A program made the translations under genes and the position numbers. The notes under the pieces are model-generated. The model saw only the letters and a list, made by a program, of their open reading frames with translations, made no database searches and was not told the DNA's origin. Positions 1 through 64,000 of a stretch of 64,000 bases of DNA are shown here, piece after piece (position 1 is the stretch's first letter; the number at the start of each line of letters is the position of its first letter). This DNA is from Symbiodinium sp. CCMP2592. Taxonomy: Eukaryota; Sar; Dinophyceae; Suessiales; Symbiodiniaceae. The DNA lies in the NCBI GenBank assembly GCA_905221615.1, contig CAJNDT010005312.1:393001-457000 (forward strand), given 5' to 3'.

Positions 1-768
1 CTTGTAGCACGAATCAGGTGAAACTCAGTGACACTTGCAAGCCCTGTTTGTAATGAGTATAGGCCAGGATAACTTTCGTTGATCTTGCAAATCACGTAAA
101 TCTCGATAGGTTTTCTGTCTGTGCTCGGATTCACATGTGCCTTCTTCGACTACCCTGACGGCACATCGTCTTTGCTCATCGTCCCTGAGGCGGGTCGACC
201 TTTAGACTGGAGTGCTGATACGAATGTGTGATAGCATTCCAATGATTTCTGTGGGATGAGGGATTGGGCTGATGAGGGAGGAAGGTATGCGAGGGGTGGG
301 GTTGAAGCAAAATCTCGCTCGTCTGGTGCTGGGAAGCCAGACAACAGCTAGACCTAAACATTTCCCAAGAATGCTGAACGAGAAACCCTAAACCCTCTAA
401 CTTTGTACGAGCCGTCTTGACCCTGCATGGTGCCGTCTGTACCCTAAACCCTTCTTAAATCAGCTTTCCACAGGGCCGGCGATTGGTCAGCGGCCACCGA
501 TCACTGACTTCGACCTTGAGAAGGCGGCAGTGTTCTATTCAGGACTTCAAACCTTTTCTGCAGGGCCGATTTTAGGGAACATTTTACACAGGTCGTACTC
601 ATGCATGCTAGTTCACACAATGCCTGCATGAGTATAACATACGAGCAGAGTTTCATCTTCATGTGCAGGTATACATATGCATGCAGGACACTATCTTCGA
701 TTGGGGAAACCTCATGCAGCCATTTCGGCTGTCGTGATTTGTGGTGATATTTCGATCGATAGGGTGCC
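1..768. other. 5' flank of the first gene, no gene seen
   Basis: I see no convincing coding exon here. Two or three CCCTAAA-type heptamers occur at 380-450. The first supportable start codon is at 769. Whether this stretch is promoter, 5' UTR or an upstream intron cannot be told from the sequence; no TATA box or spliced-leader acceptor could be assigned. Confidence 0.4.
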
Positions 769-1289
769 ATGGTGAAACGTGTGGCTGATCTGACGACGCT
801 TGCAGAGAAACTGGAAGCGATCCGGTGCTTGCGGAGTCAGGCAGCAAAGGGGCAATGTTTGATGAAGTCGACCGTGATGGGCTGTCTTCAGTGCTTGGGA
901 AACCTGAAGGATTGCTCGGAAAATCACTTGGTTTTGAGAACGGTGCTTGATCTTATGCGGTGCTCACGCACCATCGATAGCCCCTCAGTGGATGTCATCA
1001 TCCCATGTTGCACTACTTTCTTTGAGCTGTCGAATTACCCGGACAAAGACATGATTCCAGCAATGGCTGTGAGAGATGCTTGGGGAATCAAGCGGAGTCT
1101 CACAACACTGCGAAGAAAGTGGGTGAGGTCTGAGAAGCCCAAGGACTCTATTGCTCAAGTGTTTCAGTGCAGCACAAAACCGCGCAAACCCAACGAAATA
1201 CTCATGTACAATCGTTCGCAGGACCCCAAGGTTCGAGAGCTCGTGGACATGTATGACAGGATCGTCGAGGAGGCTTTGGCCGCTTCTTG
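769..1289 (+). CDS. Exon 1, N-terminal region
   Basis: Opens with ATG at 769 and encodes about 173 residues beginning MVKRVADLTTLAEKLEAIRC. The composition is that of a globular helical region, with four cysteines in a stretch SVDVIIPCCTTFFELS. The frame hits a stop shortly after 1291. A donor GTATGC at 1290 leaves phase 2, which joins exactly to an acceptor ATCAG|G before 1402 to restore a tryptophan codon. I do not recognise a domain. Confidence 0.6.
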
Positions 1290-4200
1290 GTATGCATGAA
1301 AGACTGAGGGGATCATGTCGTTCTCAAGTGGTGTAGTTTTGGCAATTTGTGACAATTGGTTGGTTGATCTTCTGTCCTAGATGAGATAAGGAAGGAATCA
1401 GGATTCCTCGCCGTACGAGCAGTGACGACGATGTGGGAGGCCACGATGGAGGAGCACCCCCCCCACCTGGTGGTGCAGGGGCCGCTGCTGATCCAGTGGG
1501 TGCTGCTGTTGCAGTGCATGATGATTCAGGGATTGCGGCTGCGGCAGATGAATATGAGTTCGAAGATGCTGAATCAGAGGATGATCTCGAAGCTGATGCT
1601 CTAGAGCATGTTCGTGCAGAGCCAGGCAGTGCGATTGCATCTGGGGCCCCAGAGAATCCGATTGTTGAGCCCAGTGGTGTGGCTTCCGAGTCCACAGAGA
1701 ATCCGATTGTTGAGCCCAGTGGTGTGCCTTCCGGGTCCACAGAGAATCCGGTTGTTGAGCCCAGTGGTGTGCCTTCCGGGTCCACAGAGAATCCGGTTGT
1801 TGAGCCCAGTGGTGTGCCTTCCGGGTCCGTAGAGAAGTCGGTTGTTGAGCCCAGTGGTGTGCCTTCCGGGTCCACAGAGAATCAGAGTGTTGAGCCCAGT
1901 GGTGACAGCAGAGCCGAGTTTCTTCAGCTTTTCGAGAATTGCCGTGTTGATTCTTCCCAGTCAACCGATGGTTCCTATATCGAGCTCAGTGGTGCGCACA
2001 GTTCTGGGTCTACAGAGAATCCAAGTGTTGAGCCCAGTTTGCTCAGATGCGACTCGTCACAGGGAATGTTGGAGACCTTGATCAAGGAGATGGAAGATGA
2101 GGGCGGGGTCACCGGGGCCTCTGTTGCCAGTGCTTCCAGTTCCATGGAGGTTCCACCGCAGGACCCTTCCGAGAAAGTGAAGCAGATCCTAGCCCTCAGC
2201 AAAGCCAAGCTTCAGGCTCGAGTAGTGTCCCTTTGCTGCATTGATCATGTGTGAACACTTGAGTTGAATCGAAAAGCGTGGATGTGTGGGAGGGTGGGTT
2301 TGGGTGTGGGTGGGTGAGAGGTGATTGTGTGTGTGTGTGTGTGTGTTCGTTTGTTCATTTCTTTAAGTATGTGTGTGTGTGGCTAAGATTAGGTATGGAC
2401 GGCTGAGGTTTTTTTAGGTATTCCTTTTCCGATCGAGTCTCTCGTAGCTCAGGCTTCGTGAAGAACGTGCTGCTGCTGAAAGGGCTCGTGCTTTGGCTTT
2501 GGCCAGTGGTTCTTCGTAAGTCTTGATGTCATAGATTGATCTGATTGAAATTGGAGTTCACATTCCCATGGTAGTGTGTAATGAAGGACAAGAGGCGATT
2601 CGGGCCATTGACGGTCCGGTCTCGGTGGATTCAGATGAAGACGTGCCCCCTGCTCCAATCCCGGTGGCTCGATCTGTTCCTGTGGACAACCAGGAGACGC
2701 AAGCCTTCACCCTGGATACACAGGTGGTGCTTGAGCCTATCTTCCAGGAAGAGCACAAAGCCTTAATGGAATCCCCTGTCCCGCTGGCTCGCAAGCTCTT
2801 CCCGGAGAATGAAGACACAGGGGCAGGGGAGCCGTCCGTGCCAGCAGTTCCAGTGCCTACGGAAAACCTTTCCCCCCAGACAAACCACACCCCGTCGCCA
2901 TTGCCCGCCGATCACAAGTTCCTGGAGTTTTCTCCACCGAAGGTCCCTTTGCCATCAAATATGTGAACCCAAGCATGTAGTCAGGTATGTTGAGTAGGTG
3001 TGTCGATTGAGTGCATGCATGCTCGCTTTCAGTGAATGTTGCTACTGCATGAGCATTGTGGTTGAACATAGTGTTCGGAAGCTTGTGCCTGCAGGTGATT
3101 ACACGAGCCGATCAACTTGGTTTGAAGAGGGACCGCAAGGAGGAGGGGAACGAGAATGACGACAAGGATGCTGCTCCCAAGCGCAAAGGACGACCACCTG
3201 CTCGCAAGGGGAAGGGACGGGGCCGAGGACGATCAGCAGGGAAGAAGGGTCCCATGAGAGAGCAAGCCTCATCCTCCAAAGATGTGCCGAAGATGGTTGC
3301 AGTCAAGCGGGCACACGAGTGTGAGCCCGAGCCATCTGCGCCGGTTGGGGTTGAGGAGGGGACTGTGCCCAAGCCCAAGACCAAGTCTGGTAAAGGGAAA
3401 GGGAAGAAGGCCAAGCATGGAGGGTCAGATTGTGCTGATGGCCGCCCAGCTATGCTGGCTGTTCCTGTGCCTGAGGAGGTTGGCAACGATGATGATGTGG
3501 GCTACTCGACCCCTGTTTGGACAGGGGATGGTGAGAACAGCCGCCCTTCTTTGGCGGTGTGCTCTGCAGAGACGGGTTCTGCTGCAGCACCCGTGAAAAA
3601 GCAGGGAAAGAAGATCAGGCGCAAGCGATCCAAGGCAGTGTGTCATGCTGTGAATGATGGAGAAGACAATGAAGAGCATGCCCCACACCCGGTGCCGATG
3701 GAGGTAGAGGAAGCCCCAGCTCTTGACCTGGACGTAGAGTTCAACTACCCCAAGACCTTTGCAGGCCGACCGTGTCCGCAGATTGAGGGCAACAAGGGCT
3801 GGCTGTTGTGGCGACACATCGTGCGTTCCTTTATCGAGATCATTCGCCCCAACATCCTGGATCGATCCCGCACCCGGCGTGAGGCTTCAGGGTTCATGCA
3901 CCATAGGATCAAGCATCTGTAAACCATGTGTGATGTGCACTTGTATTCGTAGTACGTTATTTTTGCATTCAGTCACATAGCCCTTGGCCCTGTGCAGTAC
4001 GAGTACTGGCTGCGAGCCAAGCTCGCCTTTGACGAGGATGACTCAGTGACGACCACTGCAGACTTCAAGCGGTTCTTCCTTGTGCAAGCAGAGCTCTATG
4101 TTCAGGAGGAGCTGATTCCTGATTTGCAGGCCTGCACACATCTACTTATGCATGCGACCACATCTTTTCATGTAGTCCCTCACTCGTAGTGCATGGGACA

Positions 4201-7200
4201 TGCTAGCATGTTTGTGTGCGTTACACGACCTTGTGCAATCCCTATTTTACATTGTGTGTGTGTGGTGCCCTAAACCCGTGGCCCTGAACACTAGGCCTAC
4301 TGCACAACCTTACACCATCTTTTCGAATGGATTGGTTTAGGGACTTAGGGTTTAGATCATAGGTAGGACCGATCGATGGTAAAAGATATGCATGCATAGG
4401 TTAATTGGTTTACATTAGAAACCTTATACATCTTTAAGTCTAAATCTAAAACTACCGTAATTTCTAAACACCAAGGCCTGTAACTTATTTGACTTAATTA
4501 TGCTCAGCTAGCTCTAGAACCTGCCGCACACAGGTCGGACGCGAGTGGTACTACGATCCCGATGCCTCTGAGTGAACCTTTGGATCGAGATGATACCAAA
4601 TTTTGATTTGGATGCTGAGATTAGCAAACAATCGTAGCATACAGTTCGGATGAGCTGTTTTGGGATGGGGCGGCAGCACCTCGAGAAAGTGGGGCCAAGG
4701 CTGCTTAGAAAGGGTTCTGGGGAATCTTTTGTGGCCTTCCGGCTTCGCTGCTAGTCGGTTTGCTGTCTGTCAGCCAGACTCTGGCGATTTCAATCATAGA
4801 TCTTTGGCTCTGGGAGCCAGCTTCACGAGCAGTGTGCCAACACGCTGCGGAAAAAATATGTATGTCTCTCTGCAACAGTCACCACAGACTTCTGCATTAC
4901 TGACTTCCACTCCAGCTCTTCGCAAGCAATACAAGTGATCTTTACTTTTCTGTTCTGAAACCATAACCCGTCTGGGCAGGTCGGTCCACTTGGAGCGGCA
5001 CAATGTCGCTGAAGCGGAAGCGAGGCCTCTGCAGGGCAGGTGCTGTTATGTCCCAAGCTGAAGTTGAAGCTGCTGGGGGTTGCCCAGGCATGTTTAACGA
5101 GGTTTTGCCAGTGCTGAGACAGCATGTTGTTGCAGCCAGTGCTCCTTCCGATGATGTGTTGCTGCGCACATATCTCAAAGATCGAAGCAGGAGGGCAGCT
5201 GTTTTGCAGGATCAGCAGCCTTACTCTGGTAGGTACATGCAACACGGACTTGCCAGCTTCAGAGGATTGTGTGGTTCTGTTTATTACAAGTATGTCAGCT
5301 TCTCTGTTGGTTGGAATATTACAGCCACCATGCCTCGCCCGAGCGAAGACGTCCTGGTGCGCCAAAAGCACTCTGTCCAAGTTCTTAATGATATCAGGGT
5401 TTGAACCTAGCGCCTAATTTAGTTCTATAAACCAACATAGTCGTTCCCTGCACTGTCGATCTAAGGTATTCGTTCTCTGTGTCCTCTTGGTGCTGTGGAA
5501 TACAGATCTGTGGCGTCAGCAGGACATATGTGTCGATAGGCAAATAGCAGCTCATACCATACATATTTCGCACACACGCATCCACAGGAGCCATTCGACT
5601 TCATTGAGCACTTCTCGGGGAAGGCAATCTTGGCAACTGCGGCTCAACAGGCTGGCTACAATGTGTGCAGCATTGACAAGGTTCAATCTTGCGGGATGGA
5701 TATCCTCAAACCTTCTGGTTTCGGGTGGCTTCGTTTGCATCCCCATAATCTCAAAAAGGATTTGTAGCTGTTGACCTTGAGACCTAAGACCTAAAGGCAT
5801 GCATGCATATAATTCTTGTACACCCAGAACATTATATAATTCAACCAACTATGTGTAGGCCCCATAAGCTTTAAAACTGAAGTTATATGCATGCATGCAT
5901 CTAAAACCTCAAAGCCATACTTTCTTTCAACTTGCCGTAGAAAGTGAGTACACACTCTAGAGTTTGCCAGCAGTGGTTTGCCAAGGACATTCATAATGTC
6001 GGTGCTCAACGGCCGAGCTACAGGATTCCTTGACTGGCTCGGACCCCTGTGTTCCACGTGGGTGGATATGAGTCGAGGAAGTACGAAACGATCTTGGTGC
6101 AACCCCGAAGGATGGTCGGATTATGATTCAGTGTCTCAGGGGAACTTAATGGTTGCCCGGTGTCTCGACTTCTGTGCGCATACCTCCTTCTGTGTGACTG
6201 GTATGCTTCAACAACCGTAGAAGCCCTAAGCCCTAAACCCCATAAAACTTAAACCCTAAAGGCCCTAAACCCAACAGCCTAGGTGTGCCTTTTTGTGCCT
6301 CCTCGTCGTAGCTGCTGGTGGCAACTTTATTCTGGAGCAGCCAAGTTCGAGTTTGATGTTTAGACACGATAGAATGCGCTGGCTATGTCAGAGATTAACA
6401 GTTCCTTGTCGCATCACGTTAATGTAAGGATGCACACAGAAATCGATCGTGTTAGATTTATAGGGTTGTGCATGTGCTTGTGGGTTCCAGCCCCTTGCAA
6501 GGTCTACAAAGTTTCCTTTTGGATGGGCTGTTACAAAGCCCCGACACCCAAGCGCACAACTCTCTGGTCGAGTACTTCGATGATAAGAGGCTTTTGGTCC
6601 AGAGCCTTCGAAGTTGCAGAGTATCGTGCTGAACGACAGAAGAAAACTAGCAAGGTATTGAAGACGGTGCACCGCTACAAAGATGCTAATGGTCGAAGCT
6701 GCTTCACTGGGACAAAGGAGCTCAAGACTACACAGCAACTTAGCTACAGAGTATAAGAACCATCTAAACAACCCAGCCCGGTTCAGCCTCAAATCGAGAA
6801 ACTCTATCTAGCTGGTTACAACAAACCCCTCAACAAACAAGTCCTGGTTCGAAGCCTGAGAAAATGTAAATGTATTTCAGCAGCCCTTGAACCTAAAACC
6901 ATATATATAAAATGAAGGCGTTTTATCCAATTCCAAACCAAAGCCAACACAACTCCTGAAACCCTAAACCCAATCCCTAAACCCCAACCTTAATCCAAAA
7001 CCCCAAAACTCCCTAACCACCTTAAAGCTCACCCGAGTGTTCCACTCTGCTCCAATCCAGGATCTATCCGCTGGCCCTGGGCACACGATTGGTTGAAATC
7101 TTTGCCCCCTTGCAGACTGATGTGCCGCCAGTCTGGTTTCAAGGGGATACCGATGCACTTCAGATGTTCAAGAATGCAGGATTCGAGGACACTTGTTCAG

Positions 7201-10200
7201 ACGCACAGCTTCGGGAGGTGGTCATTTATCTTCGAGGCTGCAAAGGCTTGGTTATTCCAGACAAGTGGAGACCGGTGTTGCCAACTTCATTGTAGATATT
7301 TTCATGCAAGTCTTATTGTGCAGGTTCGGCAATTCGAAGGATGCCTTTCTCAGGGCACCAGTTTGTGTGGGACGGCTACAGTTTTCGGTCAGAAATAGGA
7401 TGGTACATCTGTCATCTAGTCCCGACTATCATAATCGATCTTAAATGGGCTACACGGGTAAGTTCGTGTAGTCTGGTAGGCCTACATATATACATACGGG
7501 TCGAAATACTTAAACTAGCTAGCTTGTATCCTTATACCAAGGCCCAAAACCTCCCTGATGTATTGAAACCCACCCCTTTCGATGCTGACCCTAGACAACC
7601 CAAACCTATAGAAGTGGCCTCCAGCCCAACAGGTATGATGTGTGTCTAAGAGGGGATAGGTCCATCTTATGCATTTGCATATATACAGATCATGCGATAG
7701 CTCTGTATATGTTATTTTGATCAGGGAGGACCTGAGCTAGGCTGTAAACCCTTAACCCCAACCCTAAGCGCAAGCACGCCTTTATGTTTTAATCCCGAAC
7801 ACAATACTCGACACAGTCTTTTCGTCCCTTGGCATCATCCACCCGAGAACCGACCTGGACTAAAGCCTCAGCTACATAAGCCTCTGGCCCGAAACTAGAT
7901 TGCTACACGTTCGCCGTAAGATTGGTTTAGCAGACTGATGCAGAAAGCCGAGATCCCCATGCAACAGTGGCCACCACTTGTACAGTTCTAGAACCAATCA
8001 GCAATTCGGCTATGATCGGACCACTCCCAAATCCCCAAAGTCAAAATTGGCCGCTCTGGTTGTTGATCTGCCTCGATGATCCAATGGCATCCGAGATGAC
8101 ACCTGGGTATGGCTGGGGTGCATTGCATGGGTTTGAAGTGCCTATAGCCATCCTGGGGATTGTTCGGTTGGGTGTTTAGGTTTCTGAAGTTCTTGGGTTC
8201 GCTTGCTAGAGATCGAACTATCTCTAACTATTTCAAGATCAAAGTGTATCTAGGCTGTCGGTGGCGTAGCTAGCAGACTTTCTTTGGCAGTCTGGCTGCT
8301 TCTGAATAGATGTTTATTTATAAGCCCGCACTTAAGGTTTTATGAGGCTCCTGCTTTTGCCTTTACATCGAGGTAAATGATGTTAGGGGTCCAGTGTGTC
8401 GTTTGCCCGGGCAATGTTTTGCTGGTTACAGTTTCTGCTGTTGAGGACAAAGGATTGAATAAACCTTGGGGTGTATGTGTTTCTGATCTCAGCTGAGGAC
8501 TTTTGGGTCCTTTTGGTGTGGTTTTGGTGGTTTTAGGTGGGATTTTCGTGGTAATTTGATGGTTTTGTTGGTTTTAGAGGGCCTTGCGACCGTATTTCCT
8601 GCCAGCACACCCATATTTCCTTGGTGCACGCCCGTATTTACCCGTATCTACCCATATATCCCTGAAGTCACAACCGTATTTCCCACCTGCGGCCGTATTT
8701 GGACCCAGGGCACGACCATATTTACCCGTACAGAAGGCGTACAGAAGGCGTACAAATACCGTACGGATCCGTATCTGGGCCTCGCTTTGACCCTATGTTC
8801 CTGACCTGCCTGGCTAACCTACCCATGGCTGCTCTGAGTCGAGATTTTGTGGTCAGTTGTGTCGACCTAAACGCATTTTAGGTGAGACTTTGGTCTCAGG
8901 CCCCAACACTGTAGCGATGGAAGCTGCAGCCATGCAGCTTGCGACAGCGCTCCTGTCAAAGACTTGGAGTGGATCGTCCATGCTTAAGGGTGTTTCCTCT
9001 GCCCTTGAGACTGTCAAGACTGAGCTCCCAGAGTCCGAGACAGAACTCCAGCAGATGATAAAGGCTTCAAAGGGTTTTGGATCAGTTTTGAAACTCAGCT
9101 AGATGAGTGTTCTCAAACCTAGATGATCCATATCTCAGAGATATATCCTGTGGGCAGGAACTCGAAGATCAGATGAAGGACGGGGCCCAACCTCGTGCCC
9201 AAGCTCCTGTCGTGACCTCTCCTATGAGCACCTCGGAAACCCTTGCGGCAACTGCTGATGAGCTAGAGAAGATGGGCAGACTTTCCTCATCTCCCTCGAC
9301 ATCAGCTTCCGGAACCCCACAGAGCTCGACCGTGAACCAGGAGGATAGACAATAGAAGTGTTGTATGTGTATGTGTCGTATAGGTGTGATTGAGCATACC
9401 TCCTAGCCTGGCAACCATACAACTTATATAGTTGTCATGCTGCTAGATGACAATGTGAAACACCAGGACGGCCCTTTGACGACAGATGGCTATGACATCT
9501 TGGAAGTCGAAGACAGTGATTCTGAAGCTGTAATGTCGAACTCAGCCATGACCTTACTTAGGAACCAATATCCTGAGACCTGGAGAATGCATGCGCATGC
9601 GGTGTGTTTCTCTGCATGAAACCATATCTGAGCTGAACTAATACTGAGGCGATGAAGAAGAGATTGCAAAGCTTTATGGACACACCCAAGAAAGAGCATG
9701 TATGTACCCCGACCCAAGTGAAGAAGCCACCCTCACCAGCAAAGAAGTCTCCTCCTATTCACAGATTACGTGGAAAGACTGATTCTCTGCGGCACATAAG
9801 CATGTGGACCCCATTCCGCAACAAACATACATCCTATTGTAGGGACAAACACCCGTCCAAGGACGAGCGTGAACACATGCTGGAGCTTCTTCGGCAACAG
9901 CAGCGACTTATTGCTCGACTTCAAAAGTCATCCAAGCAGATGAGCCCTGCCAAGACCCCCAAGACCAAGAGGACTGCCTCACCTCGTCCCAGCCCGAAGA
10001 CTACATCACCTCGTGCTGCCACCCCAAGTAACACTACTTCATCCCGTCGCAGCCCGCTGAAGAAAAACTCACCGAAGAAGGCCGCCTTGCAGGGTAACCC
10101 AGCGCAGGCCACACCGTCCCCTGAGGCCGGGCCATGTGCATTCCGAAAGTGTGGGATATTGGTTTTTGTCTGTGGGTTTTAGGCTTGGCCTAAAGGTCAT

Positions 10201-12795
10201 GCTTTATGAGGATTCAGGATTTCTGTGTTGGGCTAAAGTTTTGGGGCTCAGTGCTGAGGGTGCTTAGGGGGTTTGGGGTGTCGTAGGGCCGGTCTTAGGG
10301 TTTAAGGTGTGCATGGTTCAATTTTGGGGACTCTGCTTGGCTTGCTCAACTTAGTGCAGTGCTGGAAGACCCTATATGTTGATTCGTCAGGCTTTATGGT
10401 TCCTATCCTCGACCCAAAAAAAAGCCTTCACTCCATCGCACAAACGTCTTCTAAATTACGGGGTTGGGGCCTACTCCACCGCCTGAAACCAGAACCTATC
10501 GAATGATTATTGGTTTTTCTCACCAGCCCAAAACTAAGCCCTAAACTGCAAATCCTACCTTATAGTATTCCTCTGCTCTGCATTGAAACAAAAGCCAACA
10601 GTCCGCCCTCCTATCGTTGACAGGCTGCAATGACTGGCACAGGTAAGCATACATTTATACTAAGACCGATCAAGAGTTAAGCCACATTAAATCCATAGCC
10701 AGGTATGTTCCTGCCTCTATGAATCTCTAAGTCTCCAAAGAACTATATGAATTAGGATCCTCATGCTGTGCACAATGGATGGCCCTGGCCAAAACCTCTA
10801 AACCTCCTAAACCCCAAACCCCTAGCTATATTGGTTTGATTGAACAATGACCAGTGCCAGCTGCTAGTGCTGCTGAACCTTTACAGCCTAAAATATATAA
10901 GTAAATCCAAGGAAACCACTGAAACTCTTTAGTGCCTGGCACACCGTCTCTGTGGAGGAGCAACCTGCCGAGCGAGATGAGAAGTTCTGGAACAGGATGC
11001 GATCCAAGGTGAATCGCTTGTGTGACCGAACGAAATCGGGCAAGCTTCAGGTCAGCGACGACATCCACAAGATGTGGAAGGAAGCAGGATCGGTTCGGGA
11101 CAATCTGATTTTGCTCATGGCTGATGCAAATGGGGATCGTGCAACCAGACAGCATGCAACCATGGTACATAGGCTTCACAGCACTGGCTAGCATCTAAGG
11201 GTCAGTTCATCCGCAAAGTGGATCTGTACCGTGAGCAGCAGAAGTTTCGCGAGCAAGTCACGGAGGGGGCCTTCTACACGGAGGTGGACCTCAAAAGGCC
11301 CAAAGCCGAAGGTGGCTTGGGGCTGCCAGCGAAGCCAGACCTGATTGACGCAATTATCCATGCTCTTCGTGGGTTGGGTTTTCAGCCTCCCTGCTGTGCA
11401 TACATTATATGGATCGGATGGGTTCTAGGTGCATGCACTTTAGCCTAGGAAAAGAGTGGCTGGTATCATCGAGCTGTGCGAGAAAACTCCCGGTCACGTG
11501 CGGTGCTTCGGCTCCCAATGAAGGTTTGTGTGCTGTGCTTTTCAATGGATGCTACAAGCTTTGCTTTGTAATGCGTGATCTAAATTCTAAGGACAAGCAA
11601 GTACGATGGCGAGAAGGAGTACTGGTATGATCACACCACCCGTGGGGCACGGGGCACCAGGGACACGGAGGGTCTCAGAGATTCCACCAGTGCCAGCGGA
11701 GCTGTTGATAGCTTCGAGCAGAGTGCCAAGTCAAGCGACCCGCATAAGAATTGGGACCTCTCACAGCTTGGTAGCTGTGCAGTGGAAGCTGGCACGGACA
11801 AGGCACCTACACTGCATACACTACACGCATAAAGAAATGTGTCATTTACTTACCACTGCAATCTTAATTGTGATTCATCACCGAGGTAAAGGACAGCCTC
11901 CAAAGGCACATGAACGAGGCGGTCACCGCGAGGGACAAGCTGCTGAAGTTCACAGAACGATTGGATCGTGATGATGCATCAGTGCAAGTGACTCTCATTC
12001 TGGTCAGTAGAAATCATGTCACTATCATATGTGTGCAAATCTTCGAATGTTAACTACAGCCAGCTAAGGGAGCTACCCAAGATGGAGGCCGTGGCCAAAT
12101 CCTTAGGTGAACTATATGACGACCTCGCCAAGCTTCAAGCTGATGCGAAGATCCAGGATCTCGGAGAAACGCGCCTTGGAACCAGAACTAGTGTCGATGT
12201 GTAAAACTAACCCATGCTAGAACCGATCAATGTAGGTCACAGTGACTGCTGAGGCAGCAGAAGGACTACGTTCGCAAGTGCGAAGAGGTGAAACGCCAGA
12301 GTCTAGTATGCAAATATGTGTAGCCAATACATCTCAGCTGTTGCCATGAGAGTACAAAGACGAGTGTTGCTGGAACCTGAGGATGATCATGGCTACATCC
12401 ATGGAGGTGAAGAACAAGCTCCCTGGATCTTAATACAAGAGCCCTTTCTCACGCATGTAGATGCCGCTGCTTGTGGCTGCAAGGGCTTGCAACTCTACCT
12501 GTAACCCCCGAGGTCGTTGAACTGGATTGTCTGAGTTCTGTGTACCAACCCCAAATTAAACCCTGAGCCCTATGTGTAGAATCCTTTAGCAGAAACCTCA
12601 AAGCCCGCAGCCAGACGAACACTGCCTAGGTAAACCCTCCAACACTCTAGATACACGATCCTTGTCCTGATCCCTAGGAAGCTGAAGAAGACCCCGCCGA
12701 AGAACGGCAAGCGACCTGCTGAAAAAGAAGTCGAAGAGCCAGCTGCTGAGAAACCTAAGAGGAGTAAAAGGCCCAGGACCAAGGCCACTGCCTAA
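769..12795 (+). CDS. Multi-exon gene: methyltransferase-like chromatin-type protein of an abundant dinoflagellate family (spans introns)
   Basis: About 23 exons read in one order on the + strand. The N-terminal half is low complexity: acidic repeats, then a lysine/arginine region with AT-hook-like GRPP and GRGR cores. The middle holds a conserved domain in the order FIEHFSGKA, GPLCSTWVDMSRGSTKRS, FILEQPSSSLM, WMGCYKAPTPKRT, FTGTKELKTTQ|IYPLALG. The C-terminal half carries SPKK-type basic repeats, a WNRM..K..RLCD..KSGKLQV motif, KYDGEKEYWYDHTTRG and a lysine-rich tail. Known: this motif order is frequent in dinoflagellate gene models. Inference: FSGK resembles the SAM-binding motif I and PLCSTW the catalytic PC loop of C5-cytosine methyltransferases, but the cysteine context is not the canonical PPCQ, so activity is uncertain. 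The basic segments suggest a nuclear, DNA-binding protein. Exon phases match at several introns, including one GC-AG intron (6735-7060). It could be two genes read as one. Confidence 0.7.
1402..2221 (+). CDS. Exon 2, acidic low-complexity region with 15-residue repeats
   Basis: Opens IPRRTSSDDDVGGHDGGAPP, passes through an acidic stretch (EYEFEDAESEDDLEADA) and then tandem ENPxVEPSGVPSGST units. After the repeats it becomes helical (EKVKQILALSKAKLQAR). Donor GTAGTG at 2222 gives phase 0, fitting the CTC codon of exon 3. Likely an intrinsically disordered linker. The longer antisense reading frames over this exon are shadows of the repeat. Confidence 0.6.
1652..1921 (+). repeat. In-frame 45-bp coding tandem repeat
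   Basis: Six units of exactly 45 bp, starting near 1652, 1697, 1742, 1787, 1832 and 1877, each encoding a variant of ENPVVEPSGVPSGST. A further diverged copy (TENPSVEPS) lies near 2011. Unit length is a multiple of three, so copy-number change keeps the frame. Confidence 0.9.
2280..2385. repeat. GT-rich microsatellite in intron
   Basis: G/T-only stretch with a pure (GT)n core at about 2322-2346 and further TGTGTG at 2369. It lies in the intron between exons 2 and 3. Confidence 0.85.
2448..2515 (+). CDS. Exon 3, short alanine/arginine helix
   Basis: A 68-nt exon without its own start codon. It is bounded by CGTAG before 2448 and the strong donor GTAAGT at 2516. It reads LRLREERAAAERARALALA followed by SGSS, a charged helix. 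The 5' phase 0 matches the end of exon 2. Confidence 0.55.
2575..2962 (+). CDS. Exon 4, proline-rich acidic region (ends approximate)
   Basis: Open frame with SVDSDEDVPPAPIPVARSV, TQVVLEPIFQEEHKALMESP and a proline-rich end (SPPKVPLPSNM). A donor GTGAAC follows 2962. The 5' boundary is not settled because no acceptor gives the phase left by exon 3. Disordered linker by composition. Confidence 0.45.
3095..3883 (+). CDS. Exon 5, basic region with AT-hook-like motifs
   Basis: Begins after TGCCTGCAG with VITRADQLGLKRDRKEEG. A strongly basic part follows, with KRKGRPPARKGKGRGRGRS, whose GRPP and GRGR cores resemble AT-hooks. It has alternating basic and acidic blocks (KTKSGKGKGKKAKHGG; KKQGKKIRRKRSKAV; NDGEDNEEHAP) and ends with a globular part containing FAGRPCPQIEGNKGWLLW and RSFIEIIRPNILDRSR. 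A GC donor after 3883 leaves phase 0, which fits exon 6; the only GT donor nearby (3919) breaks phase. Suggests DNA or RNA binding in the nucleus. Confidence 0.6.
3998..4129 (+). CDS. Exon 6
   Basis: Begins after CTGTGCAG and reads YEYWLRAKLAFDEDD, then a helical RFFLVQAELYVQEELIPDLQ. Ends before GCCTGC, a possible GC donor. It continues the globular segment begun at the end of exon 5. Confidence 0.5.
4142..4990. other. Intronic stretch, no exon identified
   Basis: Scattered CCCTAAA-type heptamers (4268, 4339) and A/T-rich sequence. A 92-codon open frame at 4660-4938 has no recognisable composition or splice context, and I do not call it. Confidence 0.4.
5003..5235 (+). CDS. Exon 7 (5' end approximate)
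   Basis: Reads KRKRGLCRAGAVMSQAEVE and then MFNEVLPVLRQHVVAASAPS with SDDVLLRTYLKDRSRRAAV, up to the donor GTAGGT at 5236. It may begin a few bases upstream of the ATG at 5003. Position directly before the methyltransferase-like exons suggests a linker helix. Confidence 0.45.
5588..5717 (+). CDS. Exon 8, motif I of the methyltransferase-like domain
   Basis: Begins after CATCCACAG and reads EPFDFIEHFSGKAILATAA, then QQAGYNVCSIDKVQSCGMDI and LKPSG. FSGK plus a following IDK acidic position about 20 residues on is the pattern of a Rossmann-type SAM site (motif I and motif II). The exon has no internal start codon and is easy to miss. The 3' end is set at the GTTTCG donor. Confidence 0.65.
5972..6173 (+). 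CDS. Exon 9, GPLCSTW catalytic-loop-like segment
   Basis: Carries GFLDWLGPLCSTWVDMSRGS and TKRSWCNPEGWSDYD, then QGNLMVARCLDF. Donor GTGCGC at 6174 leaves phase 1, which fits exon 10 (T plus CT gives serine). The PLCSTWV...SRGST signature is the most conserved element of this dinoflagellate family as I know it. It sits where a C5-methyltransferase would have its PC motif. Confidence 0.7.
6312..6400 (+). CDS. Exon 10, LEQPSSSLM segment
   Basis: Begins after TCGTCGTAG and reads AGGNFILEQPSSSLMFRHDR then MRWLCQRL. The LEQPxSSLMxxHxR signature follows the catalytic-loop segment in this family. The 3' boundary is uncertain; the frame stays open to about 6424, where another donor GTAAGG occurs. 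Confidence 0.65.
6488..6734 (+). CDS. Exon 11, WM..PTPKRT and FTGTKELKTTQ segment
   Basis: Begins after GGGTTCCAG and reads CKVYKVSFWMGCYKAPTPKR, an arginine/lysine-rich helix, then RSCFTGTKELKTTQ. If a GT donor is required (6746), the frame breaks at the next exon. If the GC donor at 6735 is used, the last codon CA|G becomes glutamine and reads straight into IYPLALG, the expected continuation of the family. Confidence 0.75.
7061..7262 (+). CDS. Exon 12, end of the methyltransferase-like domain
   Basis: Begins after TCCAATCCAG with IYPLALGTRLVEIFAPLQ, then VPPVWFQGDTDALQMF and REVVIYLRGCKGLVIPDKW. The 3' end is unsettled (donors after GACAA at 7263 or later). It is preceded by CCCTAAA-type repeats at 6959-7010. 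Confidence 0.65.
7263..8585. other. Long intron, no exon identified
   Basis: Several open frames of 60-100 codons occur, without family motifs or a consistent splice phase. CCCTAAA-type heptamers are present near 7750. I see no other structure. Confidence 0.35.
8586..8790. repeat. Irregular CCGTATTT/CCATATTT motif cluster
   Basis: About ten copies of (C)CGTATTTnCC or CCATATTT spaced 15-30 bp (8590, 8610, 8631, 8641, 8672, 8692, 8727 and others), ending in the direct repeat of CAGAAGGCGTA at 8741-8760. It lies in the intron before exon 13. Confidence 0.6.
8882..9096 (+). CDS. Exon 13, helical linker
   Basis: Begins after CATTTTAG and reads GPNTVAMEAAAMQLATALLS, WSGSSMLKGVSSALETVKT and LQQMIKASKGFGSVLKLS. 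Alanine-rich amphipathic helices, with no domain recognised. Confidence 0.55.
9157..9353 (+). CDS. Exon 14, Ser/Thr/Pro linker
   Basis: Begins after CTGTGGGCAG and reads ELEDQMKDGAQPRAQAPVV, TSETLAATADELEKMG and then a serine-rich tail up to NQEDRQ. The short helix plus disorder continues exon 13. The 3' boundary is not resolved. Confidence 0.5.
9440..9590 (+). CDS. Exon 15 (limits approximate)
   Basis: Open frame reading LDDNVKHQDGPLTTDGYDIL, EVEDSDSEAVMSNS and TLLRNQYPETWRM. An acidic serine cluster resembles a casein-kinase-type region. No clear donor was assigned; candidates lie near 9600. Confidence 0.4.
9652..10131 (+). CDS. Exon 16, SPKK-type basic repeats
   Basis: Encodes KKPPSPAKKSPPIHR, a helical block REHMLELLRQQQRLIARLQ, and then a run of SPAKT, SPRPSPKTTSPR, RRSPLKKNSPKKA elements. 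Such S/T-P-K-K motifs are known from histone H1 tails and other minor-groove binders. TTTAGGG-type repeats follow downstream (10250-10310). Supports a nuclear, DNA-associated role. Confidence 0.55.
10190..10945. other. Intron with opposed telomere-like repeats
   Basis: TTTAGGG-type heptamers at 10240-10310 near the 5' side and CCCTAAA-type heptamers at 10530-10820 near the 3' side. No exon seen. Confidence 0.5.
10952..11164 (+). CDS. Exon 17, RLCDxxKSGKLQV motif
   Basis: Reads VEEQPAERDEKFWNRMRSKV, NRLCDRTKSGKLQVSDDIHK and MWKEAGSVRDNLILLMADAN, ending at ACC ATG before donor GTACAT (11165, phase 0). This R.C...SGKL.V......W...G.R..L pattern follows the methyltransferase-like domain in related dinoflagellate proteins, which supports reading the locus as one gene. 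Confidence 0.6.
11200..11385 (+). CDS. Exon 18
   Basis: Begins after GCATCTAAG in phase 0, matching exon 17, and reads GQFIRKVDLYREQQKFREQ, VTEGAFYTEVDLKRPKAE and DLIDAIIHALRGLG. The FIRKVDLYREQ..F...V.EGAFYTEVDL pattern matches the family's predicted next block. Confidence 0.6.
11602..11802 (+). CDS. Exon 19, KYDGEKEYWYDHTTRG motif
   Basis: Begins after GGACAAGCAAG and reads YDGEKEYWYDHTTRGARGTR, then a Ser/Thr/Asp-rich tail to VEAGTDK. A GC donor after 11802 leaves phase 0, which joins exactly to exon 20. The exon has no start codon, and a different frame over the same bases is longer, so it is easily mis-predicted. Confidence 0.6.
11886..11987 (+). CDS. Exon 20, coiled-coil
   Basis: A 102-nt exon, phase 0 at both ends, between ATCACCGAG and donor GTGACT. 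Reads VKDSLQRHMNEAVTARDKLL, KFTERLDRDDASVQ. Heptad-like charged helix. Confidence 0.6.
12064..12192 (+). CDS. Exon 21, coiled-coil
   Basis: Begins after ACAGCCAG in phase 0 and reads LRELPKMEAVAKSLGELYDD, LAKLQADAKIQDLGETRL. Continues the helix of exon 20. The 3' end lies at one of two GT sites near 12190. Confidence 0.5.
12250..12308 (+). CDS. Exon 22, short charged helix (tentative)
   Basis: Reads RQQKDYVRKCEEVKRQS in a frame starting near 12250. Another frame over the same bases is also open, so the reading is uncertain. A further few codons (VKNKLPG) near 12408 could belong to the same gene. Confidence 0.35.
12678..12795 (+). CDS. Terminal exon, lysine-rich tail
   Basis: Begins after GATCCCTAG and encodes KLKKTPPKNGKRPAEKEVEE then PAAEKPKRSKRPRTKATA and a TAA stop at 12793-12795. 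The KPKRSKRPR cluster looks like a nuclear localisation signal. It is preceded by CCCTAAA-type repeats (12550-12570). The absence of a start codon explains why a simple scan misses it. Confidence 0.65.
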
Positions 12796-12799
12796 ATCT

Positions 12800-13720
12800 G
12801 CATCGATGATTCATCGTGGTCCACCTGGGCACAGAGTCCCATGTGTTTTGGCCATGTAGGAAATTTCCTCCGGAGGTTCTGCATTGTATTCGTGCATGGG
12901 TCCCCTACACGTAAACCTTCGATAGTCCTGAAGCCCCTCAAGCCCAAACTCCGAAGTCGTTCAAATCATCTTTGAAAGGAACCCTATAGAAGCTTAAACG
13001 TTTAAGTAGCATCATGTAGATCTCATCGAGGTTCTAATTGGGCTTGGATTCGGGGCCTTAATAATGTAGACCCTCTGCTGGCTCCTTCAATGCTCCGACG
13101 AAGTTGCTGCAAAGCCAGTGTTCGATGAAATTGAACATGCAGGCTGTGCGAGTTGTAGAGTGTGTTGAATGTACGCAGGCCCGGCAAACCTTGCAAGATC
13201 AACTTTTTGTGTGTACACAGATGTTCGGTAATGCACGTGAGGCTAGCTGTGCTTGTGGAGGGCCTGCTACGCTACGAGACACGTGTGACAGCTTCGCAAA
13301 GCAGGGGGTAAACCATGCAGTGCATCCGATCGAAAGCACACATGCCGTCAAATGTTCTGTAGCCTGTAATTACCAGCCGTACTGCCTATTGGCTGCCAGG
13401 TCCTATGCTACAGGACAGAGCCAGTGATCGGGCGCAGACGTTGGTGAAGTCTTTGGCTTCAGGCGCCAGAACCTCAGAGCGAACGAGCATGGTTGTGAGT
13501 GTCGGTTTCCAGCTTCGCAGGGTCGACTGAAGGCAGTATTCATGTTCTGTTTGACTATGGCTGGTTCATGTGTCTGCTGTGCCTCGCGATCAAGCTTGCT
13601 TTCGTGAGCAGCCTAGAACTCCATCGTATATTCGGAATATTGCTTTAAGGTGACAATCCTCATTACACACGCAGAACATGGTCCGGAATCATAATTCATG
13701 ACCTAAAGTACTACTGCTCC
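12800..13720. other. Intergenic stretch between the first and second genes
   Basis: No exon that I can support. An open frame at 13104-13427 is cysteine-rich (CVECTQARQTLQ, CACGGPATL) but has no known motif or splice context. Possible promoter of the next gene. Confidence 0.35.
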
Positions 13721-13721
13721 C

Positions 13722-14273
13722 ATGTCCTCAATGCGGCTGAAAAGACCCATCGATGTGATTTTCCCTTGGGGGTCGGACTCTGAAACCGATGATGAGCCGC
13801 ACGTCGCCACGCCCCAGGACCTGCCAGTCAAATGTGACGGGCAACAGCCACGCATACAGACTGCATCAATTGCTGATGGGATCACCTATCGGTACATTCC
13901 TGAACACACACAAGCAGGGAAAGTTCTAGCGCATTGTGAACGATGCATTGAACAGCTACGGAGGGCTACCGGTGGTGAGTCGCTTGCCATCTACAAGATC
14001 GGGATAACACATAGCTGCACCCCTCGGTTTGAGCTCTATCAAGCCAATGGCTGGACAAAGATGCTTGTTATGTTTCAGAGCAAAGACCTTGGCACGATCG
14101 AGATGTTGGAAGCTGCACTAATCGCCCAGCACCATCACCGACTTCAATGCCGCAACATCCAATTGGGTGGAGAAGGAATGCGACTTCGTGCTTTCCAACC
14201 AAAGTTTGAACCTCCGTACCATTGCTATTGTGTGGCTGCAAGAGCTGATGAACCTAGATGGGTGCGTGGTTAG
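13722..14273 (+). CDS. GIY-YIG-like domain protein
   Basis: A 183-residue open frame from ATG at 13722 to TAG at 14271-14273. After an acidic N-terminus (WGSDSETDDEP) comes the domain: SLAIYKIGITHSCTPRFELY, W.KMLVMFQSKDLGTIEMLE, AALIAQHHHRLQCRNIQLGG and then EG, closing with PPYHCYCVAARADEPRW. Known: GIY-YIG nuclease domains have a YxIGxT-type strand, an arginine about ten residues on, a glutamate in a following helix and a late asparagine; YKIGIT, R in TPRF, E in EMLEAALI and N in CRN fit that order, but the first tyrosine pair is degenerate. Inference: nuclease-like fold, activity unknown. The ATG at 13731 is an alternative start. A donor-like GTGCGT near the end leaves open that it is only an exon. 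Confidence 0.6.
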   Translation: MSSMRLKRPIDVIFPWGSDSETDDEPHVATPQDLPVKCDGQQPRIQTASIADGITYRYIPEHTQAGKVLAHCERCIEQLRRATGGESLAIYKIGITHSCTPRFELYQANGWTKMLVMFQSKDLGTIEMLEAALIAQHHHRLQCRNIQLGGEGMRLRAFQPKFEPPYHCYCVAARADEPRWVRG

Positions 14274-14600
14274 CTATAATATGGCAAATCGTTTATTGTA
14301 CTTGGTTCTAGCAGTGGCATCACTTATCTAAGGTGGGAATGTCGAGCATTATAATCACATCGCCAATTCGTGCACCCATGCTTGCTGTATAGCTTAATGG
14401 AGTCAAGCTTTCATCGAACGAAAGAAAAAGGCAGTGATTGCAGAACTTTGAGCAGTGGGTTCCTGACAACCCAGTGTGCTGTGAAGTATCCGAGCTACAA
14501 AGCCCTGAATTCCTAAAGTCCCCCAAATTTTAAACCCCAAACCCCCAAACCCAACAGCCTATACATCACTTAAACCCCCACACCCACGGAGTGAAGTTAG

Positions 14601-15031
14601 CAATCTTGAACCTTATGTACTATACCCCTGCCACTCGTCTCCCTCCGCTGTTCGCCGAGGCCTCTGCCAAGCATGTGGCCACCATCGCGGAGGCCTTTGC
14701 GACCCAGGATAATGACTGCAAGGCGCTACGAGATTTGGGTGGAGCCCCGAAATCTGATGCTGAAAAATCCTTGCAAAAGACCCTCCGAAAGTGGGACCTC
14801 ACTCTGAATGTGCCCTGGACATATCAGCAGTTATCTGAAGATTGCTCTGTTCCGATGCTTATGCCGTCTGACTACCTTACCACTCTGGTCGAGAAGGGCT
14901 ACCTGCACAAACTGCTAGGTGGCTCTGTTGCCAGCAGCCCCATGTCTGAAAAAAACAAACCTTTGGAGTACCCCAATGACTATCACCCCAAAGTAGAAAT
15001 ATCGAAGATCTCTCAAGTCTTTAATCCCTGA
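14601..15031 (+). CDS. 5' exon of the next gene (tentative)
   Basis: Open frame reading RLPPLFAEASAKHVATIAEA, CKALRDLGGAPKSDAEKS, WDLTLNVPWTYQQLSED and SVPMLMPSDYLTTLVEKGYL then HKLLGG. The VPMLMPSDYLTTLVEKGYLHKLLGG block resembles the segment upstream of the HGDGG domain in an abundant dinoflagellate family, so I join it to the exon at 15498. It is preceded by CCCTAAA-type repeats (14525-14585). End at TGA 15029-15031 or at a donor inside GGTGGC. Confidence 0.5.
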
Positions 15032-15497
15032 GTTCTCCTGTAGCACACGAACACAATCCCTCTATACAACAGCTTATACCCTCGATCCTCAAACCACCAA
15101 ATCGCAGGATTCACGAGTATGTGTCGGTATGTAAGCAGTAGCCACCTCAAGCCAACAGCTGTCCCAACAATAATGAAGCTTGGTCTCCTATAGCATACCT
15201 GTGTTTAGTTTTACACTATTGGGTCTCGTCTTTGATGCCTTCGGGCTACATCACTAAATTATTCGATCTATAATAGGATTTATAGGGATACTCAATAATT
15301 TAAGCTTCTGGGTCGTTCGGTCTATAGTAGCAACTGAGAAGTGCATCAGGCAAGCTTTGGGAGGCTCCAAAATAGTAAATGGCAACCCTTTATCGATACC
15401 CGATGTTTCTTGTAGTTGCTATTGTTGGTTGTGTAAAGCCCTTCATTCATAAGAACCTCTTAATAAGCTAATCCGACTATGGTGATTATCATCCCAG

Positions 15498-16912
15498 GCT
15501 CAGAACGACTTCGAGAGTTTTGGAGCAACTACGCTAAGGAGGAGCCAAACCATGAATTGTTCCAGCACGACTTCTTGGATTTTGGGCAGCTAGTTCCTCT
15601 TTATATTCATGGAGACGGTGGGAGGACATATCGACGTGACGAGCTGATGGTGATTGCTTTTCAGCCCATTTTGGGCCTGGGAACCCGTATGTCCAATCCT
15701 CACAAACTGAGAACTTCGAAACCTGGAGTAAACCTGCTGGGGCATTCGTTTACAACGAGATTCTTGACCGGGGTCATGCCGAAAAGCGTATATAAAGACA
15801 ACCCTGAAAGATTCGACAACTTCCTCACAGCGACAATGAAGGACTTCGAGCGACTTTATTACGGAGGCCTGGATATTGGAAACGGTCGTGTGCTGCGCTT
15901 TATCCCCTTGGGGCTCAAAGGAGACCTCCCATTCCTTTCGAAGAGTGGTCACCTGACCCGCACCTTCCTGCACATACGCAAGGGGCCGGCAGGCCCCAAA
16001 TCGAAACCCCTTACGGGCTGCTGTTGGCTTTGTCATGCTGGGACTGATCAGTATGACTTTGAAGATCTCGGCTCTGAGCCGGCGTGGCTTGCCACAACAG
16101 GGCCACACAATCCGCCACCATGGGATGCTGTGCCTCCTTTCTTTGACCATGTGGCACATGTCGTGGAAGACAAAGCATCGTTTTTTACATTGGATGTCCT
16201 ACACATATACCATCTTGGTGTGGGTCGCGATTTTGGCGCCAGCGCCCTCGTTGTTGCTTTGGGTCTGTACGGCCGTGGGTCCGTCCCGGAGGCGCTCGAT
16301 GATTTGAATGCAGACTTGCGGCGTTTCTTGAAGTCCAGTGGGAAATCTGTGCACTTCCGGTCTCTGACGAGAGACCTTCTCGGTTTTTCGTCAGAGACCA
16401 CATTTCCTGTGGGACATTGGAGCAAAGCGATGGATACACCGATCCTCGTCGCGTTTGCTGCTTGGGTCTTGCAGCAGCGCGGCGGGGACGGTGTTCTATT
16501 GCACCAAGTTCTGATTTCTGGCTCTGGCGCGATTGAGCTCTTCATGAAGACCCTCTTGCAGGCCTCCCTCTGGCTTGACAGGCGCCAGGCTACAATCGCT
16601 GGTCGGGCGGGGATCCAATTTCTTGCTCGTTATCAAAAGGCTGCCCAGCTCTCCTATGACGCCAAAATCTGCAGGTTCAATATGACACCGAAACTTCATT
16701 GTCTTCATCATATATCACTGTCTCTGCTGCACGCTGCTGCCCGCTGCGGCACATGTCTGAACCCACTTTCACGAGCGACTTTTCAGGATGAGGACCTTGT
16801 GGGGCGTGTGTCGAGGCTGAGCAGGCGAGTGTCACCGAGGATGCTGTGTTTGCGAACTATCCAGAGGTATCTTTTGGCGACTCGTCTGGAGATGGACGCA
16901 GACCGACGATGA
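15498..16912 (+). CDS. HGDGG / CWLCHAG / LSRRVSPR family protein, possibly transposase-derived
   Basis: Long uninterrupted frame of about 471 residues after CATCCCAG, ending at TGA 16910-16912. Motifs in order: ERLREFWSNYAKEEPNHELF, VPLYIHGDGGRTYRRDELMV, LKGDLPFLSKSGHLTRTF, TGCCWLCHAGTDQYDFED, FFTLDVLHIYHLGVGRDFGA, SLTRDLLGFSSETTFPVGHW, PKLHCLHHISL, NPLSRATFQDEDLVGRVS and RLSRRVSPRMLCLRTIQRYL. Known: this order recurs in very many dinoflagellate gene models. Inference: the HGD, the LDVLH aspartate and the inserted CxxC/H knuckle recall DDE-type transposases with a zinc insertion, but I cannot assign a third catalytic residue, so this is only a suggestion. No terminal inverted repeats were found bounding the gene. 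Intact, not truncated. Confidence 0.65.
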
Positions 16913-16919
16913 GTCCCTG

Positions 16920-17610
16920 AATGTATACATAGCCCTTGAACTCTTATAGTTTTATATAGGGTCTAGGTCTAAGGTCTAAAGTAGTTTGCAATAGCCCCTT
17001 TAAAGATGATTCGTCGGCTCTGAGTTCCCAGCTCAAAGCATTGCGATCGGGAGCCAGCGAGGCCGCAAAATCTTTAGAAGGAGAGGGACTTCAGGGAGTT
17101 CAAGGACTTCGGGGATTACGGAGTTCGGGGACTTACTTTCCGCCCCGAGGGGCTTCCGTTTAAAGTGCCATGTAAATATGGCTGATGTACAACTTGGATT
17201 TTCTTAGTGGAATTGCTCTGGTCTTGGGGATTACGAGAACTTCAGAAGTTGTTGGTTCTTGAACCAGGAGTGACGTCAGTTCCCTAAACCCTAAACCTGA
17301 GCCCTAAACCTTAAACCTAACTAACACCCCAACAACCAAACCCCTGAAGACCCGAAGCATTCCGAACTTGCTGTGCTAGGCCAAACCACAGTCTTATGCT
17401 TGCAAACACCAACGTACAAACTCTTTATCCCAAATCGCCGTAACAACACCTGGCCTATGCCCAACCCATGGCTTGCACCCGAACTCGCTACAAACTCTGA
17501 AAACACTCAACGCCCGTATTTTAGCCCACGCCTCTTATCATGTTAAATAACTGGTTATTATCTCACGACCGGAAATTAAACGGCAGACACTGCCGCAGGT
17601 ATGTATAAAT
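16920..17610. other. 3' flank, CCCTAAA-type repeats
   Basis: Short direct repeats of GACTTCGGGGA type at 17090-17140 and CCCTAAA-type heptamers at 17283-17345. No exon supported. Confidence 0.4.
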
Positions 17611-17614
17611 AAAT

Positions 17615-17616
17615 GA

Positions 17617-17691
<75 letters not shown>

Positions 17692-17698
17692 TAGATAG
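17615..17698. repeat. (AT)n, (GA)n and GATA microsatellites
   Basis: Compound tract: (AT)n at about 17617-17643, (GA)n at about 17651-17688, then GATAGATAGATA to 17698. Confidence 0.95.
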
Positions 17699-17787
17699 AG
17701 GTATGCATATATTTCTGTGTGCATATGTATATATACGTATTAAAGGATACCCCCTCAAATCCTCCCCCGGACCATATTCTAATGCGA

Positions 17788-17868
17788 ATTCCTGAGGTTT
17801 CCTCTCCAACGACATCGCAGTTCCAGCTCTCTCCGGCGGGCTGCAGCGAGCCTGTACATATGATTCTG
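17788..17868 (+). CDS. Exon-like island, Ser/Thr/Pro-rich
   Basis: Reads IPEVSSPTTSQFQLSPAGCS then EPVHMIL up to GTTTGGGG at 17869, after which a run of TTTAGGG-type repeats starts. The acceptor is not clear. Confidence 0.35.
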
Positions 17869-19068
17869 GTTTGGGGTTCAGGGCTTAGGGGTTTGGTGTT
17901 CAGGGCTTAGGGTTTCCTGGTTTAGGGTTTCGGGCAGTTTTCCGTCGTCGTGGTGCCGCTGCAATTGTTGGGGTTTGGGCGGCTTTTACTGTTGCCAGTC
18001 TCACTTCTAACGCACCTCAGGTTTTTGGTGGGCACCACTGTGAGCTAATATGGTTATGCTTGACCATGGTGGATTTTCCTTTTTTTCTTGTTGTATCTAA
18101 GCCCCTGTATTACAGTACCCATATAGATCCCTTATGGTAATTAACCCTTGTATAGATCCCTTTAAAGGAACCCTAGTTTAATTATTCTGTCACTCCACTC
18201 CAGCTTATGGAGCTTCGAGTCCTATTAGCCAAGAGTGCCCAGAAACGGAGCCTGTAGGAGTTTGCCTGCGGCTGAACCAACAGAATATCACAAACCAGCG
18301 CGATTGTTGTTGTTACAACTGTGAGTGATCACGTGCTATGGTATCCCGTCTTCAAGAGGCGTTATGTGTACTTCTGAGCACTGACAATGCCAGTCACTGA
18401 GATTCTAGCATTTTTCAGATTCTCAGATGATACTTTTTTGTATATTTGTATAATGTTGTGGCTGCGCACTCCAGGAAGGAAGGCTGGTTTGTTTCGCCTT
18501 CATGCGTGAACAGCGTCTTCAGGGTGCCATGTACCCCAAACCCTGAACCCCTAAGCTCTAAACTGGCGCTGGTAAGGGAAAGGCGAAGAGCGGCACAGCT
18601 GAAACTCTACAGTCGCAAAGTGCTACCAGCCCTACATCGCAAAACGGCCCGTCTTATCATGTTCTATGATTCGGTACAGTCTTATGTTATATTGTGCTGT
18701 GTCATACCTTGTAGTAGACGACGATGCATTATCCCATGAACCCTACATCAAAAGTCAATCATTGACTGTACTTAAGTGGGCTTGACAATTACCTATACTA
18801 TTTTGGGGGTTCCTTGTCATACTCACAATAGGGCCCCAAAACCATAGTCTAATTATTAAGCCCCCTATATCATAGAACCCTTTTTTGGATCCCTTATAGA
18901 CCCCTTTGAGAAGCCTTTTAGAGGAACCCTAATCTAAGTATGAAGCCCCCTATATCATAGTACCCCTATAGATCCCTTATAGTAACCCTTATAGATCCCT
19001 TTAAAGGAACCCTAGTAGATCCCTTTAAAGGAACCCTATTGTCTAATTATTTAAGCCCCCTATTTTAG

Positions 19069-19185
19069 CTGCCGATCGAGGCGGCAGCTGCCTTGTGGTC
19101 CTCGGAAGCTCACCTGCAAGCGTGCGTAGATGCATCAGCCTTGTCCTTCTTCATGGTTCCCCCAAAAGAATACACAGACCGGCTA
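19069..19185 (+). CDS. Exon-like island with canonical splice sites
   Basis: A 117-nt (39-codon) frame between TATTTTAG and the donor GTAAAT at 19186. Reads LPIEAAAALWSSEAHLQACV, DASALSFFMVPPKEYTDRL. Amino-acid composition is strongly protein-like. Function unknown. Confidence 0.5.
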
Positions 19186-19584
19186 GTAAATAATTCCTGT
19201 TAAGGGATATAGGTATAGGGCTCTGTCTATGATTTCTAAAAGGACAAGGGTGAGATGCATACATGGTACTATATGATATAAAATAATGGCGTCCGTTCGT
19301 AGATGCTAATTTTCGGAACTCATGCACGGACGATCGGCGTCTAGAGTGTTCATACCGAAATGTCGGGTAGTTTTGCTCGTTTGATGCTGAGGCTCACTAG
19401 TAGTGAAACTTGTGAGAGCTTCCATTCCTGAACCCCTTGGCAGCTTGACTCTGTATGTGCAGCTTCATGAGGCGGAAAACTGTGAAGCCATGCTCAGGTC
19501 GCTACTGTTGATCATTCTTGACTCCGATACCTTTGGCAACCCCAGCCCCAACTGCACCCAATCAGCCAGACGGTCCCACCCCTA

Positions 19585-19703
19585 CCCAGACCCCCGGGAG
19601 AATCTAGAAAGTAGATCCCCTAATTTGGGGCCCTATACTACTAAGGGTACTTTATAGGAACCCTCATTAAGGGATCTACTTTTTGTATTCTCGGGAGTCT
19701 GGG
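19585..19703. mobile_element. Family O element, complete
   Basis: Arms CCCAGACCCCCGGGAGAAT and TATTCTCGGGAGTCTGGG, then AGTAGATCCC and GGGATCTACT, around TTTGGGGCCC. About 119 bp. Confidence 0.8.
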
Positions 19704-20023
19704 TATTCATGACCGACAAGCACTTGCTCACGACCCGAGCAAGGAATCGGCATTGGGCCTTGGGCTTGCAACTTAGGTAGTTGTGGTGCAGCTCCTCGTA
19801 CTACCCGTGATGATGAAGAGCATGATGATGATCGTGATGGTGATCATGATCATGATGGTGGTGATATGGGGGACGTCGGCAACTGTAGTCATGGTGGGAG
19901 TAGCGTTGCTCATTACTCTTAATTGGCCCCATTGTCAGTATTGCTAACATTCGTGTTGCTCAGTACTCTTCGTTGGTCCCATGTTCAGTATTAAGCTCAG
20001 CTGTCCCACCACCGAAGCCTCAG

Positions 20024-20110
20024 CAAGGAAAGCCGTACTTTGCGAACGCTGTGGATGCACGCGCCGCTTCGACGCCTTCGGAGAACGCTTCCTGGCCGAA
20101 GCTTCACCAG
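20024..20110 (+). CDS. Exon-like island, cysteine motif copy 1
   Basis: Between GAAGCCTCAG and donor GTACCC (20111). One frame reads ARKAVLCERCGCTRRFDAFG then ERFLAEAS. The CGCxRxFDxxGxR pattern recurs in the island at 22140, which favours this frame. Another frame over the same bases (KPYFANAVDARAAS) is also open. Confidence 0.45.
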
Positions 20111-20126
20111 GTACCCTTTTCAGGGT

Positions 20127-20128
<2 letters not shown>

Positions 20129-20170
<42 letters not shown>
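20129..20170. repeat. (GA)n microsatellite
   Basis: Pure AG repeat directly downstream of the donor at 20111, at the 5' side of an intron. Confidence 0.95.
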
Positions 20171-20172
<2 letters not shown>

Positions 20173-20275
20173 GCACCTCGCGTCTCACACCAAACTTGGA
20201 CACTGGCGTAGCGCTCGCGCGCAGGGGGGCAGGGTTCCGTGCTCTGCTTCTCATACGCCTTGCAAGCAAGCAAGC

Positions 20276-20276
20276 A

Positions 20277-20322
<46 letters not shown>
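20276..20322. repeat. (GA)n microsatellite
   Basis: Second AG tract in the same intron with one AAAG interruption, followed directly by TTTAGGG-type repeats to about 20410. Confidence 0.95.
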
Positions 20323-20540
20323 TGAGGTTTAGGGTTAAGGGTTAAGGGTTTCGGGATCAGGGTCCTAGGGTTTAGGGTTTAGGCTTTAGGGATCAGGGTT
20401 CAGGGTCTCTTGAGCACTATTTGCTTTCTGCCTTTGAGGGGTTGTGTTTGGCTTTCCAAACCCGTGGACATGGCAGGACAAACGTGAAAGCGTCAGTGTG
20501 CTCTGAGACATCTGCTTGTCCTCATTGCAGGTCTTCATCT

Positions 20541-20641
20541 GGGAGTTTCCGAAAATTAGGGGTACCTTATTTGGGGGTCCTTATAATACGGAGTCCTACT
20601 ATTTGGGTACTATATTTGGATCCCGATTTTCGGAAACTCCC
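20541..20641. mobile_element. MITE-like family A, complete copy
   Basis: Terminal inverted repeats GGGAGTTTCCGAAAAT and ATTTTCGGAAACTCCC. It is flanked by an exact 4-bp direct repeat ATCT (20537-20540 and 20642-20645), a likely target-site duplication. About 101 bp with no coding capacity. Confidence 0.85.
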
Positions 20642-20680
20642 ATCTAGGACTGGTCAAAGCAACAAACTAACTTGTTGAAG

Positions 20681-20856
20681 GTGCCATTTGCCCCCTTTGA
20701 TTCTTCCTCCGCACCCCCCAAGTCCAGTAGTTCTTCAGACGCTTGCGGGAGCTCGGTGTTGCAACTCAGCATAGGACCAGAAGAGATCAAATACAGCTTC
20801 TTTGCAGTACACGATGGCGCGAAAATGTCTAAACTCTACTTCAACTCTGCTTAGCA
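20681..20856 (+). CDS. Exon-like island (3' end approximate)
   Basis: Begins after CTTGTTGAAG and reads VPFAPFDSSSAPPKSSSSSD, ACGSSVLQLSIGPEEIKYSF and FAVHDGAKMSKLYFNSA to a stop. A donor at 20757 (GTGTTG) could shorten it. Confidence 0.4.
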
Positions 20857-21015
20857 TCTTTTCGTCACAGCAGTTTTTTTCGCTGTGTCGGTGGTGATGA
20901 TTTGAGGCTAGAGTTTCTGCGTTGCCGTAGGGGTTGTGGGATGCAGATGCTGGGCTGCAAGGGGTAGACCAGATCTTCCGTAGTGCACCGGGCACCCGAA
21001 ATCAACGTGCCCTAG

Positions 21016-21077
21016 GCCACTGCTGGTGCGACTCCTGCTGGGAAGGCTGTTGGCGACCGCGGCACGGCCCTTGCAAG
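21016..21077 (+). CDS. Exon-like island, CWCDSC motif
   Basis: Between GTGCCCTAG and a GC donor (GCACTC). Reads HCWCDSCWEGCWRPRHGPCK, seven cysteine/histidine residues in 20, suggesting metal binding. The CWCDSC core is repeated in the island at 22140. Confidence 0.45.
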
Positions 21078-21409
21078 GCACTCTCGGGCTTTGGGAACTG
21101 AGTCCTGAATCTTACCCTAAGGGTCCAAGTACATAACAATCATGTAATATGCTCTCCAGAATCCTAACCTACATAACTACTCTCCTAAAACCGAGTGCCT
21201 AATTATTGCGTGACCCTTGGGGTTAGTGCCATTGACTTTTCCGGCGCGGCCGGACGTAGTTTGTCCTTACGAGCGCAGAGGAAAGTTGTGCTAAAACACT
21301 CTCCACAGCTAACCAGTCTCAGTCTCCGAAGACTTAGCCCATCAACTTACGATTTTCTTGTTTAACAAGGGCATGGCTCAGTGTTGTAACTATTGAGCTT
21401 GCAATGGCT

Positions 21410-21890
21410 TGCAGAACAAAACAGGGACAAAAGCGCTGTCTTTGCTAGCCAACCATGCATCTTGATCGGAACAACAGAAGGAACGGCAGAGCGCGATGCG
21501 TCGCAGAAGGTAGAGCTCTCGGAAAGATTGCGTATGCAAACCCACGATCCCACTGTTGGTTCACAGATGGTTCGCCGGGTTGATGGCGTCCGATGAACCC
21601 TGAGCTCTCGGGGCTATTGCAAGAACATCGGCACAGAAGGAAACCAACAAAAGAAGTGATGTCTCCAGCTGGCAACAGAAGCGATTTGTTACACATGAAA
21701 GCTCGCCACATTGAATTGCAGAGGGTCCTTCTTCCGGTTGTTTGTCACCTCGCCTTTCACAACCTGAAGATGCCAAAGTCTGAGTCTGAGTATGATTGCA
21801 ATCGAGCCCTCGCAAAAACTGAACCAACGATCTTCCAAAAGGACGAAGACCTCAGTTCAGGCCCAAGTACACACAACACCCGTTTTCCAT
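21410..21890 (+). CDS. Two overlapping open frames, possible exon(s)
   Basis: A frame with FASQPCILIGTTEGTAERDA and SQKVELSERLRMQT ends near 21596. Another in a different phase (LSGLLQEHRHRRKPTKEV, LLPVVCHLAFHNLKMPKSES) runs to about 21893. Composition is plausible, but splice sites are not resolved and no family is recognised. Confidence 0.3.
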
Positions 21891-22018
21891 GGTAGTTCTC
21901 TAAATTAGGATCCCCTCCTTGGCCCCCAAGAGGGTGCGGCACCCTGGGAAAAAGGAGTCGACAACGGACCCTAAACAAAAAACTACCCAGGGAGGTTTGA
22001 AGCCTAAACCCTACAACC

Positions 22019-22122
22019 CCCTTACCGGTAAACCCCTAAACCCTAAACCCCCTAAACCCTAAACCCCCTTAACCCTAAACCCTAAACCCTAAACCCCCTA
22101 AACCCTAAACCCCCTAAACCCA
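22019..22122 (-). repeat. CCCTAAA-type interstitial telomere-like array
   Basis: About 13 near-perfect CCCTAAA units, with one-base insertions giving CCCCTAAA, directly upstream of the exon-like island at 22140. Confidence 0.95.
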
Positions 22123-22139
22123 TGGAACGTTGAATCCAG

Positions 22140-22238
22140 ATCCCTGGAGCTCGGTGCTAGAGGTCTGTGGCTGCTCCCGCGCCTTCGACAACTATGGAGA
22201 CCGTATTTGCTGGTGTGACTCCTGCGACTTGGACCAGG
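22140..22238 (+). CDS. Exon-like island, cysteine motif copy 2
   Basis: Between TTGAATCCAG and donor GTTTAGAG (22239). Reads SSVLEVCGCSRAFDNYGDRI then CWCDSCDLDQ. It combines the CGCxRxFDxxGxR pattern of 20024 and the CWCDSC of 21016 in one exon. This suggests a duplicated zinc-binding-type module. The intron starts with TTTAGGG-like sequence. Confidence 0.5.
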
Positions 22239-22383
22239 GTTTAGAGTTTAGGGTTTTTTTAGGGTTTTGGTGATTTGTTCATGTTGTGTTTGTGTTTTTT
22301 GGGATTTTTGGTGTTTGCTGTAGGGTGTTTTAGGAGTTTTACGGTTTTTAGGGTTTCGGGCTTGATCATCTTCAGGACTCCAG

Positions 22384-22486
22384 GTGGAGGTTCCAGCGAT
22401 CTCGAAGCTTCGAAGTGCCAAAGCCCTTTTTTTGCCAGCTGATTTGACGGAGACCTCTCCTGCAGGGGCCTTGGATTTGGGCCAGG
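22384..22486 (+). CDS. Exon-like island
   Basis: Between GGACTCCAG and donor GTGTTG (22487). Reads VEVPAISKLRSAKALFLPAD then LTETSPAGALDLGQ. Unknown function; helical start and disordered end. Confidence 0.5.
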
Positions 22487-22559
22487 GTGTTGGGGGCTCC
22501 TTATCAGCACTATAGTATGAAATACCCCCACTTACGCTATTCTAATTATTGAGGCTCCT

Positions 22560-22769
22560 GCATGACTGCCGCCTATATCGAAGCCCCAAGCCTGCGGCCA
22601 CCTTCAACGAGAAGATCCCCATCGCTCGGATTTTTGCACAGCAGCCACTAGGCCCTCGTCCAGTGGCTCCGGAGGAAAAGAGGCTCTTTGACGCCTCGTC
22701 TGTTGCAGCACCCACTCCTCTGAGGGATATCTGCCTTCTCCTGGTCCTGATGTCAATGCCAAGGCTCTG
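22560..22769 (+). CDS. Exon-like island with GTAAGC donor
   Basis: Reads KPAATFNEKIPIARIFAQQP, LGPRPVAPEEKRLFDASSVA and TPLRDICLLLVLMSMPRL up to a strong donor GTAAGC at 22770. Phase 2 at the 3' end. The 5' end is uncertain. One of the best supported islands. Confidence 0.5.
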
Positions 22770-22933
22770 GTAAGCAAACTAAATCCAGCAGGCCACAACA
22801 GCCCGTACGTCCTACACCATACACCGATAACAGCCTCGATGGAAATTCCCTTGGTAGCGGCAGCCACCAGATGTACCTTTAAATCCTCGTCATCCTATCC
22901 CGATGATAGCTGTGATAGTTGTGTTTGTGCTAG

Positions 22934-23085
22934 GCTGGCCGGGCTGTCAAGCGAATGACATGGATGACTGCTCCTCGACCGACAGAGACGTGTCACTTCC
23001 AGCAGCTTACGTGGAGTCTTCGGGATTTCGCGTTTGAGGGCATGGCACCTGCTGGCTCAGGCTTCGAGGGCTTGTGCCTTTGCGG
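22934..23085 (+). CDS. Exon-like island, two possible frames
   Basis: After TTGTGCTAG one frame reads QANDMDDCSSTDRDVSLPAA then YVESSGFRV to a stop at 23035. Another reads TAPRPTETCHFQQLTWSLRD, FAFEGMAPAGSGFEGL. Both are protein-like, so the true frame is undecided. Confidence 0.35.
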
Positions 23086-23412
23086 GGCTCTATAGTTCCC
23101 GAAGAGCTCCAACGCAGATCAAAAAACAGGGACACAGGGCTGGCAAAGTTTAGATGGCAATATAGCAACGCGATTGAGACATAGAGTGCCCACCCCCCAA
23201 GATACGGAAACCTCTCCCAAAGCATAATATAGTGCAGGAACCTGAAGATAGGAGCCCTCATCAAACCCTATAAGCCCTTGTCCCAACGCCTCATGGCCTC
23301 AAGTCCCTGAAGCCTTCAAGGATTTCCATGCCACCAGGCCTCAGAAAACCCTGAACCCTTAACCCAATAACCCAAAGCCCGAAGCTCCAAGACCCTTCAA
23401 GGAATTCCATGT

Positions 23413-23512
23413 GGGTAGTTGTCAAAATTCAGGTCCCTGTTTGGCAAACGTAAAAATTGGTGCCGTATTATGAGAGGGACCCAAAAAGGGACCATAATTT
23501 TGACCAGCACCC
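23413..23512. mobile_element. MITE-like family B, copy 1
   Basis: Arms GGGTAGTTGTCAAAATT and AATTTTGACCAGCACCC with imperfect pairing. Exact 4-bp flanking direct repeat ATGT (23409-23412, 23513-23516). The inner sequence has GGTCCCTG and GGGACC steps typical of the family. Confidence 0.8.
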
Positions 23513-23522
23513 ATGTATCCAG

Positions 23523-23621
23523 GCGTGCCGCCCACCGAGCTGGCGGGCTGCCGCTGCGGCCGCCGCGGCTGTCCGGGAGACGCCTGGGATGCAACGGACC
23601 GGAGACTTGGGGATGTCCCAG
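23523..23621 (+). CDS. Exon-like island directly next to a family B element
   Basis: Between ATGTATCCAG and donor GTGTAT (23622), 99 nt, phase 0 at both ends. One frame reads RPPSWRAAAAAAAAVRETPG then MQRTGDLGMSQ. Another reads PTELAGCRCGRRGCPGDAWD then ATDRRLGDVP. The choice is open. The upstream element ends only 10 bp before the exon. Confidence 0.4.
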
Positions 23622-24300
23622 GTGTATAGAAAAACAATGATACTAATGAATGACGATAATGATGATAACCATGCAAGGATCATACTGATCATTGTCTAAA
23701 TGGTCGTAATGAAGCAGTAGGGATGATGGGAATTATACGTTTTAGGGGTCTTACGATTTGATTACCGGCTACAGGATGTAGGCTTTTTGGGGCTAGGCTA
23801 CAGCGCTCAAAGGGTAAGACCAGAACGGATCTTACCGAGAGTCGATTACTGGTAGATTCGCAGCTGTGCAGATGCGTTCGAGCTCCAGACAGCCTTCTGC
23901 AGCCCTGCAACCTTGTGAACCCTGGAAGACAAAGACTGTTCCCTTGCGTGGGGCTGTTACTCCTCAACCCACAAGCCTAGACCCTAAACCTTTTAGGCTG
24001 TAGGGCTTTTGCTGGGACAGGACATGACAAAGCCCATCATCATCAAAGAGTCCACAGCTGCCGGCTTTATGGCTTTCTTGCAAGGCTTTTTTGCCTTCTT
24101 TGGGCTGAAGTGCAGTTGCCAGCCGCATCAAATCGGGGTTTCTTTCTATTTTCAGGCCTCTTATTGCAGAATCGCGTGTTTTCGATTGAGGTGCGGTTAT
24201 GGGTTGCCCTGGCAAGGCATGGCACAATCGCTTTTCCCATCGAAGAAAGCCAACACTCTACAGGAAGACCCCGGAAAGACCACGCAAAGTGCGAGGATCC

Positions 24301-24414
24301 TACCTATAGTCTCCATTGTAGTTCCCTTTTTTGGTTAACCAAAAACTCTATTATAGGTTCCTAACCATAAAATTGGATAACCCAAAAAAGGAACTACAAT
24401 GGAGACTATAGGTA
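24301..24414. mobile_element. Long hairpin element (family L)
   Basis: Arms TACCTATAGTCTCCATTGTA and TACAATGGAGACTATAGGTA continue inward as GTTCCCTTTTTTGG and CCAAAAAAGGAAC, about 34 paired bases each side around a 45-bp loop. No second copy seen in the window. Confidence 0.8.
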
Positions 24415-24461
24415 TAGGGTGAAGGCCCGGGGGCTCCTGATACTCGGGGGCCTCACAAGCT

Positions 24462-24647
24462 GGGATGAAGGCAGGACGAAGGATCCCTGGTATCAGGGCT
24501 CCCCATTGGGGATCATCCCACCTACAGTAGAAGCCAGAAAGTTGGAATCTCATTATCGTATCCCCTTTAAGGTAAATCATAGGGGATCCTACCATTATTC
24601 CATACTCCAACTTTCTGGAGTTCCCTTTAGGACCTACCTTCATCCCC
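24462..24647. mobile_element. Family J element interrupted by a family I element
   Basis: Outer arms GGGATGAAGGCAGG and CCTACCTTCATCCC resemble the ends of the element at 61111. Inside lies a complete family I element (24522-24629), which indicates nested insertion. Confidence 0.65.
24522..24629. mobile_element. MITE-like family I, copy 1 (nested)
   Basis: Inner arms CCAGAAAGTTGGA and TCCAACTTTCTGG. Outer ends CTACAGTAGAAG and AGTTCCCTTTA are asymmetric. The copy at 43095 has the same outer ends in the reverse order, so the two copies are in opposite orientation and these ends belong to the element. Confidence 0.8.
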
Positions 24648-24693
24648 GCTTTGGGGAGCCCTTTGAGATATGCATGAACCTCTGGAGCCAATT

Positions 24694-24793
24694 GGGTGGT
24701 TGTCAAAATTATGGTCCCTTTTTGGGTCCCTAATACAATACGGCACCGACTATTGAGGGTACCCAGAAAGGGGCCACAATTTTGACAACTACC
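24694..24793. mobile_element. MITE-like family B, copy 2
   Basis: Arms GGGTGGTTGTCAAAATTATG and CACAATTTTGACAACTACCC with GGTCCCTTTTTGGG inside. Flanked by ATT on both sides. It lies 13 bp from a family A copy. Confidence 0.8.
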
Positions 24794-24805
24794 CATTTGA
24801 GATAT

Positions 24806-24901
24806 GGGAGTTTCCGAAAATAGGGGGCCCTAATATAGTTCCCTAAATATTAGGATCCTTATTTTAAGGACCCCAAAGTACCCTAATTTTCGGAAACTCC
24901 C
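24806..24901. mobile_element. MITE-like family A, copy 2
   Basis: Arms GGGAGTTTCCGAAAATAG and TAATTTTCGGAAACTCCC. Exact 4-bp flanking direct repeat ATAT (24802-24805, 24902-24905). Centre TTAGGATCCTTATTTTAAGG. Confidence 0.85.
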
Positions 24902-24923
24902 ATATCCATGATTCCGGGAACAG

Positions 24924-25045
24924 GTTGGCCGCATCTGCAAGAAACCTCAGAGCACTGGGAGTGGGGGGGAGAATGGCCGGAGATGATGGTTGTCTAGTGA
25001 CGATTGTCATTGCTCTTCACCCGCTTCATAAAGTCCTAGTTTCGC
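24924..25045 (+). CDS. Exon-like island (3' end approximate)
   Basis: After GGGAACAG reads LAASARNLRALGVGGRMAGD, DGCLVTIVIALHPLHKVLVS. Alanine/leucine-rich with a hydrophobic segment. A donor GTGACG near 24996 could shorten it. Confidence 0.4.
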
Positions 25046-25059
25046 GAAATCTAAGCCTA

Positions 25060-25340
25060 AGTAGGCTTCTAAATCCTGAACCCTAAACGCTAAACATTAA
25101 GCCCCTAAACCCTGAAACTTGAACCCTTAACCCTATATAAACCGTAACGAATCACTCCCCAAATCGCTGCACAAACAATATGTTGGCGGCATCCTTTCGG
25201 TTACGAGCCTTCTCGCTGCACCTGCGCCATAATAGTGGGTATTTAGTATTTTTACCGGCGGGTTTGGGGTTTAGGGCTTTAGGGGTTTAGGGCTTTAGGG
25301 TTTTAGGGTTTAGGGTTTTTGGTAAATTAGAAGGGTAGTT
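25060..25340. repeat. Opposed telomere-like arrays
   Basis: CCCTAAA-type units at 25075-25140 followed by TTTAGGG-type units at 25258-25325, within the intron before 25362. Here the order is the reverse of that in most introns of the window. Confidence 0.8.
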
Positions 25341-25361
25341 TGGGGGTCTGGGTCGGTGCAG

Positions 25362-25418
25362 CTCGCCAGTCGCAGCTCACAGAGGGAAGTCGCGCAAAGC
25401 CACAATCCACAGGACTGG
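25362..25418 (+). CDS. Exon-like island, 19 codons
   Basis: Between GGTCGGTGCAG and donor GTTTTC (25419). Reads LASRSSQREVAQSHNPQDW, phase 0 at both ends. Followed by TTTAGGG-type repeats (25428-25480). Confidence 0.4.
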
Positions 25419-25786
25419 GTTTTCTGGTTTAGGGTTCTAGGGTTTAGGGTTTAGGGGTTTAGGAGTTTAGGGTTCTGGGTTTAGGGTTCTGGAGTTGGAA
25501 GTCCGTCGTCTCCTGAAGCCCGAGATACGGATTCGTACTCTCATGAAGCCCGAGATAGGAAGTACCCGAATGCCAAATGCTACGCCACCGACAACTCCAA
25601 ACCCTGCACCATAAACCCCAAAGTCCTATTCTTTGCATACTATAGGGCCCAAAGATTAATACAAGCAAAGCATGATGGGACCCAAAGCCCTCCTCAAATT
25701 ATTAAGGCCCCTATAATAAAGATCCCTTATAGACCCCTTTAGGAAACCGTTTAAAGGAATCCTATTCTAAGTATCAAGGCCCCTAT

Positions 25787-25903
25787 AGTACTTGGCTGAC
25801 GTTGGCGGCCGGAGGCCTGTGTCCAAAAGCCCGTGGCCTGTCCCTCCGACAGCGCAGGCAACGGGGGAAGCTGAGTGGGATGAGAGACTGAAGAACTCTA
25901 CGG
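25787..25903 (+). CDS. Exon-like island
   Basis: Reads LADVGGRRPVSKSPWPVPPT, AQATGEAEWDERLKNST up to donor GTTTAA (25904). Open without a start codon. Proline-rich then charged. An antisense frame over the same bases is longer but hits no splice logic. Confidence 0.45.
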
Positions 25904-26141
25904 GTTTAATCATGGGATTTATGTAGGGTTCTAGGGTTTCGAACAGGGTTAGGGACTCCATCTTCGGTTTGCACGTTTTTGGGGCTGAAGGAAATTCCCC
26001 AATCCTCCCATCGACGTTCTGTGCATCGACCAGCATGGTCTCGGTTGCATGCAGCGGGCCCCAAACCCTGAACCACATAACCCCCGAATCCTAAACCCTA
26101 ACCCACGACTAGACAAGGCACCCCTAAGCCCCAAACCCCAG

Positions 26142-26258
26142 GCACCCCTTCGCGTTGCCGCTCTGCGCGCTTCCTGCAGCCCTGCCGGGACTGCGCCAGC
26201 TGCGCATCACGGCGGATCTGCTCCCAGGCTTCCAAAGCCCAAAGGGTCCAAAGTAACG
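26142..26258 (+). CDS. Exon-like island bounded by CAG and GTTTAGGG
   Basis: Exactly 117 nt between AAACCCCAG and GTTTAGGGTTTAGGG. One frame reads APLRVAALRASCSPAGTAPA, AHHGGSAPRLPKPKGSKVT. Another gives LRQLRITADLLPGFQSPKGP. CCCTAAA-type repeats precede and TTTAGGG-type follow. Confidence 0.45.
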
Positions 26259-26285
26259 GTTTAGGGTTTAGGGTTTAGGGCTATG

Positions 26286-26378
26286 GGAGATACTTCCCCA
26301 AATCATAATAGTAATTCCTAATATAGGAAACCTACATCCCCCCCAATCATAATAGTAATTCCTAATATAGGAACCCTA
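26286..26378. repeat. Family P tandem pair
   Basis: Two adjacent copies of ATCATAATAGTAATTCCTAA followed by TATAGGAAACCTACAT. Related copies are at 28060-28125 and, reversed, at 54806-54848. Confidence 0.8.
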
Positions 26379-26609
26379 CATTCTACCATAAAGGTACTTT
26401 AGACCCTTAGGGAACAGCGGCTTTAGGATTCCGTTAAAAGGGCTCCTTAGAGGGATCTACCGGGTTCTATGAAGGGGGTGTGGGGTTTAGGGCTTTTCGG
26501 GTTTGTGGGTTTCAGGGATTCGGGTTCAAGGGTTGAGGGGTTGAGGGCTTAGAGTAAAAATGCACCTGAGTAAGATCGTCGTGGGTTTCCCTTCTCCCTA
26601 TGGACATAT

Positions 26610-26725
26610 CTCACAACCGTTTCGGCATTAACGAAGGAGATCTATGAAGGTGTGTCGGCCCGCAAGAAATTCGATGTCTTAACGCCGATTTCTGCGGATG
26701 GAAGGGAGCCCAAAAAAAGCAAAAA
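26610..26725 (+). CDS. Exon-like island
   Basis: Reads ALTKEIYEGVSARKKFDVLT then PISADGREPKKSKK. Strongly protein-like charged sequence. Boundaries not resolved; an internal GTGTGT near 26651 may be the real donor. Confidence 0.4.
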
Positions 26726-26874
26726 AGTCCTAAACCCCTCCGCCCTAAGCCCTGAACTCTGAAGGAGTCCTGAAGGGAGCCTGTGTGTTTGTTGCGGAAC
26801 CCCGAAGCTCTTCCATCGACAGCTTCAAACTTCAAGCCCTAAACTGCAGCCTTGCTAAACTCGTCTTGAGTTTA

Positions 26875-27035
26875 AGGCCTTAAACCCTAAACTCTAAACC
26901 CTAAAGCCTCAACCCTAAACCGGTTTTGGTGTAAGCCGACTTTGGCTGGATCATTTCGCAGTAAAGGGTCCACTGCACTTTACAATGATCCCTAAACCCT
27001 AAAACCCTAAACCCTAAAGCCCTAAACCCTTAAAT
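26875..27035 (-). repeat. CCCTAAA-type arrays
   Basis: Two clusters (26880-26920 and 26990-27035) of CCCTAAA units upstream of the exon-like island at 27042. Confidence 0.9.
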
Positions 27036-27041
27036 CCCCGA

Positions 27042-27124
27042 AGCTGAGGAGCAGCTTCTGGGATTCCAGCGAAGTCTTCGGCCAAGTCGCCGGGAATCTG
27101 GAGGTGCTTGGCACCCTTCTAAGG
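27042..27124 (+). CDS. Exon-like island between opposed telomere-like arrays
   Basis: Reads EAEEQLLGFQRSLRPSRRES then GGAWHPSK, and ends at GTTTAGGG (27125). CCCTAAA units precede it and TTTAGGG units (27125-27215) follow. Confidence 0.4.
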
Positions 27125-27720
27125 GTTTAGGGTTTTTGGGTCTAGGGTTTATGTAGGGGTTTAGAGTTATAGGGTTTAGGGGTTTAGGGTTAGAGGGTTT
27201 AGGGTTAGGGGATTCAGGGTTTTGGAGCGCTTCTAGTTCTATGGTTTTGGAACGCTTCTAGGGCCTTCTAGGGTGTTTAGGGATGTTTAGGGTGTCGCTT
27301 GAGTTTCTTCAAGGATTGTGTATATGGGCTCAATGATTGTACTAATGTTCACATCAAGTCGTATGATACGGTTTCACCCGTGCGGTTGCTGTATACAGGC
27401 CAGGTGAGATATTGTCGTTCTTTAAGGAGTATGATTGTTCAAATGACTACAGAGCCGTGTCATGTATCCGCCGGTTGCTATGCTTGGCAGTACTATGACC
27501 TGACATAGCCCTTGATTCACTGATCGTATAGTACAAGATACTACCATCGTCTCTAAACCCTAAACCCGAAGGCCTTACATGAGCGTATAGTCCCTGAATA
27601 CTATAGTATTCTAATGCAACATACCATTGTTAAGGCCCCTCCCTTGCAGTTTTGCATGAATTGAAGCCCTGCAGGAACTTGTGCTGGAAGACCCAGCGGC
27701 TCGGCTGGAGCTTAGACCTG

Positions 27721-27794
27721 ACCTGGACCCTGAAGAACCTACCGTTTCAGGGTTCCCGAGTCCTTAAAACGGTAGGTTCTTCAGGGTCCAGGTA
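27721..27794. repeat. Perfect-arm palindrome (family D-like)
   Basis: Arms ACCTGGACCCTGAAGAACCT-ACCGTTT and their exact reverse complement at about 27767-27793, with a roughly 20-bp loop containing AGGGTTCCC. About 26 paired bases per arm. Confidence 0.85.
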
Positions 27795-28267
27795 GGGCTT
27801 AGGACTTATGAGCTGGGGTCCATAGAGTGTAGGGTTTAGAGTCTTAGAGGATTGGGGTTTCGAGCTCAACATAGGAGCCTTTATCGTGAGTACAAAGCGC
27901 ACCTTATACTTCCTGTACCGTTAGAAAATAGGATACCTCAGGGAACTCTATGCTGTTTCCACTCCGTCTGAGGTATACATACCCAGGCACTATAGGGTAC
28001 CATTAGTATTCATTCTTCAGATCACTATACCCCACAGGTCCTAGGTACTGTTACGGGGGATGCTTCCCCAAGTCGTAATTCCTAACATAGAAACCCTACA
28101 TTCTACTATAAAGGTGCTTTGGACCCTTTGGGATATCAAACCCGAGACTCAAGACCCCCCGTGAATCAGACCTACGTCAGGTCCCAGAGTGTTCGTCAAG
28201 GGTATTAGGGATCCACAATTTCCTTGCAATGCCTCTGAGGGAATTTGATCGTGCTTACGGGGTTTAG

Positions 28268-28385
28268 GACCCTAAACCCTAAACCCTAAACCCTAAACCC
28301 TAAACCCTAAACCCCTAAACCCTAAACCCCTAAACCCCTAAACCCTAAACCCCTATATAAACCCTAAACCCTAAATCCTGAACCT
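28268..28385 (-). repeat. CCCTAAA-type array, longest perfect run
   Basis: About 13 CCCTAAA/CCCCTAAA units, six of them in perfect tandem. Interstitial, not at a contig end; unique sequence lies on both sides. Confidence 0.95.
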
Positions 28386-28400
28386 TAACCGTTTGACTAG

Positions 28401-28478
28401 CCTTTCGGGCACAAGGCATCGGTATGCAGGACTTTGGGATGCCATTTCGACGATCCGGGTCCAAAGTCGCCGCTGAAA
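28401..28478 (+). CDS. Exon-like island, 26 codons
   Basis: Between GTTTGACTAG and donor GTATCA (28479). Reads PFGHKASVCRTLGCHFDDPG then PKSPLK, phase 0 at both ends. Preceded directly by the CCCTAAA array. Confidence 0.4.
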
Positions 28479-28745
28479 GTATCAGTTGGTAGGACCCCCT
28501 AACTAAGGCTCTACGGAATTATGGCTGTAGCGCCCGGATACGAAGCCGAGCTCCACTCACTAAGACCCGTCTTCCTTCCAGAACCCCAAAATCCCGGTTC
28601 TAAAGACAACATTCTTTCAGACCCCTCTTACGCAGTCCCCTAACCCTTTCAGTAACCCTACAAACCCCTTAGAACCCGTATGGAACCCGTAAAGGAGCCC
28701 GTAGAGTAACCTTATCAGGAGCCCTGAAAGCAGCCCTTTTTTCCC

Positions 28746-28940
28746 AGACCCCCGGGAGGATCCAGAGAGTCGATCCCCCAATTTGGGGCCCTCTTACTAC
28801 TAAGGGTACTTTAGAGGAACCCCTATTGCGGGATCTACTCATAAACCCTAAACCCTACAACCCTACAGATCCCTTAAAGGGACCCGTAAAGGAACCCCCC
28901 AATAAAGGGATTTACTTTTTGGATCCTCCCGGATATCTGA
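28746..28940. mobile_element. Family O element with internal insertion
   Basis: Arms CCCAGACCCCCGGGAGGATC and GGATCCTCCCGGATATCTG. The left half matches the complete element at 19585. The middle is enlarged by CCCTAAA units and a second GATCCCTTAAAGG block. Confidence 0.65.
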
Positions 28941-28947
28941 AAACAAG

Positions 28948-29035
28948 GCTTTGCGGTCACAAGCCCAGATCCGGTTCAGCGGACTCGCGAAGCTGCAGCC
29001 GGGTTGCAGAAGAGTTGGAACTGTCTACGGATCCT
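28948..29035 (+). CDS. Exon-like island, frame uncertain
   Basis: After GAAAACAAG one frame reads ALRSQAQIRFSGLAKLQPGC. Another reads VTSPDPVQRTREAAAGLQKS then WNCLRILGPR up to a GTTGGG donor. Followed by about 250 bp of TTTAGGG-type repeats. Confidence 0.35.
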
Positions 29036-29370
29036 AGGGCCAAGGGTTGGGGCTTAGGGTTTAGGGCCAAGGGTTAGGGTTCAGGGATTAGGGTTTAGGG
29101 CCAGGGGATAGCGTTTAGGGGTTGGGGCTTAGGGCTAGTGGTTTGGGTTTAGGGCTAGGGGTTTGGTTTTAGGGGTTGGGGTTCAGGGCTAGGGGTTAAG
29201 GGTTTAGGGGTTAGGGTTTAAAAATTTACGGGTTTAGGGTTAGGGTTTCAGGGTTACGCTTTGAAGATTCTAGGGCTCGGGGTCAGGGTTAGGGTTAGGG
29301 TTGTTCAGGGTTCAGGGTTACGGGGTTACGGCTTCGGGATTCAGGGCTGAGGGATTCAAAAATAAATGCA
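29036..29370 (+). repeat. Degenerate TTTAGGG/GGTTAGGG-type region
   Basis: More than 25 G-rich heptamer variants (TTTAGGG, GGTTAGGG, GGCTAGGG, GTTCAGGG) at the 5' side of an intron. Confidence 0.85.
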
Positions 29371-29799
29371 GACATCGGAGGGATACGAAAAGGGATCCTA
29401 TAGATATAATATACTTTAACCCTAAACCCTAAACCCTAAAACCCTAAGCCCTAAACCGCAAGAGGTACCCTAAGAGGTTCTCTAGGGGTTGGGGATAACT
29501 GGGAGCTCCACATAGCCCAAAGTAGACCTTCTTTTTAGCGGCTGTAGCCGCCAAAGTGGACACCAGAAGGGATGCTATAGGGGGGTTACAGATACTATTG
29601 GGCTGGATACGATAGGGGCTACTGTAAGAGGTATGATATCGGAGTTACTCTAAGGGTTATAGTAACTCTACGGGTTCTAATTGCTTTGGGTTTTGGGTTT
29701 AGGCCTGCAGGACCCTTTAACAACATTGTCTTGAAGGGTTCCATAAGGTTTATTACTATGAGAGTTGCTTTGGGCGCTGATCCTGGTTACTGCAGCGAC

Positions 29800-29883
29800 T
29801 CGCAAGCCGTGCAAGTCTGCCCCAACTTCCAGGGGCCGAGGGATTTCCTTGCAAAATCTGATTTAAAGTCAATTCTTGCCTGA
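29800..29883 (+). CDS. Exon-like island
   Basis: After GGTTACTGCAG reads DSQAVQVCPNFQGPRDFLAK then SDLKSILA and stop. Acceptor good; terminal or internal status unknown. Confidence 0.35.
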   Translation, partial: SQAVQVCPNFQGPRDFLAKSDLKSILA

Positions 29884-30344
29884 AGGGGTGTAGGAGTATC
29901 TGGGACAGACGGCGAGCACATGCATGAGGCTGTCGGCAGTGGTCCGTTCGTGGAGTTTTGGGGTTGAGGGTGCTATTTTGGGAATGGTGGCACGAGCTGT
30001 AGACGCCAGAGACTACTGTAAACATAGCACCGAAGTGCCGATTTTGTCGTCGCGGCTTGCGCTAGATTGTTATGTTTACCAAGGCAGTATGCAACCGACA
30101 GAAGTTTAACAGCCCGAAATCAGCTGAAATCCTAATAAGATCCTGCAACAACCATTCAAGCCGTGTTGGAACCGTCATGAAGCTTTATGAAACCATATGA
30201 AGCCCTTGCAGACCTCAAACCCTCCGAACCCCATCGAGCCTGTATGCATTTCCTTTCACACCACTTAAATCCGCATGAAGCCCCTTCCGAATCCCCTATG
30301 AAATCCCTGCTTAGCGTTTAGGGTTTGGGGTCCATGGCCTATAA

Positions 30345-30426
30345 TGCACTCTTCGGGCCACGATCGGCGACGGGCCAGGCGCACTCTCCGTCGGCTCCGG
30401 CTTCACTTGCAGCCCATGGAGCCCCG
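30345..30426 (+). CDS. Exon-like island with GTATGT donor
   Basis: Reads LFGPRSATGQAHSPSAPASL then AAHGAP up to a canonical donor GTATGT (30427). 5' end not resolved. Serine/proline-rich. Confidence 0.4.
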
Positions 30427-30602
30427 GTATGTTTACGACTGACACAGCCAGTGTGTTTACGGCGAATTCAACGGTCAGAACGACAAGGTGTGTAGTGTTT
30501 TGTTATTTGTAGGGCTGTATCCAGGGTTTAGGTATATCGCTGATGACAAACGGGCTCAGAGGATGATACTTTTTGCGACAACATAGGCTGTCTCCTGCAT
30601 CG

Positions 30603-30638
30603 TTGATCGTTAAGGGTAGTTTGATCGTGAAGGGTAGT
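30603..30638. repeat. 18-bp direct repeat pair
   Basis: GATCGTTAAGGGTAGTTT followed immediately by GATCGTGAAGGGTAGTTT. Confidence 0.8.
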
Positions 30639-31159
30639 TTCGCTGCAATACAGAAGCTTGCATTATAGCTGTATACTATTTTCGTTCAGGTTTATCGTTG
30701 TATGTTATAGTTCTTCCAGCCCCAACAAGCATGGTTCTACTTGTTCAGCACGCGGTTTTAGAACATAGGGGACCCTTATCTACCACATTAAACAGTAGGA
30801 TCCTAATATGGAAACCAAAATAATGTACCCCCCTAATTGTTGAAAATAGGAGTGAGGGTTTAGGGCTTGTTGGGTTTGGGGTTTAGGGGTTTAGGGTTTA
30901 GGCTTTAAGGTCTATTAAGGGTTTAGGTATGTGGGCTTAGCGGTTGGGGTGCAGGGTGTTTTAATTAGGGTTTGCATGGTATTTCAGCACACCACAAGAG
31001 GCCCTGAACTTAAACCCGAAGCCTTTGAGAAAAAGGTGTGGTGGGTGGACAGTCCTCAAAATTGAGCGTTGTTCGGAGTTTCGGATATGATTTTGGAGAG
31101 TGTCCCATATTTGTAAATAATGCCGAAGAAGGAGCGAACAAAATCGAAGAAGGTGTCCT

Positions 31160-31253
31160 CCGTTTTGTAGATGGTCCCTTTTGGGGGCCTTATTATTGTA
31201 AGGCACCAAATATTTAGGGTACCTAAAACGGACCATAGTTTTGAGAACCACCC
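31160..31253. mobile_element. MITE-like family B, degenerate copy
   Basis: Retains GGTCCCTTTTGGGGGCC, GTAAGGCACC, and a right arm GACCATAGTTTTGAGAACCA; the left arm is largely lost. Confidence 0.6.
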
Positions 31254-32102
31254 AGGTGCAAGATCCAACAAGATCTGCGATTCGAAGTCTCAGGTAAGCT
31301 ACTCCGATCTGTTGCTCTTGGCCACTGGCTGCCAGTGCTTGGAGGCACCAAAGGGCACTGCCAAGCGAGGCGCTTGTCATCCTACCTGAGACATACAAGC
31401 CGATCAAACTATTACTGCAGTCTACTTCAAACCTACAGGTGTTCAGGCCCAAAGCCTAGACCTAAACACGAAGTATCGTTGCCCTCTCCAGTTCTCAAGC
31501 GTCGATGGGGCGGCCTCCAAGGGTTTGATTTTCAGCGTTTCCTATTAGAGTTGTCCAGCGCTTCTACCGGGGTTGCCAGAAGCATTCTCTAAAGGTTACG
31601 ATGAAACACGAAGGCCCTGCCTCAACGTTCCCAAGCCTTGCACCTGAACACCTTGAGCTGCAGAGCGGCACCATGGCTACAGCCCCATGCCCCTGTGATA
31701 CCAAAACCCCTCATACTCTACATTCCAGAGCCTGAATCCAATACCCTAAACTCCAATACCCTAAACTCTATAAGACCAAGCCTTATACTCTAAAACCTTT
31801 AACGTAGCTCTGCTAAGTCCCCTTATGTAGCCTGTTTCGCAACCATATGAGAGCCGTGAGATTCCTGATGAAACTCCGCAAAACCTCGATGAAACTGAAA
31901 AGAAACCCTCGCGCGACCCGTGCGAGGCCCCATGCAAGTCCACGTGAACCCCTTTATCACGGCCTGCACTCTGAACCCTGAACCTCACCGGACCTGTGGC
32001 TGAACCGGTTATATATGTAGGATCCTATAAGGTAACCCCCAAAGAGTTGCCACAATGAAGACTTCAGGCAATTCTTAAACCCCGAACCCTTATGTAGGGG
32101 CC

Positions 32103-32163
32103 TAAAATTACCTATACTATGTTGGGGTTCCTTATTATAGGTATAGTTTAATCGGCGCCAAAA
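32103..32163. mobile_element. Family N fragment at the edge of the 89-bp array
   Basis: AATTACCTATACTATGTTGG then GGTTCCTTATTATAGGTATA, followed by CAAAACCCTATTCTAATTAA. The same block occurs at 18788-18862, 43535-43625 and 63437-63515. Confidence 0.65.
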
Positions 32164-32698
32164 CCCTATTCTAATTAAGGCCCCTTTTCCATAGAACCCT
32201 ACTATAGATCCCTTTAAGAAACCCTTTAAAAGAACCCTAGTCTAATTATTAAGGCCCCTGCCTACATTATAGAACCCTACTGTAGATCCCTTATAGACCC
32301 CTTTAAGAAAACCTTTAAAAGAACCCTAGTCTAATTATTGAGGCCCCTGCCTCCATTTTTGAACCCTACTATAGATCCCTTATAGACCCCTTTAAGAAAC
32401 CCTTGAAAAGAACCCTAGTCTAATTATTAAGGCCCCTGCCTACATTATAGAACCCTACTGTAGATCCCTTATAGACCCCGTTAAGAAACCCTTTAAAAGA
32501 ACCCTAGTCTAATTATTAAGGCCCCTGCCTCCATTTTTGAACCCTACTATAGATCCCTTATAGACCCCGTTAAGAAACCCTTGAAAAGAACCCTAGTCTA
32601 ATTATTAAGGCCCCTGCCTACATTATAGAACCCTACTGTAGATCCCTTATAGACCCCTTTAAGGAAACCCTTTAAAAGAACCCTAGTCTAATTATTAC
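32164..32698. repeat. 89-bp tandem array with 178-bp higher-order period
   Basis: CTAATTATT landmarks at 32242, 32331, 32420, 32509, 32598 and 32688 give units of 89, 89, 89, 89 and 90 bp. Units alternate between type A (CTACATTATAGAACCCTACT) and type B (CTCCATTTTTGAACCCTACT) in the order A-B-A-B-A, so a dimer was duplicated. A shorter partial unit starts the array. The unit is built from GATCCCTTATAGACCCCTTT and AATTATTAAGGCCCC, which also occur dispersed. Confidence 0.9.
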
Positions 32699-32701
32699 AC
32701 C

Positions 32702-32791
32702 TCCGATCCCTACGCGCCCAAAGCCGGCAAAAGAGGAGCTTAGCCTCTCCACACTCGAGATGCCCTCGGGCTCTGGAGTGCTGCAGGCACG
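32702..32791 (+). CDS. Exon-like island ending at GTTTAGGG
   Basis: Reads PPIPTRPKPAKEELSLSTLE then MPSGSGVLQA and ends at a GTTTAGGG donor (32792) that starts a perfect TTTAGGG array. It lies directly beside the 89-bp array. Confidence 0.45.
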
Positions 32792-32830
32792 GTTTAGGGT
32801 TTAGGGTTTAGGGTTTAGGGTTAGGGTTCC
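32792..32830 (+). repeat. TTTAGGG array at an intron donor
   Basis: Five TTTAGGG units in tandem beginning with the GT of the proposed donor. Confidence 0.9.
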
Positions 32831-33029
32831 TTTAAAGGTTGTTACAAGGGTTCCTTTGAGGGATCTATACTGACAGGTTTTAGCTGATGGCTTCAGGAAG
32901 GGTTCTAGAAGCATATGATTTCTACGAGGTTTCTATAAGTCTTATACGCCCCCTTGGTTTCGACCACGGCTTTGCTCTTAACGCACTGCACGCCTACAGT
33001 AGGAACCCTTCTCAAGGCGCCTTACATAT

Positions 33030-33108
33030 GGGAGTTTCCGAACATAGCGGCCCCTAATATGGGACCCTAAATGGTACGATCCTTATTATAAGGACTCCAA
33101 AATAAGGT
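33030..33108. mobile_element. MITE-like family A, truncated copy
   Basis: Left arm GGGAGTTTCCGAACATAG and centre ACGATCCTTATTATAAGGAC are present; the right arm is absent. Confidence 0.7.
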
Positions 33109-33329
33109 AGGTCAGGCGGCTTCGTCACTTTGTGTCGATGGCCGCAATCGGGAATGTGACGATGGAACCACCAAAGGGAACATGAAATTGTTCAGCGAAA
33201 GCTGTTATAAGCCATATTGCTTGTTGACAGCGAGCTGATCCAAGGACATCGAAGCTACTTGCACCTCATAAATATCAGAAGCCAGAAGATCGAGAGAGTT
33301 TGCAGAAGCTCGCACGCAGCTGAGACTCT

Positions 33330-33500
33330 CCGAGTGGAGGAGGCTCTGCATTCTGGAGAGTTGTGCAGGGCTTTCTGTCCGAGATCCGTGGTGAAACGCT
33401 CCTCAAGGACTTCGGTGTGGTGTTCCTGACGGGGGTCACGGACGCGAAGGACGTCCATAACCGGTGTGGAACCAACCTGGGCTTTGGAGCTCAGAATTCT
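33330..33500 (+). CDS. Exon-like island, hydrophobic-core type sequence
   Basis: Reads SAFWRVVQGFLSEIRGETLL, KDFGVVFLTGVTDAKDVHNR then CGTNLGFG in one frame. The alternating hydrophobic pattern (FGVVFLTGV) looks like a folded domain. No family recognised. The frame stays open to 33558; the 3' end is uncertain. Confidence 0.45.
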
Positions 33501-34442
33501 TCGGTGTTTTTCGTGTGCACCCTTCGAAACCCTCTCTCTCTCCTAAACCCTAAACCCTAAACCCTTCGAAACCCTAAATCCTAAACCAAGACCTCCTTTT
33601 GTGTTTAGCAGGTTCTGGGTTTAGCAGGCGTTTCAGGCGACTTAGAAGGTGGGGTTGTGAATTGTAGAGAAGGTAACCTTAGGGGTACTTAGATAGACAT
33701 TTTTTTAATTTTTGGTTCTTATCATCCCTAAGAAACAGCTAAAATCATAATTTTGCTAGGGTTCTAAGTTCAGTATAGGTAACTAGTAACCCCTCAGCCT
33801 TAAGGCCTGAACCCTTGAAGCCTCAACCGGCTCAGGAGTCGTTCTGGTTTCGCCATGATGAGACAGTTATCTCAGATTTGGGTCTTGAAAGGCCTAAACT
33901 AGGTGGCAATTAGGGAAACTTTTAATGTTCTGGTTCCTATAGAGGTACCTGTTCATCAATACTTTTGAGAGCCCCAAAACTACAACATGGGCATCCTCAA
34001 GAACGACCAGAGCAAGCATAGACTCGTAGTGTTTCCACAGTTTGGGGTTCATGGTTTGGGGTTTATACGGTTTGGGGTTTATGGTGTAGGATGAAGCAGG
34101 AGCACACTCACGGCTTTAGCCCAATTTCGCAGAGTCACGTGATGGATGCTTTTGCTAGGTGTCATAGGTACCACTTCCCTCAAGCGTCAGAGCGAGGTAT
34201 ACCGTTTCATTGTCTCTAGACTAACCAAGGTACCTTTCAACGAGGGAAACAACCATAGGACACCCAAAACCACAACGACTTGCTAAGCACACTTCGTCGG
34301 ACTCTGCCAACAGCCTGGCCCCCTCTGACTCGTCGCTCTTCATATTCGTTTCAGGGTCTTACCCGACGAGTTTAGGATTCCGGGTTTAGGGGCTGATTAC
34401 ATGGAGTCTTAGGGTTAGCTGTTTAAATCCCTCGGCGTGTTA

Positions 34443-34668
34443 GCTGGGGGTATCCCTGCACCTGAGACAGGGCGTGAGTCTCTTCCGGAAGCTCAGATGC
34501 TTCAAGATGTTGAGGTCCGGCCGCGTGTGTTTCGCGTGGACGGGTTGTTTGATTCTGTTTTTTGCGTTATGGCATGTCATCTTTATTCAAGTGATAAGCT
34601 ACGCTCAGCCTTCAGAATATTTCGTCGTGACGATTGTTTGGAGCATGTAAAGTGGACAGAGCAACAAT
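34443..34668 (+). CDS. Exon-like island
   Basis: After CGGCGTGTTAG one frame reads ETGRESLPEAQMLQDVEVRP, RVFRVDGLFDSVFCVMACHL and SSDKLRSAFRIFRRDDCLEH. A second frame is hydrophobic and also open. Function unknown. Confidence 0.35.
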
Positions 34669-35101
34669 AGCCTCATCTAGTTTTTCAAGCTGACAAAAAT
34701 GCACAGTCGTTTCTCTGCCGGGACCGTTGAAGGTACCCAAGCTTTATGCCACTAATGCCGTTACGATGGTGGTTGTCTTCTTTCAGGAACCAAAACAGCA
34801 CCCAAACATTAACTTTTGAGTGGGATACATCTACTTTGTTGCTTTGTCCAAAATGTGAACTATTGGCTATGGGATATCCCAACATTACGAATCTTGACTA
34901 GTTTTATGTTGAGTCCCCATTCTTTTCTAGACCGCAGTGCCGCAGTGCCTTCGGAAAGGCAGTGCTGCACACGGGTTTCAGGGGCATTGGGGGAAGATGT
35001 GAAACTCGTTAAGTGTTCCTTGTTCATGGCGGTTGTTCTGCTTGAAGTATGTCCGAATTGAAAGCACCGTAGATCGGAGTGACCCCTCCCCCCAATGTCA
35101 G

Positions 35102-35188
35102 GCAGTCGAACGCAATCGTCGACGCATCGTTTCTGGCCTCGGTCTGGCGGCTATGTCCGGCACTGCAGACGTCTCCTGGCGCTGCAAG
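35102..35188 (+). CDS. Exon-like island with GC donor
   Basis: After CCAATGTCAG reads AVERNRRRIVSGLGLAAMSG then TADVSWRC, ending before GCTGTG. Mixed basic/hydrophobic. Confidence 0.4.
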
Positions 35189-35254
35189 CTGTGATTCAGG
35201 TTTGTCCCAGCTTCCGGTCTCTTAACAGCCGATAATTAACTTGGATGCTGGGGA

Positions 35255-35309
35255 GCATGCAGCCTGGCGAACAGGAGCCAGAAGAATCCGTACTGCTCGG
35301 ATTTGGCAG
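35255..35309 (+). CDS. Exon-like island
   Basis: Reads MQPGEQEPEESVLLGFG after GCTGGGGAG, ending at donor GTTTGT (35310). Confidence 0.35.
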
Positions 35310-35360
35310 GTTTGTGGGAGATTCATTCTATTGAGCGGTCCCTAAATCCCAACCCCCTAA

Positions 35361-35393
35361 ACTTACCTTTGGTTAGTAGGGAATGGGAGAATG

Positions 35394-35438
<45 letters not shown>

Positions 35439-35483
35439 AAAATTGTACCCCATTCCTCCATTCCCTACTAACCAAAGGTAAGT
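35361..35483. mobile_element. MITE-like family E, copy 1 with TAG-triplet loop
   Basis: Arms ACTTACCTTTGGTTAGTAGG and CCTACTAACCAAAGGTAAGT, then GAATGGGAGAATGG against CCATTCCTCCATTC. The loop is an expanded (TAG)n tract of about 14 units (35396-35437). Confidence 0.9.
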
Positions 35484-35536
35484 AAATCCCGAATGCTGGC
35501 CAATTTTTGTCACCCTAAACCCTAAACCCTAAAGAG

Positions 35537-35615
35537 TGGCAAGGCTGTGGGTGCTGCAGTGCGCTGGTCGCCGTCTTTGCTTCCGGGAGGTTCACGCCGT
35601 GGGTTTGAACAAAGG
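35537..35615 (+). CDS. Exon-like island
   Basis: Reads GKAVGAAVRWSPSLLPGGSR then RGFEQRKS. Preceded by CCCTAAA units (35515-35533). 3' end approximate. Confidence 0.35.
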
Positions 35616-35897
35616 AAAAGCTAAAAAATCCTTACACTAAACCCTAAACCCTAACACTCAAGCCAAACCCAATCTCAAACCCTTAGCTAACTCCGGAACT
35701 TCCGAAGCTGGTGGGGTAGGCAAGCAAAACGGTTTGAATATTTTTGGGAGCGCCAGAAGGTTGCCACGGTTCAGGGTGTGGTGTTTAAGTTCAGGCTCAA
35801 CTTAGAGTTTAGAGTTGAAGATGTAGAAGCTTCGGATCGTGAAGGTGAATTGGGCTCAGGGCCTCAGAGTGTAAGGTTGACTGGGTAGGTTTCTATC

Positions 35898-35996
35898 CCC
35901 TACCTTAACCCTTAACAACCTACCTTTCCGGGGTTCCATACTAAGATTTCCTTATCTAAGTCCTCAAAAAGGTTGGTTACTTGGGGTTAAGGTAAG
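35898..35996. mobile_element. MITE-like family D
   Basis: Arms CCTACCTTAACCCTTAACAA and TTACTTGGGGTTAAGGTA around GGGTTCCATACTAAGATTTC, a centre shared with 49934-49997 and 57680-57705. Confidence 0.7.
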
Positions 35997-36550
35997 CCCT
36001 ACATCAAACCATGACCCTATTCATCTCTAAAAGAACCCTAAAGCGTAAAGGCCCCCCAGACCCTATGACTCTGAAACCCCCAACCCTTATCTTTCGAAAA
36101 AATTCCTGTTGGGACGAGGGTTGAAGATTTATGGGCTTAGGGCTTAGGGTTTGGGGTTTAGCTTAGCATCCCTAAATTCTAAACCCTAAACCGGTCTTCT
36201 GTCAAACCATAGGGTCGGCTTGAAGCAGTATCCTTGCAAGATGGAGATCTTCCTTAATGGTCCACAAGTATACATATAATGTAATACCTTGTCATATGCT
36301 GCTATGATTTTCCACAGTGTCCATGCTTGCTTTCCTTGTCGTTGTACGATAGTTTTATGTTGTGTAGACTACTCAAACTTTTCCTTTTACTCTGAGACCA
36401 CGCATTGGACTGTCAAGCCACGAAGATGGAAGTAGGGGACCCTAATATAGTCCCCAAAATAGTAGGATCCTTGTTATAGGGACCCCAAAATGAGATACCC
36501 CTAAGTTTGCATTGCACGTGGTCAAGTTCTTTTCTGTCTGGTTCTTCTTA

Positions 36551-36640
36551 GGGAATGGGGGAATGGATTATGGAGACCATCATTGGGGATTATATGGTAT
36601 ATAGGGACTACTACAGGGATTCATTCCCCCATTTGTGAGG
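36551..36640. mobile_element. Family E variant (E2), copy 1
   Basis: Arms GGGAATGGGGGAATGGATTA and TTCATTCCCCCATTT around TATGGGGATTATATGG-like sequence. Related to the element at 57956. Confidence 0.65.
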
Positions 36641-37165
36641 TCCTCGCAGTGAGCCAGCTGGGCCCTGGTCCTACATCGCTCGTCGTACTCCCGGAGGTTG
36701 GGCGAGTAGGGAATGGGGTCCCTTCTAGGGTTCATTCAAGGGTTACTATGGGGGTATGCTAAGGGGGTTGTAGCATAAGGGTTATACTATAGGGGGTTTA
36801 GGGTTGAGTAGGGTCAGGTCTTCAGGGTTTAGGATGTAGGGTTTAGAGGGACAGAAGCCTAGCTTTTAGGAGCCTTGTGATGGGATGGCGCACTGTCCTT
36901 GATGAACGTATGTACGTATTTGGGTATCTTGAGGGGATGTCGAAGCTCCCAAGTGAGGGCGGGGTTGCTGCCATGGTTTGTAATTGTTTGTCCGTCTTCT
37001 TGAATGTTGGGACACGACGAGGTGCCTTAAATTTGCTCATCTTGAACCTATGATGAAACCCTGTATATCTACATAAACCACAGGTTCCTTCTCAAGTACG
37101 AGACTCGTTGGCATCGGGGCGGTTTAAAGGTTCCTACAGGAGTGGGTATCCGAAACCTGAGCCCC

Positions 37166-37257
37166 AATGTAGGAACCTGATTCAGAAATCTGGGGCGTAG
37201 GGCTCATAGAAAGAACCCGAATAAAGGTCCAAGGTTTCTCAATCAGGCTCCTACATT
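37166..37257. mobile_element. MITE-like family K, copy 1
   Basis: Arms AATGTAGGAACCTGATT and AATCAGGCTCCTACATT with inner AAATCTGGGGC / GTCCAAGGTTT. Confidence 0.75.
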
Positions 37258-37438
37258 AAACCCTGAGCCTCCTCCCTACGAGTCTGTTTCGTTCGTACGA
37301 GACTGTGACCGGAGCTGGCAGTCTTTGCTCCTTCGCCCACCTCAGTAGATCGCAGGGTAAGCATCTCAATCGGGCAAGCAGGCTTTATTCGAGAAAGCAG
37401 GCTACGTGATATCCTGTCATGGTACCTTCAGCAAGCTT

Positions 37439-37533
37439 ACTTGGAGGTTCATGGGTAGTTCTAAGTAGGGTAATTTTACTTATAACCCATATTAGGGGAC
37501 TTATAACCCTGTTTATAAGTACCCATGAACCTC
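37439..37533. mobile_element. MITE-like family C, copy 1
   Basis: Arms ACTTGGAGGTTCATGGGTA and TACCCATGAACCTCCAAGT around repeated TTATAA steps. Confidence 0.8.
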
Positions 37534-37839
37534 CAAGTAACCCTGAACATGTAGATGTTTTGGGCTCCACGTCAACCCCAGACTGAACCCTAACCTTAAA
37601 AGTGGTCCCAAACCACGTGAAATTTCACGAAACCCCATCACGCAAACCCTAGGCACCTTGCTTCGAGCCCCCCCCCCAAAGCCCAATACACCTTGAACCC
37701 TACACGCAACACCCCCAACCCAACACCCTAAAGTGCTTTGCCCAAAACCCTAAACCCAAAACCCTAGACCAAAGACCATAATCATAAACCGAAAAGACCA
37801 AGACCCTAAACTACAAACCTCAAACTCCAAACCCCACAG

Positions 37840-37913
37840 CGATCGCTGCGAGGAGCCCTACTTCGGAGCTTCGCGGCTCTGTCGGAGGCGCCCGGGCTTC
37901 CACCGCGCAGGGG
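37840..37913 (+). CDS. Exon-like island ending at GTTTAGG
   Basis: After ACCCCACAG one frame reads RSLRGALLRSFAALSEAPGL then PPR. CCCTAAA units precede it and a GTTTAGGGGTTTAGGG donor region follows at 37914. Confidence 0.4.
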
Positions 37914-37991
37914 GTTTAGGGGTTTAGGGTTTAGGACCAGGCTTGGGGCTTAAGGCTTAGAGAAGTTAGGGGGGTGTTTAGGGCTTACTCA

Positions 37992-38022
37992 GCCTTTGAA
38001 ACCAGTAACTGGTTTCAAAGGC
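37992..38022. repeat. 31-bp near-perfect palindrome
   Basis: GCCTTTGAAACCAGT, a single A, then ACTGGTTTCAAAGGC. There is essentially no loop. Confidence 0.9.
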
Positions 38023-38275
38023 CAAATGGTTTAGGGCATCGGGCAAACATTCTTCAGGGCTTTCGGAGCATTTCAAGTGTTGTTGATAAATTGGAATAAG
38101 GTTTATGGAATCAGTGAGGATTTCTTAGGATTTAGGCCCTTGTAAACATTATCCTCTTACTTTCATAGGGTCTTGTTACGAGTATGCTCGGCTTCCATAG
38201 TTTCCTTCAGCCCATTGTCGGATGGCTGGATAGCGTGCAGTCTTTGCCAATGACTCGCCCCCCACCGTCCCCGCA

Positions 38276-38337
38276 CAGGCCGTCAGCCAAGCTCGAGCGC
38301 TCCATTGCAGCCCTTCGACAGGCTGCGCTGGAGTAAA
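38276..38337 (+). CDS. Exon-like island with stop
   Basis: Reads PSPHRPSAKLERSIAALRQA then ALE and TAA. It may be a terminal exon, or end at the GC inside CAGGCTGCG. Confidence 0.35.
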
Positions 38338-38444
38338 GTCCAAACCCCAAACCCTACACCCTAACTTTGCCTTTTAAATATTCCCAAACCGTCTTTCCGC
38401 ACCGGAAGCGGGCCCGGACTGGCAAACATTGAATTGAACCTCAG

Positions 38445-38540
38445 ATCCCGAGCATCACCGGCCCCGCGACTTTCGGAGACAGGCCGACATCGACCTCGGG
38501 GACCCATGCTCGCCACTCTTCCGTGAGGCCGTCCCTTTGG
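38445..38540 (+). CDS. Exon-like island
   Basis: After GAACCTCAG reads PEHHRPRDFRRQADIDLGDP then CSPLFREAVPL up to donor GTTTTT (38541). Charged, protein-like; two open frames exist antisense but lack splice sites. Confidence 0.45.
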
Positions 38541-38863
38541 GTTTTTCTGCGAGCTCTTGGGTTTTCGGATTTTAGCTTCAAACCTCCAGGGACCGAATGT
38601 TGAGCCGGAGCATTTTGCGGGTGCCTGTAAAGTGATCCATAAGGGTTCCGTAAGGGGATTCTAAGAACAAAGGGGTTTAGGGTTTGGGGCAATGCAACGG
38701 TAATGATTCGGTAATGATCTTTCGTACATATTTTTTGGGGCTGAGAGACTCCGAGGATGTTCCTGTTTGACCACATGTCTCGGAAGGCAAATGTACGGAT
38801 GATGCACACCGCACCCTAACCGCTTGAAGCCTCAGCATATCCTCAAAGAGATTCCGCACTCAG

Positions 38864-38960
38864 GAGTACACCCAGCACGAGTGGGTGGAATTGCTTCGCC
38901 GGCGCTTTGGTCGCACGGGCCCGTCATGCAACCTCCCCGAATTTCGACTTTGATGTCTTC
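38864..38960 (+). CDS. Exon-like island, frame uncertain
   Basis: After CGCACTCAG one frame reads EYTQHEWVELLRRRFGRTGP. Another reads ARHATSPNFDFDVFGGS up to a GTGGTG donor. Confidence 0.35.
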
Positions 38961-39244
38961 GGGGGGAGTGGTGATAACTAGAACAGGGCTTTGGAACCCA
39001 TTCTACTATAAGTTCAATAAGGAACCCCCAAAATAGTATTGGATAGTACTGGAAATTACCACTTTGCTCTATAGTACAGTAACCTCATAGATCCCTCATA
39101 GTCGCCCTAATAGGCCCCTTTACAGGAACCATATTCTTTTGGGATCATGATTTCTGGATTCTAGAACCTCGACTGCTTATCTCGTGCTGCTCACCGCTTC
39201 TCTGCTCGAGCCCGGGCCCGGATGCTTCATCCCTGAGAAGCCAG

Positions 39245-39345
39245 GGTCAACTTAGGGTTCAGGGCGTAGGGATGCTTAGGGTTTGGGGTTTAGGGTTTAG
39301 AGTTTGGGGTTTAGGGTTTGGGGTTTGGGGTTTAGGGTCAGGGAG
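39245..39345 (+). repeat. TTTAGGG-type array
   Basis: About ten TTTAGGG/TTTGGGG units following a short open island (LLTASLLEPGPGCFIPEKP at about 39186-39242). Confidence 0.85.
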
Positions 39346-40305
39346 GGTGAATAGCGAAGCTGGGTTATGTTCCTAGTCCTACTCTCTATGGCTCTAGCTA
39401 AAGTTGGTTGGATAATCAGATTGATGGCTTCGATTTTCCAGATCCATGTTTCGGGGTCGTTGCAGGACAGGTGCAAAGCTGTGCGTCGGTCTTCAGTTCC
39501 TAGCTATGATTGCGAGGCCATGTGGCAGCCTTTAAAGGGATGCGAATCTGGCTTGAAAGCCTTTGCCCTTGTAGAGCTCTGCCAGTAACGCTGGAAATAA
39601 CGCCCTTTAGAGAAGCCGTTGATCATGGACATGAAAAATGCAGCTCATCCTCTGCCGAATGTGACGTAGCCTAAGCCCCAAAGCCTACAAGTCCAGCGGA
39701 ACTCGCGCAGCCTCTCTTGAGTTAGCTCCATTCGCGCTTGTGAGGTTTCTCCGGCCCCGACAAGCATCTGGTCCGAGAGAGTGGTATAGAGCTCTGAAGA
39801 ATTAGTGACCATATCTTCCTGTAGTGCCACAAGTATACCATATCTTGCTGCGAGAAACTTTGGGATTCAGACTTACCCCAAACTTTACTTGTGACCACAA
39901 GCTCGACAAACCATGATGGGGTATTGCATTTCTCTTGTTTGGGCTCTTCGGTGAGGCTTCCTCATGTTTGATCTACAGCAGCATGTTTGGCTGAGTGATT
40001 TCCTCTGTGCATCTTGCAGATCAGTAGAAGAGCTGTTGTTGCGTCAAGTCCTAGGCCAGTTTCACTCGTATTGTCCAACCTGACTGCATTCAACTTGGCT
40101 GCGAGGCATTGTATTGCAGCAGAGCGAGAGTGGAGGGTGGGGGGCGGTCCAAATGTCAGTCCGAACGTGATGATGCAACCCTACTAACTGCCGAAACAGC
40201 TCGAAGGCCTGCGGCGGCTAAACCCGATGGACCCGTAGACAAATCAAGGAATATGAACCTTGTCGTCATGGTTTTGCACTTACTGGCTCTCCTTTCTGCT
40301 ACGAC

Positions 40306-40440
40306 GATTATTACGACGACGACTACTGCTCCTGCTAGCTTCTACGACTATTGCTTCGAATTGCTTGTGATTCGTAAGACTATTTCTACTACTGCTACTA
40401 CGACGGCGGTGGTGATGACGACGACGCCTGCGATGCGGAG
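40306..40440. repeat. Imperfect ACN trinucleotide tract
   Basis: ACG, ACT and ACC triplets in two blocks (40306-40335, 40379-40432). The long open frame across it is a by-product of the triplet period. Confidence 0.8.
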
Positions 40441-40499
40441 CCGAGCTTTGAAGGTGGGGCATCATGATAACCACAGTTCCATTAACCGCAGACACATAT

Positions 40500-40603
40500 G
40501 GGTGGTTGTCAAAATTAGGGTCCCTTTTGGGTCCTTATGATAATACGGCACCTCCCAATATTATTGGGTACCCAAAAAGGGGCCATAATTTTGACAACCA
40601 CCC
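40500..40603. mobile_element. MITE-like family B, copy 4
   Basis: Arms GGGTGGTTGTCAAAATTA and ATAATTTTGACAACCACCC with GGGTCCCTTTTGGGTCC inside. Confidence 0.85.
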
Positions 40604-41450
40604 GAATATGTAGCAAACAAGACTCTGAGGTGCATGGCGCATAGTAATATGATCGGATCGCTGTCTTTACGAACAGCGAGAGCAAACAGCAATGAGGTCC
40701 GCGATGACACCACCAGTGACGGCGAGACGGATGGCGACTGGGGTTCCAATATTATGAGTTTCCGTATGGGTCCGAGTGCTCAACACTGCACAGGACTACG
40801 TCAGTAATAGAGCAGGCAAGCTTTAGCCCAGTCTCATGCCGTTCGCTCGGGACCGCGCTCATGACCCGACGTGAACTTGATGGGGGTAGTACCGGGCAAG
40901 TAAGCTACCCTACATTGCTACCGCCGCAAGGCCCAAGTTCCTGATTCTTCCGTGCTGTAGACCATTTCCCTAAACCCGAGAGCTTGAGCCCCGAACCCTG
41001 AACCCGAAGAAAAAAAGAAGAACCCCAAACCCGCTTGAAGTCCCCCGAGCCCTAAGCACCTGGAGGCCCGCAGTTTCGGGCCCCTTCGGGCTTCGTCTTT
41101 TGCATCTTGGGATTCGGACCTTTGATAATGGGGATTTAGGGTTTAGGGCTTATAGGGCTTGTCAACCGGTAAGAACCAGCAAAGCAATGATAACACCCTC
41201 CGTTTAAAGACCCCACAAGTATGAAATAAAGCAGCAGAAATCAGAGCCAGTAGCAAGCGATCATGAAGTGAACAAACATGAGCACTAGAATATAAGCACC
41301 AATGCAAATCGAAGCAAGCACATGGCACCCTAAGCTGCAAACACTACACCTCCTACCAAGAAATCCAAACCCGAAAACCCTGAACCCGGAAACCCTGAGG
41401 CTCCAAACTTAAACTCTACATCCTAAAGCCCTATGAGCCCGAGACCACAG

Positions 41451-41544
41451 GCGAGGGCTGGCCCAACGAAGAAGACTTCACAGCGTTTCTCGGAAGCAGC
41501 TGCTTCGATTTGGGATGCTTTGTGTTAGGCCTTCCCAGTCTGCG
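41451..41544 (+). CDS. Exon-like island bounded by CAG and GTTTAGGG
   Basis: Between GAGACCACAG and donor GTTTAGGG (41545). Reads EGWPNEEDFTAFLGSSCFDL then GCFVLGLPSL. Protein-like, with two cysteines near a hydrophobic stretch. It appears to be the penultimate exon of the region. Confidence 0.5.
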
Positions 41545-41578
41545 GTTTAGGGCCCTGGGATCTCTCAACCCGTTAAAT

Positions 41579-41681
41579 GGGAGTTTCCGAAAATTACGTG
41601 GTACCTTCTTTTGGGGTCCTTGTAGTAAGGATCCTAGTATTTAGGCTACTCTATTAGGGTCCCCTGCTTTCGGAAACTCCC
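41579..41681. mobile_element. MITE-like family A, copy 3
   Basis: Arms GGGAGTTTCCGAAAATTA and TGCTTTCGGAAACTCCC. Flanks AAAT and AACT differ at one base. Centre TAGTAAGGATCCTAGTATTT. Confidence 0.85.
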
Positions 41682-41710
41682 AACTCAGCCCGAAACTCTG
41701 GTAGCCCGGG

Positions 41711-41775
41711 AGGTTCGACTCCGACGGCAGTGTGGGGACCTTCTACTCGGACTTCAGCGACTTCTCGCGTTGACT
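41711..41775 (+). CDS. Putative last exon, FDSDGSVGTFYSDF and stop
   Basis: After AGCCCGGGAG reads FDSDGSVGTFYSDFSDFSR and then TGA. The DSDGSVGTFY pattern recalls an EF-hand loop (DxDGxVxxxE/D) but the terminal acidic position is not clearly met. A second frame over the same bases is longer, so this is tentative. Confidence 0.4.
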
Positions 41776-41929
41776 GCAGCCGAGCTGGACATCGGGAACT
41801 ACCAGCAGTTGATTGGCACATGCGAGAGAAACCCTAAGGGTCCAAATGCCTAATATTCATGGTGAACTCCCCTTTGGCCTCCCTTAAATACGAATCTAGA
41901 ACTGCTATTACTCCAAGCACCATGTGCTC

Positions 41930-43090
41930 GAATATTGGGTACGTGGACCTTCCGGGAAACCGCATGAGTCGCGAAATCGCTGCCTGCCACTGCACCCCGC
42001 AATGACGTTGCGTGGGAGTGTGGCGTTGGCGGGTCTGGGGTTGAAGGCTTTGGGTTCTGAGGCTAAGGGCTTAGTTAGGCCCTTGGCACCAGATCCCAAG
42101 CTTGAACCAACATACTAATGCAAAGTGTGATTACCTTCCCAACTACGAGAAAGGCGTGCCAGAGAACTGAACTGAATGAGTGGCTTTCTTGGGTACTCTG
42201 CGACGTGAAGCCAATGTAGGGGCCTGAATAGCAACACTCTAGTAAGACTCTGTCTATCCCAAGAAATAAGACCTGGAAGTGTCTAGGGGACCGCTTCGAA
42301 GCTTTGGTGTCTTGACCCCCAGGGTGCATTCCTTAGTAGAGTTAGTAGAGACTTCAAAAGAGACTTGATTCAAAGAGTCTACATCCCCAAGGGTCCCACC
42401 TAAACCCTAAACCCCTAGTCCGAACTCTTATACATGAGGCTGGTTCCAAACTAGGGATTCCTTCAGGGAATCGCGTTCGGCAAGACCTAAGCCGCCACAC
42501 CCTGAAACCCCAAAAGAAAAAGCCTGGAACGCAAATTCCCCAAACCCCGAGCCCCCATATCCCAAATCCCAAGCCCTAAAAACTGTCTCTAAACCCTTTA
42601 TCCTAAACCCCCTCAGCCGTAAATCAACAGTAAGTGTAAGCATGAAACCTTCAACTTCAGACCATCGAAGAAAGCTGAGGGTACCCGCGGCATGTACAGA
42701 GATGTACAGAGTCTCTCGTGGGCGAACTCGCAAATGAGCACTTCAGTGGGGAGCGGTTTCGACTTTACCAACACCCAAAAGCCCCTCCACCCTCGGCAAT
42801 TTGATGCGTTAGACTCCAAGCCCCAGATGTTGGTCTCCATTGGGGCTTCGCAGTTCAAGAACTTGTTGCCAAGAAAGTACTGTTGTTGCAACCTCAACCG
42901 TGTTGCCGCTCGTCGCCGATTCGCAGGCTCAACGCAAGCCTCCGAATGCCTTGCAGATGCAATCCATGACCGACCTTTGAATTGACCCCACCGCCCAATC
43001 GATTGAGGTACTTCGCAAACCTATAACTATCCGCAACGGCAGCGACACTGGAACTTAAGCCTTGCTCGAATCCAGAGCCGAGCTGAAGAA
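41930..43090. other. Low-evidence stretch, no gene called
   Basis: Open frames at 41924-42118 and 42692-42985 (+) and at 42613-42897 (-) lack splice logic or known motifs. Several CCCTAAA heptamers occur (42400, 42600). Confidence 0.3.
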
Positions 43091-43094
43091 GCTA

Positions 43095-43202
43095 TAAAGG
43101 GAACTCCAGAAAGTTGGAATATGGATTAATGGTAGGATCCCCTATAATTTACCTTACGGGGGTTACGATAATGATATTCCAACTTTCTGGCTTCTACTGT
43201 AG
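43095..43202. mobile_element. MITE-like family I, copy 2 (opposite orientation)
   Basis: TAAAGGGAACTCCAGAAAG at the left and CTTTCTGGCTTCTACTGTAG at the right, the reverse complement of the copy at 24522. Centre GGTAGGATCCCCTATAATTT. Confidence 0.85.
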
Positions 43203-43280
43203 GGTCTCAATGACCAGAATGCAGAACCCCAGCTTCGGTAAGAAACTAGGCAGGTCAGGTTAGGGCCTATCTATCACCCT

Positions 43281-43381
43281 GAGTGGTTGTCAAAATTATG
43301 GTCCCTCTTTGGGTACCCTAAATGTTAGGTGCCGTACTATAAGAAAGACCCCAAAAGGGACCCTAATGTTGACAACCACCC
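43281..43381. mobile_element. MITE-like family B, copy 5
   Basis: Arms GAGTGGTTGTCAAAATTATG and TAATGTTGACAACCACCC; flanks CCCT and ACCT are similar. Confidence 0.8.
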
Positions 43382-43526
43382 ACCTGAAGCCTACTCAACG
43401 ATCGCTGTTTTCCCAGTGCCTCCATTGAACGGCCTCTCTTCTTTTTTCTGGCTGTGCCATGGAGGATGCTCAAGGCTCCGAAGCGAATAGTTTGGGAGAC
43501 GTGAAAGGCGTCTTACATCATAATAG

Positions 43527-43640
43527 AGGGGTCTAAGTAAATACCAATATTATTGTGGGGGTTCCTTATCATCGGTCTAGTATAATTAATGGCCTCAAAA
43601 CCCTACTCTAATTTATTCAGGCCCCTATCATACGATCCTC
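43527..43640. mobile_element. Family N element
   Basis: GGGGTCTAAGTAAATACCAA, GGGGGTTCCTTATCATCGG, then CAAAACCCTACTCTAATTT and CAGGCCCCTATCATA. The ends pair imperfectly. Confidence 0.6.
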
Positions 43641-43865
43641 AATCGCACACCCCTGCTCCCCATGCTCCGAGGCCCTGGCAGCATTCCCCGACCCGACCGG
43701 TCCCAATAGGACCTCAATAGGACCACTTATGCCAGTTTTCTTGCCGCCCCAAGGCCGAAAATCCTAAACTCTATAACTTCCATCCATTTTTCATCAACAA
43801 TAAGCAATAAAAGCCGGCAGCCCTGAATCCCCAAGCCTGAAGTCCTGCATCCTAAAGCCTACTGG

Positions 43866-44043
43866 GAGCTTCATGGGACTTAGTAAGTACAGTTATAAGT
43901 GCCCTAGTTGGGCTTATAAGTACATATAAGTGTAGTTACCTTAACCGGGCTGCGTCCGCTCAACGGATCTCTATGCCCCAAAAGCGAGAAAAAGCGAGTA
44001 GTTACCTTAATCATAACCCTAGTTACTAAGTCCCATGAGCGTC
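43866..44043. mobile_element. Family C element split by a 54-bp insertion
   Basis: Arms GAGCTTCATGGGACTTAGTA and TTACTAAGTCCCATGAGC. The right part is interrupted by about 54 unrelated bases bounded by the direct repeat TAGTTACCTTAA (43933-43944 and 43999-44010). Confidence 0.8.
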
Positions 44044-44110
44044 CAAATACCTAAGGTTTCATGATCTGCCTCGGGGCCTTGGTTCGTAGGGTACATGATG
44101 ACCACGACCA

Positions 44111-44219
44111 CCCAGAGACTCCAATACCCCTTAATTAAGGAATGTACCTTAAATCATATAAGGGATCCTACCACAATTTAAGGAATATTCCTTAATTAGG
44201 GGATATTGGAGTCTCTGGG
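44111..44219. mobile_element. MITE-like family G, copy 1
   Basis: Arms CCCAGAGACTCCAATACCCC and GGGGATATTGGAGTCTCTGGG. Inner ACCTTAAATCATATAAGGGA and TCCTACCACAATTTAAGG. Confidence 0.85.
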
Positions 44220-44273
44220 CACCAGGGGACTACCAAGATACCACCAGGAGATCCACATTTAGACGGAGGCCAA

Positions 44274-44339
44274 CATGCCTTCCTCCCCATGCAGCGGCGG
44301 GGCTCACCTGCGCAGAGATCTCACCCAGCTCTCATGTTG
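44274..44339 (+). CDS. Possible first exon of the transporter (weak)
   Basis: ATG followed by PSSPCSGGAHLRRDLTQLS, an open leader upstream of the first supported exon. No decisive splice or start evidence. Confidence 0.2.
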
Positions 44340-44804
44340 AATCCTCCGTGTTTGTGAAATCTTATAAGATAAGCAAGTGCGCACCTTATACCCATAAAGA
44401 TACTCACCCTGCTTCACGAACGACACTCTTCAACTTGTCGGCGTCTGGTTTCTGTTTAGGACAGCTGCCAATAGCCCAGGCCGTACCTTCAAAAAGCTGG
44501 TCTTAAGCTTGTCAAAAGCCCATATCCTTAATGCTCCAGCCCAAAAACCGAAGCTTGCAAACACTCAACAACAAATCCCAGACTCCTTCAGAAAATTAAA
44601 GCCATTGAATCGAAGCCCTCTACACCGAGAGCGCGCAATAAATCCCGAAAGTCCTTCACCCTAAGCTTCTCCCTAAACCCTGCAGCTCATAGTAACCGTA
44701 AGGCACCCTTGTGGTACCCTTATGGTAGCCGTATAGTCGCGTCATAGTACCCATATTACCCTCTTAGTACCCTACAGTCTTCCTGGCCTCAGACTTGGTA
44801 GAAG

Positions 44805-44889
44805 GTCGGCGACGCCAGTGATCCAGAGCAGCCGCTCGACCTCGACGAGAGGTCAGGGACGACTCATCGCTTCTTTCGGGTCATGGTGG
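44805..44889 (+). CDS. Transporter exon, N-terminal cytosolic tail
   Basis: Between TTGGTAGAAG and donor GTTCAC (44890). Reads VGDASDPEQPLDLDERSGTT then HRFFRVMVG. Acidic tail leading into a basic/aromatic segment, as before TM1. Phase 1 at the 3' end. Confidence 0.45.
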
Positions 44890-47800
44890 GTTCACAAAAA
44901 TACAAACCGTGCCCAAATCCTACAGCGCGGGAGGCGCCAAACCCTAAGCCCTCAACGCCGATACCCCTGAGCCGCGCACCAACTGTGCTCCACGGTGTCC
45001 TATCCAACCAGCTGTGACCATCTTCGGTATATTCCCGAAGTTCAAGACATGAAGACTCGTAAGACAGACTGCAACGGTCATGTCGCGAGTGGGTTTAGAC
45101 TGTTCAGCTGACTCCAATGCATCAGTTTGTGGCCACCGGCAGGATGACCGATGTTCGAGCTACACAAGCTTACCTAGTAGCAGGCCGGAAGCTTTTGCGG
45201 AAGGGAGATCAAGTGCAACAGTCACCACCTGCTTCACCGCCACAAGAACGAGCAGTATTTTGACTAGACTACCTTCATCAGCACCACCTTCTCAATCACC
45301 AGCCTTATCTGCAGCAGGATCGGGCACATCATCATCAGCCCACTTTTTTTGTCCACCATCATCATCATTATCATCATCTTTGGAATCCTCACCATCATCA
45401 TCGTGGCCATAGCAAGCTTCACTTCCAGAGTGATCGCCACCACCGTCGTCATCATCATCATGCTACTAGTCTTGCTACTCCTCTCTACCTCCTGATCTTG
45501 GACATCTGTACGAAACATGTATCCTTATCTCGGTCATGGCCATTTTTACCTTCCTGGCCATTGCCGTCCTCACCTACAACATGCTCACCAGCACCCACCC
45601 GATATCGTGTTCAATGAAGTGCAGTCCGAATGCACGCACGAGGTTGAACAAATAATGTTTGGGAATGTGGGTAACGGGGTAAGGACATCTCCAAAGCATA
45701 CATGCGCCACCTTCCTCATTGTTTTGTCCGATCTGGGGGGCTCGTGTGCTGACCTCGGGTGACCTTGAAGCCAAGCCCATTCGGGACATCTAAACCCCGA
45801 TAACGGAAGCAATATTGCAGGCGAGGAGTTAGGACTACACTGTTTCCATTGTTGCCTGTCAGGGAGCATCATGTTGGCCTCTGATTACTACGTAGGACCA
45901 TTACTATGACGCTAAAGCCATTAAGCCCTGAGGGAGTCGGCTTATGTCCTACCTTTGCCGGGCGCAGTTGGGCGTGTCAGGTCCTCAGCAGATGGGACTT
46001 TGCAGTTTAAAGCTGGGGATGAGGTTTTAGGCTTTCCGGGTTTTACGGCTCAGGGTCTTAGGGTTTCCAGTTTCGGCTTCTGAGACTTGACAGATCTCCC
46101 ACAGCTTCTGGAAGCAGAGACCTAAAGGGAAAAAAACCCATCTCATGTAAGCAATATTATGGTATAGTATAGTACATTATGGTAAAGTATATTATAGTAT
46201 ATTATAGCATCCGTTTCCAGCTGTGTACTCACAACGGATCTGAAGGTACCCATACCCGGATCGGATCCGAGGGCAAACAACATGAGCTCCAGCCCTGCAG
46301 AGTTGTGGTGCGATATGCCACAAAGCCCTAAAAGGCCCTAAACCCTAGATCCTAAAACCGAAGACCAAGTTCAAGACAAGCTGACAACTTGAATCTTAAT
46401 CCCTCTTCTATCCTTGTCTGCTTGTCTGGGCGAAGAAACCGAGCCCTCGACCCCAAACCCCTACCCAGAAATCCAACCTGGACCCTAAACGACCTGCTTG
46501 TTCCGGGGGGGCTTTTACGGGGAGATCAGAATGGCAGCGCCAAAAAAGGGTGGGTTGTTTAGGGCTCAGGCAGACTCGTTTGAAAGGTTTCCGCCAGTGT
46601 AGATGACGGCTGAACGGGCTCCAATATGACATTAGTCGTTCGGCGTCTGGGGGTTTAGGGATCTGAGGCTGGTTTTTGTAAGCGCATCCAAGGAGCCGAA
46701 CTGTATATAACCTTTGCATGTTTTTCATTGACCGATCCAATTCGAGTGAGAATTCTGAACCGACATGTCGCGCCTGGCGGCAAAGGTACGCGGAATACAG
46801 GTTGTATACCGGGGGTTTGTCATCCCGTATTAGTGCAGATCCTTCCATATCCGAAAGACTCGTACCAGTAGCAGTGTCATTGTGATAACGAACCCTACTA
46901 AACCTAAACTCGAACCATTGACACCCAGAGACTCCAATATTCCTTAATTAGGGAATATACCTTAAATTATAGTAGGATCCTTAATAAATATGGATTTAAG
47001 GTATATTTCTTAATCAAGGGATATTGGAGTCTCTGGGCACGGCTCCCCCCCGTCCCCCCTAATTTGCGGCGAGATGAAGGCTCCTTCCTACTCTGACAAT
47101 GGAGCTGCAGCTCAGCTCTAGCGATCAAGGCTACCTGATGTCCCGGTACGCGATGCCTGGCAGCAAGCTTCAGGGTTTAGGGCTTGCCGCTCCTATGAGG
47201 TTTTAGGGTCTGTAGGTTCAAGGTTTAGGTGGCTCAGCCCGTTTATGCTCGTGATGGATACCAGTAGTTGAGACCGCATTTACCGGTGTGTAACTTTCTT
47301 ACCGCTGTTTCCGTCAACACTCCGGCGCAGTAGTTATGTTCGATTGTGAGATGATTGTTAGAGGATGCGGGAAACTCTGAAAAGAAGTACGTATGTACTG
47401 TGTGCACTCGAGCACGGACTGATTGTCCGGAAAGTTCTGCTCTTACATTTGCGGGTTCGCACAAGTTGCACTTAGCCTCGACGATGTTGGAGTGCAGGCT
47501 ACTTGTGTTGCCATGCGGTGCATTCTAGCGCGTTGGCTGTAAGTACTTCCTGAAGCTATGTGTATGCACGCACACAGATAGACATATACATGCATGTATA
47601 AATACGTGAAAGTTCGTGTTATTTACAGATCTAACATCGGATTTTGCAATTTTCTGATATTATGAACCAGTGTTCTCGTGTTCCGTACCATCCCACAACA
47701 ATCCGCGCGATATTCTTCAGGATATTCTATTCACTCATCCTATTGCGACCGTTTTCCAAGTGAGCTGTCCACTCACATGCAGGTTATGCAGGGGAGACCC

Positions 47801-50800
47801 CTGAACACGAAAGCCTAAACCCCGAACTCTCAAGCGCTAAACCCTCAACCCTAAACGCATGGAGTTGCTCAGCTCCAAGTCTTGTGAGACTGCTCAACCG
47901 TGCGTTGAACATCGCCAGGAGTAGTCTTTCCCATTATCGGTGCTGCCGGTCGCACTACGACTGCTGGACTTCTGTCGCTGTAGCTGTTGTTGCTGTTGTT
48001 AGCTACCACCCTTGCTACCTCCAGGTCGAAAGAAAAATGGTGCACCAGTTGTTGCAGCAGCGGTGCTATGATTGTTGCTCCGGATATGACTGGTTCTTTT
48101 TTCTACATGGTACTGTCATGGCCACTGCTTTTTTTCGCTTGCTCTGTCATATGCCTACTACGACCCCCTTGTGTTTGTGCGGAAGGAACGGCTACTTGGC
48201 TACGCAGGCAAGGCAGTGGGGCGCTTGCAAATCTCGCTCAATGACATTGATGATGGAAATGAAGATAATGATGATGATGTCTGTGAGAGCTCAAGTGGGA
48301 GCCTGAAGCTAGGCAAGGTTTCAGCTTGTCGTGCAGAGTGTCGAGTTGTGCCATTGCAGCAAGATGATTTCAATCAGACTGTCAGACGGTTTTTATGAGT
48401 CAGGAGGTTGTATCATTGCTACGATGCCTTATTGGTACCGCAAACCCACCCAGACTCCCGCACACACAAGGTCAAGGCTGGTCCAGGCAGCCAGCAACAG
48501 CTCCGGAAGCCTTTTTTCTCGCCCATCTAGGGGTGGAATCATAGGCATAGAAGCAAACTTCATGCGAAGTATAATGCTCCTGATCCTCAACTCTGAGACT
48601 TCAAAATCCTAAAGTCGCTAAACGCTACACCTCCTAAGAGAACTCGACTCGTGGCTTTTCACCTGGCATGGCAACACTTGCCTTTGGTTAGGAATGGAAG
48701 AATGGTAGTAATAGTAGTTATAATTATACCCCATTCTTCCATTCCCTACTAACCAAAGGTAAGTATAGATCCCTTATAGTAACCGTTATAGACCCCCGTA
48801 AAGGGAACCCTACTAACTAACCAGCAGGTGCTCGGAGGGATCATTGCCGACCGTTTGGGAGGCTACGATGCTACTTGCCTTCGAGCTCGGGCGATCCCTT
48901 TACGGTAGTTCCTTTTTGGGATTACCTTGAGCCACACAAAGGAACCACTTTGGGGCCTTAGGGTAGTGCAAGGGCTTTCACAAGTTTCAAAGTGGTTGAG
49001 TAGCGTGGTTCCTGCGAAATCATGCTACGCAGATTGCGAAAAAAGCCAGAGCCATTTCTGCCTCGCGGAAGACGGAAGCTGAGCAACTCATCTCCCTCAC
49101 AGTGCGCCAGGCCTTAAGATCAGGATCTCTACTATGATCTCTACTGCTGATGGACAAAATCCTGCATGACCTTAAGGACTCTAAACTATGGGAACTATGG
49201 TATATATTCCTTCTAATGGGTAATGCAGGCTTTTGTCCATCAGCAGTACCAAGGGCGGGGGGGGGGGGAGGGGAGTTGTATACCAGGGATCTACGTAGGC
49301 CTTCACTGGAGCCTCAAGTTGTCATCCCAGCTCTCCTACACCCCAAAGCCTCAAACCTCAAACCCTAAACCTTCAGGCTTGAGCTCTAAGCCCATGAACC
49401 CCCAATCCGGAACAGGAATCATAGACTAAGCGCGAAAGACGCCCTATAGACCCCTCTCAGGTGATGCTCTTTTGCATGCTGGCCTCTGGCGTCTGCTGCT
49501 TCCTCGCACCGGCTCTGTACCTTGCTCAAGAGAGCAGAAAGCAGGGTTTTACTTTTAGGTGGTTGTCAAAATTATGGCCCCTTTTTGGGTCCCTAATATA
49601 GTACGGCACTTAATATTCAGGGTTCCCAAAAAGGTACCATAATTTTGACAACCACCCATTTGGGGTTCCAGGGTTCTCGTAGAGTTCCTTCTCTAGGGTT
49701 CAGACGAAGACTCAGGCTTCGGGCTGGTAGGGTTCTGTAAGAGGCTTTGATTTTGGCCTTGACGGGTTCCTTCTAAGGAAACCCTAATAACCCCTTCTAA
49801 CCCTACCCCCCAAACTCCTAAACTCCGAAACCCTACAGACGCCTACTAAACTCTACACCCCATATACCCCAAACCCCCTAACCTCTAGACCCCTAAACCC
49901 TACATACACCTAAACTCGACCTTAACCCTGAATAACCTGCTTTTTTAGGGTTCCCTACTATGATTTCCTTGTATAAGTCCTTAAAAAAGGTAGGTTTGTC
50001 AGGGCTACTTAGAGCATCATGGGACTTAGTAAGTAGGTTATAATTGGGGTTATAAGTCCCCTAAGTGGGGTTATTCTAATTACAACCTACTTATAACCTT
50101 ACTTACTAAGTCCCATGAGCCTTCAAGTAAGATACACCCCATATACCCCAAACCCCCTAACCTCTAAACCCCTAAACCCCTAAACCCTACATACACCTAA
50201 ACTCGACCTTAACCCTGAATAACCTGCTGGTTACTAAGTCCCATGAGCCTTCAAGTAAGGTACACCCCAGAGCCCAGGATGGACTTCGGTAGCTTTGCCT
50301 TCGGCACGGCCTTCGTCGCTTTGGGGATGCTCCAAGGCTCCTTCTTGGACCAAGGGAAGCAGCTAAGTACCACTTTTTTTTTATTGGGGCTTAGGGATTT
50401 AGGAGTATACAGGGTTTAGGGTTTAGGAGTATACAGGGGTATATAGAGTTTAGGAGTTTAGGGTTCAGGGTTTGAGGTGCCAGAAGTGCTCCTCCCATTG
50501 CTGCATAAGCTTCTTTTCCGGATCAGCGCGTTTGCAGTAAGCCCCCCTTGCTGCACAGATTAGGCAGAGGTTTGACTCTGCCAGTACCTGAGGTCAGTTT
50601 GCACTGGGGTTCTTCTAACTGCTCCAAACGCTTCTTTAAGGGGATTGGGTTACCGGGTTTCTCGTCTCCATATTGGCATAGGGGCTTGATGAGTCCGCGT
50701 ATAGGGCCCCTTAGCAAGGCTGGTATTGTGTGAAAGGCGATTGGTGGTTGAGCGGCTCTCATGCCTCTCATTCGGTTGCCTTACTCGGTATCACGAGTTC

Positions 50801-53800
50801 TATTCGGGCTTTAACCTTGGCGTTTACATCTAGTTGTTTTCGTACCTTTACGTTTACATCTAGTTGTTTTCGTGCTACCCGCAAAAGGGAGTATTGCAAT
50901 CCTGCAATCCAGGGTCTGGTCCCGGATCCTACACAACTAATTAGCCCCAAGACATTAGAGACTCAGCAGATTGGCAGGCATGGTGTTTCCCGCCGGGAGT
51001 GTGGTTTGCACGCAATGGTTGTGCCTCGTCTGCAGTGTCGAACTTGCCTCTTTCGCAAAGCTCGGGCATCCTACACTGTGCAGGGCGTACGCTTCTAGAC
51101 TAGCAAACAGGGTCGGCCCTGATTCCCTTTTTTAGGGTTCAGGTTCCCTTATAAGCCCTTTTAAACCAAAAAGGGCACCCTTTTTATTCCTAGGTTACTC
51201 TAGCTTAGGTCCAGTAGACTATTGTACGACGACACACCCACAGAATCAGGCGACTTGGAAGATAGGGGGTAACTACATGTAACTGTATGTAAGCAGCACT
51301 TCGCCAGACTGAGACATTTCCAACCATACGTATAGCTACCTGTGAACAGTTCAAGCAGTGTGCTGTATGGATAGTCTTATACGGCATCAGGCACTGAGAG
51401 GGAATTTTGGTCAGACCTCAATACGGATGGAGCGAAGTATGCATATCCAACACAGAAAGATGCATGTGTTCACAGGAAATACATCCAAACTTCAATTCCT
51501 ATAAGTCCTCGAGCCGAAAACCGTAAAGCCTGTTTACTTAGCAACTGTTATCCTAGTTGTTCAGGAAGTCGTTTTCTGTTATCGTCCGACGGGAAGCCGG
51601 GTGATTTGTCATTGATCCCAAGTGCCTACTGCAATTCTTGCTTCCTGAGCGAGAACCTATTTCGTTCGCGAGACCCAAAACCCCAAACTGCTTGACGCCT
51701 ATCCCTAGCCCCTGGCAACATGCTATAACTGAGCACCCTACACTGAAAAAATTCATATCGGGCCGGGCCCCTAGACCTTTCGCCTTTGGTTGTGACAAAG
51801 CCGTCTAAGCTAGAGTGTAAGATCGGTACCTTTTTTTGGGGCCCTTATAGTAAGGATCCTACTATTTAGGGTGCCACTCTGGGGCCCCCTATTTTCGGAA
51901 GGCCCCCACATAGAGGCCGATATGAGGGCCTTGTTTGCTGTGCCGAGGCTGCCATCGGAGCGTTCTTGGGCGTCCTCGATCTCGGCCATCGGCTCTGCAA
52001 CCGGACTCCTCCTCTGTAGCTCGGCAACGGTTTGTGTGGTTCTCACAATTCTGAATATCGTTGCATGAGTAGAGACTACAGATTACAGTAAACAGCCTGG
52101 CTTCTTGATTATGCTAACTTAAGCTGAGCTCCTTCACAAGAGCCCCCGAAGTCAGTCCGAAGCCCTAGACCTAAGGTTTGTTCAGGACTGTTGGGTTTCA
52201 ACATGCGAACTATGCATGCCACAAGACGCCTTCGGAGTATGTGCAAAAACACGTAAGGCCAAAAGAAATCCACAGGTTTATCCGAATGATCTTATCCGGG
52301 TATGGGTCGGCTTGAGGATTGAGGGCGCAGCTTCGACCCAAGTGCAAGGCAATGCTGCTGGACCGCCCTTGGTGGCCAACTTTGGCTGGAAAGCCGTGTG
52401 CCTCGACTTAACTCATCTAATGGGGGCCTTATAATGATTAGTATAGGGTATCGGTATATGTCGACGATTCTGCTTTCCGTTTTGCGGGGCTGACATTCCG
52501 CACCGGTCTCGTGATGCCTTCGCCATGAGGGCTTTCGTGGGTTTAGGCTTGCATTACATAGCTTGTAGAGCCCGTACAAAATCCGGAAATCTCGTTGAAG
52601 CTCAAAGACCCGATGGGACACCAAGACAACTTGTGGCTTTGAGGTGTGCACCCTAAACCTGAAAGCCCCAAAACCCCAAGGGCCGTATTGGCAGAGCAGA
52701 GCTTTGGTTAGAGTTGCCACGTGTGGATTTCATTTGGTAAGTTCAGACACCTGTTAGAGACTCTACATAGTATAGGATAGGATTCTCACGTTGCGGACAC
52801 GTATCAGGGGTTTGGGAAACGCCAGAAGCCGCAGGTCCTTAATTTCTGTTGACTCCATCCTCAACCCGAAAAACATACCCTAAGGCCCCAAGGTAGTTCC
52901 TTTTCGGGGTTCATATTTGGAATCCTATAAGGTGATCCCAAAAAGGAACTACTTTGGGGCCTATGGGTAACCTCGTTTTGATGTTGCAGACCAGGCTTTA
53001 TCTCACCGGAGCGTGCTGCTTCGGATTCTCAGCTGTTGCTTGGGCAACGATGAGTTTGAGGTTCGAGGTTGAATTAAGGCGTGTGGAAAAACCTAGTCGT
53101 GCTATTCCGTAGATTAGCTCCGCAAAGCCCTCGTTTAAGCCTTTAGGCCCCCGTATTGGCGGGTTGTCGGGCTGCTCATTTCCTTTGGTGTATGGTTTTC
53201 AGGCATGCGCTGCGTCCGTTTGAGCGTTTGCTTGGCTCGGCTAGCATCTAAGCCCCACTTGCGACAGACCCCGTAGCAAAGCCCCATGTGCAGTCGCTTT
53301 AATCGGTTGTTGCACAGTCCTCTTTAGAGTTAAGCCTACAAGACCCTAATTCTTTAGGCTTAAATCCATCATTTCGGCCAGAAAGTTTCGAACATGCAAA
53401 AGCCCAAGCCCTAAATGCAGAGTCCTTTTGATGACTACAACAAAACGGGTACATTTGGAATGTAGTAGCGGGTAGTTGGCTCCGCCTGTCATCGATACAA
53501 AGTAAGTATAGTAGCTACATAGGGCATCATGCATCACAACTATCAAAGTACCTACAGGCTTTATAGCCCTCGAACAGAAGGGTTTTGGATCGATGTGAGG
53601 CTTGGGCCGTCTTGGCCGCCTCGTCGCCAAAACACTGCGGCCGCGCCTCTTCTGCCGAGACTCTCTGCTGCTCTAGGCTTCGGGGCTGGAGGGCTACGGG
53701 CGTGTGCTGGGATTTAAATACAGATACAAACATCCAAGCACGGATAAGATCTGAGCCTTCAACCTGTATCAGCACCCAGCAAGGCCTTGAAGCCCCCATC

Positions 53801-56800
53801 CCAAAGGCTAAGACAGGAAATCTTGATCCGCAAAGCTCTGAAGCCGGAGCCCCAAACCCTACTAAACCCTGCCAAACCCCTTTATAGTACCTTTATAGAT
53901 CCCTTTCAGGAATCCTTGTGGATCCCTTTCAAGGAGCCCTAACCCAGGCTCGCCATGCTCGAGAAAGCCGGAGTCCTGGACACCGGCCGGGAGCAGAAAA
54001 AGTTAGCCTCACCGCTGCGAGCCGCTTGCGATTAGGGGAGGGGTTCTGGGATTTAGGATGTCTTCTTCTCATGCCGTTCCCTTCAACTCTGTTGTAATAA
54101 GTCCATTATGTGCTTGTCTTCCGAGTCTAGTTTTTGTAGTTTATTCCAGACTCTATGCTAATCTATCCTAGCCTATCCTATGGTTTTCTCTTCTATTCTA
54201 CTGAAATCTTGTCCATCCTATTCTTCTTCGGCGTCGGGCTACCTGGTTGCTTGCATGATGCATGTAAGCATGCAGGCATGTATGTATGTATGTATGTATA
54301 GATGTCTGCATGTATGTATTCATGGATGGATGTATGGATGGGTGACCATGCTGGGGTAGCCTTACCAAATGGTGCACTTCTCATGCAACATCATGCCGCA
54401 GATGAAGCTAGTCAAGCGGGCCCTTGTGGGTCTTACCTGTAACTTGCATGTGTGTGTATATATAGATATACACATTATACATAGTTGTAAATAAATAAAT
54501 ATATATATGTGTGTGTACACACACACACGTGTAGACATGTATGTAAAGAGATCCTGCAAGGTACACATGCTGGGTCTCGATTTCTCTGAATTCAATGACT
54601 AGCTAAGCACGAAATAACTTCCAAATTGGATCCGACGCCCACCTCCTTGCTAAGGTTTCCACCTTTCGCCTTTTTCACGCAGCCCTGCGTCGCTGTGCTT
54701 TTCCTCGCACACTTTGCACAGCCGCTTCTACTTCGTTGAGAGGTGTGAGGTGCAGGTTCAGGGTCGGGCGTTTCTTCTTTACACAAAGGGTCCTATGTAC
54801 CAATCTAGTAGAATGTAGGCTTTCCATATTAGGAATTACTATTATGCGTTTCTTCTTTAATGTAGGAACCTGATTAACAAACCCTGGGCCTATAACCCCA
54901 AAGTAGTAGGATTCATATAAGGAACCCTAAGAAAGGCCCAGGGTTTCTTAATCAAGTTCCTACATCAGGCATGTTCACTGCATGAATGTGGGCGAGCTTC
55001 GTAGAACCAGCAAAAGACTTGCTTGCCTCAGGTATCGGTTCTGGGCACCGCTCCTTTCAGTTGTGTTCAGTTGTGTCCCACAGCTATTCTGCGAGATCTT
55101 ATGCAGATGACTATGGCCAGGATTCGATAGCATTTTGTTTCGTGCTTCTTGCGATCACGGTATCATCGTGACCAAATCGGTCACAAGGCAGCCCTAATCC
55201 CGGAACTACAGACCCTAAACCCAAACCAAACCCCAAACTCCAAACCCTAAACTCTTGACCTAGGAGAAAAGCGCTTCAACAACAACAAACCCTACCCAAA
55301 AGTCACAGGTCAGGTTGGAGGTGTAGACATTTATCCTTGCAGAGGGCAGAGTGAGAGGATTTAGGGCTTCAGTTGGGGTCTGGTCTGGCTCATGCCACAC
55401 AGGAACTGGCAGCAATACTTTCTCGATTGGCTGCCGCCACTGGGCCGAGACGAGAAGGTTGAGTGGCATTTTTCTTTGGAATTTTCATGCCGCTGTAGTA
55501 GGCAGAGAAGGTGGGAAGGGCTCTTCTTTTGAACGTTTCTGGTTGTTTCTATGCTACATCAGGATACATCGTCGACGGACAGGAGCGTCGGTGTTTAGGA
55601 CTTCAGGATTAATGTGCCAGGGTCTCCTTTCCGGTCAGACGTAGCAATCTTCGGCATGCACACAAAGACATGGAAATGTGCTGCTTGTGATCGTAGGTCG
55701 TCACGAGTCTCCTCAGGAGGGAAATCTGCTGGCACCACCGAGGTTTTTCTACAATACGCGGCTGGGAGTGAGTCCCGAGGTGCAGCTATGTCAAACGGAT
55801 CCCCCATCTTAGGTGTTTTCCATAGAAGCAATGCGGTATTCCGATGGGACAGGAATTGCCTTTTGGTGCTGCACAGAAGGTATGTCAAGCCGTAAATACC
55901 ACAATCCCTCAAACCTATGCTAAACACCAAGAAATGTAGTCTATGATCTGATATATACAAAGCCCTCCGCCCAACAGCTTCTATCGTACTGATTCTGGAT
56001 CAACTCCTGCACCATCCAGAACAGGAAACATGAGTCACAGCTTAGGTTACTTCAGGCATTGCACTTGCGTCCCCTCGGCAGTTGTTCAGGTCCAGGTTGT
56101 GGGGTTGGCAGGGTAGTCTTGGTAACAAGCATGCTCATGAGTAGTTTAGTTTCTGCACAGTGGCAATAGCTTCAAGAATTACTACCATGTTTGCCATAAA
56201 TCTGTGTGGTTCTGGATACTATACTGAGTCTTTAGGAAGCCCTAAACGCCTAAACCCATGAGTTCATTGTTGTGTTTCTGGCCTTCATGCTGACGAGCAG
56301 GCCGCCGGTTTCCACATCGCGCTGATCACGCTGCTCCCTGACTCCAGTCGGGCATCTTTGGGTTTAGATCCCCTTTAAGGAACCCTTTAAAGGAACCCCT
56401 ACTCTATATTAGTTCTGAGGATTAGGGTTTGGGGTTTACGATTCACAGCATCCCCGCCCACAGAACCCAAAAGCACATCGAGAACATGCTCATTTTGTCA
56501 TGGCTTTTGGGGCCGGTCTAGCGATCCGAAATCCGTGGCTTCGCATTCACTTCGAAAGCCTGTTCCATGTGCTTCATGGATCTCACAGAGAGGCACTGTT
56601 GAAGTTTCTTGTTCAACCGAGTCAAGTCGTTTGATGTTTGAAGTACACCCGCAGTTCGTGTGAGGAAAACGACTGGGATATGAACAGCATCCACACCAGA
56701 AAAGACCAGAAACACACTGCCTGCGATCAAGGAACTGAAGAGCATCAACACCAGAAAGGCGGACGAGAGTAGCACACTGCTTACTATCAGGGAAGCATCA

Positions 56801-59800
56801 AGCCAAAACAGAGGAGCGAACACTGCTTGCGATTGGCCTGGCCTTGGCTTTTGTCTGTTTCAACTCCACACCGCATAATCTAAACGCCAATCACTTAACT
56901 TAAACAGCCGTGAAGCCCCTTGTAATTTCAAAACCCCTCCAAACCCAATAAATGCAATCACCCACCCGGTAAAGCCCTCTGAAAGCGTATTGCCAAAAAG
57001 CTATTTGAGCAAAAGCTCGTGTAAGACCCTTCAAGACTGCCGAAAAGTGCATCAGACCCTAGAATGCTGTATAAGGCCAAACACAATCCTATAAAAGCCT
57101 TGAAAGCGTCATATAACGATTAAGGGCCGTATCCAAGTAGATAGGACCTTCTTGAAGCCTGATAACACCCTGTAAGACCGTATACAACCCTAAAAGACCA
57201 GAAAAAAATAATCATTTATAAAGCTTTGTGCTCTTATAAACCCCTGTAAGACCCCAAATAGCTCCAGAAAGACTGTGCAACTGTTTCGTACTACTAAGCA
57301 CTTTACGAATATACACAACCCCAAAATCCTAAAACCCTTAATCCTAAGCCCTTATACACCCTAAGCCCTAAATCCATTAACCCTAAACCCTTATAAACCC
57401 TAGTTGCACGCCCTATACCCTTAAACCCTAACCCTAAATACCCGACAACCAAGAGAAGCTCCCGGCGGCCCAGGCTAGAGCTCCCGGCTCGCGCGCTGAC
57501 CAAAAACCTCCCTGAGCGGTGCTGGGCTCGGGTCGACTGTAGGCTTTACTAGGGTTTTGGGACAGTTTATATTCGCTCTTATTGGGCTCTTTAAGAGGAT
57601 CTTACCTACTAATATTTTTCAAAGGCCTCAAAAGCACCTCCGAGTTTGCCTGTATCCGAAAAGACCTAGAGTTTTAGGGTTCCCTATTATGGTTTCTATA
57701 TATAGTTCCTTGAGGAGGCAAGTCTTTTCGGCCACAGGTAGAGAACTCTTATACGGGTCGCCTTTTCATTTTTGGGGTTAGGGTGGAGGGCTTTTCTTCT
57801 GGCGGTTCGTGTTTATGTCCTCTCGGTTTTTAGGTTCAGGATGTAATGTAGGGTTGATCATGAAGAGTTTACGGTTCTATGACAGGGCTAGGGGTTTCAG
57901 TTCCACGGGGTGACGACATTATCGCCTCCGGAGCCTATCACTGTCTGGTTCTTAGTAGGGAATGGGGGAACGGGTTATGGGGACTACTATTGGAGATTAT
58001 ATAGTGACTACTGTAGGGATCCATTCCCCCATTCTCTACCAAGCACCAGGGAGATCAGGATTGACACGGCTTGACACAAGCCTGAGGCTGTTGGGCCGCG
58101 GTTTCTCGCTGCTCTCCTGCCGCAGGCATGGTTTGGGCTGTGTTTGGGCGAGCAGGACCTAAACTTCTGCACCCAAAACCCGAAGCACCGAAGCCAAATA
58201 GGAGCTGTCGTGCAGCGTTTCAGATGTATTCGCAGCTTTTCAGGGGCCCCTTCGCCGATAGGCATGTGTAGCTGTGATGGAAGTCACGTTTCATTTGGGT
58301 CGCAGTAAACTGTCACGAGGACGATTTTTGAAGAGCGATGTCGACTGTCTGGGCGGGGGGGCTTCCACGCCCACTTGGGGCTGACCGTGTTCTTCAGTCG
58401 ACAGCTTAGTCAAGGTATTTTGACTTGCTGTGTCAGCATGTCCTTGTGTACGGTCGCAGTCGCAGTGTCCTTACTCGTTGGGAACTACTGAAGGCTCTCT
58501 CACTTTGCGTGCGGCTCACTTCATCTACATATTATATGGAAAGGAGGCGACTGGGCTTAAAAAAGCTCAGCAGAGACCGTTGAAGCAACCACAAGCTTGC
58601 AACTCCTCGGTGCCGGTGACACAGCCAGACAGTTGTGGTCAGAGACTGACAGAGCCCCAAGAGATATCTCAGCCCATGTCATGGATCTAAGCTCACGGCT
58701 CGCAGTGCAGAGCCTCTGGAGAGCCAATCTTATTTACTTATAGCTCCGGTTCACAGAATCAGTTCGCTCCGAAACCTGAAACCGATTGTATCCCATCACC
58801 ATACGCACGAATTTATGTAGAACCGTTCGCATGCATGCACCACTGTAAAAATACACGCGCGTAGTCATGCATGACTGCCTGCATGCGGCACGACATCCGT
58901 CTATCCATCCCTCCATCCTTGTCCCTCCATCCATCCATCCATCCATCCCTCCGTCAATCCATCCAGCCACGCATCCATACACACGATTGCACATGCAACT
59001 ATGCAAATATCCGACTCCTGATACAGTAGCTGTTGATGTGGCTACCGCTCTTGTTGTTTCTTGAAACTAATACTGTGCGCTAGCCCTTGGAGGCTCATGT
59101 CACTGCAGGCGCGCGGTCGGGAGGGCTTCTGATCAGCAACCCCAAACCCTAAATCCCCCTAAACCCAAACCCTATACCTTGAACTCTAGCTCCTAGCAGT
59201 TTCTGATTTTGCAACAACATGTTTCTGGCCGGTTTAGGGTGTAGAGGTTGAGGGTTATGGGACTTACAGTTTTGAGGTTTTGGGTGTTCAGAACGTTGAG
59301 GGTGGGCCTTACCGCAGACAGAGAAAGCAGTCCGCGACAAGAGTTTTCCGCCGCGCTTCGAAATGCTTTTGCACGAGCTCATTCTCGTTTGGGACAGAGG
59401 GGGGATGCAGAAGTTCAAGGGTCCCTCCCATTCGAAGGTTTTGATACCAAGGCTGATATTCCTTCGGGCAGTGGAGCAACTGGACTGTCAGACGGTACAT
59501 GTTGCGAACACTTGCCGCGTAACCGGCGGTCATCGCAAGTCCCTTAGTATCTAGCGTCGCATTGACACAGCTTGTGCGAGATGTCTACCGCGAACCGGCA
59601 CACTAAGGTCCCAAGTACCGAACCATCACACACTCACAATTTACCAACCCGCATGTTCTCCCCCAGTGTTCAGTATTTTGAACTCCTGCTGAACCGCTTC
59701 TAGCTCTGACACAGACCCCGTGATCACTGGGTACTCTGGACCCTAAGGGTCATGATTTGGGGCTAGGCTGTTTCGGGCTCGTTGTGGAAACCGCGCATCA

Positions 59801-62243
59801 AGACTGCGGCTATGATAGCGCCCAGCACGAGGCACGCACTCACAAAGACCCGGATGCCCTGCTGTTATAACTATGGTGCTGTTACAATTACGGCTTGATG
59901 TTTCGGGCTGGGGTTTCAGGGTCTACGGTTTACATTTTCCAAAAAAAGATTGAGAAACTCTACAATGGTAGAATCGTGTCAGGTTAGATGAAAGATCATG
60001 TAAGGTGGCCGAAAAGGGCATGACATGTGGCACTCCCATGCTTCTTCCCGTACACAGCTTAGAACAACATGACCTCAGCATCCCCGTTGATGGAACTTCT
60101 CCTGGTGTTCTTGCAGATACTCGCACCTCATTTGGGGCTGTTGGACTCTCTTACTAAACCCGCAAACCCCAGAATCCTATACCCTTCAAGCCTGTACCCT
60201 ACAAACCCTATATGACCGCATATGATTTCAGAGTTAGAACCTCTAAATCTTCCCAGAGCTCTATGCCACAGCTCGAGGCTGCAAGTTCCTCGAAAATCCT
60301 ATACAAACCTCGAACCCTAAACCCTACCCATAGAGCCCAAAGTAGTTCCTTTTTGGGATTGCTTTGTAGGATTCTAGATATGAACCCCCAAAAAGGAACT
60401 GCTTTGGGGCCTTAGGGTAAACCCTATAAACCTCGAAGAGTCTGCTTCTGGGGCCAGGGCTTTGCACTGCATTCGGCGCAGCACTCAGCTCCGACTTCAG
60501 ATGCCCCACCCCCCCTCAGACCCACCAGGGCCTACTATAGAAGCCGAGACTGGGTTGTCCTTTGGGATCTCTTTCAATTTCCCCTACTATTTTGTAGGAA
60601 CCAGAATAGTACATAATTTTTAAGGGGCTTAAAGGACAACTCAGCATATACTTGTTGCCAGTATTCTTGCTTGGGGCTCCTGACTATAAGTATACTATAA
60701 AGAAGCCCAAAACCCTATTCTAATTTTTAAGGTCCCTACATATGGGTCTGGGCTTTGCAAGGCATTCATCACAGAGGGGTTTTCGAGGGTTTCACGCGGC
60801 CTGTTGGTGCCTTTTAGGGCTTTTTTTCTGGGGTTTGATCGAGCATTTGGGCTTAGGCAATTTCGGGGACCTAAGGTTTGTACATCATAGAATATAGACA
60901 ATGTTTGTAATATTGAACAACAAATAATTAATAACAACTTGTAACCAGATTTACGAGTGTTTCGAAGTATAAGATAGTAGTTTCAGGTCATGTACTGTTT
61001 CGGCTTGTGCACGACAAGTTGGTGGCCACGCCGGCTTCGGGATTTCACGCCGCGCAGATTGCGACGTCACATGAACTTCCGGAACCAGACCCTGGGAAGC
61101 CTCAACAGGTGTGATGAAGGTAGGTAGGAACAAGGATCCCTTATATAAGGACTCTTATTTGGGAGGAATATCCCACCTGCCTTCATCCCACCTTTTGAGG
61201 CCTCCGAGACCCTAAAACCCTCAAGTCTGCACCCCTGAAGCCGAAGCCTTCACCGCAGCAAGTTGTGAGGAAGCAAGCATCCCCAAAGCATGATAAGACA
61301 AAGCCGCCAACCCCAAAGTTAAAATCCTGCATCGATTTCAAGGTGCTCCAAAGACAGGACGAAGGTATGTGTAAGACTTCCAAACCAGAGTATTTATGAA
61401 ATAGAGTCATCCTACTCCCACCGTTTGAGGCCTTAGTCAATGAGGCCAAGAGTGGAACCAGGTTCAAGACCAAAACCCAAAGCCCTAGACTCGCTGATGT
61501 TCTGGCCTGACCAAGGTCTGCAGTTGCTTGCTGGCAGGTCTCCTCACAATGCAGCCCCTTTCAGCCTCAGGCACGGTTCCCTTGGTCTAGGATCGTTAAG
61601 ATGTTTGATCGTTCTGGTCAAGCGTTTCCACATGTTGCTTAGTGTTGTTAGGTTATTGGGCTTTACTTTGAGCTGGTCCGACGTTTTCATGAGCTCTTAG
61701 GTTTGGTGATAGGTTTTAGGCAGTATATAAATCAGTACTGTAATTATACAATGTGGTATCTCGTGTCTGGTACCAGTATCCACTATGCAGAGCAATAGCA
61801 TGCAGCAGTTGCAGTACGTAGCAGTTCTAGTAATATATTCTTGAGAGTAGTAAGAAGCCGTCGTAGTAGTAGTAGTAGTAGTAGCAGCTGGAGTAGTAGT
61901 AGTAGTAGTAGTAGTAGTAGCAGTAGTAGTAGCAGCAGCAGTAGTAGCAGTAGTAGCAGGAGTAGCAGTAGCAGTAGCAGCAGCAGTGGCAGTAGCAGCA
62001 GCAGTAGCAGTAGCAGTAGCAGTAGCAGTAGTAGCAGTAGTCGTAGTAGTCGTAGTAGTAGCAGTAGCAGCAGTAGCAGTAGCAGTAGCAGTGGCAGTGG
62101 CTTTCAGTGGCAGCAGCAGCAGTAGCGGTAGCGGTAGCCGTAGCCGTAGCCGTAGCAGTAGCAGTAGCAGTAGCAGTAGCAGTAGCAGTAGCAGTAGCAG
62201 TGGCAGTGGCAGTAGCAGCAGCAGCGGCAGCGGCAGCAGCAGC

Positions 62244-62308
<65 letters not shown>

Positions 62309-63944
62309 TAGCAGTAGGAGTGGGAGTGGGAGTGGGAGTAGGAGTAGGAGTAGTAGTAGTAGTCGTAGTCGTCGTCGTCGTCTTACCAGCAATCATTACT
62401 TTGAACAGCTAGTAACTGTACTAACAAACATCAGTAAGTATTTTGTCATTGCAATATCCATAGTAATGGTAATACTAACTGTAATTGCAATATGTGATAA
62501 AGTATGGCAGAAGTACTAAAGCATTGTTAGTATCAGTTACAAAAGAACAGTAACAATACCCTAAGCCCCCAAAGCAGTTCCTTTTCGGGGATCATATTTA
62601 GAATCCTATAAGGTGATCCCAAAAAGGAACTACTTTGGGGCCTATGGGTAAACCCTGAACCCTAAATCTCAAACCTTTAAGGGAACCCTAAACCCTAAAT
62701 TCCAAACCCTATAACCCCTAAACCCTTTAAAGGAACCCCTAAGCCAACTTCCCCTGGACCTCCAGCAGCAGCAGTTTGCCCTGAGAGAGGCGTGGAGTCG
62801 CCATGGGCTTTCACAACGATTTTCGGCATTTGCAAGGCCTCTGCCGATGCGAAGTTCGGGTTTTCGGTTAAGGTTTGAGGGTGTAGTGGGTTTCGGATTA
62901 GGGTTTAGGGCCGAATGACGTTTGGCAGCTGACGATTTCAGAGTTTTGCTGAATGTCTGTTTACTGTAAGCTCTGACCCGAAACCCCAAAACCCTCTACA
63001 CCTTGAAGTCCGTGGAAGTCGTTGCTGGCAGGTCAGCCAGGCATTCCATGCAGGCGGATACTTCGCAAACTACATGGCCCCGCACTGAGTGCCCAAAAAA
63101 CCCTGAGGCTTAACGATTAAAGGGGTTGGGGTTTTACTTACCTTTGTTCAGTAGGGAATGGAAGAATGGAAGTAGTAGTAGTTGTAATTGTACCCCATTC
63201 CTCCATTCCCTACTAACCAAAGGTAAGTTTAGGGTTCGGGGATTCGTTCTGGATGTCCAAAGTTTGTCCCGTTGCCTTTTGCCTCACCAAGGACCTCACT
63301 CGGCAGTACTCTGGGGCGCTGTCCGGCGTGGGCAACACCCTGGCCACCACGGCCGGCGTGGGATTCCCAAGGCGCGCACTTGAGGTAAACTCCGAACGAA
63401 ACCACCAACTTCTGCCTTGAAACAAGTGCTTCCATAACTGCCTATACTATGTAGGGGTTTCCTGGCTAGAAGTATAGTAGAATGGGCCTCAAAACCCTAT
63501 ATTCTAATGATTAGGACCCCTATGTTAGATCGCCGCTCGGGATGGGATCCGAAGGAATTCGGCAACTTAAGACGCTTGTGAGACAACGCGGGATGGCTGC
63601 AGCTCTGCCCGGAATGAGCATGACAGGAGCCGCTAAACCCCTGAAGCCTTAAGCCCCTAAACAGCTAAACCCGAAGCCTCTAGACCCTGAAACCCTTAAA
63701 CCCCTAAACCCCAAACCCTCAACCACAAAAGAACCCCAAACCCCTAAACACCCAAACCCTTAAACCCAAAACCCCGAAAAAACCCTGAACCCTTAAACCC
63801 TAAACCCAAAAGAAACCCAGGGTCGGCCGGATCTGTTGCAGGCTGGCCTCCTGGACGCTGGAGACCACGCAGGGGCAGTGGATGCCCCTTTTCATCTCCC
63901 TCGTCTCCATGAACCTCCTGGTGGGACCCCTTCTCATCTCATAA
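44805..63944 (+). CDS. MFS transporter, SLC17-like anion/phosphate or organic-anion type (spans introns)
   Basis: At least 12 short exons in the order expected for the SLC17 branch of the major facilitator superfamily. They give an acidic cytosolic N-terminus, TM2 with YLMSRYAMPG, motif A GGIIADRLGG, TM3 hydrophobic block, RLPSERSWASSISAIGSATG (the PxERS element), GPPLVANFGWKA, YLTGACCFGFSAVAWA, a late helix, QAFHAGGYFANYM|DLTRQY, SGALSGVGNTLATTAGV and TTQGQWMPLFISLVSMN, with TAA at 63942-63944. Phases agree at 49545/50271, 50366/51914, 52029/52324, 52395/52990, 62831/63032, 63076/63292 and 63371/63842. Four introns use GC-AG. Substrate cannot be told: SLC17 members carry phosphate, sialic acid, glutamate or nucleotides. 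TM1 and parts of the central helices were not located. Introns are 0.2-3 kb and packed with hairpin elements. Confidence 0.75.
45290..45475. repeat. CAT/ATC trinucleotide-rich tract
   Basis: Repeated ATC and CAC triplets, densest at 45325-45400. Long open frames on both strands here are by-products of the period. Confidence 0.75.
45480..46920. other. Transporter intron, TM1 exon not found
   Basis: Contains telomere-like heptamers and an AT-rich TATAGTATA/TATTATGG stretch at 46150-46205. A TM1-coding exon is expected here but I could not identify one. An open frame at 46279 (MSSSPAELWCDMPQSPKRP) is noted without support. Confidence 0.35.
46924..47037. mobile_element. MITE-like family G, copy 2
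   Basis: Arms CCCAGAGACTCCAATATTCC and GATATTGGAGTCTCTGGG. Centre TTATAGTAGGATCCTTAATA. Confidence 0.85.
47080..47174 (+). CDS. Transporter exon, TM1-TM2 loop and TM2 start
   Basis: Between GCGAGATGAAG and donor GTTTAGGG (47175). Reads LLPTLTMELQLSSSDQGYLM then SRYAMPGSKLQ. The P..ELxLSxxxxGYLxSxYxxG pattern is that of MFS proteins just before motif A. Confidence 0.6.
48676..48764. mobile_element. MITE-like family E, copy 2
   Basis: Arms ACTTGCCTTTGGTTAGGAAT and TTCCCTACTAACCAAAGGTA then AGT. Loop (TAGTAA)(TAGTAG)TTATAATTATA. Confidence 0.85.
48828..48869 (+). CDS. Transporter exon, MFS motif A
   Basis: A 42-nt exon between AACCAGCAG and a GC donor (GCTACT). Reads VLGGIIADRLGGYD, the GGxxADRxGG motif A between TM2 and TM3. 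The GC donor gives phase 0, which joins directly to VMLFCML of the next exon. Confidence 0.7.
48893..48968. mobile_element. MITE-like family F, copy 1 (diverged)
   Basis: CGGTAGTTCCTTTTTGGGAT and AAAGGAACCACTTTGGGGCC then TTAGGGTA. The left end is worn. It starts 24 bp after the motif A exon. Confidence 0.7.
49142..49250. mobile_element. Hairpin element, single copy
   Basis: Arms TACTGCTGATGGACAAAATC-CTGCAT and ATGCAGGC-TTTTGTCCATCAGCAGTA, about 26 paired bases per arm around a 55-bp loop. Confidence 0.8.
49461..49545 (+). CDS. Transporter exon, TM3
   Basis: Between CCCCTCTCAG and donor GTTTTAC (49546). Reads VMLFCMLASGVCCFLAPALY then LAQESRKQ, a hydrophobic helix ending in PAL as in SLC17 TM3. 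Phase 1 at the 3' end matches the next exon. Confidence 0.7.
49558..49657. mobile_element. MITE-like family B, copy 6
   Basis: Arms GGTGGTTGTCAAAATTATGG and CCATAATTTTGACAACCACC. It begins 12 bp after the TM3 exon, inside the intron. Confidence 0.85.
49854..50268. repeat. Local duplication of a 90-bp CCCTAAA-rich segment with family C fragments
   Basis: TACACCCCATATACCCC through CCTTAACCCTGAATAACCTG occurs at 49854-49941 and again at 50133-50229. The block TTACTAAGTCCCATGAGCCT-TCAAGTAAG occurs at 50102-50131 and 50231-50260. A family D hairpin (49934-49997) and a family C element (50005-50129) lie between the two copies. Confidence 0.85.
50005..50129. mobile_element. MITE-like family C, copy 3
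   Basis: Arms CTACTTAGAGCATCATGGGA-CTTAGTAAG and CTTACTAAGTCCCATGAGCC-TTCAAGTA around TTATAATT-rich sequence. Confidence 0.8.
50271..50366 (+). CDS. Transporter exon, TM4 region
   Basis: After TACACCCCAG, entry with two bases completing the GAG codon of the previous exon. Reads PRMDFGSFAFGTAFVALGML then QGSFLDQGKQL, up to donor GTACCA (50367). Matches the TM4 segment (..ALRxLxGxxxG..P) in position. Confidence 0.65.
   Translation, partial: SPGWTSVALPSARPSSLWGCSKAPSWTKGSS
50380..50478 (+). repeat. TTTAGGG-type array at intron start
   Basis: About nine TTTAGGG/TTAGGAGT variants directly after the TM4 exon. Confidence 0.85.
50821..50873. repeat. 30-bp direct repeat pair
   Basis: CGTTTACATCTAGTTGTTTT then CG, repeated at a spacing of 30 bp. 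Confidence 0.9.
51833..51909. mobile_element. Family A remnant abutting an exon
   Basis: TTGGGGCCCTTATAGTAAGG, ATCCTACTATTTAGGG and CCCCTATTTTCGGAA are family A internal and right-arm sequence; the left arm is missing. The next exon begins 5 bp further. Confidence 0.65.
51914..52029 (+). CDS. Transporter exon, PxERS motif and TM5
   Basis: After CCCCCACATAG, phase 1 entry. Reads ADMRALFAVPRLPSERSWAS then SISAIGSATGLLLCSSAT up to donor GTTTGT (52030). P..ERS.A.SI...GS.TG is the hallmark after TM4 in SLC17 proteins. Confidence 0.75.
52324..52395 (+). CDS. Transporter exon, PPLVANFGWKA
   Basis: A 72-nt exon, phase 0 at both ends, between GAGGATTGAG and GTGTGC. Reads GAASTQVQGNAAGPPLVANF then GWKA. 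The P.L...FGW segment precedes TM6 in SLC17 proteins. Confidence 0.7.
52878..52970. mobile_element. MITE-like family F, copy 2
   Basis: Arms CCCTAAGGCCCCAAGGTAGT-TCCTTTT and AAAAAGGAACTACTTTGGGG-CCTATGGG. Loop CATATTTGGAATCCTATAAG. It ends about 20 bp before the TM6 exon. Confidence 0.85.
52990..53053 (+). CDS. Transporter exon, TM6
   Basis: After GATGTTGCAG in phase 0, reads TRLYLTGACCFGFSAVAWAT then M, up to donor GTTTGAGG (53054). It continues GWKA of the previous exon into a hydrophobic helix ending in WA, as in SLC17 TM6. Confidence 0.7.
53948..54031 (+). CDS. Possible transporter exon, central loop
   Basis: After TAACCCAG one frame reads MLEKAGVLDTGREQKKLASP then LRAACD, suitable for the charged loop between TM6 and TM7. 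The phase-matched frame reads SPCSRKPESWTPAGSRKS instead. The choice needs transcript data. Confidence 0.4.
54262..54340. repeat. TGTATG/ATGGATG tetranucleotide tract
   Basis: TATG and GATG repeats, followed at 54440-54545 by AT and GT repeats (TATATATGTGTGTG). Confidence 0.9.
54859..54965. mobile_element. MITE-like family K, copy 2
   Basis: Arms AATGTAGGAACCTGATTAAC-AAACCCTGGGCC and GGCCCAGGGTTTCTTAATCA-AGTTCCTACAT. Centre AAGTAGTAGGATTCATATAA. Confidence 0.9.
54970..56280. other. Transporter intron, weak open frames only
   Basis: A + frame at 55614-55895 (WKCAACDRRSSRVSSGGKSA) and an overlapping - frame are both protein-like, but neither has clear splice sites. Not called. Confidence 0.3.
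56301..56355 (+). CDS. Possible transporter exon, TM7 region
   Basis: After TGACGAGCAG reads AAGFHIALITLLPDSSRAS before GTTTAGAT. Amphipathic helix of suitable position and a LLP turn as in SLC17 TM7. CCCTAAAC units precede it (56241). Confidence 0.4.
56717..56840. repeat. Degenerate repeat of ACACTGCYTGCGATC
   Basis: Three related blocks at 56717, 56773 and 56821, each with ACACTGC followed by a GATC- or TATC-like element. It lies under a hydrophobic antisense open frame (56518-56823), which I consider unproven. Confidence 0.5.
57650..57738. mobile_element. MITE-like family D variant
   Basis: Arms CCTGTATCCGAAAAGACCT and AAGTCTTTTCGGCCACAGG around AGGGTTCCCTATTATGGTTT. Confidence 0.75.
57956..58042. 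mobile_element. Family E variant (E2), copy 2
   Basis: Arms AGTAGGGAATGGGGGAACGG and CCATTCCCCCATTCTCTACC around TATGGGGACTACTATTGG. Confidence 0.75.
58902..58975. repeat. CCAT tetranucleotide tract
   Basis: About 14 CCATC/CCATCC units with interruptions. Confidence 0.9.
60326..60420. mobile_element. MITE-like family F, copy 3
   Basis: Arms TACCCATAGAGCCCAAAGTA-GTTCCTTTTTGGG and CCCAAAAAGGAACTGCTTTG-GGGCCTTAGGGTA. Confidence 0.85.
60439..60510 (+). CDS. Possible transporter exon, C-terminal-half helix
   Basis: After CCTCGAAG reads SLLLGPGLCTAFGAALSSDF. G...G..AALSSD resembles the P...G...AGxxxD element before the next exon's REAW segment. 3' end unresolved. Confidence 0.4.
60548..60646. 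mobile_element. Hairpin element (family R)
   Basis: Arms GAGACTGGGTTGTCCTTTGG and CTTAAAGGACAACTCAGC around CCCTACTATTTTGTAGGAAC. Confidence 0.7.
61111..61190. mobile_element. Family J element
   Basis: Arms GTGATGAAGGTAGGTAGG and CCCACCTGCCTTCATCCCAC around AAGGATCCCTTATATAAGGA. Same ends as the interrupted copy at 24462. Confidence 0.75.
61250..61340 (+). CDS. Possible exon, basic proline-rich (weak)
   Basis: Reads KPSPQQVVRKQASPKHDKTK then PPTPKLKSCIDFK. Protein-like, but not expected inside a transporter at this point, and without clear splice sites. Confidence 0.2.
61858..62388. repeat. About 530-bp AGN trinucleotide tract
   Basis: Almost entirely AGT, AGC and AGG triplets in domains: AGT-rich (61860-61920), AGC/AGT mixed (61920-62220), AGG/AGC (62245-62310), GGAGT (62310-62345), TCG (62360-62385). 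It gives long open frames of serine, alanine, leucine or valine on both strands, which I do not regard as genes. Confidence 0.95.
62557..62650. mobile_element. MITE-like family F, copy 4
   Basis: Arms ACCCTAAGCCCCCAAAGCAG-TTCCTTTT and AAAAAGGAACTACTTTGGGG-CCTATGGGT. Loop TTAGAATCCTATAAGGTGAT, nearly identical to the copy at 52878. Confidence 0.9.
62766..62831 (+). CDS. Transporter exon, REAWSRHGLSQRF helix
   Basis: Reads FALREAWSRHGLSQRFSAF and ends before GCAAGG, a consensus-type GC donor giving phase 0. R...S..GLS..F matches the R+...xIG segment between TM8 and TM9 of SLC17. 5' end within a CAG run. Confidence 0.6.
63032..63076 (+). CDS. Transporter exon, QAFHAGGYFANYM
   Basis: A 45-nt exon after GTTGCTGGCAG, phase 0, ending before GCCCCG (GC donor). 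Reads VSQAFHAGGYFANYM. Followed in frame by DLTRQY of the next exon, giving the aGxxxNxxD...Y element of SLC17. Confidence 0.7.
63136..63229. mobile_element. MITE-like family E, copy 3
   Basis: Arms ACTTACCTTTGTTCAGTAGG and CCCTACTAACCAAAGGTAAG then T, loop (AAGTAGTAGTAG)TTGTAATT. It fills most of a roughly 215-bp intron between two transporter exons. Confidence 0.9.
63292..63371 (+). CDS. Transporter exon, SGALSGVGNTLATTAGV
   Basis: After TGCCTCACCAAG reads DLTRQYSGALSGVGNTLATT then AGVGFP, ending before GCGCGC (GC donor), phase 2. The YxGxLxGxxNTxxTxxG pattern is the strongest SLC17 signature in the window. Confidence 0.8.
63630..63812 (-). repeat. CCCTAAA-type array before the last exon
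   Basis: About 18 CCCTAAA variants in the last intron, ending 30 bp before the acceptor at 63841. Confidence 0.9.
63842..63944 (+). CDS. Transporter terminal exon
   Basis: After ATCTGTTGCAG, one base completing the arginine codon. Reads LASWTLETTQGQWMPLFISL then VSMNLLVGPLLIS and TAA at 63942-63944. W...F.......NxxG is the last transmembrane segment of the family; the short C-terminus is unusual. Confidence 0.75.
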
Positions 63945-64000
63945 GTCCCCCAACATGGCCTTTATAGCTATAGTTACCTTAATTACTCCCCTTCTCTTAT

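What the first reader, a model, noticed from the sequence alone, without database searches (positions are those of the whole stretch)
22019..63842. Intron ends built from opposed telomere-type repeats: GTTTAGGG donors and CCCTAAA upstream of acceptors
At 22238, 26258, 27124, 32791, 37913, 41544 and 47174 the proposed exon ends exactly where a GTTTAGGG-type run begins, so the donor GT is part of the repeat. Many introns carry CCCTAAA runs close to their 3' end (before 22140, 26142, 27042, 28401, 50271, 53948, 63842; also before 7061, 12678 and 14601 in the first genes). In the pre-mRNA the two runs are complementary and could pair, bringing splice sites together, or could be ends of an intron-creating element. 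Counter-examples exist (intron before 25362 has the reverse order; the island at 34443 follows TTTAGGG).
Basis: partly seen in the sequence, partly recalled or inferred. Interest (0 to 1): 0.85.

Follow-up and report, generated by a model that had tools for sequence, protein, structure and literature searches.

The report
Telomere-like repeats point outward from exons
In this alga-like genome, short stretches resembling chromosome-end DNA tend to lie in one orientation before exons and in the opposite orientation after them, perhaps because splicing tolerates that arrangement best, but they are not shown to be the cut sites themselves.

Summary
The repeat runs are real. All seven proposed donors begin GTTTAG. 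Leaving exons aside, neighbouring CCCTAAA-to-TTTAGGG gaps are short (15 of 21 at most 234 nt); TTTAGGG-to-CCCTAAA gaps are never under 180 nt (p = 8e-5). Twenty other pieces of the 1.1-Gb genome agree at 100-250 nt (10 versus 1 pairs) but not over all gaps (p = 0.68).

On 75 kinesin and protein-kinase exons found by homology, nearest upstream runs are 27 CCCTAAA-type to 16 TTTAGGG-type, nearest downstream 13 to 31 (p = 0.0018; exact heptamers alone p = 0.13). So the polarity looks genome-wide, but it is a bias, not a rule.

The strong form fails: none of the 75 match ends meets a GTTTAGG donor within 40 nt, and the window's proposed exons show no Pfam match or + strand coding signal beyond GC-matched controls. 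A GT at the start of a TTTAGGG run is automatic.

Best explanation: splice-compatible filtering of abundant interstitial telomere-like repeats. An introner-type origin is not excluded. The decisive mirror whole-genome count was asked 14 times and never answered.

The parts
452..570 (.). island between C- and G-type runs
4289..4335 (.). island between C- and G-type runs
22003..22121 (.). C-type (CCCTAAA) array left of island 22122-22236
22122..22236 (.). island (proposed exon 22140-22238)
   Evidence: no Pfam match
22237..22264 (.). G-type (TTTAGGG) run right of the island, at proposed donor 22238
25127..25261 (.). island between C- and G-type runs
26259..26280 (.). G-type run at proposed donor 26258
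26259..27041 (+). proposed intron whose first 22 nt pair with its C-type 3' end in the predicted fold
   Evidence: MFE -273.3, z -4.55, 0 of 20 shuffles as stable
26990..27034 (.). C-type array near proposed acceptor 27042
27035..27122 (.). island between C- and G-type runs
27123..27222 (.). G-type array at proposed donor 27124
28269..28388 (.). C-type array before proposed acceptor 28401
28856..29049 (.). island between C- and G-type runs
29043..29353 (.). long degenerate G-type array
32791..32828 (.). G-type run at proposed donor 32791
37811..37911 (.). island, GC-rich, between C- and G-type runs
40978..41134 (.). island between C- and G-type runs
46490..46557 (.). island between C- and G-type runs
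49901..49943 (.). short island between C- and G-type runs
50188..50411 (.). island (proposed exon start 50271) between C- and G-type runs
55252..55359 (.). island between C- and G-type runs
57439..57672 (.). island between C- and G-type runs
59171..59232 (.). island between C- and G-type runs
62726..62897 (.). island between C- and G-type runs
25260..25488 (.). counter-example: G-type runs on both sides of proposed exon 25362

Best explanation
The genome carries very many degenerate interstitial telomere-type repeats. Around exons they tend to one polarity on the coding strand: CCCTAAA-type upstream, TTTAGGG-type downstream. Most likely this is filtering by the splicing machinery of repeats that arise or insert in either orientation. 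A TTTAGGG run contains TTTAG|GG, which fits the dinoflagellate AG|G acceptor rule, so upstream of a real acceptor it would offer decoy acceptors and tend to be removed. A CCCTAAA run has no G and no AG and is C-rich, so it can sit in, or serve as, the AG-free stretch before the acceptor. Downstream of a donor, G-rich runs are tolerated or even help, and they do not need to be the donor. Shown here: abundance, a polarity bias around homology-supported exons, and no GTTTAGG-type donor at 75 homology match ends. Inferred: the selective reason, and that the window's own islands are exons.
For: Abundance: TTTAGGGTTTAGGG has 242,927 forward and 244,814 reverse places in 1.098 Gb, against 209 and 224 for the reversed-letter control. 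That is about 1 per 2.25 kb, and the window has 30 in 64 kb, so the window is typical. Polarity without exons: p = 8e-5 in the window. In 20 genome pieces chosen without regard to the repeats, C..G distinct pairs at 100-250 nt number 10 against 1 G..C (p = 0.006). Polarity with independent exons: first 43 kinesin exons, arrays of at least 3 hits within 400 nt, upstream C 9: G 0, downstream C 1: G 5, p = 0.002. All 75 exons: 27:16 and 13:31, p = 0.0018; arrays of at least 3 hits 12:3 and 3:8, p = 0.010. Exons with hits on both sides: C-exon-G 14, G-G 7, C-C 6, G-exon-C 1. Close to the exon (within 75 nt upstream), arrays of at least 3 hits are 5 C: 0 G (distances). Window islands are GC-richer (54.3%) than short G-to-C gaps (46.0%) or the rest (49.2%), as exons would be. 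Acceptor AGG 93-97% in 5 of 7 tabled species: PMC10666404 passages.
Against: Exact heptamers alone give 9:5 and 5:9, p = 0.13. The last 12 kinesin exons fetched go the other way upstream (1:4) with 1:3 downstream. Kinase exons alone give p = 0.08, 0.39 and 0.50 for at least 1, 2 and 3 hits. In the genome pieces, gaps over all lengths do not differ (p = 0.68), exact pairs at 50-110 nt show no bias (7 versus 9), and degenerate clusters give permutation p = 0.048, 0.25 and 0.32. Counting single hits, C to G upstream is 12:8 within 75 nt and 15:8 beyond (distances), so there is no sharper scarcity of TTTAGGG-type hits next to the acceptor, which decoy avoidance predicts; only arrays of at least 3 hits show it. 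Decoy avoidance also explains the upstream side better than the scarcity of C-type runs downstream, where CCCTAAA (no GT, no AG) should be harmless. Exon ends are HMM match ends, not transcript-mapped. I lowered this from 0.5 to 0.45 on recounting the 12:8 and 15:8.
Confidence: 0.45

Rival explanations
1. Introner-type origin. The runs are the terminal inverted repeats of a non-autonomous DNA element that makes introns; because GGGTTTAGGG...CCCTAAACCC is its own mirror, either insertion direction gives the same intron ends.
For: The geometry is that of a terminal inverted repeat. It also explains both sides of the exon, upstream and downstream. Introners with inverted repeats at both ends are reported in dinoflagellates (PMC7789003 and PMC10666404, passages). 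Hairpin elements of about 105 bp abound in the window.
Against: In the self-comparison rows printed, window array loci match each other only in heptamer-rich stretches. Inter-island intervals often carry several runs of one kind (order string). None of 75 homology match ends meets the run as a donor. The three introns printed contain no CCCTAA or TTAGGG.
Confidence: 0.22
2. Functional pairing. The complementary runs pair in the pre-mRNA and bring distant splice sites together.
For: In proposed intron 26259-27041 the first 22 nt pair with the 3' C-type run (z -4.55, 0 of 20 shuffles as stable).
Against: One intron of unverified borders, and pairing follows from complementarity alone. Of 75 homology-supported exons only 28 have any hit on both sides within 400 nt, 14 of them C-exon-G.
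Confidence: 0.08
3. Telomerase-healed breaks. Exon pieces were capped outward like chromosome ends and later rejoined, leaving TTTAGGG...CCCTAAA joints as introns.
For: CCCTAAA-island-TTTAGGG is the orientation of a linear piece capped at both ends; dinoflagellate telomeres are TTTAGGG (PMC11453091, passages).
Against: Runs start 8 to 390 nt from match ends rather than at exon borders; several runs per interval; no joint shown.
Confidence: 0.07
4. The window's islands are not exons but the loops of hairpin elements whose arms are the C- and G-type runs.
For: No Pfam match over cut-off in six frames of 20-64 kb; no + strand coding signal beyond GC-matched controls; hairpin elements are common here.
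Against: The polarity recurs around kinesin exons and in the pooled set; islands are GC-rich.
Confidence: 0.1
5. Chance plus choice of thresholds.
For: Several thresholds were tried and some results are not significant: p 0.68; p 0.25 and 0.32; p 0.08 to 0.50; exact heptamers p 0.13; first 20 kb of the window p 0.21 to 0.67.
Against: Three data sets point the same way: window, other genome pieces at 100-250 nt, homology exons.
Confidence: 0.08

Closest known systems
Introner elements of dinoflagellates (Amoebophrya, Prorocentrum cordatum, Polarella, Effrenium)
   Same: Introns with inverted repeats at both ends; the P. cordatum criterion is inverted repeats of 8-20 nt and direct repeats of 3-5 nt within 30 bases of intron ends (PMC10666404, passages).
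   Different: Here the repeat is a degenerate telomere-type heptamer run, 8-390 nt from homology match ends, with no shared element body seen in the rows printed and no target duplication shown.
Interstitial telomeric repeats
   Same: TTTAGGG is the telomere unit reported for several dinoflagellates (PMC11453091, passages); here tandem, degenerate, internal.
   Different: Here the 14-mer has about 488,000 places and a bias in orientation with respect to exons, which I did not find described in seven searches of the held library.
Intronic G-runs after donors and AG-free tract before acceptors (recalled, vertebrate splicing)
   Same: G-rich after the donor, C-rich and AG-free before the acceptor.
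   Different: Here the signals would be supplied by one repeat in two orientations; no splicing effect was tested.
Euglenid nonconventional introns with pairing ends (recalled)
   Same: Complementary intron ends could bring borders together.
   Different: Those lack usual splice sites; the three introns resolved here look spliceosomal (AG|G acceptors, GA or GC donors).

Membership tests
Introner element | inverted repeats of 8-20 nt within 30 nt of both intron ends | tested here: inconclusive
   Met by proposed intron 26259-27041 if its borders are right; 0 of 75 homology match ends have a GTTTAGG-type string within -12 to +40 nt.
Introner element | many introns share one sequence body | tested here: inconclusive
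   Self-comparison of the window: in the rows printed, array loci match only in heptamer-rich stretches; other hairpin families do share bodies but are not tied to the runs. Only 64 kb compared.
Introner element | target-site duplication or empty orthologous site | not tested
   Borders unknown; the genome has no relatives in this collection.
Interstitial telomeric repeat | internal tandem copies of the telomere unit | tested here: met
   reversed-letter control about 1,100 times lower.
Interstitial telomeric repeat | unit identical to this species' own telomere | not tested
   Chromosome ends of G000 were not examined; TTTAGGG is reported for other dinoflagellates.
Dinoflagellate spliceosomal intron | AG|G acceptor, GT/GC/GA donor | tested here: inconclusive
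   Three kinesin introns read by hand give GA, GA and GC donors with AG|G acceptors, borders ambiguous by a few shared bases. For the window's proposed introns, 5 of 10 AG acceptors are AG|G.

The most novel reading that the evidence does not exclude
A large class of introns in this lineage was created or is maintained by telomere-type repeats: one heptamer, in opposite orientations, marks both intron ends in many thousands of introns, either as the terminal inverted repeats of a telomere-derived introner or as telomerase-made joints that the spliceosome now removes.
Probability: 0.12. Interest if true: 0.88.

Novelty: new variant of a known kind. Interest (0 to 1): 0.5.

Why it matters
If the polarity holds on transcript-mapped introns, dinoflagellate introns offer a genome-scale natural experiment. 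One simple repeat, present in both orientations, would be kept or lost according to whether it mimics a splice site, which would measure what the unusual dinoflagellate spliceosome (GC and GA donors, AG|G acceptors) tolerates. If the runs are instead ends of an element, they would add a telomere-derived route to intron gain.

Tried and rejected
Pfam scan of six frames of 20-64 kb with X at stops: no match over the curated cut-off. PDB phmmer of + frames, 22-37 kb and 50-64 kb in all three frames (37-50 kb not done): 8 hits up to E 0.1, all in or beside the 61863-62363 hexamer repeat. A guess that 63842-63920 is a SWEET transporter exon came from memory and found nothing. A codon-usage gene finder marked 22 exons on + of the first 21 kb and only weak or low-complexity segments beyond, on either strand. 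GC-rich 90-nt windows as exon stand-ins (72 of them) gave only a weak asymmetry: left C 22, G 16; right C 16, G 20. A 24-base heptamer pattern found 17 contigs in viral contigs with long open frames and few heptamers; not pursued. Rfam and tRNA scans: nothing.

The whole-genome pattern CCCTAAAN{80,110}TTTAGGG has 49,598 places, control 644. By my arithmetic from the counts, independent placement at window density would give about 67,000, so without the mirror pattern this number is not evidence of polarity. The mirror was asked 14 times and never answered.

Exon choice: 43 exons at 40 loci out of 89 kinesin matches first, 20 of 137 kinase matches, then 12 more kinesin exons at 10 loci chosen after seeing the first result; five of those 12 matches contain stops. 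I favoured short matches, by hand.

Full report
What is in the window. The window is 64 kb of a 1.098-Gb, 5,383-contig assembly (G000:C4916:393001-457000). Exact TTTAGGG occurs 75 times and CCCTAAA 107 times, many in degenerate tandem runs. The window is ordinary for its genome: the tandem 14-mer has 242,927 + 244,814 places genome-wide, about one per 2.25 kb, against 209 + 224 for the reversed-letter control, and 30 in the window. Size, GC, and the plant-type repeat fit a Symbiodiniaceae-like dinoflagellate such as Effrenium voratum (assemblies 1.1-1.3 Gb, GC 50.7%, introns peaking at 1 kb; PMC11114475, passages and section 14). That is a fit, not an identification: the three assemblies in that paper have 3,881, 11,607 and 38,022 scaffolds, none of them 5,383.

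All seven donors are followed by GTTTAG. Exact CCCTAAA precedes six of the ten acceptors listed, the hexamer CCCTAA two more (26142, 53948), and looser forms the last two. Of 12 coordinates examined, two do not follow AG, and of the remaining ten, five are AG|G. A GT at the start of a TTTAGGG run is automatic, because every unit contains GT and an exon end must be put at an allowed dinucleotide; so the exact donor coincidence carries no weight by itself.

Order of runs, leaving exons aside. Between neighbouring exact loci, C-to-G gaps are 46-234 nt in 15 of 21 cases and G-to-C gaps are never below 180 nt (21 cases); Mann-Whitney p = 8e-5. With degenerate clusters a label permutation gives p = 0.0056, 0.0010 and 0.0012 for at least 2, 3 and 4 hits over the whole window; in the first 20 kb alone there is no effect (p 0.35, 0.67, 0.21; few clusters). 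Twenty pieces of up to 10 kb taken elsewhere in the genome (189 kb) agree in part. At 100-250 nt there are 10 C..G against 1 G..C distinct pairs (p = 0.006). But neighbour gaps over all lengths do not differ (CG n 28, GC n 30, p = 0.68), exact pairs at 50-110 nt show no bias (7 versus 9), and degenerate clusters at 50-250 nt give 25 versus 16, 10 versus 7 and 7 versus 5 (permutation p 0.048, 0.25, 0.32; Mann-Whitney p 0.11, 0.05, 0.014). Five of these twenty pieces hold no exact heptamer at all.

Are the window's islands exons? Not shown. C-G islands (17) are GC-rich (54.3% against 49.2% overall and 46.0% for 7 short G-C gaps), but on the + strand neither open-frame length (p = 0.47) nor codon score (p = 0.34) exceeds GC-matched controls. 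The - strand shows a weak trend (p = 0.06 and 0.07). No frame has a Pfam match over the cut-off. In the first 17 kb, where coding evidence on + is strong, the four strong runs (at least 5 hits within 200 nt of an exon) all fit the pattern: three C-type upstream and one G-type downstream. With at least 2 hits the count is 4:2 upstream and 2:2 downstream (18 exons).

Independent exons. Kinesin (PF00225, 89 matches) and protein kinase (PF00069, 137 matches) matches give strand and position without reference to the repeats. In the first 43 kinesin exons the nearest array of at least 3 hits within 400 nt is C-type in 9 of 9 upstream cases and G-type in 5 of 6 downstream cases (Fisher p = 0.002). 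Twenty kinase exons alone are not significant (p = 0.08, 0.39, 0.50 for at least 1, 2, 3 hits). Twelve further kinesin exons do not follow the upstream rule (1:4 upstream, 1:3 downstream). All 75 exons at 70 loci together give 27:16 upstream and 13:31 downstream (p = 0.0018), 15:6 and 5:13 for at least 2 hits (p = 0.008), 12:3 and 3:8 for at least 3 hits (p = 0.010), and 9:5 and 5:9 for exact heptamers (p = 0.13). Exons with hits on both sides number 28: C-exon-G 14, G-G 7, C-C 6, G-exon-C 1. Clear examples are the P-loop exons in L077 and L051 and the exon in L075, with C-rich DNA before and G-rich DNA after; L053 is a counter-example with C-type runs on both sides.

Not the donors. A GTTTAGG-type string within -12 to +40 nt of the match end occurs in 0 of 75 exons. 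In three introns with both exons in one locus I read GA, GA and GC donors and AG|G acceptors by hand; the borders are ambiguous by a few shared bases. Such donors are reported for dinoflagellates (GT only 24-37% in Polarella and three Symbiodiniaceae; PMC10666404 Table 2, passages).

Mechanism. The simplest account is filtering. TTTAGG fits the AG|G acceptor rule and would be a decoy just before a true acceptor; CCCTAAA has no G at all, is C-rich and AG-free, so it is tolerated or useful there; G-rich DNA after a donor is tolerated. Against it: single hits upstream run 12 C to 8 G within 75 nt and 15 to 8 beyond, so the scarcity of G-type hits is not sharper near the acceptor; only arrays of at least 3 hits show that (5:0 within 75 nt, 7:3 beyond; distances). 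It also explains the upstream side better than the downstream side, which an element with inverted ends would explain equally well. I therefore hold filtering at 0.45 (0.5 before this recount) and the introner origin at 0.22 (0.2 before), and chance at 0.08 (0.05 before), since the p = 0.68 had been left out. Pairing of the ends is possible (intron 26259-27041, z = -4.55), but that follows from complementarity. Telomerase-healed joints are a speculation.

Literature. Seven searches (introner with dinoflagellate; TTTAGGG with intron and dinoflagellate; telomere with introns and splice sites in Symbiodiniaceae; introner with telomere; telomeric repeat with splice site; dinoflagellate with interstitial telomere; a broader Symbiodiniaceae search of which 15 of 643 papers were listed) showed no title or abstract start that describes oriented telomere repeats around exons. 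I saw passages of PMC11453091, PMC7789003, PMC7023079, PMC9860276, PMC10666404, PMC11508785, PMC11782384 and PMC11114475 and one section of the last. Roy et al. 2023 on dinoflagellate introners is known to me only through PMC11453091 and may bear on this; I did not see its text.

Verdict. A modest polarity of telomere-type repeats around exons that appears to be genome-wide; the claim that intron ends are built from them is not supported by homology-defined exons. The decisive mirror count and transcript mapping could not be obtained.

Noticed in passing
23401-23514, 24689-24799, 31171-31256, 40495-40603, 43278-43382, 49555-49669: A family of palindromic elements of about 105 bp, typically beginning TGGGTGGTTGTCAAAATT, in both orientations.
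   Followed up: partly
20537-20645, 24801-24906, 33026-33109, 36430-36489, 41577-41685, 51835-51900: A second hairpin family beginning TGGGAGTTTCCGAAAAT in its full copies; at 24301-24906 several hairpin units sit close together.
   Followed up: partly
27711-27802, 19583-19705, 24301-24414: Palindromes of 92-123 bp, folded energies -31.5 to -37.2 kcal/mol.
   Followed up: no
18102-19060, 25677-25787, 32106-32697, 53879-53945: Family built of TATAGATCCCTTTAAAGGAACCC-like units, including an 89-bp tandem array at 32203-32697.
   Followed up: no
50017, 50105, 50233, 43871, 44025; L051 on both sides of a kinesin exon: Sequence ACTAAGTCCCATGA or its mirror, in L051 part of an inverted-repeat element just before and again after the exon, and at window 50233 just before proposed exon 50271; a candidate introner end.
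   Followed up: partly
49901-49941 and 50188-50228: A direct copy of 41 nt with a C-type run before it, 287 bp apart.
   Followed up: no
L035 (GC 0.30), L034, L037, L038, L039: Some contigs of the assembly hold none or one exact heptamer in the piece taken and differ in GC, possibly from other organisms in the culture.
   Followed up: no
600-690, 1290-1300, 3010-3030, 4145-4160: ATGCATGC-type motifs recur in the spaces between coding stretches of the first 4 kb.
   Followed up: no
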